64,000 nucleotides of DNA from Petrosia ficiformis (Eukaryota; Porifera; Demospongiae; Haplosclerida; Petrosiidae). The translations under genes were made by a program, and so were the position numbers. The first letter of the stretch is position 1; each line of letters starts with the position of its first letter. Positions 1-64,000 of this stretch are shown piece after piece. A model generated the notes under the pieces. That model was given only the letters and a program-made list of their open reading frames with translations, searched no databases and had not been told where the DNA came from. The stretch is from contig OX345639.1 of assembly GCA_947044365.1 (NCBI GenBank), positions 8,694,718 through 8,758,717 of the forward strand, read 5' to 3'.

Positions 1-2614
1 TCGTTGACAAACGATAATGTGGCTGCCTGTTGCTCACCTTCCAAACTACACATAACCTTTATTTGTATTTCATTTTCCTTACAATGATGACCACAAGGTG
101 GTATTCTAAGTGCATCTAGCTCTTTTGCACATTCCCTTACCCACTGGCCTGAGTAGTTGCAGTCACATACGAGTGTGAGCATTTTCCCTCTAAAGTGATT
201 CATGTATAACTGGAATATATCTTGGAATGTGATGCATCCATCTTTGAAATACCAGTTTCCAGTTCCACGTTGAGAACAACCAGTATACCATATCATAACT
301 ATTATAAACTTAATATAAATTTATTATTATAATCATGAATGCAGTTATATTACCTCCTGCAACTTTACAGTTTTGCATTAACTTCTTTATTTGATTAATA
401 TAATATTCCTTGGGACTCTGAAGTTTTGGTGGATCGATGTAAACACATTTGACATGGCATTCATTATCTTTGGTTATTATATCCTGGATTGCTTTACACT
501 TTTGTTGTATCAGAGGAACTGAACGTATTAACTCATTGGCCATGATTCCCATATCTACCTTTTTCGAAGGCACAATACCAGTATCAAATTCATCTCCACA
601 TGAACATATGATTATGACATCACATTTTGGAGGTGTAATATCTGTATTACAAATATATATATTAGGAGTTGAATTGGTTTCGCTAATAATTATGATAGTA
701 TTAGAAAATCACATCACCAACCTCCAGATGGAACTTCTTTGATTGTACCAGAAAATTTGGTTAATGGATTTTCAAACTTTTCAACATGATTGATAATTGG
801 GTGTATCTTGTTTTGATATTTCTGTCTGTTTATTCCTTTGGATAATTATAAAGAAATGTAGCATACACACATAGAGTACAGTATATAGTTTACTAAACAA
901 GTAAGAGCTTACGTTTACTCCCAGCTACTTGTGTTTCACTCTTGGCATGCTCCAATGTTTCCGCTAGTACGAAGAAGATTGACTATTTATGTTCATACAA
1001 TTATTAATAATTTATTACTTTTCAAAATACATGCCGAAGAAAGTCGTTTCGCCTTTTCCGATTGGTAACTTGAAGTAGGATTTTTCTTTGGTTGAAATAT
1101 GTTAACTATAGATAAGAACTAAAAAGTATTACAATTATTATTGTAGATAAATTAACCTTTGTTCTGAATAGATTCAGATATTTGAATACCATGTGCTCTT
1201 GACTTCTCAACCTTAGGACTTGGTCTTTGAAAGTCTTCAAACATTCTACCTGCATGTCACATGTTTGTTAATTATTTCTCTATTATGATTTTAACTAACA
1301 TATTTGAGCAACATTGGATATTTTTGATTGCTTTCCAGTTTCTTTATTTTTTTTTTCTTTCAGCTCAGTTTTTTTATCTAAATAATTATATTGTAATTAT
1401 ATTATGGCAAGTAAATATTTATACTTGACAGCAATATACGAAACAAATCCACCTTTTAGTGCATTATACCTAATATTGCATAGGAAGCATGGAGGCTATA
1501 TCCAAACTAACTGGTTGGACTTAGCCCCACCTTTTGTGCATATTTGTAGTGATACCAACAACATACTTACATACTACTGTCTTCATTGTAGTTTGATTTA
1601 TTTTGTTTCCCACAATTCCTTTGTGTCCTATATGACCTAAGGCACTATAAAACAAGACAGGTTGAAAGTAGATAGTAGGACATGATGGTGCCTCATCATT
1701 CCAAGCAGTAGATCGTCTTTCCATCCAGTCTTGATTGTATTCTTTTGGGTGACATACCAAAGCAGGAGGGACCAATGTCACTATCTTCCAAGCCAAATCT
1801 ACTGCCATCTTCACTACACTAACCAGCTTTTCCTCAGATATGCCATCACACTTGGGCAAACATTGAAATACCTAGTGAATTCAAATTACACATATACACA
1901 CATACATACATGCACACACCACACTCAATGTTTACATAGAAACAGTGTAATGTGTAATGTGTAATGTAGTAATATACATTATATATAATGCCTGTTATTA
2001 CAGAATTGTCAACTTTCAACCTTTTTTTCAAGTGATTCCAAAGGTTTACTTGACTTTGCATCACTAATATGAAGTAAACAGGCATAAGCAGCTTTCAAAT
2101 CATCCCAGTCAGTCTTATCATCATCAAATTGACCTAAGTGAAAGATCCTTTCAAGCTTTAACGTTTCCATCAGGCAGCTATTCTGTGAACAAATATATAC
2201 CAATGTATGTATTATGCAATGATTAATATGATGAATGAAGAGCAAATACATATAACTTTATAGTCACCTCGTCTTGCGGATCAAACATCTGCAGTATTTT
2301 CTTAGGCAATTGATACTTTCCTACCAGTGATTTAAATGTTTCTAGAATGGGACCCAGTAAATGCACTCTGCATTCATCAAACGATACCTACAGTAAGAAA
2401 GTAGATAGTAACAGTTCTGTACTTGTTGTCTACAAACCTTTAGAACAAAGCATGGTAGCTGTTGTAAGACATTGCAACCATCTTGACGAATATAGACTTT
2501 CAGTCTTCTGTTGAATGTTCCAAAATATTCGCTAAACGATTGACGAACAGCTTCATGAGTTATATCTCCTGGTTTTATGTTATTACACAAATTCGCTACA
2601 TTTAGTTTTTCCAT
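1..2614 (-). CDS. Mieap-C-like protein fused to a caspase-like domain (partial, 3' end outside window)
   Basis: I do not recognise a named gene. Exons on the minus strand, all phase-compatible: 2614-2438, 2387-2268, 2182-2021, 1871-1571, 1249-1157, two short exons near 965-910 and 837-727, about 644-353, and about 304 to the window edge. The first four make a helical domain ending in a conserved LAW..VTLVPPALVCHP / YFQPVLFYSALGHIGHKG block. I compare this to the C-terminal domain of mitochondria-eating protein (SPATA18/Mieap family), where an aromatic-P-x-L...KG strand ends the domain. After a charged linker, the last exons read as an alpha/beta domain: PPKCDVIIICSCGDEFDTG, then YTGCSQRGTGNWYFKDG, then VCDCNYSGQWV. 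This resembles the caspase/metacaspase fold, but the usual His and Cys positions look substituted. The start is the ATG at 2614. No coiled coil precedes it, unlike its paralogues. Domain calls are inference; the exon structure is seen. Confidence 0.65.
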
Positions 2615-2879
2615 GACCGTCACATAGTTTACAAAATACAAGACACCTGCATGCACGTCACGTAACTGAACCCCTCCCAGTCTGACCGAAGTGAATAAAA
2701 TTAATAATCAAATCGACAATAACTCTTTGTCCTTCGAATTTTGGTGTTTGTTTTCTTACTGATTACTCATGTACTTTTGTCACTTAAATTATTAGGGTCT
2801 GATTCAATGAGGTTGGAACTATATAGCGTCTGGTACTGTGTGACTGAAATTCCAAATCGTCGTTAATTAATTTGTTCAT

Positions 2880-4350
2880 TCATGTTTACTTGCCAATGAT
2901 TACTCTCTTAGTGGAACTATGCAAACTTTGCCCTTTTCACCAACAGTACTGGTTTGGCACAGACAGACCCTCGCACCGTCCTGAATGGGTTGGGCATACC
3001 AGACTACAACTGGACCATAGAATAGCACTAGTCTCTTACGCTCAAGTGTATATTTTCTTGCTAAGATGTAAGAATATGTCATCGGTCATCCCAGGGAAAG
3101 TATGATTTTTCGTGTATTTCATCATTGTATATGGATAGAGTATAGTACTAAATGTGACACAATACCATGATATTGCTTTTTACCACCTCAACATCAGCCT
3201 CTTGAGTTGTCACACAGTGTTTGATTAATTCAACTTCCATTATACCTATTCAGAAGCAGTAACATAATTATATAAACCAACGTTCGTTGATACAAAATAA
3301 TTATTATTGAAGTAGCTTACCTGATCTACAACATGTTTCGGAAATTTCTTAAGCTTGTATTTGGCATTAGCAACTGAGATTAAACAGCAATATGCATCCT
3401 ATCTTCCTTTCAAGAAAACCATATATCAGGATTTTCCATTTCTTTTTCACTATAGGGATGTTTTCAGCAGTATGGATTGTTTCTACGAATTCTTTAGCTA
3501 ATCACTATGTTCAATGTCTCCAGCTTTTATGCAATCACTTCTCATTCTCATTTTACGTTTGATCTATAAGCCTATTTTATTCTATAATTATCTCATAATA
3601 GCTAATATAGCTACTTTGCACAACACTAAATATAATTCAAGTTCTTTCATTGTATATCATTTAATTACCCCCACAGTTAGCCGCTGCGCAAGAGGTTTTA
3701 AGCGATTGGTTGTGTCCGTTTGTCAGTCAGTCAGTCAGTCTAGTCTGTCATGCAAAAAAAAAAATCAGAATTGATACTTTAGAATGGGACTATCACTGTC
3801 TATCAACACTAACATTTCAACATTTATGGTAATATAAACTGTTCTATGCCAACGAGTAGGCAGTAGCTGCCGATGTGAAAGTCATGTGAAAGTCATGTGA
3901 AAATGCTTAGCCAAATCCATGTATAGAAGGAATCGACAATAATATATGATAAATCATATTACATTTGTAGCTAGATCCTGCATTTTGTACTCATGTTACC
4001 TTAATTGTGATATAAACAGGTAATTAAATCAAAGGGAATCACACAATAAATCATTATAATTATACCTTTGCAGTTTATCATGCTTACTGTGTAAGAACTT
4101 GAATTACTAGTTCACTGTAATGGGTCTCTATAGTTATACATAGAAAACAGTGGTGATTGTAAAAATTACTTGTTTTCTATGAAAACATCAAACTTCCCAT
4201 GGCCATCACAATAACCAACTCCTTTTTCATAGATTTCTTGAATTGTTTGGAAGCATCATTTAGTTGTTCTCTGCATGTAAACAGGAATAGTCATAGTTAT
4301 GTTTGCTTGATCATTCAATCAACATACGACTATTCGTCTCGCGTAGAGTG
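2880..4350 (-). pseudogene. Decayed coiled-coil Mieap-like gene (block A copy)
   Basis: This stretch aligns by eye, in order, with the intact minus-strand gene at 19666-22126. The terminal exon is matched around 2900-3245, the preceding exons around 3314-3580, a short coiled-coil exon near 4065-4085, and exon 2 near 4230-4290. Reading frames are broken. The conserved RPVLFYSPLG block survives only as a scrambled VLFYGP-like remnant, several exons are truncated, and the start-codon region (ttcccattg in the intact copy) has become ttcctgatt with an inserted inverted repeat at about 4335-4376 (gtctcgcgtag ... ctacgcgagac). It sits head-to-head with the Hsp70-like gene at 4488, the same arrangement as the intact pair. 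A pseudogene is well supported. Confidence 0.8.
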
Positions 4351-4487
4351 GGAGGGGCTGGCTACGCGAGACTACTTGCCGATTAGATTTTCCTGATTAT
4401 GTTTACAATAATTAATTATTATTAATAATTATTATTATTATGATTTTTTATATAAACGTTGACTTATGACCGACCATACGATACGAG

Positions 4488-7400
4488 ATGTGTGCGGCAA
4501 AGCCAGAAGAAAGTTCAACTGGTACTGTTTTGGAATTTAACAATATCATGCGTTTCTCCTTTGTTGCTGGGATTATGTGATTATGTTCATTATTACCTCT
4601 TTTCATTGCAGGAAGCAGAGAGTACAAGGCCCGCCGTGTAAAAAGAAGTGTTTTGAAGGAGAAGTACGGTCAAAATATTGGGAGATTTCGTGAAACGACA
4701 GGGAATGTTGCAGCCATTGATTTTGGTACAACATTTTGTTCTTTAGCATACACAACTGGAGGTGAGGAACAAAATGTTGCAAATGTAAAACTAAATGAAG
4801 TTTATTCTCGCGTTCCAACTGCTGTACTCCTTCGTCAGAAACAAGATTGTTTGGCTGGTGGTACCGATGATCCTGTAACTAAATCTGTGGCATATGAAAT
4901 TAAAAGTTTTGGATATCAAGCACAAGAGGAGCATCGTAAACTTCGCAGTCACGATCGCTCTAACTTCTTGTATTTTGAACGTTTCAAAATGAATCTTCAA
5001 CAAGATAAGGTACAGTTATATATGATTATCCAAAAATGCGTGGTGATTCTGTTGAATCATAATTAATATATAATATAATTGTAATAATATAATTATACTT
5101 ATATAATTATTATATTAGCTTTAATAGTGCCTTTAGCATAGTAGTGTAATGTGGTCATTGAAAGAATTATTATCTAGAATCATAATTGATATAATATACT
5201 ACGAACAAATGTATTATAATTTTTGTTTAATATATGAATAAACTAAATGTTACGTCTTGTGCTCTCTGTCCGAGTCTGCTCAATCTTCTCTGTACTTGCC
5301 TTCGGTGGTTTAAGCTAGGCATGTATAGTACCTTCTATTAAAGTGAAGTACACTATATACAGGCTCATTCTGTGTCTATCTCTATCATATGTTAGCCTGG
5401 CTTCTCTCTCTATATTAGTTAGTCTTCTCCGTGTTAGAAATGTCATCATCTTTTTATACTCCCACTGGACAACTTAATGCTGATCTTTCATTGCCATCTC
5501 GGAGGTTTTCAACTTCATTCCTTTTTTTTTTCTCTATTAATTAATCATAAAACATTTCTCTATAATTATTATTTTCCACTTCTCCATTTTGTGCGACAAA
5601 CTATCTTCATACCTTTCTTGTTTGATTCTTCTTTCTCTTAAAAGTATCTTTTTTTTGCCTACTGAAGGCTAGAATGCTTCCAATTCTCATTGAACAGACA
5701 GCTAAACAATAGACAGCAGATTAAAATAGACAGAGAGACATTTGCAAAATTGTAGGAAGCACGGGGTCATGGCCCCCGGACTTTTAATTAAAAATTCTTC
5801 CACAAAATGGCAGGAAAACACTTTGCTGTGAGACGATATGAGAAGATAAAACAGCGTAGCAAGAATTGGTTTTTCAGATCGCAGATGTAGAGCACCATGT
5901 ATGTTAGTTTGTTGTTCTTTTTTTCCAAGAACGAGAAAAAATATATATATATATATATATAATTATATATATATATATATATATAGGCCTATATATATAA
6001 TATATATATATATTATTATTATTATTTATTATATATATATATTATGTATATACAGGCCAGCCAACAGGACTCGTGGGGCCTGGGGCAAACTTTCAAAATA
6101 GGGCCCCATTCAATTTATTTTGCAAACTGGTTTTAATAACTAAAAATTTGGCTTAGTTGGGGGCCCCTTATAGTGTGGGGTCCAGGGCAAAATGCCCCAC
6201 CTGCCCCCCTGTGTATATATATATAATATATTATATAATTATATATATTATATATCAATTTATTGCATATAGGGTGTCAATAGAAATATGGTGATCAAAG
6301 CATCAAATGGGACAGAATACTACCTCGTGGAGGTGATTGCATTCATTCTGTGTTATTTAAAAGAAGTATTAAAGAAACATCTAGCTCAACCATTACCTGG
6401 AAATGATACCAAGCAGCTAACAACAGATGATTTTGATTGGGTTATTACTGTACCTGCTATATGGAAATCAAGGGGAAAACTAATGATGAGGGAAGCTGCG
6501 TACATGGTATATATATATAATTATGATTAATTATGGATATAACTAGCGAAATGCAATGCATTGTGGGGGTGAGCCTGGTTGATAACCAAGTTGGAACGAA
6601 CAATGGACCCTCAGATCCAAAACAAATCACTACCAAAAAGCACCAAGTTTACTACACTAAATGGGCCTATACCATATTCTTTACACCCATAAATCACAGT
6701 GCATATATTATAAATTGTGGTGCAATGTATCATAATTATGTCACAGTAAAATTGTTTTGAAGTCATGACATATTTAATTTTAAGCAGCTAGGTCTAAACA
6801 TGCAAAAATAATAATGAGTTTATAATGGTTTTACACATGTGCAGGCAGGACTGTGTTCAAATGAAAACACTATTGACTGCTTCATTAAAGTTGGCAGAGG
6901 TTTGCCTCGTCCAAAGGAGAACAACCCAGATAGGCTCTCACTAGCATTAGAGCCAGAAGCAGCAGCGATTTTTTGTCAATCATTGCAGTTACAAAATATC
7001 CAGCCACATTGTAATATATCCGGGTCTCTAAGATCTAATCGTTATGTTGTGATAGATATTGGTGGTGGTACAGTTGATATTACTGCTCATCGTCATGAGC
7101 AAGGTATGGGTATTGAGGTTATTTCAGAGCCAGTTGGTAATGACTGTGGAGGAATGAAAGTGAACAATGAATTTTCAAAGCTTCTACAAAAGATACTTCA
7201 AGATGAATCATCCGATCCTAATAATACAATCAGTTTTCCAAGATATCTACAAACAGACAATGACCCTTCAACATTGGCATTACGACATGCTGTTATCAAC
7301 TCCTTACTACACAATGAATTTGAGATGCAAAAGGTATCCTTTGGAAGCAATGCAAAGGGAACAGAACCTTTAAGTCAAGCAGATGAACAAGAAGAAGCTG

Positions 7401-8263
7401 AGAAAGAAGTATGCATAAAACTTCCATTTGAATTGACTGACTTTTATGGTTTAGACAAAATCGAAGAAGGTGTGGAAGCTCTTCAAGATGACCGCATTCA
7501 GCTTGAGGAGGATGTGCTATACATCAAATACTCTAAAATGCGAGAAATTTTCCAATCTGCTGTGGATGGAATACTTAGTTGTATTGCATCGCTTCTAGAA
7601 CGAATGCGAGGAGAAATTGACACAATCTATCTTGTTGGAGGTTTCGGAGGATCCACTTATATATACCAGAAAATTTCCTCATTGAACAAGAGTATGTTTG
7701 AAGAGAATAATATTCGAATCATAGTCCCGAAAGACCATTCTCTAGCAGTATCTCAGGGAGCAGTTATGTATCGTTTGAATCCTGATATAATTCATTCTAG
7801 AGTTATGGATGCATCATATGGTGCTAATATTTCTGCACCATTTATACCAGGTCGTCATAGCTACAAGTATTTCATCGGAATAGATTCAGATGGTTCTCTT
7901 CAGCGCCGTGACGTGTTTCTTTATTATGTGGAAAAGGGAGAAGTCATATCCAGTGATGAAGTAGTAACAGGTGAATTAATCCCTCTCAGTAATGCTGCTG
8001 AAAAAATGAAAATAGATCTATATAGCACTTATGATAAAGACGTAGAGTATATCAAGGATGAAGATGAAAAGCCAATTCCGTCTATCCGAAAAATTGGAGA
8101 GATTGAAGTTGACATGCCAAATGAAGATGGCTTGCCTCGAGAGCGTCGTGTAGTTGAGCTGACAATGGACTTTAGTCATACTGAAATACAAGTTCGTGCT
8201 CGTTACACTGTTAACAATACTGAAGTAAAAGCAACAATTGATTTTCTAACTGATCATACATAA
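4488..8263 (+). CDS. HSPA12-like Hsp70-family protein, copy A
   Basis: Exons 4488-4521, 4612-5009, 6273-6506 and 6845-8263 join in phase to give 694 residues, close to the usual HSPA12A/B length. The N-terminal exon has the phosphate-1 loop AAIDFGTTFCSLAYT, exon 3 carries DFDWVITVPAIW, and exon 4 has the phosphate-2 loop VVIDIGGGTVDITAH, then NDCGGMKVNNEF, and the adenosine motif IYLVGGFGG. These are the ATP-binding signatures of the actin/Hsp70 fold, and the GGG.VN.EF spacing is of the divergent HSPA12 type, not canonical Hsp70. There is no EEVD-type tail and no signal peptide, so it is probably cytosolic. Intron 2 is swollen to 1.26 kb by AT repeats and other repeats. The first 34-base exon is odd: in copy B the matching region is continuous coding sequence, so here an intron seems to have replaced it. 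Client and function are unknown. Confidence 0.88.
5010..6272 (+). repeat. Repeat-filled intron of Hsp70-like copy A
   Basis: The paralogous intron in copy B is 116 bases, while here it is about 1263. It holds no coding sequence. It contains a long (AT)n tract at roughly 5940-6050, a stretch at about 6055-6215 rich in ggggcc/ggcccc blocks that looks like part of a dispersed element, and a second AT tract next to the acceptor. Confidence 0.7.
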
Positions 8264-8678
8264 TTTAACTTTTGAACTGTTTGATTAGTGAAATATTTAA
8301 ATATATAATGAATGCACACTTGCAGTGCAGAACCCTCTCGCCACAAGTGTGAATGGGAAACAAGAACAATTACTGACAAAAAAAAACAGACTATACTTGA
8401 CGATAATAATAAGTATTGTACTGAGACTGTGTGTGTGTGTGTGTGTGTGTGTGTTTACACTGCAAAAAAAAAAAAAAAAAAACATGCATGAAATTAAATA
8501 GGTGCTTGGGTGGAGCTAGAAAGTGACATTGTCGTAGCAGCCACTAGTTGATATCAAGCTGTGATTCGACAGCGATAGCCTTCAAACAAGATGAGTTGCG
8601 TTTTCATGCACTCGTTTGATCTGACTAGATGTCTTCTGAAAGTGGTGAAACGAAGACTGTGAGTCACAAATATTGTAA
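8264..8678. repeat. 3' flank of Hsp70-like A with (GT)n
   Basis: No gene seen. It contains a (GT)n microsatellite at about 8428-8454 followed by an A-rich run at about 8465-8480. Weak similarity of the later flank (about 9420-9560) to the flank of copy B (about 25845-26085) shows that the A/B duplication continued past the gene and was later split by insertions. Confidence 0.6.
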
Positions 8679-9148
8679 TAGTCTCGCGAGCCAGACTCCT
8701 CCCCTTTTTTAGAAGATGGCGAGTGAAAGTGTTTGTTATTAAAAAAACTGTTATTGTTACTCTTTTGTCTTTTTAAAACTATACCTATGACGTTCCTGGA
8801 TTTAAAAAAAAAACGATCATAAATTGTGAGGAATGGAGAGACTTCCCAAATCTGGTCTGTAGGCAAGAGAGTGCATCAATTCCTGTGAAAAGCCAGCTAC
8901 TGCTTCTTTCCGCCTCATCTTTGAAGTAACTCCAAAGTCTTAGTAAAATCATGTATCATTTGTTCATTAGCTATTTTTAGTCAGATTAGAAAATAATATC
9001 GATATTCAAAGTTTACATGTGGTCTGATTTTTATACCAACACCTGTGGCCAAATTCCTTAGCTGGGACAGAAAAGTCAACTCGATTGACCAGACTCCCTC
9101 CCCGGTGTCCGATCTCAAAAAGAGGAGGAGTCTGGCTTGCGAGACTAT
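8679..9148. mobile_element. MITE with TAGTCTCGCGAGCCAGACTC termini
   Basis: The left end tagtctcgcgagccagactc is matched in inverse orientation by the right end gagtctggcttgcgagacta. The 8-base sequence tattgtaa flanks it on both sides (8671-8678 and 9149-9156), as expected of a target-site duplication of a hAT-like element. About 470 bases, no transposase frame. A related end (tagtctcgcg) occurs at 10080, and a related inverted repeat lies at about 4335-4376. Confidence 0.75.
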
Positions 9149-9227
9149 TATTGTAATAACTTAAGTAATGCAATGTGGCTACAGAAATTCCCATGTTTTG
9201 TTTGTTTTGTCCTGAAGCTGGTAGTAC

Positions 9228-9281
9228 TAGTCTGGATACCCGCCCCTTCGCTTGGAAGCGAAGGGGCGGGTATCCAGACTA
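9228..9281. mobile_element. 54-bp perfect palindrome with 8-bp target-site duplication
   Basis: Two 26-base arms (beginning tagtctggatacccgc) are perfect inverted repeats separated only by gg. The 8-base direct repeat ggtagtac flanks them at 9220-9227 and 9282-9289. It looks like an insertion consisting of almost nothing but termini. Confidence 0.75.
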
Positions 9282-9850
9282 GGTAGTACCAGTTTTCTGA
9301 GAATTTTGGTAACAGACAGACATAACTACGCTCCTCCTATAGGCAGGTTAATTATTATATTCGATGAAGATTTGGTTGTGTCATAAATAAATTAGTATTA
9401 TGACATTCAATTACATGCACACCAATTACAACTAGCAAATCTAATTACGTATTTCTCTAAAATAAAAAAGTGTGATTAATGTACAAATCAACTATCTTTA
9501 TTAATTAATTTGTACTATCTATATACTGTGCCGTGATTCTTCACAGGACAGTGTTCATGCTCAGCCACACCTCACACTAAGTATATATGTATACAATCAC
9601 TGAGAATGAGGTAATTATAAACCACAAGTGGGCATGACATATATAACCAATAATTTCATGAATCCACAAACTACACAGTGCACGTATAAAGCTACTGTGC
9701 ATGTATATATCATATTTATAGAAGATTTGAAGGGTGGCTATATAGTATAGTGGTGACATCATCCCTTTGATGTGATGAGTCCTTTATATTGTATATAGAC
9801 CTTCCATGTGCACACTATGCAGGAGATGACACCATCATACAATATATTGT

Positions 9851-10016
9851 ATATAGTATGCTAATAGGTCCTATATACTGAATACAGAACCCTTGTTTTC
9901 TGTCCTCAGATGTGATATAGCCCTCGCAGGCTCGGGCTATATGATGCCTATATCACATCCTCGGACACAAACTCTGGTCCTATATTTTGTATATAGGACC
10001 TATTAGCATACTATAT
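9851..10016. mobile_element. Foldback element
   Basis: The arms atatagtatgctaataggtc (9851-) and its reverse complement ending at about 10016 enclose a second, nested inverted repeat (gatgtgatatag ... ctatatcacatc) around the centre ccctcgcaggctcggg. No coding sequence. It belongs with the foldbacks at 10729, 21135, 22304 and 23610. Confidence 0.7.
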
Positions 10017-10188
10017 ATATGGTGGGTAGTGGTTCTAAAATTTGAGTTATGAATTGCCAGTGAAATGGATCATAGTCTATAGTCTCGCGTCCTGTAACGA
10101 GTACGTCGGCGACGCCCATTTTGTTGCAGTGACGTTGTTACACGTTGCGCAATTGCATAATCATATAACCCCACCACAAAACCCCGAA

Positions 10189-12420
10189 ATGGACGAGATT
10201 CCTAAGTTCCCAACGCCAAATTCCTCTAGGAAAGGAAAAATGGAAGAAAACTCAAAAGAGAGAAAGAGAAAGTAAACTATCAGAGAGAAGGGTACGAAAA
10301 AGAACCGCAGAAGGCTACAGAAGAACATAATGCAAACCTAAACAAACTTCACCAAGGAGAGGTTGTGTGAGAAGGTTGGGCACATGCACAGTATTTACCT
10401 AGTTGTCTTATAGAAACCAAACCAAAAATTAAAGAACAAAATAAGGAACGTAACGAATGTCATAGTTGTTAGATTTTAAGAGTAAATCATCAAGTCGATC
10501 ACGATACACAAAGACAATCATGACATAAAGAAAAATATATCCCGATATGGCGAAACATCAAAGTAAACCACAGGTTTATATATAAGATATAGCACCCTGC
10601 GGTCAGATATAGCACCTGCCGTCGAAACAGACTACAAGAAAACAATGCTTACCTTCTCCAAAGTGCCGACAAAAAGGTAGGAGAAGCATCAAACATCAAC
10701 AAATGTTTTGTCTTTCGTGATATATATTGGTTATATCACAGCCACTCATGCTATATCAGATTTATAAAAACCTCGCCCTCAGGCTCAGTTTTTATAAATC
10801 CGATATAGCACTCGTGCTGTGATATAACCTATACATAAACTAGTAAACAAAAAAAAAGGGAGAATATAAAAACAAACTAACCGTATAATGATACGGTTAG
10901 TTTGTTTATTCTCCCTTTTTTCTGTCTTCTGTTTTTTTCTGTTTTCTGGTGGACTATGGGATTGTTGTTGTTGAGGGGGCACTTTTGGCTCTATATGTTT
11001 GATAGCTGAACATTTGTTATCACTGTCCTGTTTCGCTTTTCTTGTATTTAATTTAGCCAACAAAAGAGAAGTTATATATATATATCATTCATATGATATC
11101 AATGAATGTGCACATATTGTAACTTTATTTACCATTTATTCTTTGTCAGGTATAACATTAACATCGTTATTACTTTGTCCACTTTATTCAGGTAGTATTT
11201 GACAAGTGTAAAGAGATTGTACTAAAGAAAATGAAATTGCGTTTTTTGAATTCAGGATAACCATGAAGTTATAAAAGCCACGCAACTTCTTAAACCAATG
11301 TGCAAATAAAGTACCAGCAAAAGAGGTACATCATGTGATATGTACTTACTTAAATGACAATATCCTTCTAGTACCTCCAGCTATTGTCAGCCTAAACGAT
11401 ATCAGGAAAAATGGCAGGACAAGCGAACTACCTATTGGAAAGAAGATTCTGAAATATCTTTAATTTACTTTCGTCCTGTTTTGTTCTTCAGTGCACTTGG
11501 CCATATTGAATGTAAAGGAGAAGTTGGAAACACAATATCTAGACATAAAGAATTACAATGCACTCAAGGTTGAAAAACTACTTCTACACTGTAAGATAAT
11601 TTATTGTTACACATCTAATTTCAAAAGGCACAAGGCACAACTCCTGTTCACTTATCTCTTTATACATGTCTCCCACCTCCAAATTAAAAGATAAATTTGC
11701 ATGGTTCCAATTAAAAGAACAAATCAGCTTTTCATATCTCAGTGCCTCCAACTAGACATTACTCATTTCAGAGTAACATTTATAATCTTCAGTATTTTTA
11801 TGATATTTTCAAAGAAAAATGAATAACATATTCATTCAGTTATTCAGTACAGCTTGTCCTGGTTGAAAGTTTAGCCTTCTTTCTGGCAGGTACACTGACA
11901 TCAGTATCACTAACTGTAATACAGTTTACACTACTAGCTATAGACTCACTACTAGAGGCTTTACTAGATACCGAACTACTAGTAAAGAACGCTTCCATAT
12001 TATCAGTCGAAGCACATTAGTGTAAATTTCCATAATCAATATTCGTTGTAATAATTTCATATAAATACAGACAAATCCGTGTAGTTGCAGGCACTGATAT
12101 CTTCTATAAATACTAATAGAAAGAACCATTATTATAGTATATACACTAGTTTGATGCTGCCTCACTAATTAATACTATACTATTCAAACTTAGGTCCAAT
12201 GAATATTTATAACCGTAACTAATTCTGATGATGAGCTTCTCAAATCATTCAATTTACAAGACAAAGAGTAAGACAATGAATTATATTATTTGTATTCTTG
12301 TAAAAAAAAGTATACATCCATTTTGTAATAGTAAAAAAATCTTATTGCTTCATCTCCTTTTTATAGCAGGTGCTCTCACATAGTACACTAAAACAATAAA
12401 AGATAGTGAAGCCCAGTATT
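10189..12420 (+). pseudogene. Decayed copy of the coiled-coil/Mieap-like gene of pair C
   Basis: Segments match, in order, the gene at 28945-31285: the KEREK-type coiled coil at 10189-10520, the exon reading FDKCKEIV...K near 11193-11320, the PPAIV..KRYQEKW..KRTTYWKED block near 11375-11560, and the last-exon end (agcccagtattcatgatgaa) near 12410. Frames are broken by stops and deletions. A stretch around 10860-11035 is inverted relative to the parent: the IKHIEPKVP segment reads on the minus strand. A foldback element sits in it at 10729. No Hsp70-like partner remains upstream. Confidence 0.75.
10729..10829. mobile_element. Foldback element inside the decayed gene
   Basis: The arms ggttatatcacagc and gctgtgatataacc are perfect inverse copies. 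Inner arms (atttataaaaac / gtttttataaat) surround the centre ctcgccctcaggct. The same centre recurs in the foldback at 21135-21245. Confidence 0.65.
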
Positions 12421-12652
12421 CATGATGAAAACTAACTGGTATTTTTTATATATTTGAAATTGTTTTGATCTAATAAACTAGTACACATAAAATTAAGAAT
12501 GTGATTATAATCATTATAATTATTATATGTCTAGATATCACAACTACTACAGTATATATATATATATATACCTGTATAGTAATTATACTTTACACTGTGC
12601 ACTCGTGATAAGACAATAAACCATCTAACATTAAAGAGATACATACTTATTA

Positions 12653-13560
12653 TGTTACTACAAAGGAATGTTTACAGTCATTAAGCTGTTGATACCGTAA
12701 CACTGAATTTAGTTGTATGGTTACATAACTCAGTAGGGTTTGCCGTTATTAGTACAACTATCAATACTAACATTTGTAGTGGATAATATCCTACATATAA
12801 TCATACATTCCAGTAAACAGGTCAATAAATGAATTTGCTGAATGTAGTATGTGTGTGGCTACATAACACAGTAGTTTTCCCATGAGACAGTCCACTACAT
12901 TGGCATTATCAATCTGTAAATACTAATGGTATGTGTGTACTCCTACAGGTTGTAGTACATTCAATATAGTAGTATATCACATTAATATAATACATGTGTA
13001 TGTGTTACTACAAAGGAATGTTCACAGTCATTAAGCTGTTGATACAGTAACACTGAATTTAGGTGTATGGTTACGTAACTCATTAGGGTTTGCCGTTATT
13101 AGTACAACTATTAGTGCTAACATTTGTAGTGGATAATATCCTACATATAATCATACATTCCAGTAAACAGGTTAATAAATGAATTTGCTGAATGTAGTAT
13201 GTGTGTGGCTACATAACACAGTAGTTTTCCCATGAGACAGTCCACTACATTGGCATTATCAATCTGTAAATACTAATGGTATGTGTGTACTCCTACAGGT
13301 TGTAGTACATTCAATATAGTAGTATATCACATTAATATAATACATGTGTATGTGTTACTACAAAGGAATGTTCACAGTCATTAAGCTGTTGATACAGTAA
13401 CACTGAATTTAGATGTATGGTTACGTAACTCATTAGGGTTTGCCGTTATTAGTACAACTATCAATACTAACATTTGTAGTGGATAGTATGTTCATACATT
13501 CCAGTAAACAGGTTAATAAATGAATTTGCTGAATGTAGTATGTGTGTGGTTACACAACAC
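12653..13560. repeat. 350-bp tandem repeat, about 2.5 copies
   Basis: Units starting tgttactacaaaggaatg recur at 12653, 13003 and 13353, a period of 350 bases, with only scattered differences. The third copy is truncated. A matching array lies at 31503-32050 downstream of the intact paralogous gene, so the array was carried in a segmental duplication. Confidence 0.85.
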
Positions 13561-13857
13561 ACTCACTGGCACTATCAAAGTTATTCATCTGTGGATATAA
13601 ATGCACATGAATTGAATATAACTGTATGTATGGCATATTCACATTAATATAATGTATGTATATTACTTCATTCCATTCACATTATTAGGTTATATCAACT
13701 AGCATCTGTAGTTTTCGGTAGAGTTATGCATATCATCTTGGATACACATTATGTTCAACCACATAATATTTTACACACTTATAATATAACTTACATGCAC
13801 AGACATAATAATATGTATACATCAAATGCACACTCACAATCACCTACGTACACATCT

Positions 13858-13953
<96 letters not shown>

Positions 13954-13985
13954 ACATACACACACACAAACACACACACACTTAC
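13858..13985. repeat. (CA)n microsatellite
   Basis: Almost uninterrupted CA dinucleotides for about 120 bases. All open frames here are artefacts of the repeat. Confidence 0.95.
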
Positions 13986-14039
13986 TCATATACACACATC
14001 ATGGATATTAAGCTACCTAAAATGTTATTAAAATTATAG

Positions 14040-15032
14040 TGATAGGAACTCACCTCAGAATACATTGAGAAATGACAAATAAATGAGGCATCTTGGGACA
14101 TAAAGGTATATAGTTATTATTTTTACTGGCAAGGGGCTTTTTTAACTTGGGCATATGCTTGCTTTATTTATTTATGCATTCTTTTCACATTCACCTTGAG
14201 CTCGGAAAAATGTTCATAACTTTAATTTTGAATGACCAACAATCTTTTATTAACACCATTTTCATATAATTATCCTTCCTGTTTTTTATATGTATGTGTA
14301 CGTTTGTCATGTATGTAACTATGTGTATATGCATTTATTATATTCAGTATAATGTTAATTGGTTTCTCATTGCCAGAGAGTTTTACTTGGATGAAGCAAT
14401 TGGTTTTGTCTGTCTGTCTATCATGCAATTAAGAAATTGGGGTGTTTCTTCATGTAACCCCAGCGGGATTACGTCATCATTATAATTATCATAAAATTGC
14501 TCTAGGCAGTATCATTGTTAGGTTGAGTGTGGGTTTTTATTTATAGAAGCAAACCCATTTCTATTTATAGTACCAAAAAGGCAGGAGCTTATGAGTGCCT
14601 CGAAGCGGTGATCATAAGCTCCTGACAAAAGGTTACATCAAGAAACTACCAAAAACTGAAAAAAGACTTTGTAATAGTTTAAATATCTAAGCACATCAGA
14701 AAGCTTGAAATTAGTCACGTAAGAAGAAGCTAATCCAGTGTTCAGAATTTCTGTGCTTTCTTGTTATCAGTTTAGAAAAGTTAACAGGTAGTTGAGAGTA
14801 CTTCAAAGCATTCAAATAGAATTATATGTACACAAGTCACATAGAAACAAGTGGCGGATCTAGAGGAGGCGGAGCTGCCACATCCCCCCCTAAATTGCAC
14901 ACACCCACATGGTAATGACTGTTTGATGGCGAAAAAACTAGTAGAATTACTTCCAATTCCAGCAAGAAAGGTATTCATTTATACTTAGTATCAAGTAGTA
15001 TTTTGAATACATGATGTTATCGGAGATGTAGA
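14040..15032. repeat. Intergenic; dispersed repeat fragments
   Basis: No gene seen. About 14190-14290 matches a repeat also found near 39000-39090. About 14380-14780 (caattggttttgtctgtctg ... cacatcagaaagctt ... ctgtgctttcttgttat) matches 33410-33640 and, in part, 3690-3760. A short hairpin (caggagcttatga / tcataagctcctg) lies at 14582-14624. Confidence 0.6.
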
Positions 15033-15215
15033 GAGAAAGAAAGAAAGAAAGACACCTGAAGCAATGGAAAAATGAAAATGAGAGTTGCCTCAGGTGAGAT
15101 TCGAACCCACGACACTCTGTACTCCGGACAGATGCTCTACCAACTGAGCTACCAAGGCAGCTCAGCTGGCAGGGTTCGAATCAAACATCTCATATGCCTG
15201 TATGAACAGGCTAAC
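15033..15215 (-). mobile_element. tRNA-derived SINE-like element
   Basis: On the minus strand, 15158-15086 folds as a 73-base cloverleaf: acceptor GCCTTGG/CTGAGGC, D arm GCTC/GAGC, anticodon stem TCTGT/ACAGA, T arm GTGGG-TTCGAAT-CTCAC. The anticodon loop CCGGAGT would give anticodon GGA (Ser), but position 33 is C, not T, and the variable region is only five bases, whereas serine tRNAs have a long arm. A second B-box-like gattcgaaccctg precedes it, and a CTTT simple repeat follows it at 15033-15052. I therefore prefer a SINE or tRNA pseudogene over a working tRNA gene. Confidence 0.6.
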
Positions 15216-15937
15216 TTACGTGTATATGTAATTTATATATGTAGTTAAAAAGCTGGTATGACTCCCAGATTGCACCCTATTGCCATTTTTAGGGGTCCAA
15301 AATCAAAATGTTCCTGGGGGGCATGTCCTCAGACCCCCCTACAACCATGGAAATTATACTGCCCCTGCTAATCTCAAATCCTGAATCTGCCCCTGGAAAT
15401 ACTTGTGCATATTTATATAAAAAATTAATTGTCCATCTGTGTGTTGTACTTTTGACCTACCTTCTTGCATTCTTCTACTTCCCTTATAAGACTGGATTAT
15501 GATTAACAGAAGCTCCTACTTCTCTTTTTAGAGCAGCAGAATTAATTATTAAACAATTATATACCATTGGATTTTTTTTCTGTGGTAGAAATCATTTTGT
15601 CAGGCTGGTCAATATTTATTTAGCTGGAAGGAAGAATTTCTAAATTATCAGGTTTAGTGTCACTGAAGTATACTATTCCCTTAAAAGGGCTTAGCATGTT
15701 TTTGGCAATGCTTCGACATTTACAAAACTAGAGGCTCTGCTGCAGATATCTTGGCGATTGTTCACTTTCTGTACCCCAAACTTGGCTTCTTTTCTGACAT
15801 GGAGTACTACTTCTAGCAGGTTAGGTTGCTTACCGTGACTCGAAAGTTCCCAAATGGTCTGCAGGACAACATCAAATGCAGTGTTCTCTCTTTTAACAGC
15901 AACTGAACAGCAATGGATGGAGACCGCCTTTAAAATT

Positions 15938-16093
15938 CCCCCCTGTACTCTATATTTAGGCCAAAGGGCAGCTAAAAACCATCGAGTCTTTAGCCATTTT
16001 CTTGGGCTTATCACTGAAAACAGGTACAAACATTTGGAGTGTTTCATAATGCTAGGAATGCACTCCTAAGTGCGTAGCGGGTCAAATGTCACC
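15938..16093. repeat. Dispersed repeat, copy 1 (copy 2 at 40122-40273)
   Basis: About 150 bases from ctctatatttaggccaaagg to gggtcaaatgtcac are clearly similar to intronic sequence of the ankyrin gene at 40122-40273. The open frame on the minus strand across 15691-16047 is not conserved between copies and is not called. Confidence 0.7.
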
Positions 16094-16243
16094 AATATTT
16101 CCATCAGCCCTCTAAGTGTTAATTAATAGAGTAGCTTAAAGCAAATTTAGTGGAATACTTCAAAACATGTAAAGTGCAAGTGACACTATTTGATGTCAAC
16201 TATAAACATTTAATTAGTTAACTGTAGTACTCTTTTAATACAG

Positions 16244-17405
16244 GTTATCATGTCATTACAACTGAGGGAAAAGAATAATGAACCACTACCCACAAACCAT
16301 CATCAGGAACAAGAACAAAAGGCTGTAAAAGGTATCACATATACTTACACACAAGCATTCAAAATTCATTAAACACTATTTCATAGGGATACCCAACTTT
16401 CTTTAGTAGTAAATAAATTAGTCTTTTCTAAATACAACTTTTGTAATAAAACTTAAATTCTTGGGACTCATAAGAAGTTGAAGAGTAATCATGCTCATTA
16501 TATGGATATATAGTTACTACATACATCATAAAATGTTGTATGTTTTTGTTTGTCATGCTGCAACTCAATCCAATCCTTAAGTTCAAGTCGGACAATCAAA
16601 GGTGGTAATATAGTTACATATGTAACCAGTTCATTATAGGATTTACATGTCATTGAATTAGTGGAACCAGTAACCATATTTACAATTTGGAACTAAAAAC
16701 TATACATGTACTTACAATGTTGCGCATATAATTATTTACAATGTTATACATTGCGTAGATGAACTAAGATTACACAATGTGATATAAATATACTTATGAA
16801 ATATTAATGCATCTCATGAAATTCTGACCAATGAGATTGTAGGAAAGGCATCACCTGCCAGCACTTTAAACAAGGTACCACATTTGCTGTAGGTAGATGA
16901 TCATGAACCAACAGTCCAAACTACACAAATTGAAATTAATATATGGAACCAAATGCCACATATACAATACTATAATTATGTATGTAGATGAACCAATAGT
17001 TCGACACTATGTATGAAATAAGTATGTCATGATTTTGAACAATACACCACTTTTACAATAGTACTAGTATTCATATTACGTAGATGAACCAATGGAACTA
17101 GAAATTAAAATAAAAGAACAGAGTCTTGTTACTAGTAATAAATCAAACCTATTACCTTCATGGAATAAAGGATCCAGGAACACTGCATATCCAATTCCAG
17201 GTACTTCAAACATCAGTGTATGTTTGTATTTATTAACTTGTCCTGGCTTCACTCTATCAGCCAAACCTGTAGCTTCATTACTCTCTATTTGGACTACACA
17301 ACTCAATGCCAAAGCTTCAGCTGGACATCCTGATTTCAAGGGTAGAATTGTGTCTCAAACTAATAGAGCAGATTTGTATTCATTCATGAAGAGTAATAAT
17401 GATAG
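16244..17405 (+). CDS. Hypothetical multi-exon fragment
   Basis: I do not recognise this. Two exon-like stretches stand out. 16244-16331 is glutamine/glutamate-rich (LREKNNEPLPTNHHQEQEQK) and is bounded by cag| and |gtatca. 17094-17405 reads DEPMELEIKIKEQ...PSWNKG...AGHPDFKGRIVSQTNRADLYSF and is bounded by gtag| and |gtgagc. Between them the motif gtagatgaac recurs at about 16756, 16982 and 17091 (with gtagatgatcatgaac at about 16893) at possible acceptor sites, so small duplicated exons are possible. No start or stop is established. The opposite strand of 17094-17405 is also open. It may be a gene fragment or transposon remnant. Confidence 0.3.
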
Positions 17406-18330
17406 GTGAGCTACATGTTCATCCCACATGATCATAAATGTGACCTAACTGTGTATATGAGTACGAGTATAATGCATGTCATGGTGTATGACAGTTACTA
17501 TAAAGACTACTGATATTGATGGTGTTTTTTTTTTTATTTGGTTAGTTTTGGGTTCAAACTGAAATTCACCAATCAGTTCATGAATGTGCTGCGCGTTCTA
17601 AACGTTTTTCCTACTGAGAAATATAAAACAACCAGCCGATATTTTTCATGGAATATGTCTAACAAGAAGTAGTAGTCTCCATTTCTCAGTTTTCACCTTT
17701 CTCTACTAAGTACTTCCAGTGATTAATTAAAATGGAAACAGCTGTTTATTGTTTAAACATAAAATGCACATGTTCAGTCAAGCCCATGTAATAAAATTCG
17801 TCAATACTGTGAACAGCAAACTGTCAATATTTCCATATATACGGTATTATGCATTACTATACTACTGAGCAATTAGCTATCAAAATATTAGGATGTGTAT
17901 AACAATTTTGGTTAAACAAAGAAAACAGCTATTACCAGTATTCCCAAAATGTAATAAATAGAATATTTTAATTCTAAACTGCTGTTTCTCCGGGGTTTTA
18001 AACAAGTACATACATGTACACATTTTGAAAAGGTATCATGGATAATGCACTTAAATATACATGTCATTGGTGTGATCTGCGCATGCAATAAACAAGTACT
18101 TATTCTCAAATATGCACTAAAAATTTAGTATGCATTGGAAATACTGTATCTCTCTAATTCTCAAACCTTACTATCAAATTCATTTAAAGTGATCCACATC
18201 TATTTTTCTTTCTCTTCAGTGTCATATCTTCAGGAGATCAAGATATATATATTTTAAAAACGCATTATAAAATACAAAATAACAATTTTTTTAATGTTAA
18301 TTTCTGTTATACACATCACAATAAAAAATA
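17406..18330. other. Intergenic, nothing recognised
   Basis: AT-rich sequence without a convincing reading frame or repeat structure. Confidence 0.5.
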
Positions 18331-18344
18331 TGTAACATCAGCGT

Positions 18345-18575
18345 GGCCTAGGATTTGCAAAATATTGAAAACAAAGAGCAACTTTATGTTTAAGAAGTTC
18401 ATCTTGTTCTTTAGTATATTTTGCAAGATCAATAGCTCTAGTCTGTAAACCAACTTTAAACCAATTTCTCTTCATCAACAAGAATGTAATGCCAAACATT
18501 GTCTCTCTCCTTTTGTTGCAAGGTACGTGTGTCTTGGACTTCTTCCCATACTATCTTGCATTTCTGATAACCTCA
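18345..18575 (-). pseudogene. Frameshifted coding exon of unknown family
   Basis: On the minus strand, after a plausible acceptor (gttatcag), one frame reads KIVWEEVQDTRTLQQKER then DNVWHYILVDEEK. The protein-like sequence then continues in another frame as NWFKVGLQTRAIDLAKYTKE, then ELLKHKVALCFQYF and a stop. There is no room for an intron at the switch, so a small indel is likely. Composition and helical pattern look like real protein, but I cannot name the family. Confidence 0.4.
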
Positions 18576-18789
18576 AAATTATAATATGATGATTTGATAT
18601 GTAATATAGTGTATAATGTAATGTCATGTAATGATTATACTGTAATTCAATAATAAACCTGCATGTGAATTGAAATTTGACATATGCGGAAAAGAATGGG
18701 AAGGATAATTTTATGAAAATGATGTAGGTAAAAAAATTGTTTATCCATACAAATGAACTTTTTTCCAAGGACAATGAATCATTTTAGAG

Positions 18790-19295
18790 CAACATGATGG
18801 TGCCTTTTCACTCCACCTGTAGCCCTTTTAGTGTGATTTATTTTGCTACCCACAATTCCTTTGTGTCCTATATGGCCTAATGCACTATAAAATAAGACAG
18901 GTTGATAGTAGGACATATGCATGATGGTGCCTCATCACTCCAAGCACTAGATCTTCTTTCTTGATTGTGGGTGACATATAAAACCAGGAAAGACCAGTGT
19001 CACTATCTTAAGTTTCCAAGCTAAATCTACTGCCTGAATGAATTCACATTTAATACATCTTCAAATCACACACACACACTGTTTACATAGAAACATTGTA
19101 ATAATTATGTTATGTAGTATAAATATACGCCTATGCAGTGTCAACTCTCAACTTTTTTTTAAAGTGAGGTTTACTTGACTTTGCATTACTAATATGAAGT
19201 AAGCAGCTTCCCACCAGTCTTGTCATCATCAAATTGACCTAAGTGAAAGATCCTTTCAAGTTTCCTGGTTTCTATCAGGGAACTATTCTGATACA
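18790..19295 (-). pseudogene. Decayed block-B copy of the gene at 1-2614
   Basis: 18830-19030 matches exon 4 of the left-edge gene (minus-strand reading ACPTIYFQPVLFYSALGHIG in the parent), and 19140-19290 matches its exon 3. Deletions and frame breaks are plain, for example loss of most of the segment before the LAW motif. Its position, directly 3' of the intact coiled-coil gene at 19666-22126, mirrors block A, where the corresponding gene is intact and its neighbour is ruined. Confidence 0.75.
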
Positions 19296-19665
19296 ATATA
19301 AATATGTATTAAGGAAAAATTAAACCCTACATAACTACAGCTTTTTGTCTTTTGCATTATAGCAGTGTAGGTACTTATGTAGGGTTATTATGGAAGTGGT
19401 TTGTTTAATTTTGGGTCCTACATTAACTTCCTGTGTTAGTACCTTCCCAACCTTGTTTGCATACTTTGGGGGTTTTGACATCCTTACATCTTTTTTCACT
19501 TTTTATTGAAAATGTTTTTTTATTATCCTTGTATGTATATATATATATATATATTATATATATTATATATATCATTAGATAACCTTTTCTCATACAGGAT
19601 ACTGACCAAAATATTATTTAATGCAATAATCAATTATAGTTAAGAATAATTATGTTTCTGTCTAT
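19296..19665. other. Intergenic, AT microsatellite
   Basis: No gene seen. An (AT)n tract lies at about 19535-19570. Confidence 0.5.
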
Positions 19666-22126
19666 TTAGTTTATTTTGCTCTCTTTGACCTTTACATTTT
19701 TGGTGTGCATTTTCTTACTGCTTGCTCCTGTACTTTTATCGGGAAGATTATTAGCATCAGTTTTGGCAGTTTTAGTTTGTGAAGGGAACTTGATGTCTGG
19801 TTCCTTTACAAGCTTGGAACTAGTGGTTTCGATATGTGAATGACATTGTAAATTGTCTTTATTTTGTTCATTCATTTTAGATTTACAGACTATGCGAGCC
19901 TCACCCTTTTGACCGATAGTACCCAGTGGACTATAGAATAGCACTGGTCTCATATGTTCAAATTCACACTGTTCTAGCGGTAACAACTCATCCTTTTCCC
20001 CTGATATTTCATGTGTTTCTTCACTGTATGTAGGTAGATTATCAAATGTTATTGGTGGGGACAGCAACACCATCTTCCATGATAGCTCAGTGATTCTTTT
20101 TACCACACATTTAACATCAGCCTCTTGAGTTGTTACATAGCATTGGATAAATTCAGCTTCCATTACCTATGCAAAGTATACACCAACCTTTGAAAACTAA
20201 CAAAATTTTATGATATAATATATATATTAAGTAGCTATACTACCTGATTTACAACACATTCCGGAAGTGACTGAAGCTTGTGGTTGGCATTAGCAACTGA
20301 CATTAAACAGGAATATGCATCCTGTCTTCCTTTCCAAGGAAACCGTATGTCAGGATTTTCCATTTCTTCTTTAGTAAAAGGACGTTTTGGAGCAGTATGG
20401 AGTGTCTCAAGCTCTTCTATGGCTTTACTCATAATTTCTTTTGAACAACACTTATAAGCATACTGTAGTAATGTTGATACACATACAGTTTATAACACGT
20501 ACTTCATTTATTTCTACTTGCCTCAAAAAGTTCTGTCAGGAACTTAGCTCTTTCCAGATGCGTAGTAATATTCAACTTAGAAAGAAGCTGCCTCTCTTTA
20601 TAAACTTGGCTAAATTCTTTAGCTACATCACTATGTTCAATGTCTCCAACTCTTTTGCAGTCACTTCTCATTCTCATTTCACGTGTTTGATCTGTAAGTC
20701 TATATATATAAAATTATATGTAATTATAATGATCACTAGCTAAATATAATATTAAAAGTTATAATTATAGTTCTATGATAGAAGTTCCATCATACTTGTA
20801 CATCAATAAGATTCTTACTTTCTTAGTCTCTGTATTTCTTCCTGATATTGCTTGTTCTCTCTATTTTATGAATGGAAAATTGAATGGGCTCTTGCTATTC
20901 ATAATGATGTGTAACATTATCCCTTTCAATTATACATAACTTGCAAATGTTGATTTAAAAAATAAATTCACTTATGGAATAAGGTAATGTACATGCATGC
21001 ATGGAAAGGGATATGATGAAGCCACCCTTCATAGCTTCAGACAATGCTTTAAATGTGATATATGTATCGTGGTTTGATACATACATTGGGTGGTTTGTTG
21101 CTATATAAACATGACTTCATGAAATCACGAAATATATTAGTTATGTCATGCCCATTTGTGCAATATCAGGCTTATAATCACCTTGCCCTCAGACTTGGTG
21201 ATTACAAACCTGATATAGCACTCGTGGCATGACATAACCTATACATATATATAATTATGTATGTATGCATGCAGAGTTACATATATTATAATTACAGAGG
21301 TATAACTCAGAACTTACGCATTTTGACGTAGTAACATTCCCTTTATTTCATGCTTATGTTGCCTTAAATGTTAAACAAACAATGATAGAAGTAATCACCA
21401 TTATAATAAATCATATTACTTTTGTAGTTCCTGTATTGTGTGGTCATGTTGCTTTTGTAGTTCCTGTATTGTGTGGTCATGTTGCCTTAAATGTTAAAGA
21501 AACAATTATAGAAGGAATATAAATCATATATATGTATTACTTTTGCAATTCCCATATTTTTTCTTCTTTTTGCCTTAAATGTAATATAAATAATTGCATG
21601 TATAGACGGAATCACACAATAAACCATATTATATACCTTTGCAGTTTAGTAAGCTTATCTTTATACTGTTTTTTTCTAATGTTAAAAAAAGCTTAATGTG
21701 TGCAATACAGTTATTTTAAAAATCCCTTACATTTCTTCATAATTACTATTTTTTTCCTTCTCAAGCTCTGTAGACTTCCTATTGAATTGTGAATAGTGAT
21801 GTTGGTCATGAATACATGTATGTTCCATACTGTTTAAGAATTTGAATATCTCGATCCCTGTATGTGGTTTAAAAGTTCACTATAAAAAATACATAATAGG
21901 AACAGTGGTGATTATGATTACTTGTTTTCCATGAAAGCATCGAATTTCTCATCAATAACCTTACTGGTCCTTGTCAACTCCTCTTTTATAGATTTCTTGA
22001 ATTGTTTGGAAGCATCATTTAGTTGTTCTCTGCATGTAAACAGGAATAGTCATAGTTATATTTGCTTGACCATTGTCAATCAACATACGACGATTCCTCT
22101 CCTTCTCTGCTAATTAGATTTCCCAT
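19666..22126 (-). CDS. Coiled-coil protein with Mieap-C-like domain (block B, intact)
   Basis: Eleven exons, all in phase, encode 434 residues: 22126-22089, 22029-21922, 21778-21731, 21675-21637, 21573-21541, 21485-21420, 21362-21318, 20860-20819, 20699-20522, 20450-20244, 20166-19666. Residues about 1-130 are a charged coiled coil built from very small exons. The 66-base exon is a perfect internal duplication of an 11-residue unit QHDHTIQELQK. The rest matches the core of the left-edge gene: helices, then ITELSWKMVLLSPPITF and MRPVLFYSPLGTIGQKGEA, which I compare to the Mieap C-terminal domain. It ends in a polar, lysine/serine-rich tail with no further domain. The exon 9 donor is gcaagt, a GC-AG intron. 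It is divergent from Hsp70-like copy B, with 354 bases between start codons. Mieap proteins act in mitochondrial quality control, but whether that applies here is unknown. Confidence 0.75.
21135..21245. mobile_element. Foldback element in a coiled-coil gene intron
   Basis: The arms ttatgtcatgcc / ggcatgacataa and caatatcaggcttataatcac / gtgattacaaacctgatat flank the centre cttgccctcagactt. It lies in the intron between exons 20860-20819 and 21362-21318. Confidence 0.65.
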
Positions 22127-22480
22127 TGAGATACTGCAGGTTGCTGCCAACAGCTAGTCTAGTCGCCTGACTATAATAATTATAATTTATTGCTGATCAT
22201 GTGACCTGTGATAGATATAAATAGTTATTGCACACTTTGCTCACCTCTACTAACGAAGCTGCTTCAACAACAGTGGTAGTTCACCAGATCGTCAATAAAT
22301 CACTTAGAACACACTTGACAGTGCATCGTGTGTTTCAATGTAGCACTTGGGCGGTCAATAAAGGTCGAGTTTATTGACCCGCCCGGGCCCTCGTGCTACA
22401 TTAAAACACGTAATCACGGTAAAGTGTGTTCTAACTATTACTTATTATAGACAACAGCATTGACGCAGATACGATACGAG
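22127..22480. promoter_or_regulatory. Bidirectional promoter region of pair B, with foldback insertion
   Basis: This is the 354 bases between the divergent ATGs at 22126 (minus) and 22481 (plus). Most of its right half, 22304-22434, is a foldback element: outer arms ttagaacacactt / aagtgtgttctaa, inner arms caatgtagcac / gtgctacatt, and cggtcaataaa / tttattgaccg. The promoter role is inferred from position. Confidence 0.6.
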
Positions 22481-23064
22481 ATGTGTGCGGCAAAGCCCGA
22501 AGAAAGTTCAACAGATTCAGATGGTCCATTATCACTTCTTCCTTTGTTGCTGGGATTAGGTGATGGTTCATTGTTACCTCTTCTAACTGCAGGCCGCAGA
22601 GAGCAAAAGGCCAGCCGTGTAAAAAGAAGTGCTTTGAAGGAGAAGTACGGTCAAGATATTGGACGATTTTGTGAAACGACAGGGAATGTTGCAGCCATTG
22701 ATTTTGGTACAACATTTTGTTCTTTAGCATACACAACTGGATCTGAGGAACAAAATGTTGGAAATGTAAAACTAAATGAAGTTTATTCTCGCGTTCCAAC
22801 TGCTGTACTCCTTCGTCAGAAACAAGATTGCTCGGTTGACGATACCGATGATCCTGTAACTAAATCTGTGGCATATGAAATTAAAGCTTTTGGATATCAA
22901 GCACAAGAGGAGCATCGTAAACTTCGCAGTCATGATCGCTCAAAGTGCTTGTATTTTGAACGTTTTAAAATGAATCTTCAACAAGACCAGGTATAGTTAT
23001 GATTATCAAATTGCATATACTGACTTCTTGAATTATGTATAATTATAATTATAATTATTACATA

Positions 23065-23109
<45 letters not shown>

Positions 23110-23564
23110 GTCAATAGAAATATGGTGATCAAAGCATCAAATGGGACAGAATACTACCTCGTGGAGGTGATTGCATTCATTCTGTGTTATTTAAAAGAAG
23201 TATTAAAGAAATATCTAGCTCAACCATTACATGGAAATGATACCATGCAGCTAACAACAGATGATTTTGATTGGGTTATTACTGTACCTGCTATATGGAA
23301 ATCAAGGGGAAAACTAATGATGAGGGAAGCTGCATATATGGTATGTATGATGATTATAATCGCACGTATAGTTTTAACTAGCAAAATTCAAAGCATTGTG
23401 GGGGCGAGCCTGGTTGTTACTCAGTGGGAGTTGAAGTGTACAAACAAAACAACTAGCAAAAACTAAACAAAAGATAACTGAGCTAGAGTCAAACCAGTGA
23501 CCCTTGGCTCCAAAGTGTACAAACAAATTTGAATAGCTAAATGGGGCTTGCTCAGGCTCACTCC

Positions 23565-23610
<46 letters not shown>

Positions 23611-25547
23611 GTTATACCGACCCCTGCGAGGTATATATCACATTTATACTCACCAATCCTAAGGGCGAGGTAAATATAAACGTGGTATAATATATTTATC
23701 CATGATGGAACCACGCTTCTGCCCATGCTCAGCGACATTGCACACACATTGTAGATCTCTATTTGCTATGTTGAGCAAGAAAGAGAACGATGATCACAAC
23801 CGATTGGTTTGAAGACTACAATAGCAGAAACCCACGCGATCCTTTTCCTAGTGAAATTTTAACTCCTACTTGTTCTAAGGAAGTTCTCAACAAGTGGCTC
23901 TGTGTTTTCATCAATGAAACGCACAGCAGGACAGTGTTAACCACAAGCAGGGAGTATATCAAACATCCAGGTTAAATTTACAACCCTATCAGTTATATAT
24001 ACCAACCAGTTCCAACAAATATAAATATATAAATATATATAATATGTATCATCTGATTGTGTAATTATATATTTAATTGTATGTGAATAATTGTATCTAC
24101 ACAATTAGTTAATAATGCTTTTACACAGGCAGGACTGTGCTCAAATGAAAACACTATTGACTGCTTCATTAAAGTTGGCAGAGGTTTGCCTCGTCCAAAG
24201 GAGAACAACCCAGATAGGCTCTCACTAGCATTAGAGCCAGAAGCAGCAGCGATTTTTTGTCAATCATTGCAATCACAAAATATCCAGCCACATTGTAATA
24301 TATCCGGGTCTCTAAGATCTAATCGTTATGTTGTGATAGATATTGGTGGTGGTACAGTTGATATTACTGCTCATCGTCATGAGCAAGGTATGGGTATTGA
24401 GGTTATTTCAGAGCCAGTTGGTAATGACTGTGGAGGAATGAAAGTGAACAATGAATTTTCAAAGCTTCTACAAAAGATACTTCAAGATGAATCATCCGAT
24501 CCTAATAATACAATCAGTTTTCCAAGATATCTACAAACAGACAATGACCCTTCAACATTGGCATTACGACATGCTGTTATCAACTCCTTACTACACAATG
24601 AATTTGAGATGCAAAAGGTATCCTTTGGAAGCAATGCAAAGGGAACAGAACCTTTAAGTCAAGCAGATGAACAAGAAGAAGCTGAGAAAGAAGTATGCAT
24701 AAAACTTCCATTTGAATTGACTGACTTTTATGGTTTAGACAAAATCGAAGAAGGTGTGGAAGCTCTTCAAGATGACCGCATTCAGCTTGAGGAGGATGTG
24801 CTATACATCAAATACTCTAAAATGCGAGAAATTTTCCAATCTGCTGTGGATGGAATACTTAGTTGTATTGCATCGCTTCTAGAACGAATGCGAGGAGAAA
24901 TTGACACAATCTATCTTGTTGGAGGTTTCGGAGGATGCACTTATATATACCAGAAAATTTCCTCATTGAACAAGAGTATGTTTGAAGAGAATAATATTCG
25001 AATCATAGTTCCGAAAGACCATTCTCTAGCAGTATCTCAGGGAGCAGTTATGTATCGTTTGAATCCTGATATAATTCATTCTAGAGTTATGGATGCATCA
25101 TATGGTACTGATATTTGTGCAACATTTATACCAGGCCTTCATAGCTACAAGTATTTCATCGGAATAGATTCAGATGGTTCTCTTCAGCGCCGTGACGTGT
25201 TTTTTTATTATGTGGAAAAGGGAGAAGTCATATCCAGTGATGAAGTAGTAACAGGTGAATTAATCCCTCTCAGTAATGCTGCTGAAAAAATGAAAATAGA
25301 TCTATATAGCACTTATGATAAAGACGTAGAGTATATCAAGGATGAAGATGAAAAGCCAATTCCGTCTATCCGAAAAATTGGAGAGATTGAAGTTGACATG
25401 CCAAATGAAGATGGCTTGCCTCGAGAGCGTCGTGTAGTTGAGCTGACAATGGACTTTAGTCATACTGAAATACAAGTTCGTGCTCGTTACACTGTTAACA
25501 ATACTGAAGTAAAAGCAACAATTGATTTTCTAACTGATCATGCATAA
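22481..25547 (+). CDS. HSPA12-like Hsp70-family protein, copy B
   Basis: Exons 22481-22990, 23107-23340 and 24129-25547 give 720 residues. It has the same signatures as copy A: AAIDFGTTFCSLAYT (phosphate 1), DFDWVITVPAIW, VVIDIGGGTVDITAH (phosphate 2) and IYLVGGFGG (adenosine). Exon 1 is longer than in copy A and encodes a leucine/glycine-rich segment (SLLPLLLGLGDGSLLPLL) that copy A splices out or lost. The large last exon differs from copy A at only about a dozen of 1419 positions by eye, far less than the introns and flanks, and about half of those differences fall in one 35-base patch after MDASYG. The start is the ATG in a context shared with copy A (cgagATGtgtgcggcaaag). It is probably a cytosolic ATPase chaperone relative. 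Confidence 0.9.
23341..24128 (+). mobile_element. Intron 2 of copy B with MITE and foldback
   Basis: 23398-23570 has inverted ends gggggcgagcctgg / gctcaggctcactcc, the same family as sequence at 6567 in copy A and 42490-42640. An (AT)n tract follows at about 23568-23605, then a foldback at about 23610-23695 (gttatacc ... ggtataat) with centre cctaagggcgagg. Confidence 0.6.
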
Positions 25548-26705
25548 TTCTGTGAGATTTGTAAAAATATTTATAATTAACCATGTGACAGCGGATGTAA
25601 TATCACTGTACAATTTTTTTGGACAGTTTATTATAGAACTTTCTGTTCTTTCTTCTTGCCTTTATTAGTTTTTTTGTGTCAAAAAAAAGAACAAATTTGC
25701 TGATGTGACATACCTACTGAAATAATTCATTCAGTTTGGTTGTGTATGTGTGTTCGGAATAGCCAAAACTAAAAATGAATGTTGAAAATTTTATTTAAGA
25801 CATTTGGTTTGAAAGTTATGTTTTCTGTTGACAAAATTTGTACATGTACACCAATTGCAACCAGCAAGCACTCCTCTAAAAATAAGAAGTGCAGTGCAAC
25901 TTATGTATACAATAAGTATTTTATTATTAATGAATGCCATGCTGCACAGAACCCATGCCACCGTACATGGCATTATAATATAATATATATATTATGTCAA
26001 GTGAATATTTCAAATCAGAAACAATAATCTTTAATTAATTTGTACTATATATCTACTGTGCCATGATTCTGTAAAGCACAGATGTATATCACTGTAACTG
26101 CATAGTTAAATGGCACTAGAGCAGTCTGTTAGTCAACTAGTCAGTTAAAAATGGAATAGTTGATGACAATTCTTGTGTATTGACTGGTCATAATTATATT
26201 GCACATGCATATTTCAGCTTCATTGCCACATAATATGGATGAAGCTACGTCCAGATAGTCTGTTCTTTCAGTGATAAGTATATATTAAAGGAAACAGCAT
26301 GCAAGTCTAGGAAGTTATGTGACAATCTGTTTGCATATTATAGTGCAACAATGATACTGAATTGTAAACGACTAGTTGACTAGTTGCTTAAACCCCATGA
26401 CCATTAATTGATTAGAGCAAACCCCTAGTCATTCAAGCCCTAAATTGCTCTCAAGATTTTCCACACTATTAATTAGTTTACTTTGCTATTTAGTTTAGCA
26501 TGCATGATAAATCACTCTCGATGTATTTATTGATTTGTACTCCAGATGATATGATTAGTTATACTTGGAATGTAAAGTTGACCCTAGCTCATATTAAAAA
26601 TACATAAAGGTTGATATGAATTCATAAATTTGTGAAAGTAACACACTATTGATTTCATAATATATAATAATTATGCAGTTTTAAATTCATATGCGTAGCA
26701 ACAGA
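25548..26705. other. Intergenic between convergent Hsp70-like genes B and C
   Basis: No gene seen. 25845-26085 retains similarity to 9420-9560, marking the far end of the A/B duplication. Confidence 0.55.
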
Positions 26706-28886
26706 TCAGCTCAGAAAGTCTAATGTGGTATGAACATCAGTGCCAGTATTCTGATACTTTACAGCTGCAAAGATTTCAGCAGAACTAAAATCTAGGATTA
26801 CAGTAAACACACGCTGGTCCTTGTGAAGAATGTCGCCATGAGGGAGTTCAAAACAGAGTTCACCCACTTTATGAGCAAGAGGAATTATATCTGGAGTGCG
26901 ATAGTCATTTAGATAGTCAAGAGATGCTTCTTCACTGCAATAAAATGGAATACGCACCACCTTCTCTTTATCAAAATCAGGAAGAATATCAAATACTGCT
27001 ATCTCATTCATAATTACAGGGTCACCTTTACAAACAAAGGTTAAAAAGGAATCACCACAAACTTCATCTCCATCCTCATTATAGCAGAAATGCTCTTTGT
27101 TGTGTACAGAAGGGTCATATTTCACAGAAACAGCAATACCATATGTCCGATTCATCAAACGAGATCGAATAATTGGTTTCTTTCTGTATCGAACTGCTCC
27201 ATGCGCAATTGCCAGCTTATGATCCTCAGGAACAATTACTCTGAATTTTACATCTGGAAATTCAGTGTGAACAAGATTCTCGATATGTGAATAAACATAC
27301 TTACATCCCCCAAACCCTCCTACAAGGTAAATGGTATTAAGATCTCTTAATCGAAGAGTTAAATGAGAAAGGGATGATCTGGTACACTCTAGAATACCCG
27401 ACAAGGCTGGTTGAAATAACTCCTTAACTTTTGAAAAGTTAATGTACAATGTGTCTTCTTCAATCTCAATTCGAGAATCAGCCAGCTTTTCTACATTTTG
27501 CTGTAGAACATGTAAACCACCACACGTTTTAACAATTTTATCAGGCAGTTTTATAACTATTTCACGTTCATCATCAGTATCTTTGCACGAGCACTGTGCA
27601 CCAAAAATCTCTTTTTGTGTTTCAAATTCAGTATACAATAGGACATTCAAGTAAGGCTTTAGAGCTTTTCCATCTTGTCCACCTAATAACTTTGGAAATG
27701 TATTGTCGAAATTTGATACAATTTGGGTCTCTGTCTCACCAAGAATTTTCTGTAAAAGCTTTGTGAACTCTCGATTTACCATCATACCTCCACAATCATT
27801 TCCCTCGGGATTTTGAATCACATCTATTTTACCTGTCTCATAATCTAACTTCTGTGCTGTAATATCAACTGTGCCTCCTCCAACATCAACTACTACATAC
27901 TGTTCAGCAGTAATATTTACTTCCTTTGAACGAGCTTTGCTATGTTCAGCAAGGTTTTCACATTTCATATTCTGGCAATAAAGAGCTGCTGCCTCTGGTT
28001 CAGGAACTAAAGATAAATTGGGTGATAACGTTTGAATTGGATACTGTACTCCCACATGTGTATATGAAAGGTGGCGAATTCTATTTTGCTCATTACATAA
28101 CCCAGCCTAAACATAATTAAGAGAATATCACATACACAATATATTATAATATTCAGGTTCTTACCATGTTTCCAGCTTCTCTCATCATTCCTTTTCCACG
28201 TGCCTGCCAGATGGCTGGCACAGTAATGACCCAATCAAAGTCAGTTGCCTTAAGATATGTTCCAGTTTTAGAAGACACATATTCACATTTTGAAAGATGG
28301 GTTTCCAGTTCATCTTTCAAGTACTGAAGAATGAGTGCAATTACTTCAATTAGAAACCACTCAGAGCCATCATCTGCTTTTAATTTCATGCAACGATCAA
28401 CTTTCTGTGTATTTAATCACAATAATAATAATTATTATATGCCAACAGCCACTGAAGATAATTTTATGTTACCTGATCATGTTGTAAGTTCATCTTCATT
28501 CTCTCAAAGTAGAGGACTTTATCTCTGTTAGAAGCTCGAATTGTTTGGTAATTCTTTTGAGCAAAATATCCAAAGGAATTAACTGAAACACCTATATGCT
28601 TATCATCAGTATCCTTCCCTTTGTACAGCAAAATGGCAGTCGGTACTCTTGCGTGGTATTCATTAAGTTTAAGTGAATTAATATCATCAGTATCTTCTGT
28701 TGTATACGCAATAGAGCAATATGTAGTCCCAAAATCGATGGCAGCAATATTTCCATTTATCTTTACTTTTGTTGCTTCTGCTCTATTTATGGTGACAGAA
28801 AATGCATCCTTTTTTTTAATTTTTGCTCGCAGTGGCCAACCAGTAGTCTCGGCTAAACGTAGACCATGACTGTAAACAGTTGCCAT
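26706..28886 (-). CDS. HSPA12-like Hsp70-family protein, copy C
   Basis: Exons 28886-28473, 28404-28165 and 28106-26706 encode 684 residues, with the same two intron positions as copies A and B. Motifs: AAIDFGTTYCSIAYT (phosphate 1), DFDWVITVPAIW, YVVVDVGGGTVDITAQ (phosphate 2), NDCGGMMVNREF and IYLVGGFGG (adenosine). It is clearly diverged from A and B in sequence, so it is an older paralogue. The C-terminal third (QRVFTVILDFSSAEIFAAV, ending in LDFLS) is the small beta-rich region that stands in for the substrate-binding domain in this family. Its start lies 58 bases from that of the divergent coiled-coil gene. No signal peptide, so probably cytosolic. Confidence 0.9.
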
Positions 28887-28944
28887 TTCGTACGTTGTGA
28901 TCTTCTCGAGCTCATAACCCCGCCCTTAAACAAAACCCGGAAAA
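28887..28944. promoter_or_regulatory. 58-bp bidirectional promoter of pair C
   Basis: Only 58 bases separate the divergent ATGs at 28886 (minus) and 28945 (plus). They include a GC-box-like accccgccc and cttctcgagc, one mismatch from a TTCnnGAA heat-shock half-pair. Both 5' UTRs and the core promoters must share or overlap this space, or transcription must start inside the neighbour. The regulatory reading is inference. Confidence 0.6.
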
Positions 28945-31285
28945 ATGGCATCAGATGACGAGGTTTCTTTCTTGAACAATCTTTTAGTTATCCCAACAAT
29001 TAGCAGTTCATTGTACAAATTCCTCAAACTAGTAAAGGAAAAATGGACTGAAGAAGAAAATGAAAAAAGAGAGAAAGAGAAACTCAACTATCAGAAAGAA
29101 CTCGAAGAATGGTATGAAAAAGAACTGCAGAAGGCTACACTCGAACATAATGCAAACCTAAAGAAACTTCAGGAGAATTTGCGTGAGCAGGATGCAAAAA
29201 TAGAGTATTTAACTAGTTGTCTTAAAGAATCCAAACAAAAAATTAAAGAACAAAAGAACAAATATCATAGTTGTTCTATGCATATGCATACTGATAGAGT
29301 GAATCATCAAGTTAATCATGATAGACAAAGACAGTCGCGACATAAAGAACAAGAGAAGCACCGAGATATGTCATGTTCTCAGGGGTGGGATAATAAATTT
29401 TCAGCTATCAAACATTTAGAGCCAGAAGTGCCCTCTCAGGAACAACAATCACATAGTCCATCAAGAAACACATCGGAACCAATGATACAGTTAGTTTGTT
29501 TTTATATTCTTCCTTTTTTTCTGTTTACTAGTTTATTGTTTCTTGTATTTAATTTAGCCAACAAAAGAAAAGTTCTTCTCTTGATAGCAGAAGGTTGTAC
29601 GGTGTAATAAGACCTGGTAACATCACTCATGAAGATATTCAGAGTCGCTTTAGTACTTACTTCACAAAATACAGACGTCAGTATGGGTCACAACTTGTCT
29701 CAAATTGTGGTATTAAGCAATCAATGCCCTGTATAGTTATGCAGGTACCATTCAAGTATATATATCATTTATATGTTGTGGCTTTGTGTACCATTCATTC
29801 TTTGTCAGGTATAACATGACATCATTATTACTTAATTTGTCCACTCTATCCAGCTAGCATTTGACAAATGTAAAGAGATTGTGCTAGAGAAAATGAAATT
29901 TTGTCTTTTGAAACAAGATAACCATGAAGTTATAAAAGCCATACAACTTCTTAACCAATGTGCAAATGAAGTACCAGCAAAAGAGGTACATCATGTGATA
30001 TGTACTTACTTAAATGACAATATCCTTCTAGAGATTGGAATCCCATTTATCTGATGAATTGGAAGTGTTAATTAAGGAGCCAGAGAAAAAAACAGATGAA
30101 TTAAAGTTTTGGGATGAGAGAAAGTGTGCATTTGCATTGCTACTTAGCTGTATTGTTATTTATAATAAGAATGTGCATCGTACAGTGAAATGTCATGTAA
30201 GCTATAATTCTGATATGTAATCATCTAGCTTAACCACTTATACACAGATACTGCGGATACTAACAAAAAGGAACAATATCAACTATTCCAAAGAAATGGC
30301 TGAAGAAGCTGCTAAAATTTCCCTTGATATGATTACACTTGTGCCTCCAGCTATTGTCTGTCAGCCAAAACAGTATCAGGAAGAATGGCAGGACAAGCGA
30401 ACTACCTATTGGAAAGAAGATTCTGAAATACCTTTAATTTACTTTCGTCCTGTTTTGTTTTTCAGTGCACTTGGCCATATTGGATGTAAAGGAGAAGTTG
30501 GAAACACAATACCTAGAGATAAAGCAGTACAATGCACTCAAGGTTGAATAAACTATTTCTATACTGTAATATAATTTATTGTTACATATCTGATTTCATT
30601 AGGCACAAATTCTACTCATCAATTTCACTGTCCCCCACCTCCAAATGGAAGGTAATTATGTATGCTTCCCATAATTGAAATGAAAAGAACATGCAGATGA
30701 GCTTTCATGTATATTATAATTACCAGTAGAAGGAACTTTCAATAGGCTGTACTAGTTTGATATTGCCTCACTTCTTTAATCTCATACTTAGGTCCAATGA
30801 AGCAACCACTCCAGCAGGTGGGTTAGTTTGTATAGTTAATTCCAATGTAAATGTTTTGTATAATTATTGCAGGTACTCTGCAATGTTTTAGTTTTATTAT
30901 CATTGAGCATTAATTGGGATTTTGTTTTTTCTACAGGTCATCAACAGGAATGTTACAGTCTAAAACCTCAAAGTTTGTTCATGGAATATTTTTCATTCTT
31001 TACTTTTATTTAATATTCTGGGTATCATTCATTTTTTATAATCGTTATAATTATTGTGGTATAATAGCTAATTCTCTTTTTTCAGATGAAGGACTTATCA
31101 ATTCACCAGACAAACAGTAAGACAATATATTAAAATTATATTCTCTTATTACAACATTTTCAACTCCTTATTATAGCACTCAGAAGACCTGCAGCAAGTG
31201 CTCCCACATTTCACTCTGCCAAACACACGAAGGACAGAATATCTGTGAAAGTTGTATAAAGATACTTAAAGCCCAGTATTCATGA
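28945..31285 (+). CDS. Coiled-coil/Mieap-C-like protein with Cys-rich C-terminus (pair C)
   Basis: Ten phase-compatible exons give 524 residues: 28945-29489, 29558-29744, 29854-29985, 30032-30196, 30248-30542, 30603-30651, 30792-30817, 30937-30972, 31086-31116, 31177-31285. Exon 1 has a strong coiled coil (about residues 25-125; EKWTEEENEKREKEKLNYQK), then a His/Gln-rich linker. Exons 2-5 match the core of the left-edge gene exon for exon (IRPGNITHED...; AFDKCKEIV; DMITLVPPAIVCQPKQY; YFRPVLFFSALGHIGCKGE). The last exon ends in a zinc-binding-like pattern, TCSKC-x5-C-x8-CESC, absent from the paralogues. It is divergent from Hsp70-like gene C. The Mieap-C assignment is by motif resemblance only. 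A degenerate copy lies at 10189-12420. Confidence 0.72.
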
Positions 31286-32960
31286 TGAAAACTAACTGGT
31301 ATTTTTTTACACATGCTTGTGTGCTCTGATTTTTATATATTGTAATTGTTTTGATCTAATAAACTAATATTAAGAACATGATTGTATTGTATTATGTTAT
31401 AAATAATATGCTAGTATAATAATTATACTTTACACTGTACACAAGTAATAGGACAATACACCATCTAATATAGTCAGCATTAAAAAGATACATACTTATT
31501 ATGTTACTACAAAGGAATGTTCACAGTCATTAAGCTGTTGATACAGTAACACTGAATTTAGTTGTATGGTTACATAACTCAGTAGGGTTTGTTGTTATTA
31601 GTACAACTATCAATACTAACATTTGTAGTGGATAATATCCTACGTATAATCATACATTCCAGTAAACGGGTCAATAAATGAATTTGCTGAATGTAGTATG
31701 TGTGTGGCTACATAACACAGTAGTTTTCCCATGAGACAGTCCACTACATTGGCATTATCAATCTGTAAATACTAATGGGTATGTGTGTACTCCTACAGGT
31801 TGTAGTACATTCAATATAGTAGTATATCACATTAATATAATACATGTGTATGTGTTACTACAAAGGAATGTTCACAGTCAGTAACTGTTGATACAGTAAC
31901 ACTGAATTTAGATGTATGGTTACGTAACTCATTAGGGTTTGCCGTTATTAGTACAACTATCAATACTAACATTTGTAGTGGATAATACTCCTACGTATGT
32001 TCATAGTAAACAGTATTTGCTGAATGTATGTGTGTGGCTACACAGTCCACTACATTGGCATTATCAAAGTTATTTCATCTTAGCATTGAAGTCCACAGAA
32101 AAACAGACACTCTCTCTTTCAGGAAACAACATGATCGCAGCTTATTTCATCTGTGGACATGTCTGTACTCCTACTTCTTGTAGTAATTTAATATAACTAT
32201 ATGGTATATTCGTAATGTATGTGTAGAAATCAATTACTATACTACTAGGTTATATCAACTAACATGTACTTTGTAGTAGTACTCGTAACATCTTGTATAA
32301 AAAGTCAACATACAATTATAATATAGACATGATTATGTACTTCAAATGCACACTAATATTCACAAGTACATACACACACAAACACCTACATACACATCTG
32401 CACACACATACGCACACACACACATATACACACACCAGTAATTATGGATATTAAGCTACTTAAATGTTATTGAAATATAATTATAGTGATTGCATGGACC
32501 TCACCTCAATACATTGAGACATGTCAAAAGAAATGAAGCAACTTGGAACATAAAGGTATAAAATAGCCAGTGGCTAGTTTGACATGATGCGCCCATTCGT
32601 ATATCATAATAGAAAAATACATATATATACGTAAAATCATATTTGAATGCTGCATACACGTATATGAATACATGTGTATGTACATATTATGTACATATGT
32701 ATGTGTGTATGTATGTATGTAACTATATATGTATGTATGTATGTACATACGCATGCCATGTACGTATATACACTGTATATACATACGTACATATATATAT
32801 GTATGTACACAATTATGTATATCATGTATGTTGTATGTATGTACGTAATGTATGTATACTATGTAATAATTGATCATGAATATTATTAAATAGGGAGGGG
32901 CTCATTATATGACTTCAATTTGTTGCTTAGTGACTACACCCTCCAAACAACTTTATTCTG
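31286..32960. repeat. Tandem 350-bp repeat and ATGT-rich low-complexity DNA
   Basis: The 350-base unit recurs at 31503 and 31853 (second copy decaying by about 32050), matching 12653-13560. 32640-32870 is ATGT/ACAT low-complexity sequence that is open on both strands only because it is repetitive. Confidence 0.8.
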
Positions 32961-32961
32961 A

Positions 32962-35900
32962 ATGGAGTTGGTTGAAGGTCTTTTGGAAGCCTGTTCTTCT
33001 GGTGATCCAGTTATAGTGTCATCTTATCTGCAGCAAAGCATTCAATATGGAATTGATTTGAACTTTATAACAAATGAAGGATTGACATTACTAACACACA
33101 CGATAATAGCTGCAGGTATATCTATCTATCTGTATATCTATCCATTTATGTACACAATTACAAATTTTATGTTGTTGATTTTCATAGCAAATAATCCTCG
33201 TGGTCAATATCTAGAGGTTATACAGATGTTACTTGAAACAGGTATTTATCTTGAGGCTGCTGATACTACATATGGACGTACAGCAGCTCATTGGGCTGCA
33301 TATAATCAACTGAGTGATATACTAACGCTACTTATGATGACAGGTTAGTGGTAAACTATATCTGTATTAGAATGCTGTGGAATTTTTACCCTGTGCCTTG
33401 TATGTGCAAAGGGTTAAGCAATTGGTTTTGTCCACCATCTGTTCGTCTGTCTGTCTGTCCGTCCATCCATCTGTCTGTCTGTTATGCTATTAAGAATGGA
33501 TTAAACATCTTCTAAACACATCAGAAAGCTCGATATTAGTTGTTCAAGAACGTATGCATACCTTGCAGAGGTTAATGCAGTTCACATTATCCACAATTCC
33601 TGTGCTTTCTTATTATTCTTGTCATGCCCTTCATAATATAATATAACATATATTCATAAATCAGTTTAGAAGATGTACACGTTCTCAGAACTTCTAGTAT
33701 TTACTTAGCATCCAATACCATGTAATAGATGTTTTGTAATGTAATATTAATTATGTTAAAGGATATCAATTATCAATGTATTATTAATACAGTGATTACT
33801 TTACTATTAAATGTATAATATACTTGTTATATTCATACAGGTTGTAATATGGTAGCATATGATATGGAAGGTCAAACCCCTCTTCACGTTGCTATTATTA
33901 GTCAATCACAAGACTGTGTTAATGCAGTCATACAATTCATGACTCCTGAAATACTCGAGATACCAACTCTTAGTGGACTGACACCATTAATGCTAGCAGT
34001 TCAACAAGGAGATATCAAGGCATGTAAACAATTGCTCATACATTTCTATACTCATTGTGGTGATTCTTGAACTGTATATAACATCATATTTCTTGAAAAT
34101 AACATTTTGGCTTGAAGGCCTTCAGCTATTATTAGTCAATCACATCTGAAGAAGACCCTTAGGTCAAAATGTTCTTTTCAAATAACATTTTATTGTGTTA
34201 TATAAATCACCACAATGAATACCAAGAATGCAGTACAGGACCTTTATGGAATATCTCTATACATCACCTTAATCTTATTTTCTCTGATCTATAGATATGT
34301 CAGCTATTGCTTCAAGCCGGTAGTAATCCTAATGTAATAGAAGAGATTGGTGAACAGTCAGCACTGCACATGGCAGCTGAAAGAGGATTTGCTTCTATTG
34401 TGGAATTACTAATCAGGAATCGTAGTGTTCTAGATACTAATGATGGCAGAGGTACCCCATTCTATTCACCTACTTTCAATCTGTTCATTGTTTTTTAGCA
34501 TTCTTCAACAATCTCTCTGTCTATCTATCTATCCCAGACTAGTCCGTATAACGCTTAAATACATAGTATAAATCTTATCATCCAACTATATTTAACAAAC
34601 TTAGTTCACATATCATATTCATTTGTAGGTGTGACTCCAGTTCACTTAGCAGCCATTCAGATTCAGTCAGATGTATTAAATGTTATTTGTGATATAGTAG
34701 GCAGTGAAATACTGGAACTCCCTGATGCTACGGGATTGACACCATTAATGCACGCTTGTGTTAGCGGCAGTGAAGAGTGTGTTAAATTCATTTTGAAGAA
34801 AAAGGTTTACATATAATAATCAACTATATAATTTGAGAGAACATTTAGTACATATTATGATTTTTCTGTTTTAGACTGATCTGTTGATAAAGGATACTAC
34901 AGAAGGCAAGACTTGTCTTCATTGGGCATGTCATAGTATCAGTACATCCCCTACTATAATACAAATGTTGTGTAAAAAGAAGAAACAGCTACTAGAAGAG
35001 CCTGATGTATATGGACGAACAGCTCTTCATTTAGCTACGATAAGTGGCAATGTAGAGGCTTTGAAAGTGTTACAATCTGTCGGTTGTGATATTAATGCTG
35101 TTGATATACACAAGCAATACACAGCAGTGCATTGGGCGGCAGGTGAGATTTAGTATACATATATATATAAAGTCTGTTCACATTCATGATGACCTTGTTG
35201 GTATGGTGTATAGTTTAATGCATAAGGTTAATACATGATTGTACTGTAACTCAATAATGAAGCAATGGATTGAAATTTGACAAAAAAGAACAGGAAGGAT
35301 ATTATAGTTATGAACATTCTTCTAAGGTTACGATGAATGTGAATTTCCTTTAGCTAACAAAGAGGACAGTTAGTACTAATACTAATAAATATATTGAGTT
35401 TCTATTAGCTGATCTTTTTGTACAGTAGTGCGTTATTCAGAATATTTATGATATTTTTTTTCTATAATTAGTTAGTGGCCAACCTGCTACATTAACAGAG
35501 CTACTAGCATATGGAATTTCCCCTGATGTGAAAGACATGGTTGGAGCAACACCTCTTCACTTAGCATCACAAGCTGCAGCCATACCTACAGGTAATGAGA
35601 TATGATAATCCTTGCTTTTTATACATTATAATCTTCTTGTCATATTCTTACAGATGAACAAGCTGATCCTACCCTAACAATAATCAGTCAAGGAGCTTTA
35701 AAATGTATCGAGGTATAAAAAATTTTATTCATTTATATTTATATTCACATTATTCACTATATTGTATTATAAAAGGTACTGCTAAATGCTGGAGCATCAG
35801 TTGATGCAATTGACAACGAGCAATTGACACCACTCCATTGGGCTCTACAGTGTTCAAGTGAGTGCTTAGATATCATTTCTAATCTATTTATGTGAACGGT

Positions 35901-38900
35901 TTGTGAGATGTAATATTATAATGTGTAATATCTCATTATGTATGTGTAACAGATAATCAGCAAGGACTAGAATTATTAATATTAAATGGTGCTGATCCTA
36001 AAAAGCAAAACAGCGAAGGACTGACAGGTATGTCTCCTTGATGCTTCCATCTCTACGTCTATTTTATATGCCTTTACAATTTAAAATTCTTTATTGTTCT
36101 ATTTATCCAACTATCTATTTATACTAGGTCTCCATGTGGCTGCAAAATACGGGGCTGTAGATAATTGTCAATTTCTAATTGAGGTCGCTGGTGTCCATGG
36201 AAACATCGAAGACAATTACAAACAAACAGCTCTGTTCTATTCCATTGAAAGTCAAGCACACTCTTGTTCAGATTATCTGCTGAGTATTGGATGTTCTCCA
36301 AACCACAGGAACAAAGATCAGAGAAGGTAGATTATGTCTTGCTCTCTAATAAATATCAATTTGATTGGAAATGAGCATAATTATATTTCGACTTATTTTA
36401 ATCAGACACGAGGCATTGCAGTGCTGCATTTAGAAAAGTTGCCAGGAGGTAGCAAAACAGCTATTTGCCAAAATAAAGGGAATGAGCACATGTTCAACTA
36501 GGGGGTCTGGGGGCATGCTCCCACAAGAAAATGCTAATTTTAGACTCTGTATCTGTTCTGGTGTATTTTCAGACAAATGATCTTGAAGAAATCGTAGATA
36601 CATGGAATCATAAATCACAAAGAACAGCTGTTTGACTTTAAAGAAAACTAACTGAATTAGCTATACCTATACCCTTGATTGTTGAAATTAATAACTTATA
36701 TTGAAAAATTGCAAATACTCCCCTCCTCCTCCTCCCCCCCCCCCCCCACCTCCTAAATCCAGTTGATCAGATATTGTCAGATGTCTGTTTGTTATTATGG
36801 GGCCTGTACTAGATGTGTATTGCAATAAAACATTATAATGTTAATTGCATCAAGAACTGGTCCTGTAGTCATGCACATGACAATCTAATACATGACTATA
36901 ATACTACTGATCATCATGTTTATACTAATATAAATAATTATTAAAATCAATATCAAATTATATATTTATTTATTTTGTTTAGTCCGGTACACATTGCAGC
37001 AAGTATTGGTTCTGTAGAAGGGTTACAACTTCTTAAGGTATATGGAGGGGATTTTGACATACAAAGTGCTCAATACACATCACCACTTCATGATGCTGCA
37101 GCCAATGGAAACACTGGTATGTATGTCTAAGAATAATAATATTAATGTTTGCCCAATGTGTCATATTTACTCAATCTTTTCATAGCTGCACTCCAGTTTC
37201 TTCTGACATCAGGATGTAATCCGAATATTTCTTTAGACAAAAGCAACTTAGCATCTCCACTCCATTTTGCTGTATCTGGAGGACATACTGAATGTGTACA
37301 AATGTTAATAGAAAATGGAGCCAATGTAAATGCCATCATGATATCAGAAGAGGTAGTGATATACATTCATTCAATTAGTGACCTATCAGTGTGGCTAAAA
37401 AACTTTATTTTACAACTAGCCTTATTATTTAGAAACAGTCGTAAATACGATTTTTTATAAATACTCCATTCAAAATTTCGAATTTTTACCAAAGTAAGCA
37501 GTTTCAATTACAGTTTTCAAAAGTTGCATTTGTCACTTAAATTGATGAGAAGTTATTGGAAATATGTAAATTAAAGTTAGTAATGACCATGCAGTAATAG
37601 TACAGCTAGCTATCTAGTACTGTACATGTAAGCATTTGCTAGATTCAAACAGGTTTTAGTCACTAGCACCATCTTTTAGCCATATTTTTATTTTAAATCA
37701 GGGTCAAGCATTGTCTCCATTGGACTATGTAGCTGATGATCCTACACTATTAGAACTAATTCAGTCTAGTGGTGGATTACCAGGTGTTCAGCTGTATAAA
37801 CCATCAGAAGAAGCTGTAAAAGAAGGAGAGAAGAACGAATTAGAAGATAAAGTGGAAAAGGATAATGAAAAAGACAAAGAAAAGAAGGACGATGATATTA
37901 CTCTAGTAGAGGAAAGACCATTGAGGTTGAGTTAAACATATATTGTATCTTTAGAAGACATGTGTAAGCACGTACTTAATTTAGTGATCTCCACAGACTG
38001 TGGGTTTGGCAGGGTATTAATGTTAGCAGTTTTTAACCTGTTTTCTTAACCACTGTTAATAACTATTAATAATTTTATTATTTGCGCATACAAAGTTAAT
38101 GTATAAAATTTGCTAACATTCACTAAATGACTAACAAATGTCTCCTTAAGTACCCTAAAGAGACATATGTTGTCCTCTACTTGTGATTATCTTACATTTT
38201 TATATCACTATAACTTTTATACTGTAACAATGGATTTCTTTATAGTATGATTATTTTCCTTATAACAGTGATGAAGCAATGATAGAGACTGAACCCCACG
38301 AGAAAGATGGAGATGATGTACTGAAGAAACCATCGTTAGTTATACCAATAGCAAAACCTGTTAGTGTTCGGCCTGGCTCAGGAATTGAAGTATTTGATCA
38401 TCTCAGTCAGCAACGTAAAGTTGATGCTGATAGATTTCCAACTAGAAGACCAAACATTCTCTCACGTGCTCTGAGTTTATTGAGACAGAAATCTCCTCCA
38501 CCTGACTCAATTCTTTCAAGTACTATAGGCCTTTATGCAGCTCAAGCCACTCTGTTAGCTGCATGTGTTATTGGTGAGTATCGTAATTGAACATAACAAC
38601 AATCAGACAAACGAATTATGAATATTATTTTTATATATGAATCAGTAAAGTCAGATATTTTCATAACTCCTCTCACTCAGGTACTCCTCTTGGTGAAAAA
38701 ACAATTGAAATTGCAAGTAAAGTTGCAAATGATACTGCTGAAGAACTCAAGAAGCAAGCTGAAGAGATCGATTCAGAACCCATTGAACTAGAGTGGATTC
38801 TTGAACCAGAGTTAAAAGAGCCAACTCCTCCACCGGAACCTACCCCTGAGCTACCACCTACCCCGGCCCCCTCTCCTCCACCAAAAGTTGAACTTCACAT

Positions 38901-41900
38901 GGATGCTTTAGAAAGACGAATGAGAAAAGCTAAAGGTAACAAATTGTATTACATTGACGAGCACAGCACTTCATGTAAAGATCATTCATCTTCACCATAA
39001 CCTCAGAACAATATTCACTTTAGTTTGGAATGACCAATAATTCATCATTTTCATACAATTATCCTTCCTGTTCTTTTTGTGTATGTTGAGTTATAGTATG
39101 ATCATGTACTATCCTTATGACATTAAACTATACACTATATTACATTATAAAGTCATCATATTCTAGTTTTGAGGTCATCGTGAATGTGAAAATATTTTAG
39201 TAGTCATAAATTGACTTCATTACATGTATTTTAGCTCAAATGGATGAAACAAAATCTTTGGGTTATCGAGCAGTTGAAGAACTCATCAAGGCTCAGTCAA
39301 CTCAAGCTCAACTGAAGAGACACTTTGTGATGGCTAATGTCAAAGAGGAATGTAAAAAGAGAAGAGAGAAGTTTCTTAATCAAGAGGTTAGTTTTGTTAT
39401 AATTAGACTTACATGTTAGCTAGTATATAGACATTGATTATACTGTGGATGATAAGAAAATGGGCCAATAGGTAGTAATATTTTTATCACATGCTTATCT
39501 GTAAACATTCACTATTCAATCATTATGTTCTAGAAAACATTTGGTATATTCAGGAAGAATGACTGTTGTTCCCCCTAGATACCTAAAGTTTCTTCATATA
39601 CATAATGACCTCAAAATTAGGCTGTGATAAATTTATATGTTATATAGTGTATAGTTTAATGTCATAAGGTTAATACATGATTATACTGTAACTCAATAAT
39701 GAAGCAATGGATTGAAATTTGACGTACATAAAAAAGAACAGGAAGGATAATTATATGAAAATGGTTCAGATAAAAAGATTGTTGGTCCTTTCAAACTAAA
39801 GTTATGTGCATTTCTCAGAGGTCAAAGTGAACGTGAATGACCTTGTAAGAAAAGCCTGGATAATGAGTATTTAAATATAAGCATTTGATCAAAATTATAA
39901 TGGTTTGTATTATCATGTATTTATTATATTTTAATTTTACAATCTTCAGGCTGAAGCTAATCAGAAATCGGAACACCTTATGACTCAATACAATCAGCGA
40001 ATGGAGAAAGCTACTACAGTATTTTCAGTAAGTGGATATACCTCTTAAATGTAACATATTTATAATTATTATGTGGAAATTTAACCCTCAGAGGTGGTTT
40101 TTATTGGATACACCTCACTTTAATATTCTCCACGTACTCGATATTTAGGCCAAAGGGCAGCCGAAAACCATCAACTTAATAAGCCATTTTCATGGCTGAC
40201 ACCAATTACAGACATTTGGAGTGCTTCATAATGCTAGGAACACACTTCGAACTGCGCAGGGGTCAAATGTCACATATATGTATCCATATCTAATATTCTA
40301 GACATACATATAGTTTTGTTTCAATAATGATATTGAACATTTTTTAACTATATATAACTAGTTATTGCTACTATTGTTGAATCTGCAAGCCTAAGGTAGT
40401 TAATTAATAATGTGTAGGCTTACTGAAAATGTTTTAAAAGCTAGTTTTGTTGGTCAATGTTCCTTTTAGTTAGTGCTAATTGCAGTAAACCCCTAATTAT
40501 AGTTAAGCTGGCTAAAACTTCAATATGTAACTATTCTTCTAAACTGGAACTGTGCTATTTGATTAATTCATTTCTTGATAGAATGTGAATGAAATGATTG
40601 ATAAACAGATATCAGACGCTCATGAACGGAACAAAGAAGTTGCTCAAGAAATGAGTAAACTGGGTATTAACCCAAGACTGACAGTAGCTGAATGGATGCA
40701 AAAGAAACAAGAACAGAAGAGATCACAAATCAAAGATACACTACAAGACTGGGAAAGGTATTATAATAGATAATGTTGTGCTTATAATACAGCAGCCTCA
40801 ACAGGATTTAAATTTCAAAAACTGCCTGTCAAAACGGTATTGGTAAGGTACCTGGAATGTATCCTCAATCCTGTAAGAGCTGAATCAGTTCACAGTAAAC
40901 CACCCACCTCCCAGTCCTCCATTGTTTTGTTAATACATCTATCCATCAAGTGTATACAATTCATTTGCAAAATCTGATTCATTGGACATTTCCAGATATT
41001 ATCCTGCAAGATGGATAGTGTTTGAAAATTACAAGCTGTTGGACGAAAGGATACAAATAATCTAATAAACATTTCATGGATTGTTGCTATCAACCATCTA
41101 TTTCAAATTCTGCATTTTCAACTCATTTTACTGCTTAGTTACAATTACATGTTCTTTTATTATTTCCAGAACTAAACAGCAACGAGAAGTAGCTATATCA
41201 TTGAAACAAGCCATCACATCTCACAGAGCTTTACAACATGTAGCTTGGAGTGTGAAAAAAGATCTGTCTGCTCAAATGAAAGCTCTAGATCAACCAAAAA
41301 CAACAAAACCAGGCACTAGAACACTCACTACCTCAGGTAACAGCATTACACTTCAGTTAAGTGTAGAAAAGATGAGAGGAATAGGAGGGCACTGAGTTAA
41401 TATCTGTACAGTCTTTGCCAATATTGAGGAGGGGGGGGGGGGGTTACTTGCCCCCTGTGTCCACCTAGTTTCTATGCCTTTGATATGATATTTCAAAATG
41501 GATAGCAAATACAAGCTAGAATATACATACATATGCAAATGACAGTTCAGTTAATAATATGTATGATATTACAACATGGACAGCAGATGAAAGATTATAT
41601 AATAATTATATAATCTTTCATCTGCTGTCCATGTTGTAATATCATACATATTATTGTCATTTGCATATGTATTATTATGGATTGTGTAAACAGTTAACAA
41701 ATTTTGAGTTATAAATTACAATTTATTACAGGAGCTATGAAGCGAATTACTCCAAAAATTAGCACAAGAACAGAATCAAGAACAAATAATGTTACGACAG
41801 AGAAGAGATTCATATGTTAGTTATTAGATATGTTACTTTATTATTCTTTTTCTGTCTACAGTATATGGTCATGATTATTATACATTTAATATTTGCACCT

Positions 41901-43897
41901 TTTCTTTTCATATAGCTACAGGATGTATTCGTGCCACTCCCACTGGTTTTGTAAAGACACGAGATGAACCAAAGTCTCCTACTCACAAGAGTGGTCCTAA
42001 ACGAAGTACCTCTCTTCCTGATAGTACTCTTTGGGACATGGGAAGATCTTACAGTAAGTACCAAGAAGATAGTAACATGCATCTCTTATATAACAATGAC
42101 AACTGAGACACTAGGTATAGATTAGGGTTGGGCTATAATTCAATATATCACACACATTGCAATATTATTCCACTGCAATAATCATATCACATGATTTTGG
42201 TCTCCCAATATTTCCACAATGGCAAAATATTGTCTTACTGCAATTAAATAATAGCTTAATGTGTAGTTGAAAAATACTATAACACTTAGTTTTGAGCTGT
42301 ATGCTCTCAATACAAGGATCAATGTCATCCTTTAAAAATGATCCTATTTTTGCTATCATAGACAATATCAATGAATAGTTGCAATATTGCAATAATCTAG
42401 GCAATAATGGCAAAGGTTAATTTTCAATATCACCTAACCCTAATATGGAGTATGGTACAATATTAACTAGACATATGATATTCATAAGAGAGGTGAGCCT
42501 GAGCAAGCAAGAATTACATCAAATAAGGAGAATAAAATAACCATTCTTTTTCAAAAGTAGCATTCAAGCAAGCAAGATCATAAACCATTCATAATCGGGG
42601 TAGGTTGGGACTCACTCAGGCTCGCCCCAATAATCCTAGTTATTATACAAATATGTTGTATACTGAAGTTGTTGCATGATTTATACAATGAGGGTCATAC
42701 CTGACATGAGATGTATAACTTAGTCCATGTTGACCAATCAGATTACTTACTGCATTAGATACACATTATGTGCTAATATTTAAATTAAGCAATCTGATTG
42801 GTCAAAGGTAGATACATATACATACATACACTTCCTGTGGAGGTGTATAACTGATTTAGTAATCTGATATAAAGCAATCTGATTGGTCAAAGACTGAATA
42901 AGTAGATACCAGGAGCCCATGTAAAAACCAGATACATACACCTCCTGTAGAAGAGTATAAGTAATTTATTAACCTGATATAAAGCAGTCAAATGTAGATA
43001 TGTATACATACATACACCTCCTGTGGAGGTGTATAACTGATTTATTAACCTGATCTGATTGGTCAATATACATACATACACTTCCTGTGGAGGTGTATAA
43101 CTGATTTAGTAATCTCATATAAAGCAATCTGATTGGTCAATATACATACATACACTTCCTGTGGAGGTGTATAACTGATTTATTAACCTGATATAAAGCA
43201 ATCTGATTGGTCAATATACATACATACACTTCCTGTGGAGGTGTATAACTGATTTAGTAATCTGATATAAAGCAATCTGATTGGTTAATATACATACATA
43301 CACTTCCTGTGGAGGTGTATAACTGATTTAGTAATCTGATATAAAGCAATCTGATTGGTTAATATACATACATACACTTCCTGTGGAGGTGTATAACTGA
43401 TTTATTAACCTGATATAAAGCAATCTGATTGGTCAATATACATACATACACTTCCTGTGGAGGTGTATAACTGATTTATACACATGTACATCTCCTATAG
43501 AGGTGTGTACATGATTGATTGGTCAGTTCACATGGTATAATTGTCTCTTATTCTTTCATTTATTTCGTCTGTAGTTGGATTCAGGACACCGTTCTATCAA
43601 GGAATGGATCATCGTGCTTATGGTTCCAAACATGTACACGCTGAGAGAACTCTTCATTTTATGACACCAGAGGACTATAACAAACTAAAATCCCAATCAC
43701 GATCAACTCCATCTAGAAGATCTCATACCACCATTTCTACATCCAAGAGTTTTCCAAGACATCTTTTTACACAACAAAACACAAATGTACATTATCATTC
43801 ACTTGCTGAGAGCTATCCATCAGTACGACAAAGAAAGACCAAAGCAACAATAATACCTATGAAAATACTAGACTCGCCACCAGAAATTACCACTTAA
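32962..43897 (+). CDS. Large ankyrin-repeat protein with C-terminal coiled coil
   Basis: Twenty-three exons, total 3828 bases, give 1275 residues with all phases agreeing; the first is 32962-33115 and the last 43575-43897. About 15-18 ankyrin repeats fill exons 1-14 (QTPLHVAI, LTPLMLAV, QSALHMAAERG, VTPVHLAA, KTCLHWACH, RTALHLATISG, TPLHWAL, LHVAAKYG, SPLHFAVSGG). A Lys/Glu-rich stretch, a proline-rich segment (PTPPPEPTPELPPTPAPSPP) and two helical coiled-coil regions (exons 16-20) follow, then a basic Ser/Thr-rich tail. Ankyrin repeats mediate protein binding. The layout recalls inversin-type scaffolds, but I see no IQ motif and give no name. Exon 3 ends at 34019 with a GC donor (aag|gcatgt). 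There is no signal peptide or transmembrane segment. Several introns hold repeats. Confidence 0.88.
34053..34217. mobile_element. MITE in ankyrin intron 3
   Basis: The ends cattgtggtgatt and aatcaccacaatg are inverse copies, with further imperfect pairing inwards (aataacattttggct / aggtcaaaatgttctttt). It begins 33 bases after the GC splice donor. Confidence 0.65.
39000..39850. repeat. Inverted pair of dispersed repeats in ankyrin introns 16-17
   Basis: About 39000-39190 is the reverse complement of much of 39630-39850 (tatagtgtatagtttaatgt ... gaacaggaaggataatt). Further copies lie near 35200-35310, 18600-18770 and 14190-14290. Confidence 0.6.
40122..40273. repeat. Dispersed repeat, copy 2
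   Basis: Intronic, similar to 15938-16093. Confidence 0.65.
41527..41671. repeat. Long hairpin in ankyrin intron 20
   Basis: Roughly 50-base perfect inverted arms (core catggacagcagatgaaaga / tctttcatctgctgtccatg) are separated by about five bases. They extend outwards with one short unpaired insertion on the left to about 70 bases per arm. Confidence 0.85.
42121..42640. mobile_element. Two MITE-like elements in ankyrin intron 22
   Basis: 42121-42444 has ends attagggttgggc / cacctaaccctaat and is rich in caatattgc. 42490-42640 has ends ggtgagcctgagc / cactcaggctcgcc, the family also seen in the Hsp70-like introns at 6567 and 23398. Confidence 0.6.
42800..43475. repeat. 74-bp minisatellite in ankyrin intron 22
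   Basis: Nine or so units of cacttcctgtggaggtgtat...gcaatctgattggtcaatat, with an exact 74-base period across most of the array (for example 43079 to 43153). Each unit contains gattgg, an inverted CCAAT box, and a ttcctgtggagg partial palindrome. Outer copies are degenerate. Confidence 0.9.
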
Positions 43898-44003
43898 GCT
43901 ACTGTATGATGTTCTATTCTAAATAAAAATTTTTTTTTTGTAATAATTATTATACAAATTGTATTATATATTTAGTTATATAGAAAATTTGAAAGTATAT
44001 TTT

Positions 44004-46840
44004 TTAAACAAAATATGATTCTAAAGGATATATCAATGTGATGTTGTTATTCTCCTCAGCTTCTATATCTTGTTTTAATGTCATTGGTAGTAAGTGTATT
44101 AAAGGTTTCAGATATTCTATATGAGTCTTAATACATTGAATACACTGTTCATCAAGTCGTTGTACAGATCCTATAAAGATATGAACATCATTTATTCAAT
44201 ATTATTATCAATAATGGATTACCAAATCTAAATATCACAGCATCTGTCATGACATTTCTATCAAACTTGTCCTTTCTTTGTTTATTCCCTCCATAAACAA
44301 TAACATCTGTTTGTTTTGTCTGGATGTGATAACTACAACTCATATGAAACATTCTGGGTCTCAACTTGTATGATGAAGGTATTTGAAGCTACAAAAATAT
44401 ATTATAAGCATGTATGTATGTACAAATGTATTGTATATACAACTGAAAGTGTATCCACACTTGTCCAAACAATCAATGTATTTGGACCCACCTATCAATT
44501 TGGAAAAGATTGTTATTGCGTTGCTTATGTTAACTATGGGGTGCTTCTTATGGTAATAGTCAATAGTCATTGTATTATATCATATATCATACATCCTAGG
44601 CAGTCATCATGTTAAGGGTTGTATGCTGTTTTGTTAGTACATGCCAAAACTTCCTAATCATGTTCCAAGCACATTATTCTAATAACTCTAATAAACAGAT
44701 ATGTATGTACATATGTACATATATAACCTCTTTCCATTCCATCTTCTGTACATGTAGTATCCATATATCAGGTACATGTTTAGCATCTTCTCCTTGACCC
44801 CAAAATACAGCAACATATTGTTCATTCTCTGCTTCATCAGATTCTGGATCAATTAAACAACTTCCAACATGGAATCCTCGACTACATGGCCACCTTTTAT
44901 TAGTTGATAGATTAGGAGAATACCGTGTCCAGTGCTGTAAAATCAAAATAAAATCAAACATAATAAACAGTGTTTCCCCCAAAGGATGGTATCATGGTGC
45001 TCCTCCACCCTTTAGTCTTGTTCCCTCACACTTTAATTTCAAAGTTTATGTTGAAAAACACTGTACAACATTGATTGCACATTGTTGACCAACATTGATA
45101 CACTCCTCCACCCTTTAATATTCATCTCAGGGGAAACACTGTATAATTATTATTACTAAAACTCAGACCATAATGAATTGTATTGTACCTACTTTTGTTT
45201 CCAAATCCAGTATATAAACATCTTTATATGTTGTTTTATATTTGTCTTGTTTTCCTCCAAATAGTAAAGCTCTTTGACGATCTATTTTATTGAAACTAAA
45301 TCTTGAACAAGGTGGTGGACGATCCCCTTCACAACCAATCTCTTGCCACTTATCTACAATGATTAGTTTAGAAAGTCTGTTTTTTAAATATTCCAATATT
45401 GATTCACAATATATACTAAATCTGATTTGATAATCATTCTAAACATAAAATACATGTTTTTATCTAACTATAAAGTTGACGAAGCAATCGTCATATTAGT
45501 GCATATCAATAATAAAACTCGTAATTATTATTGATACCAAAATCATTACTAGTCTTGTGTACCCAGCCCCTCCCTCTCTAAACTGAAATTATCGCTCAGA
45601 TTATTGTATTAGACCAATCACTAAAGCACATGTAGAATCTCATTGAGTTGTAACTGAGTTCATTATAAATTCATAGATTTAAATGTAGGAGTTTGATACA
45701 CTGGGTTCAATCACCAAAAAGACAACATTTAATTATCTGGGTAACTGCATATTCACAAGAAGCCTTGTCTGTATTTCCTACAGCGAGTTTTAATTAATTT
45801 ACAATAAGCTTCTAGTGAACTGTTTACTTATTGTTTTTGTTTTGATGTAAAGAAAATGAAAGTAATACTTTATGTGTGGCTAACTAAGTGATACAACCTT
45901 ATGAAATACCTGAAATTATGTCATATTCATACATGACATTGTTCCACCCATCATCAAACGTATAGCCAAAACTAAAGTTAGGATTGAAAGTAGCACCAAA
46001 TCGAGTAGTAATAGTAGCACCATTTGGAATAGAATCATTTGAAGTAGGATTACGTTGTAAGTTTGTCATCAGTGGTTTTCCTTTACCTCCAAATATAATC
46101 AATGTTCTACCATAATGCACCATACCTCCCTCACACATAGATGGTGGTGAATGAAGAGTATTTAGTTTAGACCACGTGAAAGTAATCAAGTCCAGCTTGT
46201 ATAAACTATTACAATATACTGTAGTACAGCCTCCGAACATGTATAAGGTATTATAAATTACAGTGTGATAAGAACTCTTTCCCATTTCTGGTATATCACC
46301 AAATGTTGTCTGTCTTTTCCATTCATAGGTTATGAGATCTAATACTTCCAATACAGGACCTTCAACATCTGAAAATTTGTATATAATAAAAGTCCTATTT
46401 GAATGTGTGAAACTCAACCCACTAGGCAAGTAATTTAGGTTCGCTTTTTACTTAATATATACAAGAACATTCTACATCTAAAAATTCAGAAAAATAAAAG
46501 CAAACATTTTGAGACTCCAATATCTAAATACTAGTACACTTCATTGGTTATGGTTATAAACACACACACATTTATTGTATTCTAGTTGGACCAGTATCTT
46601 TATACTATTCTACAGTTTATATATTTATAACTAGATCTATAATTATACCAATTTAATTTTCATTCACACAACACAATTTCTAAACAAACCTGGTAGATCA
46701 ATGCTGACTAAAAATCTACCATCCCCTTCTCCAAGTATAACTTGGGTCATACCTCCCCACACCATCAACTGATTTCTGTTGGCAAACAACACTGATCCAC
46801 TGCGAGGTCTGGGAAACTCATCTTTCTTCAAGAAGTCCAT
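44004..46840 (-). CDS. Kelch-repeat protein, copy 1
   Basis: Exons 46840-46690, 46368-45910, 45353-45193, 44934-44728, 44388-44223 and 44170-44004 give 436 residues. Kelch blades are visible as NQLMVWGGMTQV, NTLYMFGGCTTVYCNSLYKL, RTLIIFGGKGKP, RALLFGGKQDKYKTTYKDVY, YVAVFWGQGEDAKHVPDIW and TDVIVYGGNKQ, which predicts a six-bladed beta-propeller occupying nearly the whole protein. There is no BTB, BACK or other partner domain, so it is a Kelch-only protein, probably a binding adaptor. The start codon lies immediately before the conserved KDEFPRPRSG. It is followed in tandem (upstream on the minus strand) by a close paralogue with identical intron positions. Confidence 0.88.
44968..45141. mobile_element. 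hAT-like MITE in Kelch copy 1 intron
   Basis: The ends cagtgtttcccc / ggggaaacactg are inverse copies, and two inner copies of ctcctccaccctttaat are present. A remnant with the same right end (gggaaacactgtataattat) sits at the matching intron position of Kelch copy 2, about 47774-47832. Confidence 0.65.
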
Positions 46841-47011
46841 TGAACCAGCAAATTAGAACCCTCCCCCCAAATTGTAACTTAATTATTCCTTAGAGTATCA
46901 TCAAACTGCTGCTTGCTTGAATAATGATTTTATAAATAACCATTAATCTTCTTATGTACATACAATACATAACTATATCCAAGATTGTTCTTACAATCTT
47001 TATATACTTAA

Positions 47012-50000
47012 TTAAACAAAATATGATTCTAAAGGATATATCAATGTGACGTTGTTATCCTCCTGAGCTTCTATATCTTGTTGTAATGTCATTGGTAGTA
47101 AGTGTATTAAAGGTTTCAGATATTCTATATGAGTCTTAATACATTGAATACACTGTTCATCAAGTCGTTGTACAGATCCTATAAAGACACGAACATCATT
47201 TATTCAATATTATTATCAACAATGGATTACCAAATCTAAATATCACAGCATCTGTCATGACATTTCTATCAAACTTGTCCTTTCTTTGTTTATTCCCTCC
47301 ATAAACAATAACATCTGTTTGTTTTGTCTGGATGTGATAACTACAACTCATATGATATGTCCTAGGTTTCAGCATATATGATGAAGGTAATTGTAGCTAA
47401 AATAGAGAAAAATGATACCAACTAATATCCTATTCTATAATGTATGTGCATGCAGGTATTAAACAAAATTATTAATGTAAATTATATGTATGTAAATATT
47501 CTCCAGAATAAATATTAAGGGTAGAGGGGCTACATCAGCGATATATGATGCTTGTCAAGAATGTTCAAACTGATGCTTTGCTAATCTTGCCTCACGTAGA
47601 AATTAAACACTAAATTCTAATTAACAAGGCTAAAAGAGGACTGAAGCATTCTGTGCCATTTGTGCAGTGTTCATAGAGGATTTTGATAATGCTGATGGTT
47701 GTCTGGTTGTCATAGCTTAGTGGTGAGAACACTGGTGGGTGATTTATTTCAATCTGTGTTGTGAAACAGTGTTTTCAGCATAAATTTTAATATGAAAGGG
47801 TGGGAAACATCGGTGGGAAACACTGTATAATTATGTAAAAAATAACCTCTTTCCATTCCATCTTCTGTACATGTAGTATCCATATATCTGGTACATGTAA
47901 CGCCCTTTCTCCTTGACCCCAAAATACAGCAATGTATTGTTCATTCTCTGCTTCATCAGATTCTGGATCAATTAAACAACTGGCAACATGAGATCCACGA
48001 CTACGTGGCCATTTTGTAGTGGTAGATGGAGGAGAATATTGTTTCCATTTCTGTAAAAATGAAATAGTTTCTTGAAAAACTTCACACATTCTAGTAATTC
48101 TATATAGTGCTTTTTTAGTATGAGTAATGACCACTTCTAACTATATGTCCATTATTTAAGAATTTTAGAAGAATATTAAACGATTTTAGTTAACTTAAGC
48201 TTACTAAAAGAGCCAATTCTAATTATAATTAAATGGTAATTTTTATTATGGCCTGTAGGGCCATCCCTATGATTGCTTTCCACGGGGTTGAATCTATATA
48301 ATTATATATATTCTTGTGTCCACTTGCGCGACTATGCATTGTATACGTAGTTAAGGAAGTTGCGTCATTCCCGGGGGCTCGGTCAATAAATGGGCGTGGC
48401 GTGGAATAGAACGCGCGCTCAAGCTCTACAGGCTAGTTGCTTGTAGCTTACGCAGAAACTGAAACTAATAGCAAGCTATTCCACCTAAAATATATTCCTA
48501 AAGTTCTATAAGGTTCTTTAAAAGGTAAAGAGAGTAGATAATCAAAATAATAACTATATATAATAGGCTGTTGTGTTTCAGGTATGATAAAGTCAGCCAT
48601 GATTACTGAACCACAAAGCAGTCATAGGGATACTTAAATTTGTAAAGCAATCATAGGGATGTTTTTTTCTCTATATACACTTGTTTTAGTTAGTTATAGT
48701 TAGTGCAGTAGACTTGTAATTTAGTTATAGTTTAGTTAACGAAATATCTTATATAGCTAACTAAAGAACACTGATTCTACAAATATAGTTAATGATTTTT
48801 TAAACCTACTTTTGTTTCTAAGTCCAGTATATAGACATCTTTGTAAACAACAGTATATTTGTCTTGTCTTCCTCCAAACAGTAGAGCCCTTTCACGATCT
48901 ATCTTGTTAAAACTGAACCTTGAATTTGGTGGTGGACGAACTCCATCACAACCAATTTCTTGCCAATCACCTAAAATGAGTTGAGTTTTTAATAGCACTA
49001 TGTTTAATAGTCACACATCAATATGGAGTTATATTAAACTAATCCTAATAGTGAACATGTGGCAAAAGAGCAATTGGTACTAAATTACCATCTAAAATCA
49101 TTCGTGTTGTCCTCAGAAATATGTCCAAACTTGACGTTATCAACAATATTTTTTCCTGCACCACTAATTTTGCATATAATTATTATCCTTCTTTATGATA
49201 TGTAGACATGAGAGAAAAAGGTCAGAAACAGAGAAAGTCAGGAATCTTACTTTTTCAGTTTTCCTTTGTTTCTAATTCTCTCGAATAAGGCTTATGCAAT
49301 CAGCACTGCGTCTAATTATCCTTCGCGTTCTTTTATGTCAAATTTCAATCTATTTCTTCGTTATTGAGATACAAACTTTATAGCATTATTTTAACATATT
49401 TACATAGTTATCAATGGACCTGTGCAGGTCACGACGAGTATAAACAGACTCTAGTATCTACTACACATATTAAACACATTGCAGAGAGATTAGCAGGAAT
49501 CATTGAAAAAATATTCCCCATTTATAGTACATGCATGAAATACCTGAAATTATGTCATATTCATACATGGCATTGCTCCATCCATCATCAAACGTATAAC
49601 CAAAACTAAAGTTAGGATTGAAAGTAGCACCAAATCGGGTAGTAATAGTAGCACCATTTGGAGTAGAATCATTTGAAGTAGTGTTATGTAAGTTTGTCAT
49701 TGGTGGTTTTCCTTTACCTCCAAATATAATCAATGTTCTACCATAATGTACCATACTTCCCTCACACATCGATGGTGGTGAATGAAGAGTATTTAGTTTA
49801 GACCATGTGAAAGTAATCAAGTCTAACTTGTATAAACTATTACAATATTCTGTACTATCGCCTCCAAACATGTATAAGGTATTATCAATTACAGTGTGAT
49901 AAGAACTCTTTCCCATTTCTGGTATATCACCAAATGTTGTCTGTCTTCTCCATTCATAGGTTATGAGATCCAATACTTCCAATACAGGACCTTCAGTATC

Positions 50001-50654
50001 TGAAAATAATTATGAATCTGTATAATAAAAGTGCTGCTGAATGTACAGGGCTGCTGAGATTGGGACCAGGATAAATTTTCAATTGGAGACTGTATATTCT
50101 TGGTCTTTTAACGTCTACAACATACATGAAGTAACAAATTTTCAAAGTTAAAATAAAAATGTAACTTTAAATTACTGAGAGACCTCGACTATCAGATTGT
50201 GTCGCTCTGCTGGGTCCCCCTCAACAGGTCAAGGCCCCAGGAAATACTCCCTCCTCCCCCTCTCAGTGGACCTGTGCATCGGCAACTCAACCTGCCAGAC
50301 AGTCTCACGGGACAGACATTCTCCAGTGAACATCTGGCCCACAAGACTACCTACTAGACGAGTACTTTTAGTTCACTTGAACTTTATAATCATATACATT
50401 TATTTTTATTTAAAACTTTCAGGAGCAATAATACATCGTCTATCCAGTCTTAGTACGGGTAACTTTGATTCACACCGTGCAATACAAATTTCTATATACT
50501 AACCTGGTAGATCAATGCTGACTAAAAATCTACCATCTCCTTCTCCAAATATTACTTGGGTCATACCTCCCCACACCATCAACTGATTTGTGTAGACAAA
50601 CAACACTGCTGCATTACGAGGTCTGGGAAACTCATCTTTTTTTAAATACTCCAT
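47012..50654 (-). CDS. Kelch-repeat protein, copy 2
   Basis: Exons 50654-50504, 49999-49544, 48970-48810, 48050-47847, 47396-47231 and 47178-47012 give 434 residues. Intron positions and phases are the same as copy 1, and exon sequences are very similar (for example NTLYMFGGDSTEYCNSLYKL, RALLFGGRQDKYTVVYKDVY, TDVIVYGGNKQ). The last exon is nearly identical to that of copy 1, while introns differ through later insertions, including a 400-base TIR element at 48262-48661. It is a Kelch-only propeller with no other domain. Function is not inferable beyond protein binding. Confidence 0.88.
48262..48661. mobile_element. Non-autonomous TIR element in Kelch copy 2 intron
   Basis: The ends catccctatgattgcttt (48262-48279) and aaagcaatcatagggatg (48644-48661) are perfect 18-base inverse copies. 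A second internal copy of the right end (aaagcagtcataggga) begins at 48615. A related single end, ccctatgattgctttcaatg, occurs at about 59270. Confidence 0.75.
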
Positions 50655-50754
50655 TTTGAAACATCCCACCCCCTCCAAAAAAAATCAAATGCAACATTTT
50701 TGTTAAAAAAAATAAATAATAAATAAAATAATTTAAAAATAAAATACTTGAGAT

Positions 50755-53700
50755 CTACTCTGTTATGTAATTCACTAAAGACTGAACAGCAGCCATTTCA
50801 TCAGCTTCTATCAGCCGCTCAATAAAAATTTGGTATGTTCTTTCTTGTGCTGTAGTTTCACGAACCCATGCATGAAGGACATCAAAGGACAATTCACATC
50901 TTCCTGGATTAGGATTAGAATATCGAATGCTGTGAATCAAAGACTCGGGCAGGCCTAAATGATGTCCTATTTTCTTCCAGTCTTTAATATGCTGATAAAT
51001 TTTCAAGATATGATCATAAATAAAAGTTGCTTGTTTTTGTTCATCAGTTAGTCGAGACAAGTGATGGTTCATCAGACTATTCCGTTGTTCATTGGTTCTT
51101 GTTCTTGAGTGTGAATTGAAAGTTGTATCTAAAACATTAGGAACCTTTGCAGTTATATTGAAAAAGCTTTCTTTTTTGTAGTATTCACTGCAACTAAACC
51201 CTTTAATAATCAGTCTGCAAACAAGTGTTTGAGGATGGTCTGTTGCAATAACATCAAAGTCTAGTCTTGGGGGGTATTCATTGTTTTCAATGAGTTTCTT
51301 TAAGTCTAATGGAGAATATGACCTCTGTCGAAGATGCACATCAGTTTCTCGAACCTGTATGTTATTAGAAAGACTATAAGTTAAATCATAGTTGAAGCGT
51401 CGAGAATCATTATGGACTAACCCACAATACAGTAATACACCCAGGTTAATATTCAAAACACTTTGAAAATGTGTTTCTTGAGCAGATAAAAATTCAAGAA
51501 ATGAAAAATATTTTATATTTAATAGTGGGGCATACCAAATTATTAATGCATTTTTCTGCAATATGGACAATTACCAGTAGTTTATATAGTGAGACATAAC
51601 CTACTATAGGTGTCTTCTTTGGAACTACTCTCCATCCAGATGTAATGATTTGTTCTTCAATACATATTTCAGATTGCAGAAACACACCTTGAAGTAGCTC
51701 ATACTTGAATTCCTGACTATCATACAATGCCTTTGCTTGTTTGAAACACACCTATATAAGTAGAATTACACGTACTTCAATAAGGAATAAAAATAGGGTG
51801 ATCTTATAACAACTATATTTGACTCATTTCACAGCTTTATTCAGGTCAAAACTGCAGTGCTGTTCACTGCTGATGACATAATATTAAGTATGAAATTGAA
51901 TGCAAGCTCTTCTGGATATGCAACACAAAGACATTGGTAACTTAGAGCATGGAATACTCACACATACCTGTGTACTAATTAGACAATACTGGCATACAAA
52001 AATATGAACTGTATAGTGTGTTGAAACATTAGTAGGTTCTGTCATTAATACTGCATACTCTACACGACATGGACGTTTATTTTCCTCACTGAAACCAGAC
52101 ATTGAGGAGGAAGAGTACCTTCTCTTAACAGCACTACGTCTTGGTGAAGTGGCTACAACTGTTTTCTCCTGCATTTCAGATCCAGGTGTTGCTAGTGCAA
52201 CATGAGGTGCAGATTCCACTGAAGTCGATGATGCTAAACTACCAGTTCGTTCCTTTCCTACTTCACCAACAGAAGGGGTTTGTGGTACTGTAAGCTCTTG
52301 TTCAGAATGATGTGTGTCTTGGTGAGTGTCATGTACATGTGTAGATGGCGTTTGTTTATTAGCACTCGTTTTGTTAGTTTTTAGAACACCACACAATATA
52401 CACAATTCATCCAGTTCAAACCATAAATGTGACTTTTCTGCTGATATGTGAGGTCTGACATGTTGTTTCTTCCTCTGCTGGTTTTCTCTATTTTCAACAA
52501 ACTCACAAAGAGGTTCAAAAACATATTGCCCATTTGTGACATGTAGATGATCTGCTCGTAATATTATAACTGATTCTGTCTTCTCATAGCTCGGCAATTG
52601 CAGACAATGTTGCATTTGTATACGAACTGGTTTATCCAGTTTTGAGTCAGTACACACACACATAAATCCAGTCACTACATGGTATTCTTGTGGAATTGCA
52701 AATGGCCCATAAGCACAGAAGCCTACCTTGAATTTAACATCTCCATCCTTCACAATTCCAGGTGGTGCATCTATTTTCATATCCAACTCGTAATTATAGT
52801 AAGAACCGCCATTCTCATGAGAAAAGGTAAAGCTTTCTGGATCATTAACATATGGAAGATCTGGTAATTCCAAAGTATGACCTGTATAGAATTTACAATC
52901 TTCTAAGGAATTATCTACAACAAATACTGTACTATAATTAGTATAATTGCTAAAGGGAGTGAATAGCAGCCACATAAAACCTTACTATTTCCTCACCCTG
53001 AGTAAATATAAGGTTTTGATAACCCATCAGGGGATTTTTTTAGAGAGGGGAATGAATTGATTATCCAAATTTAAGCTCTCTGAGGTTGCTTCTTGGGCCC
53101 CAGAAGGCTGGTAGCTAAGTACATACTGAAATAATTATGGCCTGAAATATAGTTTGAGAGGGGACTTAAGTTAGAGGGATATCCCCCCTTCCCCCACTGT
53201 ATGAAACCCTGCTTATAGTAAGGTTTTGATACCCTATGCAGTCCACCTACAGGGATGTTACATCACTTACTTGCATATGTACATACTAAGGCAAAATATA
53301 GTTAACAAACCTTGAATTGTTTTTTAAAATCATGTATATACTATATAGGGATGATAAATGCAGAACAAGCCGAGTAGGAATTAGTGTTGTTGTAGTTTAC
53401 TATAACTAAAACCCCTTTTAGTAAGGTATTATGACTATTAGTTAACTAAACTATAACTAAATTACAGGTCTACAGCAATAACTATAACTAACTGAAATGA
53501 AAATTGGCCAATAATAGCCACTTTTAGTTGTTTAAAACCCTTTTAGTAAGCCCAATATTATTTTAGTTAATTAACTATAACAACAACTAAATTTGATAAA
53601 CTAATCATTATAACTAAAAGTGGTCATTATTGTCATACTAACACAACACTAGTAGGAATGATATAATCATTGAATATAAATATCATTTCCATTATCCTAT

Positions 53701-54581
53701 ACATCACTGTAGCACTGCAGAATGCCTGTAATGTAAAATGGAAGTGATTTCTATTTTCAATGTATCATCTCTACCTTTTTATATATGTCATCCCTATATC
53801 TTTTTAAGTTTGTTTGTAGAAGGTAATTATTATATACAAAGTTTGGTTTATATAAGATGGTTAATTTGTTACTATAATTATTATGTATCATCTTTTCGTT
53901 TCCAAATTAAATAAACTTGTAGTTTCATTAAGTATAGAAACTTCCTACTAGACTATGATGTAATTTAAACTACATTACAGATGTCCAGTGGTGTGGAAAC
54001 AGCAAGTTATGCAGGACATTGTTAAATAAATGTCCGGTAAATTGTACACAAAATATATGAGGAGGAGGACAAAAGTGATGAAATAGGCCAAAATGTTCAG
54101 TAGTCAGCTCAATGTTTCCACACCACTGCAGTTATCAATACATTTTTTTCTTACTATCTTTGTCTTCTGTTCTAACAGGTTCTTCCAGCCCTTGGTCAGT
54201 AATTTCCTTGTGCTCTACTGCCTCCTTTGTAAATTTTTCGATTAATTCATTAATTTCAATTGCATAATTTGTTTCTTTTCTACTATCAAAATCCAGTACA
54301 ACTTCTTTGATAGATTTCACTAGTGAAGTATCGATTGTATGAGTGGAGGTCTCATTTGCTTCATATATACACAATACAAATTTAACAAATGTATTGTAAT
54401 CTTTGCTTCTCAGGTATCCTGTAAGAATTTTCATGCCATTTTTCTTATCTTTGAACATAGGTGCATCCTTTTCTGATATCACTCCTTTTTCCAACAAGAA
54501 AGGTAACAGAGGGAGAATGTCCACCTTTTGTTGAATTTGTGACTCCAGTACGTTAAAAACATGATGGTGTGGTTGAGTCAT
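50755..54581 (-). CDS. CARD-like / ZU5 / Death-domain protein
   Basis: Exons 54581-54155, 52914-51968, 51751-51605 and 51555-50755 (phases 1, 0, 0) give 773 residues. Residues about 15-105 form a six-helix pattern (LLPFLLEKGVISEKDAPMF, ILTGYLRSKDYNTFVKFVL) that I read as a CARD-like death-fold domain. Exon 2 has a ZU5 domain: DMKIDAPPGIVKDGDVKFKV, FCAYGPFAIPQEYHVVTGF and KPVRIQMQHCLQL. A Ser/Thr-rich linker follows. The C-terminal exon ends in a Death domain (WKKIGHHLGLPESLIHSI, LSFDVLHAWVRE). The combination recalls PIDD/UNC5/ankyrin-type ZU5-Death proteins, which assemble signalling platforms through death-fold contacts. No transmembrane segment, so cytosolic. Intron 3 is only 49 bases. The gene is divergent from an Ig/FN3 gene about 175 bases away. 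Confidence 0.82.
53986..54128. mobile_element. hAT-like MITE in intron 1 of the CARD-like gene
   Basis: The ends cagtggtgtggaaac / gtttccacaccactg are perfect inverse copies. Flanking octamers cagatgtc and cagttatc match at 6 of 8 positions, suggesting an aged 8-base duplication. Confidence 0.7.
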
Positions 54582-54756
54582 AGTATCACTGAGTGAATTT
54601 GAGCATGCAATAGCAGTAATACTGCAAGCACGACTTCCTAGGAAAGCTTCAGTTCAAAGTTAAGTTACGCCTTCTTCAGATTAGGTCTATAATTGATATT
54701 TCAATTAATAAAAAAAATCATAGGGGTTTCCTTAATCTCTACCGAAGTACTTCGAA

Positions 54757-56045
54757 CTGGAACCGTTGCGCGCTTGTGTTTGTTTTGATATATACACAAG
54801 TACTATACTCGACAGTGGAATCACAATATAGTGAGCAGTAGTTGTCGTTGAAGTTATCACTGAAATCATTGCTATTTTTCTTTTACAGATCCAGAACTGA
54901 TTGTTGATGTTGATCCCTCTCACTCGTACTTAAGATTAGCTCCTGGTTATAATACTGTAACTCTGACTTGCACAGTTACAGTGTTCTTTGTATCAGGTAC
55001 TCAGAATCTTCAATTGGATTGGAAGAAGAATTCGCAGGTCATTACTGATAATGGTGATGATGTTATTATTGATTCTCTAACACACTGTGAGGAATATGAA
55101 ACAAATTGCGAAAGCTATTTGAAATTGATATGTCGAGAACCTGGAATTTTCACTTACACCTGCTCAGTTTTATGGGCTTATGGAACAGTGACTGAAGATG
55201 CAATAGTTAATGTAGTAGGTACGTAAGTAATATAAGTATTTAATAGTGTAATGAAGTTGAAATCCTTATACACAGGTCCTGTTCCACCAGTAAAGCCCTA
55301 TTATTTGTCAGCAACATCATCTCAGGATTTCTGCTGGGAAGCTACAATTGAATGGACTATGGATTCTATTTCCTATACACCAGAGACCTATTATGTCAAG
55401 TATGGAACATCCCAGGAATTGAATAATCAGAGTGTTATTGTTTATGGAAGTGAAGATATTCATACTGTTGATAAGAACTACACTGTGCAAATAGATGGAT
55501 TATCCAAGTATTTCTATCAGGTGATAGCTAATAATAGTGTTGGAAAGACTTCCAGTGATACTGAATGCTTTATTGAGTGTAGTACTGAAATATGTACCAC
55601 AGATCCAGACTATGAAGGTTAATAATTATGTTACAGCATGATTAATATGTTGTTCTAATGTAGCCAGATATTCAGGAAGCAGAAATGTCTGGCTACATAA
55701 GACAGTTAGATAGTGTCATTCTATATACTAATTTCACATTTTTTTATTATCCAGATACATATTTGGTCATCGTGTTATTAACTGCAATAGGCATTCCTGC
55801 ATTGCTATTTTTGATATGTATATGCACAGTCATCATGTGTGCATGTTGTAGGGAATATTGTAAAAAAATGTCGTAGAAATTTAAACTATGTACAAATGCG
55901 CAATGAGGTAGCTGATGATGTAATAGAAGAACCTCCTGAAGAAATTCCTGTACATATACCTGATGCAGATCCACTGGATTATGAAGACCTATTGAGAAGA
56001 CACAATGCCCGTGTGATACCAAGACCTCCCCTTCCACCACCATAA
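54757..56045 (+). pseudogene. Ig-FN3 membrane protein gene 1 (start lost, tail frameshifted)
   Basis: Compared with gene 2 (57317) and gene 4 (63139), the signal-peptide exon at 54757-54826 has CTG in place of ATG and an extra T that shifts the frame. The Ig exon (about 54888-55219; VTLTCTVTV ... FTYTCSVLW) and the FN3 exon (about 55276-55618; GPVPPVKPYYLSAT ... YFYQVIANNSVGKTSSD) are open. The transmembrane exon starts near 55756 (LLTAIGIPALLFLICICTVI) but runs into a stop at 55876 after an A7 tract. The conserved tail continues in another frame to 56045 (EEPPEEIPVHIPDADPLDYE ... RPPLPPP). Both PPxY motifs seen in gene 2 are altered here. Probably a pseudogene. A sequencing error in A7 could explain the tail but not the start. 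Confidence 0.7.
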
Positions 56046-56929
56046 TTAATTATTGTTTACTTTCATAATTTCTTGTTATTTTTAACACAGGATGCATAAA
56101 TTGACAATTTTCCTTGTATACTAATTTTTGCTAGTTAGTGTGTTCTATATTAATACTGACTGTTCTGTTATATACATAGCAAACTATATAGGTGTTTTGA
56201 AAATGTTAAATGTTAATTATGTTTTCAGTTAGTGAAATTTCAACTTTCTAACTGTAAGGCTTCATACACAGTTACATCAGTAATGATCAGTGATTTCAAC
56301 ATAGTTTGATTGGTTATCTTAAATTTCTATGTGTCTATGTTGTGGCCATACAAATATGGACTTTTTAGTGTGAACACTTGTAGATGCTTTGTTTATAGTA
56401 AATATTGTTTGTCAAAGCAGTTCTTGCTTCATACATAGTTACGTCAGTAATGATTGGTGATTGCAACATAGTTTGATTGGTTACCCTAACTTTCTGTGTG
56501 TACGTTCTGGCCATACAAATATGGACTCTTTAGTGTGAACACTTGTAGATGCTTTGTTTACAGTAAATATTGTTTGTCGAAGCAATTCAGTAAACTGAAA
56601 GCAGATGATTTATCTTTATATCTTATACATTTCATTAGACTACAAGTATGTCAATTGCCTGAGTGCTTTCAAAGCTTATGTTATTACCATGCATGTGAAA
56701 AAGCATGTTGATTGTTTACAATACTAAGATCAACTGCTTTCAAACTTTATGTTGAGAAAACACAATCAATAATATTGGTTGAAACAAGAAATCACTTTTT
56801 ACTTATTGAAGTTCATTTTATGGAATTTTGATGCTGGCCAAAATTGATTCATCACTGGTCAGTATTTTGGTGCTTGTGCATGATGACTATTTTTCTTCAC
56901 TTACAGCATTTTTTTCGATTTGTTTGTCA
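56046..56929. repeat. Intergenic with 167-bp tandem duplication
   Basis: ttcatacacagttacatcag at 56261 and ttcatacatagttacgtcag at 56428 begin two units about 90% alike (tggccatacaaatatggact, gaacacttgtagatgctttg). Nothing else recognised. Confidence 0.75.
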
Positions 56930-57222
56930 ATTTCAACTGCAAAATTTGTTTCTTTCTACTATTAAAATCAAGTACAACTTCTTTGATAGATTTTACTAGT
57001 GAAGTATCAATTGTATGAGTGGAGGTCTCATAAATACAATACAAAGTTAATAAATGTATCATAATATTTGCTTCTCAGATAGCTATCCTGTAAGAATGTT
57101 TGTGCCATTTTTCTTATCTTTGAACATCACTCCTTTAAGTTAAGGTAATAGGGGATGAATGGACACCTTTTTTGAATTTATGACTCCAGTACGTTAAAGA
57201 CATGATGGTTTGGTTTAGTCAT
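56930..57222 (-). pseudogene. Relic of the CARD-like first exon
   Basis: It matches 54180-54581 (minus strand) from the start codon at 57222 through the VLDFDSRKET region, with deletions around 57125-57150 that break the frame. No ZU5 or Death exons follow. It lies head-to-head with Ig-FN3 gene 2, 94 bases from its ATG. Confidence 0.8.
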
Positions 57223-57316
57223 AGAATCTACAAATATGCAAGCATGTGACTTCCTAGCAAGGCTTCAGTTACATTTCTCGAATTTTTAATCATTTCCCTA
57301 TAATCGCTACCGAAGA

Positions 57317-60017
57317 ATGGAATCGTTGCGCGCTGTGTTTGTATTGATTTATACACAAGTGTTATACTCGACAGTGGAATCACAATTTGGTGAGGAATAG
57401 TTTTCATTAAGTAGTTATTAAGTTATTACTGAAATAATTTTTTACAGACCCAACTCTGATTGTTTGGGTTAATCCCTCTACTTCATACTTGAGATCAGCT
57501 CCTGGTTATAATACTGTAACTCTGACTTGCACAGTTACAGTGTTCTATGTATCAGGTACTCAAAATCTGACAGTGTATTGGAAGAAGAATTCACAGGTCA
57601 TTACTGATAATGGTGATGATGTTATTATTGATTCTCTAACACACTGTGAGGAATACGAAACAAATTGTGAAAGTCATTTGAAGTTGATTTGTTGAGAACC
57701 TGGAACTTTCACTTACACATGTTCAGTTGTATGGGCATATGGAACAGTGAAAGCAGATGCAATAGTTAACGTAGGAGGTAAGTAACATAAGTAATTATAG
57801 TGTAATGCTGTTGAAATCCTCATACACAGGTCCTGTTCCACCAGTAAAGCCCAATTCTTTGTCAGCAACATCATCTCAGGATTTCTGTAAGAAAGCTACA
57901 ATTACATGGATGATGGATTCTGTTGCCTATACACCAGAGACCTATTATATCAAGTATGGAACATCCCGGGAATTGAATAATCAGAGTGTTACTATTTATG
58001 GAAGTGAAGATATTACTACTATTTTTAAGACCTACACTGTACAAATAGATGGATTGTCCAATAGTACCCAGTATTTTTATCAAGTGATAGCAAACAATAG
58101 TGTTGGAAAGACTTCCAGTGATACTGAATGCTTTATTGAGTGCACTACCGAAAGATGTAACACAGAAGGTTAATTCTGTCATGGCATAATTAAATAAAAA
58201 ATAAAAAAGGATGTAGGGATACCGAAACCGAAAAAGATTGCAATGGTGCCTTAGCAACAATTCACTGCAAAAACAATTGCAAGGAATAGTAAATTGTCAT
58301 GCATGTTACAGATTGTGGGTACAATGCATACTTCCTGCCATAACAAATACAGACTACAAAGGTGCCAAATACATAACTGCATGGCTATATACAATCTTTT
58401 GTGTAATGTGGTTGTAGGTTTTCAAGAAATTTGTCGATGACCAGATATAGTACTTTGAATTTTTATAAGTGACTTGAAACATGAAGTATTATATGGGTTG
58501 AATACCAAAATAGGAGACTTCAAGTAAACAATGCAACAGTAAAACTTACAAATGTAATAACAAACCCTGAGTTATTTTAACAATTTTGTTGATGACCACT
58601 TTGAAGTTTTATAAGTAACATAAACATATGAAGTATTATTTGGATACCAAAACAGAACAGCATGACTTACTTACTTGCAACTGTAATAAAAATTAATTTA
58701 ACAATTTTGTTTTTGCAATGAAATTTAAACACCACTTCCGCCTACATAAGTATATAATAGCTAGAGTAAAACTAAAACACCAAGAAGCTATACTTACGTA
58801 GGATTGTTATGTAGAAGTGGTGTTTAATTTTGTTGCTAATTCACTTAAAAATTAATTTTTAAGTGAATTAGCAGCAAAAAAAACTCCTGTAATCAACTGA
58901 AGGTTACATTTTTACAGTGAAGGTATCATCCCAATCTTGTTCCTGTGCTTTTTTGGTTTTGATATCTTTACATCCTCTTTCATTTCTTACAACGTTTTTT
59001 TTTAAATGACTGTAATAGTTAGTTTGTTAATAAATTGTTAAGCACAATTAATTACTTCATAGAGTTTGGATGTAGTCCGATATCTGAACAAAAGACAGTC
59101 TTTTGTGTGTTTCAGTATCATATAATTATGTGGTGATTATTCTTTCACTTACAGCATTAATATTGTATGTAGGAACATGGTGTCCAAAAGGAGACTCTAC
59201 CCATTTAACGTTCTTCAATAATAATATATTTATCAGTAGATAAATTAATTAATATTTTTTAAGGCATTCCCTATGATTGCTTTCAATGGAGTTTAATGTA
59301 TGTATAATTATATATTTATATTATATACCTACCCCTATATATATAATATATATAAAATTTTATAATTGCATATGTATTATATTTGTTTGTATCACTATAG
59401 ATAAACGAATAATCTATAGTGCAGGCATAATAATAATGTTTTTACATAATTATATGGTCAATTAATGGTCTTTGTTGTGTAGAAACTGATAGCTGTTCTA
59501 TCACTTGCAATTGAAATGTATAGGTAGTTCTCTGAGATTGGTAGTACTCAGAGAGTACAACCTTACTCTCTGATTATTTTATATGACAGCTGCCCTCATG
59601 TAGTTAGACAATCGGGGAACAGAAATGTCTGTCTGCATGAGACAGTTAGATAGTGTCATTGTATATAATAAGTTTAATTTTTTTTCTTATCTTGCAGATA
59701 CAACAAAAGGTACAAAACTATTGATTCCTATTTTGGTACCAATTTTTATATTTTTCATTTGCAGTATCTGCATGGTCATCATCATGTGTGTATGTTGTGT
59801 GAAAATTCGTAAAAGACATCATAGAAATTTTAACTATGTAGCATTATGTAATGAGGTAGCTAATGATGTAGATAATGATGTAATAGAGGAACCTCCTCCT
59901 GAATATCAGGAAGAACTACCTGCACTGATACCAGATGCAGATCCACCTAATTATGAAGAGCAATTGAGAGAACACAATGTCTGTGTGATACCAAGACCTC
60001 CCCTTCCACCACCATAG
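57317..60017 (+). pseudogene. Ig-FN3 membrane protein gene 2 (in-frame stop in Ig exon)
   Basis: Exon 1, 57317-57389, encodes a signal peptide (MESLRAVFVLIYTQVLYS). The Ig exon starts at 57448 (VTLTCTVTVFYVSG, W in strand C) but has TGA at 57693-57695 where genes 1 and 3 have the CGA of ICREPG, a C-to-T change at a CpG. The FN3 exon 57829-58168 and the transmembrane/tail exon 59698-60017 are open. The tail has two PPxY motifs, EPPPEYQ and DPPNYEE, and ends IPRPPLPPP. PPxY motifs bind WW domains such as those of NEDD4-type ligases, and the final proline run could bind SH3 or EVH1 domains. The intron at 58169-59697 is inflated by palindromic insertions. If the stop is real, only a short secreted Ig fragment could be made. 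Confidence 0.75.
58726..58873. repeat. MITE-like inverted repeat plus 40-bp perfect palindrome
   Basis: aaacaccacttc ... gaagtggtgttt and tacataagtata ... tatacttacgta form one inverted repeat. Directly after it, 58834-58873 (tgctaattcacttaaaaatt and its exact inverse) is a perfect 40-base palindrome with no spacer. Lies in the FN3-to-transmembrane intron of gene 2. Confidence 0.8.
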
Positions 60018-60429
60018 CTATTTCTTGTTTACTTTCATGTATAATGTAGATTATTTTTAAAATAGTGGCATTATGCATAATTGGTTTCAAAATGATTTTA
60101 TTTGTATACAAAATTTTGTCAGTTAATTAGTGTGTTCTATACATTAATAATAATAGAGTCTAGTATTGTTGTTATAATAGATACATGTTTTATAGTAAAA
60201 TAGTTATCGTAAACAGCTAGGTTACTAAATGAAATATTTTTAAAATGATAACCAGAGGGGAAGCCTGATTTTCTGCATATTCAGTTACACAATACAAATT
60301 TAGCAACCATGCATATTGTACGAAATGAGATTCCTTATGATTGTGTGGTTGAGTCATTATATAATACAATCACCATAACTACATGACAGTTTCAGTACCA
60401 GACTATAATAACAATTAACAATTGTTTCG

Positions 60430-61630
60430 ACAGTAGAATCACAATTTGGTGAGAAATAATGAATAATTATTCAAGTTATCACTAAAATCATTTGCTGTTT
60501 TTCTTTGATAGATCCAACGCTGATTATCCGGATTGATCCATCTCACTCATACTTAAGATCAGCTACTGGTTATAATACTGTAACTCTGATTGCATAGTTC
60601 AAGTGTACTTTGTATCCGGCATTCAAAATCTGACAGTAGATTGGAAAAAGAATTCAGAGGTCATTATCGATAATGGTGATGTTGCTATTAGTGATTCTAT
60701 AATATACTGTCATGAACACAAAGAAGATTGTGAAAGCCATTTGAAGTTGATTTGTCGAGAACCTGGAATTTTCACTTACACTTGTTCAATTTTATGGGGC
60801 TATGGAACAGTGACTGAAGATGCAATAGTTAACTTAGTTAATCTTTGATAATGCCCATTTTGTATGAATGGCGTCAAATTAATTCCTATGGTTCTGTACG
60901 AATATCCACTTTGAAGTAATGTATACAAGTATTTATAGTATAATGCATTTGAAATCCTTATACACAGGTCCTGTTCCACCAGTAAAGCCCTATCATTTGT
61001 CAACAACATCATCTCAGGATTTCTGCAGGGAAGCTACAATTGAATGGACTATGGATTCTATTTCCTATATACCACAGAACTATTATGTCAAGTATGGAAC
61101 ATCCCAGGAATTGAATAATCAGAGTGTTACTGTTTATGGAAGTGAAAATATTCATACTGTTGATAAGCACTACACTGTGCAAATAGATGGATTATCCAGA
61201 AATACTCAGTATTTCTATCAGGTGATAGCTAATAATAGTGTTGGAAAGACTTCCAGTGATACTGAATGCTTTATTGAGAGTAGTACTGAAATATGTACTG
61301 TAGAAGATCCAGACGGAGGTAAATTATAAATATTAATTTTAGATACCTAGTCTCATATGGCAATACATTCATTCAGGGATTGGGCAAGTCTGGCTGCATG
61401 AGATTGATAAATATAACTATTTAATACTAATTACTATTACAGTCCACACAGATAATGACAAAGTATTGATTATTATTGTGGTACCAAGTTTGATAGTTCC
61501 TGTTTTAATCTGCATAATCATTGTGTTGGCATTGATTGTTGCATGTTTTGTGACTCATTCTAGACATGGTGGAAATGGTGGAAACATTGGAGATGACGTT
61601 GCGGATGGAGTACCACCTGAATACAATTGA
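60430..61630 (+). pseudogene. Ig-FN3 membrane protein gene 3 (signal exon lost, Ig frameshift)
   Basis: Only the end of the signal-peptide exon remains (cgacagtagaatcacaatttg|gtgaga, about 60430-60450), with no ATG. In the Ig exon (about 60512-60832) a base is missing at ctctgattgc (gene 1: ctctgacttgc), giving a stop at 60595. The FN3 exon 60968-61319 is open (GPVPPVKPYHLSTT ... YFYQVIANNSVGKTSSD). The last exon (about 61442-61630) has a transmembrane helix (VLIIIVVPSLIVPVLICIII) and a different, short Gly/Asn-rich tail ending VPPEYN-stop, which keeps one PPxY motif. A pseudogene as it stands, although the FN3-to-tail part could still be spliced to another first exon. Confidence 0.7.
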
Positions 61631-61969
61631 GAAGGCATAATGCTTGTGATACCAAAATATCTTTCCAAACCATAATTATATTTCTAATTTTCATAATAAT
61701 TTTACTCTAAGAAATTAACACGCAACATCATTTTGAACTTGTATACTTAATTTGATAATTATAATTGTATCAACTATCTTTGTGTAGTTTGATATAATAA
61801 CTTACCAAATAAAATATTTTGAATTATTACATTGTTTTCTGCATTACTTAGTACATATGGGATGCTAACAGGACTTTATACAATCAACTGTTAATATTCC
61901 TAAAACAGAAAATCCAGTAACATAATAAAGAACTTTGAATGCTGAAACCTGAAACCAAACCTGACTTCA

Positions 61970-62104
61970 TAATGTAATGTAATAGAGGAACATCCTCCTG
62001 AATATCAGAAAGAACTACCTGCACTGATACCAGATGCAGATCCACCAAATTATGAAGAGAACACAATGGCAGTGATACCAAGACCGCCCCTTCCACTGCC
62101 ATAG
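61970..62104 (+). pseudogene. Orphan PPxY tail exon
   Basis: Matches the cytoplasmic tail of gene 2: HPPEYQKELPALIPDADPPN then YEEN ... VIPRPPLPLP and a stop. It has no transmembrane segment in front. Either a remnant of a further array member or an alternative last exon for gene 3. Confidence 0.65.
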
Positions 62105-63138
62105 TTATTTCTTGTTTACTTTCATGTATAATGTAGATTATTTTAAAATAGTGACATTATGCATAATAGTTTGTTTGAAAACAATGTTCCTTGTATATAT
62201 ACTAAAGTTTGCCAGTTATTGCATTTTACATTGATAATAAGTGTATTGTTACATCATATTTACAAAGCAAACTATGTATGTTTTATGTAGTGGTTACAAA
62301 ATAAATGTTTTTGAAAATGTTTTTTTTTTGTTATGTTTGCATTAAATGTTATATGGCTGGAATACTAAATTGTATATATGCTAAATTTTGTTTGTTAGAT
62401 AGTGTGTTCTAAATTAATGATAACTGCGTTGTTGTTACAATTGTACAGAGCAAATTAGGTGTTTTGAAATGTTAAATGTTGTTTTCACATTCTGACCTAT
62501 AGCTAGCTATATATGCAATGCAAATTGGCTAAGATATTTAATGTGTACATGTAAGAGATCTTATGCCATTTCTAACATCTTTGAACTACTAGTGTTTGTT
62601 AGTAGTGACTACTTTTAGTGATAAAGTAATGCAGGAAATAATTATAACAACAAGCAATTTGATTTTAAAACAATTGTAACTTGCTTATAATCAATATATA
62701 TATATATATATATTTGCTAAATTATGCCTATATTCTAGCACACTAAAACATAATGGTGAGGTTGAGTCTCTGCTTTGGCATCTTCTTAATATATATATTT
62801 GTTTGCTAAATTATGCCTATATTCTAGCACACTAAAACATAATGGTGTGGTTGAGTCTCTACTTTGGTTATTAATTCCGTGACCACAATGGTTAGTCAAT
62901 TTGGGGTACGTTGCAGTTTAGGTACTACCTAATTAAAAATGCGTGCTAATTGATTCAGCGATAATTAAAATTTATTATTAAAAATTAATGTAGGCTATTA
63001 TTAAAATTTATTATTAAAATTTATTATTTTTGTATTATGTAGTCTGTACTTTAAAGATTATATTAAAGATTATATTACCGTTGATGTTAAAGAAAATGAT
63101 AGGGTTATTCCCCAATCATATATATATATATAGTTGGA
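62105..63138. repeat. Intergenic with 89-bp direct repeat and CARD-exon traces
   Basis: tttgctaaattatgcctata...acataatggtgaggttgagtct at 62713 repeats at 62802. The phrase atggtgtggttgagtc matches the region around the start codon of the CARD-like gene (54565-54581), so this is probably a trace of another head-to-head partner. Confidence 0.6.
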
Positions 63139-63568
63139 ATGAGATCATTGACTGCGTTTGTTTTGGTTTACACTCTAGTACTATACTCAACAGTGGAATC
63201 ATATCATGGTGAGGAATTATCATTCAAGATCACTTGAATTATATCTAAACTTTTCATAGTGACTGCTGAGGTTGATCCAAACCACTCAAATTTAAGATCA
63301 GCTCCTGGTTATAATAATATAATTCTGACTTGCATAGTTAATGTTACTGGTATTCAATATCTACATTTGGATTGGAAATGGAAGATTAATTCTCAGGATA
63401 TTACTGATAATGGTGATAGTGTTATTATTGATTCCGTACCATACTGTCACGAAGAATGTAAGAGTCATCTGAAGCAGATATTTCGAGAGCCTGGAAGTTT
63501 CACGGTTACTTGTTCAGTTGCATGGGACCAAGGAACAGTGAAAGCTGATGCAATAGTTAATGTTGGAG
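63139..63568 (+). CDS. Ig-FN3 membrane protein gene 4 (partial, runs off window)
   Basis: Exon 1, 63139-63208, encodes a signal peptide (MRSLTAFVLVYTLVLYSTVE). Exon 2, 63260-63568, is a complete, open Ig-like domain (LTCIVNVTGI, LDWKWKINSQ, FTVTCSVAWDQGTVKADAIV) ending in a phase-1 donor (ggag|gtaaga), exactly as in the other members. The FN3, transmembrane and tail exons would lie beyond 64000. It is the only member in view with an intact start, signal peptide and Ig exon. It is diverged from genes 1-3 and carries an extra WK insertion in the strand around the core tryptophan. The family would be cell-surface receptors or adhesion molecules; the ligand is unknown. Confidence 0.75.
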
Positions 63569-64000
63569 GTAAGAAATATGAAAGAGGATATTTGTATGGA
63601 ACTGTACTGAGTTACTTTTCTGCTATTAAGGTGGTACTAGGGAGTGGGCGGATGCGACTCCAATCAGTTTCAAAATAGAATATTATATAATATGACTCTA
63701 ACCTGGTGTAATAGCAACCTTCATATCTTCTCATGATCTTTATACTTCTCTGCAAGAGTGGGAGTGTTGGAAAAATGTCCATTTTTGCCATCGTAATAAG
63801 TACAAAACCAAGAAAGCCACGCCCACCAATCATGGCGTGGATCAAGTACAATGCATTTTGAGAAAACAAATAGAGCCGTTTTCTGCAAATTCATTTTACT
63901 TTTATAGTTACAAGAGGCTGAAGAAAGCTGAATTCTGTAGCTTTTCACTGAAACCATAAAATCTACCTTTCTAGACACTATTAAACTCCGATCTTTCTCA
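63569..64000. other. Intron of gene 4, nothing recognised
   Basis: No exon seen before the window ends. The minus-strand open frames here show no domain and lack splice support. Confidence 0.4.

What the first reader, a model, noticed from the sequence alone, without database searches (positions are those of the whole stretch)
2880..31285. Repeated head-to-head pairing of an HSPA12-like gene with a Mieap-C-like coiled-coil gene
The same divergent pair occurs three times: 4350/4488 (partner ruined), 22126/22481 and 28886/28945. In pair C the start codons are 58 bases apart. Pair C differs strongly in sequence from A and B, so the arrangement has outlived much sequence change. That suggests co-regulation and possibly joint function, for example a chaperone-type ATPase with a mitochondrial quality-control-like partner. 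No such gene pair is known to me.
Basis: partly seen in the sequence, partly recalled or inferred. Interest (0 to 1): 0.85.

Follow-up and report, generated by a model that had tools for sequence, protein, structure and literature searches.

The report
Paired chaperone-like and Mieap-like sponge genes
In this sponge-like genome a chaperone-type ATPase gene and a coiled-coil gene related to a mitochondria-linked scaffold protein sit back to back again and again, and both families were found only in the same few places, which points to a two-gene unit of unknown but possibly defence or cell-death function.

Summary
Pairs B (start codons 354 bp apart) and C (58 bp) are head-to-head; pair A is decayed. 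In this genome every HSPA12-like match (19 of 19, 25 of 25) and every above-chance Mieap-core match lies in the same four places: C4 (window), C5, C6, C14. On C4, C6 and C14, 10 of 16 HSPA12-like genes face a Mieap-like gene or remnant; on C5 the families are only neighbours. Divergence of the partners tracks (r = 0.975, seven pairs), so the unit duplicated as a pair and kept its arrangement across 61-85% amino-acid difference. The partners are distant MIEAP (PF16026) relatives, mostly below its cut-off; an Amphimedon relative passes it. A mitochondrial role is not shown. Mieap-type cores are joined to a Death domain (in-frame splice), probably to kinases, and to CD225 in Amphimedon. Best reading: a co-regulated ATPase/scaffold module, perhaps a cell-death or defence switch. 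Expression, binding and gene order in other sponges were not testable. Head-to-head genes are common in Amphimedon, so co-localisation and co-duplication, not orientation, carry the case; block-duplication inertia is the main rival.

The parts
4488..8263 (+). HSPA12/Hsp70-like gene of pair A (first exon apparently interrupted near 4578; last exon open)
2723..4340 (-). Decayed Mieap-like partner of pair A (remnants of a gene-B-type copy)
   Evidence: blastn to 19681-22101 at 70-89%; read
1524..2707 (-). Gene D: further Mieap-like core, downstream of the pair A partner on the same strand
   Evidence: ORFs; Pfam MIEAP E=0.17, 12.3 bits for 1524-1871, nothing for 2342-2707; matches Amphimedon P0004 at 45-46%
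22481..25547 (+). HSPA12/Hsp70-like gene of pair B (three exons modelled)
   Evidence: Pfam HSP70 22.8 bits against cut-off 20.6 on the spliced protein
19666..22126 (-). Mieap-like coiled-coil gene of pair B (12 exons modelled)
   Evidence: exon model; Pfam MIEAP E=1e-4, 22.8 bits, below the cut-off of 27
22127..22480 (.). 354 bp between the start codons of pair B; holds a long palindrome at about 22335-22400 seen by eye
26706..28886 (-). HSPA12/Hsp70-like gene of pair C (three exons modelled)
   Evidence: Pfam HSP70 28.2 bits against cut-off 20.6 on the spliced protein
28945..31285 (+). Mieap-like coiled-coil gene of pair C; exons to 30817 modelled, possible C4 zinc-finger tail exon at about 31187-31285 not joined with certainty
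   Evidence: core 40% identical to Amphimedon P0001
28887..28944 (.). 58 bp between the start codons of pair C
18826..19290 (-). Degraded gene-D-like copy downstream of the pair B partner
   Evidence: 73-79% DNA identity to 1586-2185
10217..12483 (+). Degraded, partly inverted copy of the pair C Mieap-like gene without a nearby match to HSPA12-C
   Evidence: core piece at C4:8706096-8706299

Best explanation
A two-gene module. Shown: an HSPA12/Hsp70-like ATPase gene and a coiled-coil gene with a Mieap-type C-terminal core are arranged head to head on three contigs (C4, C6, C14) and are close neighbours on a fourth (C5); copies duplicated together as a unit and kept company while both diverged strongly. 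Inferred: the short shared 5' region drives both genes together; the ATPase acts as a nucleotide-dependent switch or chaperone on its coiled-coil partner; the partner self-assembles as a scaffold through its coil and core and passes a signal through exchangeable parts (Death domain, protein kinase, CD225 membrane domain, zinc finger). Most likely this serves stress- or infection-triggered signalling or cell death rather than mitochondrial repair as such. Likelihood by step: co-duplicated, retained unit 0.9; shared regulation 0.7; physical or pathway partnership 0.55; defence or cell-death role 0.35.
For: Co-localisation of the two families: (all matches but chance-level ones and three CD225-only matches on C8); chance that four Mieap-family groups touch 0.12% of the genome about 2e-12 if they were independent, which they probably are not. 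Head-to-head with a Mieap-like gene or remnant in 10 of 16 HSPA12-like genes (hand count, totalled). Mirrored divergence r=0.975, 5 of 5040 label permutations as high. Similar synonymous divergence of partners, with M6_1 standing in for its close copies: H6_2/H6_3 0.72 and M6_1/M6_6 0.53; H6_2/H6_9 0.63 and M6_1/M6_12 0.57; H6_3/H6_6 0.003 and M6_6/M6_11 0.010. A Death-domain ORF joined to a Mieap core by a GT-AG intron with the frame kept, in two copies (Pfam Death for one of them). Kinase ORFs next downstream of three C6 cores on the same strand. CD225 plus MIEAP in Amphimedon P0002/P0004.
Against: The mirrored trees and the shared places could come from a few block duplications and linkage inertia; much of the correlation is cluster structure. 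Six of 16 HSPA12-like genes lack such a partner, many Mieap-like genes on C6 are unpaired, C5 has no head-to-head pair of the two families, and HSPA12-A kept an open last exon though its partner decayed. Head-to-head genes within 1 kb are common in Amphimedon: 11,379 of 40,122 genes (passages of PMC4773876). No expression, interaction or structure evidence. The C14 core matches no Pfam family; profile comparison with the C5 MIEAP sequence is weak.
Confidence: 0.55

Rival explanations
1. Linkage inertia: one ancestral neighbouring pair was copied as a block by tandem and segmental duplication, and the arrangement persists only because the genome is compact and rearranges slowly; no joint function.
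For: Near-identical blocks on C6 at offsets of about 45.5 kb and 63.6 kb; head-to-head genes frequent in Amphimedon; unpaired copies exist (hand count).
Against: The head-to-head pairing is found on three contigs with 61-85% amino-acid difference between contigs, while D copies, insertions and remnants around the pairs have turned over, so neighbours do get lost.
Confidence: 0.35
2. Mitochondrial quality control: the partner works like vertebrate Mieap/SPATA18 with an ATPase helper.
For: Sequence relation of the core to MIEAP and two phase-0 introns at about the same core positions as in the C5 MIEAP gene.
Against: The one clear MIEAP gene is separate, on C5. The window partners fall below the MIEAP cut-off, and relatives carry Death, probable kinase or CD225 parts.
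Confidence: 0.12
3. The pairing is a chance or annotation artefact of coiled-coil similarity.
For: Coiled coils give spurious matches; several single Pfam hits are weak.
Against: The relation rests on the non-coil core: profile comparison of C6 cores with C4-type and Amphimedon cores 96% probability, E 2.7e-9; Amphimedon relative over the MIEAP cut-off; shared intron positions.
Confidence: 0.03

Closest known systems
MIEAP / SPATA18 (Pfam PF16026)
   Same: Coiled coil followed by a core of about 200 residues with a PP motif and an LF.S..G motif; two phase-0 introns at about the same positions as the C5 MIEAP gene
   Different: Most members score below the PF16026 cut-off; they vary in attached domains; they are clustered with HSPA12-like genes
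   Same: Hsp70-type nucleotide-binding region over the Pfam cut-off in genes B and C
   Different: Distant from the C5 copies (27-32% identity over the longer matches, 28-44% over short pieces); multiplied in clusters with Mieap-like partners
Death/TRADD-N lineage-specific expansions in Amphimedon and bivalves (Kaur et al. 2021, PMC8195603; section 10 and search passages read)
   Same: Sponge gene families joining Death-like domains to variable parts such as protein kinases; HSP70 domains in some Crassostrea virginica versions
   Different: The main text has 0 occurrences of Mieap and of head-to-head or paired; a TRADD-N domain was not shown here
Head-to-head paired plant NLR genes such as RPS4/RRS1 (recalled)
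   Same: Divergent pair duplicated as a unit and fast-evolving
   Different: No NLR parts in the pair; no receptor function shown

Membership tests
MIEAP (PF16026) | Score over the curated cut-off of 27 bits | tested here: not met
   Gene B 22.8, gene D 12.3, gene C none; C14 none; C6 2 of 6 members at E<1, best 0.0011. Met by the C5 gene (85.4 bits) and by Amphimedon P0004 (33.6 bits); not met by the other 9 relatives scanned (P0001 and P0002; P0005, P0007-P0010, P0012, P0013)
MIEAP (PF16026) | Homology of the core by profile and gene structure | tested here: met
   Only Pfam family at E<1 for gene B; Amphimedon relatives match the same profile end; two phase-0 introns. Profile comparison with the single C5 sequence was weak: 20% and 0.5% probability
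MIEAP (PF16026) | Mitochondrial condensate function | not testable with these tools
   Needs localisation
Hsp70 (PF00012) | Score over the curated cut-off of 20.6 bits | tested here: met
   Spliced B 22.8, C 28.2; C5 copy 18.3, not met; the last exons alone do not reach it
HSPA12 branch | Match to a branch-specific model or tree with HSPA12A/B | not tested
Hsp70 (PF00012) | Canonical substrate-binding domain | tested here: inconclusive
   Best Pfam stretches lie within profile positions 3-235 of 599
Co-regulated bidirectional gene pair | Divergent start sites within 1 kb | tested here: met
   58, 325, 325 and 354 bp between predicted start codons in four pairs; other pairs bounded only by ORF ends, and H6_9 is over 2 kb from its partner's first core exon
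Co-regulated bidirectional gene pair | Correlated expression | not testable with these tools
   No RNA data

The most novel reading that the evidence does not exclude
A previously undescribed animal two-gene defence or cell-death system: an Hsp70-family ATPase sensor or switch and a Mieap-type scaffold with swappable effector domains, inherited as a head-to-head cassette and multiplied in sponges.
Probability: 0.3. Interest if true: 0.88.

Novelty: new variant of a known kind. Interest (0 to 1): 0.66.

Why it matters
The physiological partners of HSPA12-type Hsp70s and of Mieap are poorly known (recalled). Genomic co-localisation and co-duplication in what is probably an early-branching animal names a candidate partner for each and makes the question directly testable by co-expression and binding. 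The Death, probable kinase and CD225 attachments would place Mieap-type cores in animal cell-death or immune wiring.

Tried and rejected
Structure: a model of Amphimedon P0001 alone was poor (pLDDT 45); with 22 sequences the mean was 65.8, with parts of the core helices at 75-83, but Foldseek against PDB gave no match at E 0.001 or better, so no fold is claimed. Sequence search of PDB gave nothing useful for the C5 MIEAP core (best E 0.53), the B last exon (none), the C5 HSPA12-like exon (an Hsp70 at E 0.07) or the full C protein (none). Protein search with the gene B core returned no homologue at E 0.01. A Death-HSPA12 fusion at C6:7455680-7457303 was considered and dropped: the Death frame there ends early and no joining splice was seen. 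The Mieap tree is poorly resolved (2 of 11 inner branches starred) with long branches M14 and M5 meeting, so no rooting is claimed. Off-cluster Mieap hits were chance level: C4:5584788 E=0.35, C15:4290736 E=1.2; three C8 hits match only the CD225 part of P0004. Genome searches score only the best candidates, and members of one cluster barely find those of another (C14 to C4 E=0.17), so a divergent Mieap-like gene in a fifth place could have escaped. Nine paper searches were answered; several lists were capped (for example 20 of 43, 10 of 352) and were judged by titles and abstract starts. None listed a paper recognisably on this pairing. Two listed papers hold both protein names: PMC11036304 (passages read) and PMC12729601 (listing only).
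Full report
What is there. The window is C4:8694718-8758717 of a 191,215,263-base genome in 29 contigs. Pairs B and C are head-to-head as described, with 354 and 58 bp between predicted start codons. The Mieap-like gene of pair C has seven modelled exons with AG/GT at the intron borders. That of pair B has twelve, with AG acceptors and GT donors except one GC donor after exon 10. In one search exon 7 was cut at the first of two identical 33-base repeats, so that model is 33 bases short, in frame and outside the core (seen). Pair A is decayed on the Mieap side and apparently also at the HSPA12 first exon.

What the two families are. The spliced HSPA12-like proteins of B and C pass the Pfam HSP70 cut-off (22.8 and 28.2 bits against 20.6); a C5 copy does not (18.3), nor do the last exons alone. 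The sequences show the phosphate and adenosine motifs of Hsp70-type ATPases (motif names recalled; sequences). The label HSPA12 was not tested by a branch-specific model. The partner proteins have an N-terminal coiled coil and a core whose best Pfam relation is MIEAP: gene B E=1e-4 (22.8 bits, cut-off 27), gene D 0.17, gene C none. Amphimedon relatives are stronger: P0002 3e-4 and P0004 5.1e-8, 33.6 bits, the only one of ten scanned relatives over the cut-off. C6 members: 2 of 6 match MIEAP at E<1, best 0.0011; C6 profiles against the profile of C4 and Amphimedon cores give 96% probability, E 2.7e-9. Against: the C14 core matches no Pfam family, and profile comparison with the single C5 MIEAP sequence is weak (20% and 0.5%). 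Genes B, C and the C5 MIEAP gene share two phase-0 introns at about the same places in the core, within a few alignment columns; gene C has one more.

Genome-wide test. HSPA12-like searches gave 19 of 19 matches at E<=1e-5 (query B) and 25 of 25 at E<=0.01 (query C5) in four places only: the C4 window, C5:75-80 kb, C6:7.357-7.466 Mb, C14:5.756-5.763 Mb. Mieap-family searches: PF16026 finds C5:88341-89058 and one chance-level hit; a C6 query 35 of 35 in C6:7348529-7481678; a gene C query 8 of 10 in the window, one weak on C14 (E 0.40) and one at chance level elsewhere on C4; a C14 query itself and one window match at chance level; the gene B core 6 of 6 in the window; P0004 seven of 11 in the window, one on C14 (E 0.011), and three on C8 that match only its CD225 part. 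The C14 core was recognised by a local profile search (E 2e-6). Counts are lower bounds, since the tool scores only the best candidates. HSPA12 clusters with 10 kb flanks cover 0.12% of the genome; four Mieap-family groups touching them would have a chance of about 2e-12 if independent. They are probably not independent, since block duplication is likely, and the C6 Mieap-like array runs on some 14 kb past the last HSPA12-like gene.

Orientation. Of 16 HSPA12-like genes counted by hand, 10 have a Mieap-like gene or remnant as divergent upstream neighbour: A (remnant), B and C; H6_1, H6_2, H6_3, H6_5, H6_6 and H6_9 on C6 (a RecQ-like fragment lies between H6_9 and its partner); and H14_1 (only totals these labels). 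H6_1 has its last exon split over two frames. Exceptions: H6_4 and H6_7 (first exon not found), H6_8 (a truncated Death ORF upstream), H14_2 (none recognised), H5_1 and H5_2 (divergent to each other; the C5 MIEAP gene lies 6 kb beyond H5_2, with minus-strand sequence that looks like other genes between, by eye). Counting recent copies once and leaving out C5 and the two fragments, 6 of 8 lineages are paired. Start-to-start gaps are known for four pairs (58, 325, 325, 354 bp). For H6_1, H6_2 and H6_5 the partner's start was not found; the nearest coil ORFs lie about 0.9-1 kb away, and the space between was not searched for further genes. Divergent neighbours with start sites within 1 kb involve 11,379 of 40,122 genes in Amphimedon (passages), so orientation alone is weak evidence.

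Co-duplication. Over seven pairs the distance matrices of HSPA12-like last exons and Mieap cores correlate with r=0.975; 5 of 5040 permutations reach this (M6_1 stood in for M6_8, which is identical to it over the exons compared). Much of it comes from the cluster structure. Synonymous divergences are similar in partners, with M6_1 standing in for M6_2: H6_2/H6_3 0.72 against M6_1/M6_6 0.53; H6_2/H6_9 0.63 against M6_1/M6_12 0.57; H6_2/H6_5 0.066 against M6_1/M6_2 0.11; H6_3/H6_6 0.003 against M6_6/M6_11 0.010 (two exons on the Mieap side; B/C is saturated). dN is below dS in the older comparisons of both families (0.26 against 0.72; 0.27 against 0.53), so both stay under constraint, the Mieap-like side less so. 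In trees, B groups with Amphimedon P0005 (97/99 support) and the C6 copies form one clade in both families; the C4 HSPA12 clade has 89/91. Amphimedon P0005 is one gene model whose sequence runs from B-type into stretches like P0004 and P0002 (by eye). In the window a B-type and then a D-type copy lie on the same strand beside HSPA12 A and B. This hints that the tandem arrangement is older than the species split, but it is weak: gene C matches the same part of P0004 as well as D does, and no HSPA12 neighbour in Amphimedon was seen.

Attached domains. In C6 an ORF with a Death domain (Pfam 2.1e-6) splices with a GT-AG intron and an open frame into the Mieap core; a second copy does the same, but its first Death exon is frame-broken and it was not scanned by Pfam. 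Protein-kinase ORFs (best Pfam E 6e-21 to 3e-29; three scanned) lie next downstream of three C6 cores on the same strand; a short exon-like stretch lies between in the two cases read by eye. This fusion is probable, not shown. Amphimedon P0002 and P0004 carry CD225. Gene C may end in a C4 zinc-finger exon. Kaur et al. 2021 (PMC8195603, section 10 and search passages) describe Amphimedon proteins with Death-like and TRADD-N domains and variable parts including kinases, and HSP70 domains in Crassostrea virginica versions; the word Mieap does not occur in the main text. In vertebrates Mieap forms mitochondrial condensates, a propensity that the authors say is possibly set by its C-terminal hydrophobic region (passages of PMC10845071).

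Conclusion. The arrangement is real, recurs in this genome and has outlasted much sequence change. A shared promoter and a joint function are the most economical reading, but inertia of duplicated blocks remains a serious rival (0.35). A cell-death or defence role is suggested by the attached domains only. For print: nine answered searches, some with capped lists, showed no paper recognisably on this pairing. One mussel proteomics paper lists both proteins among those changed by cadmium; the passages seen do not link them (PMC11036304).

Noticed in passing
window 6813-8265 and 24103-25549: Last exon of HSPA12-A and -B is 98.5% identical while earlier matched stretches are 86-91% and the partner remnants 70-89%: likely gene conversion.
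   Followed up: partly
window 22335-22400: Long palindrome in the pair B gap, read by eye, MITE-like; a similar palindromic stretch near L018:2480-2575.
   Followed up: no
C6:7410365-7413892 and C6:7346627-7350280: Death-domain ORF spliced in frame to a Mieap-type core, two copies; the second was not scanned by Pfam.
   Followed up: partly
C6:7346-7482 kb: Recent segmental copies at offsets of about 45.5 kb and 63.6 kb; real duplication or assembly redundancy not decided.
   Followed up: partly
window 50758-51570 (-): Weak Death-domain match (Pfam E 7.6e-4, below cut-off); the neighbouring ORF 51887-52981 looks ZU5-like by recall but matched no Pfam family.
   Followed up: partly
window 32962-33345 and 37146-37457 (+): Ankyrin-repeat ORFs beyond pair C; kelch repeats at 49503-50009 (-).
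   Followed up: partly
window 55236-61627 (+): Repeated similar ORFs with transmembrane-like stretches, apparently a small tandem family by eye; the one ORF scanned (55236-55619) had no Pfam match.
   Followed up: partly
C6:7468787-7469170 (+): RecQ-helicase-like fragment (by eye) between H6_9 and its Mieap-like partner.
   Followed up: no
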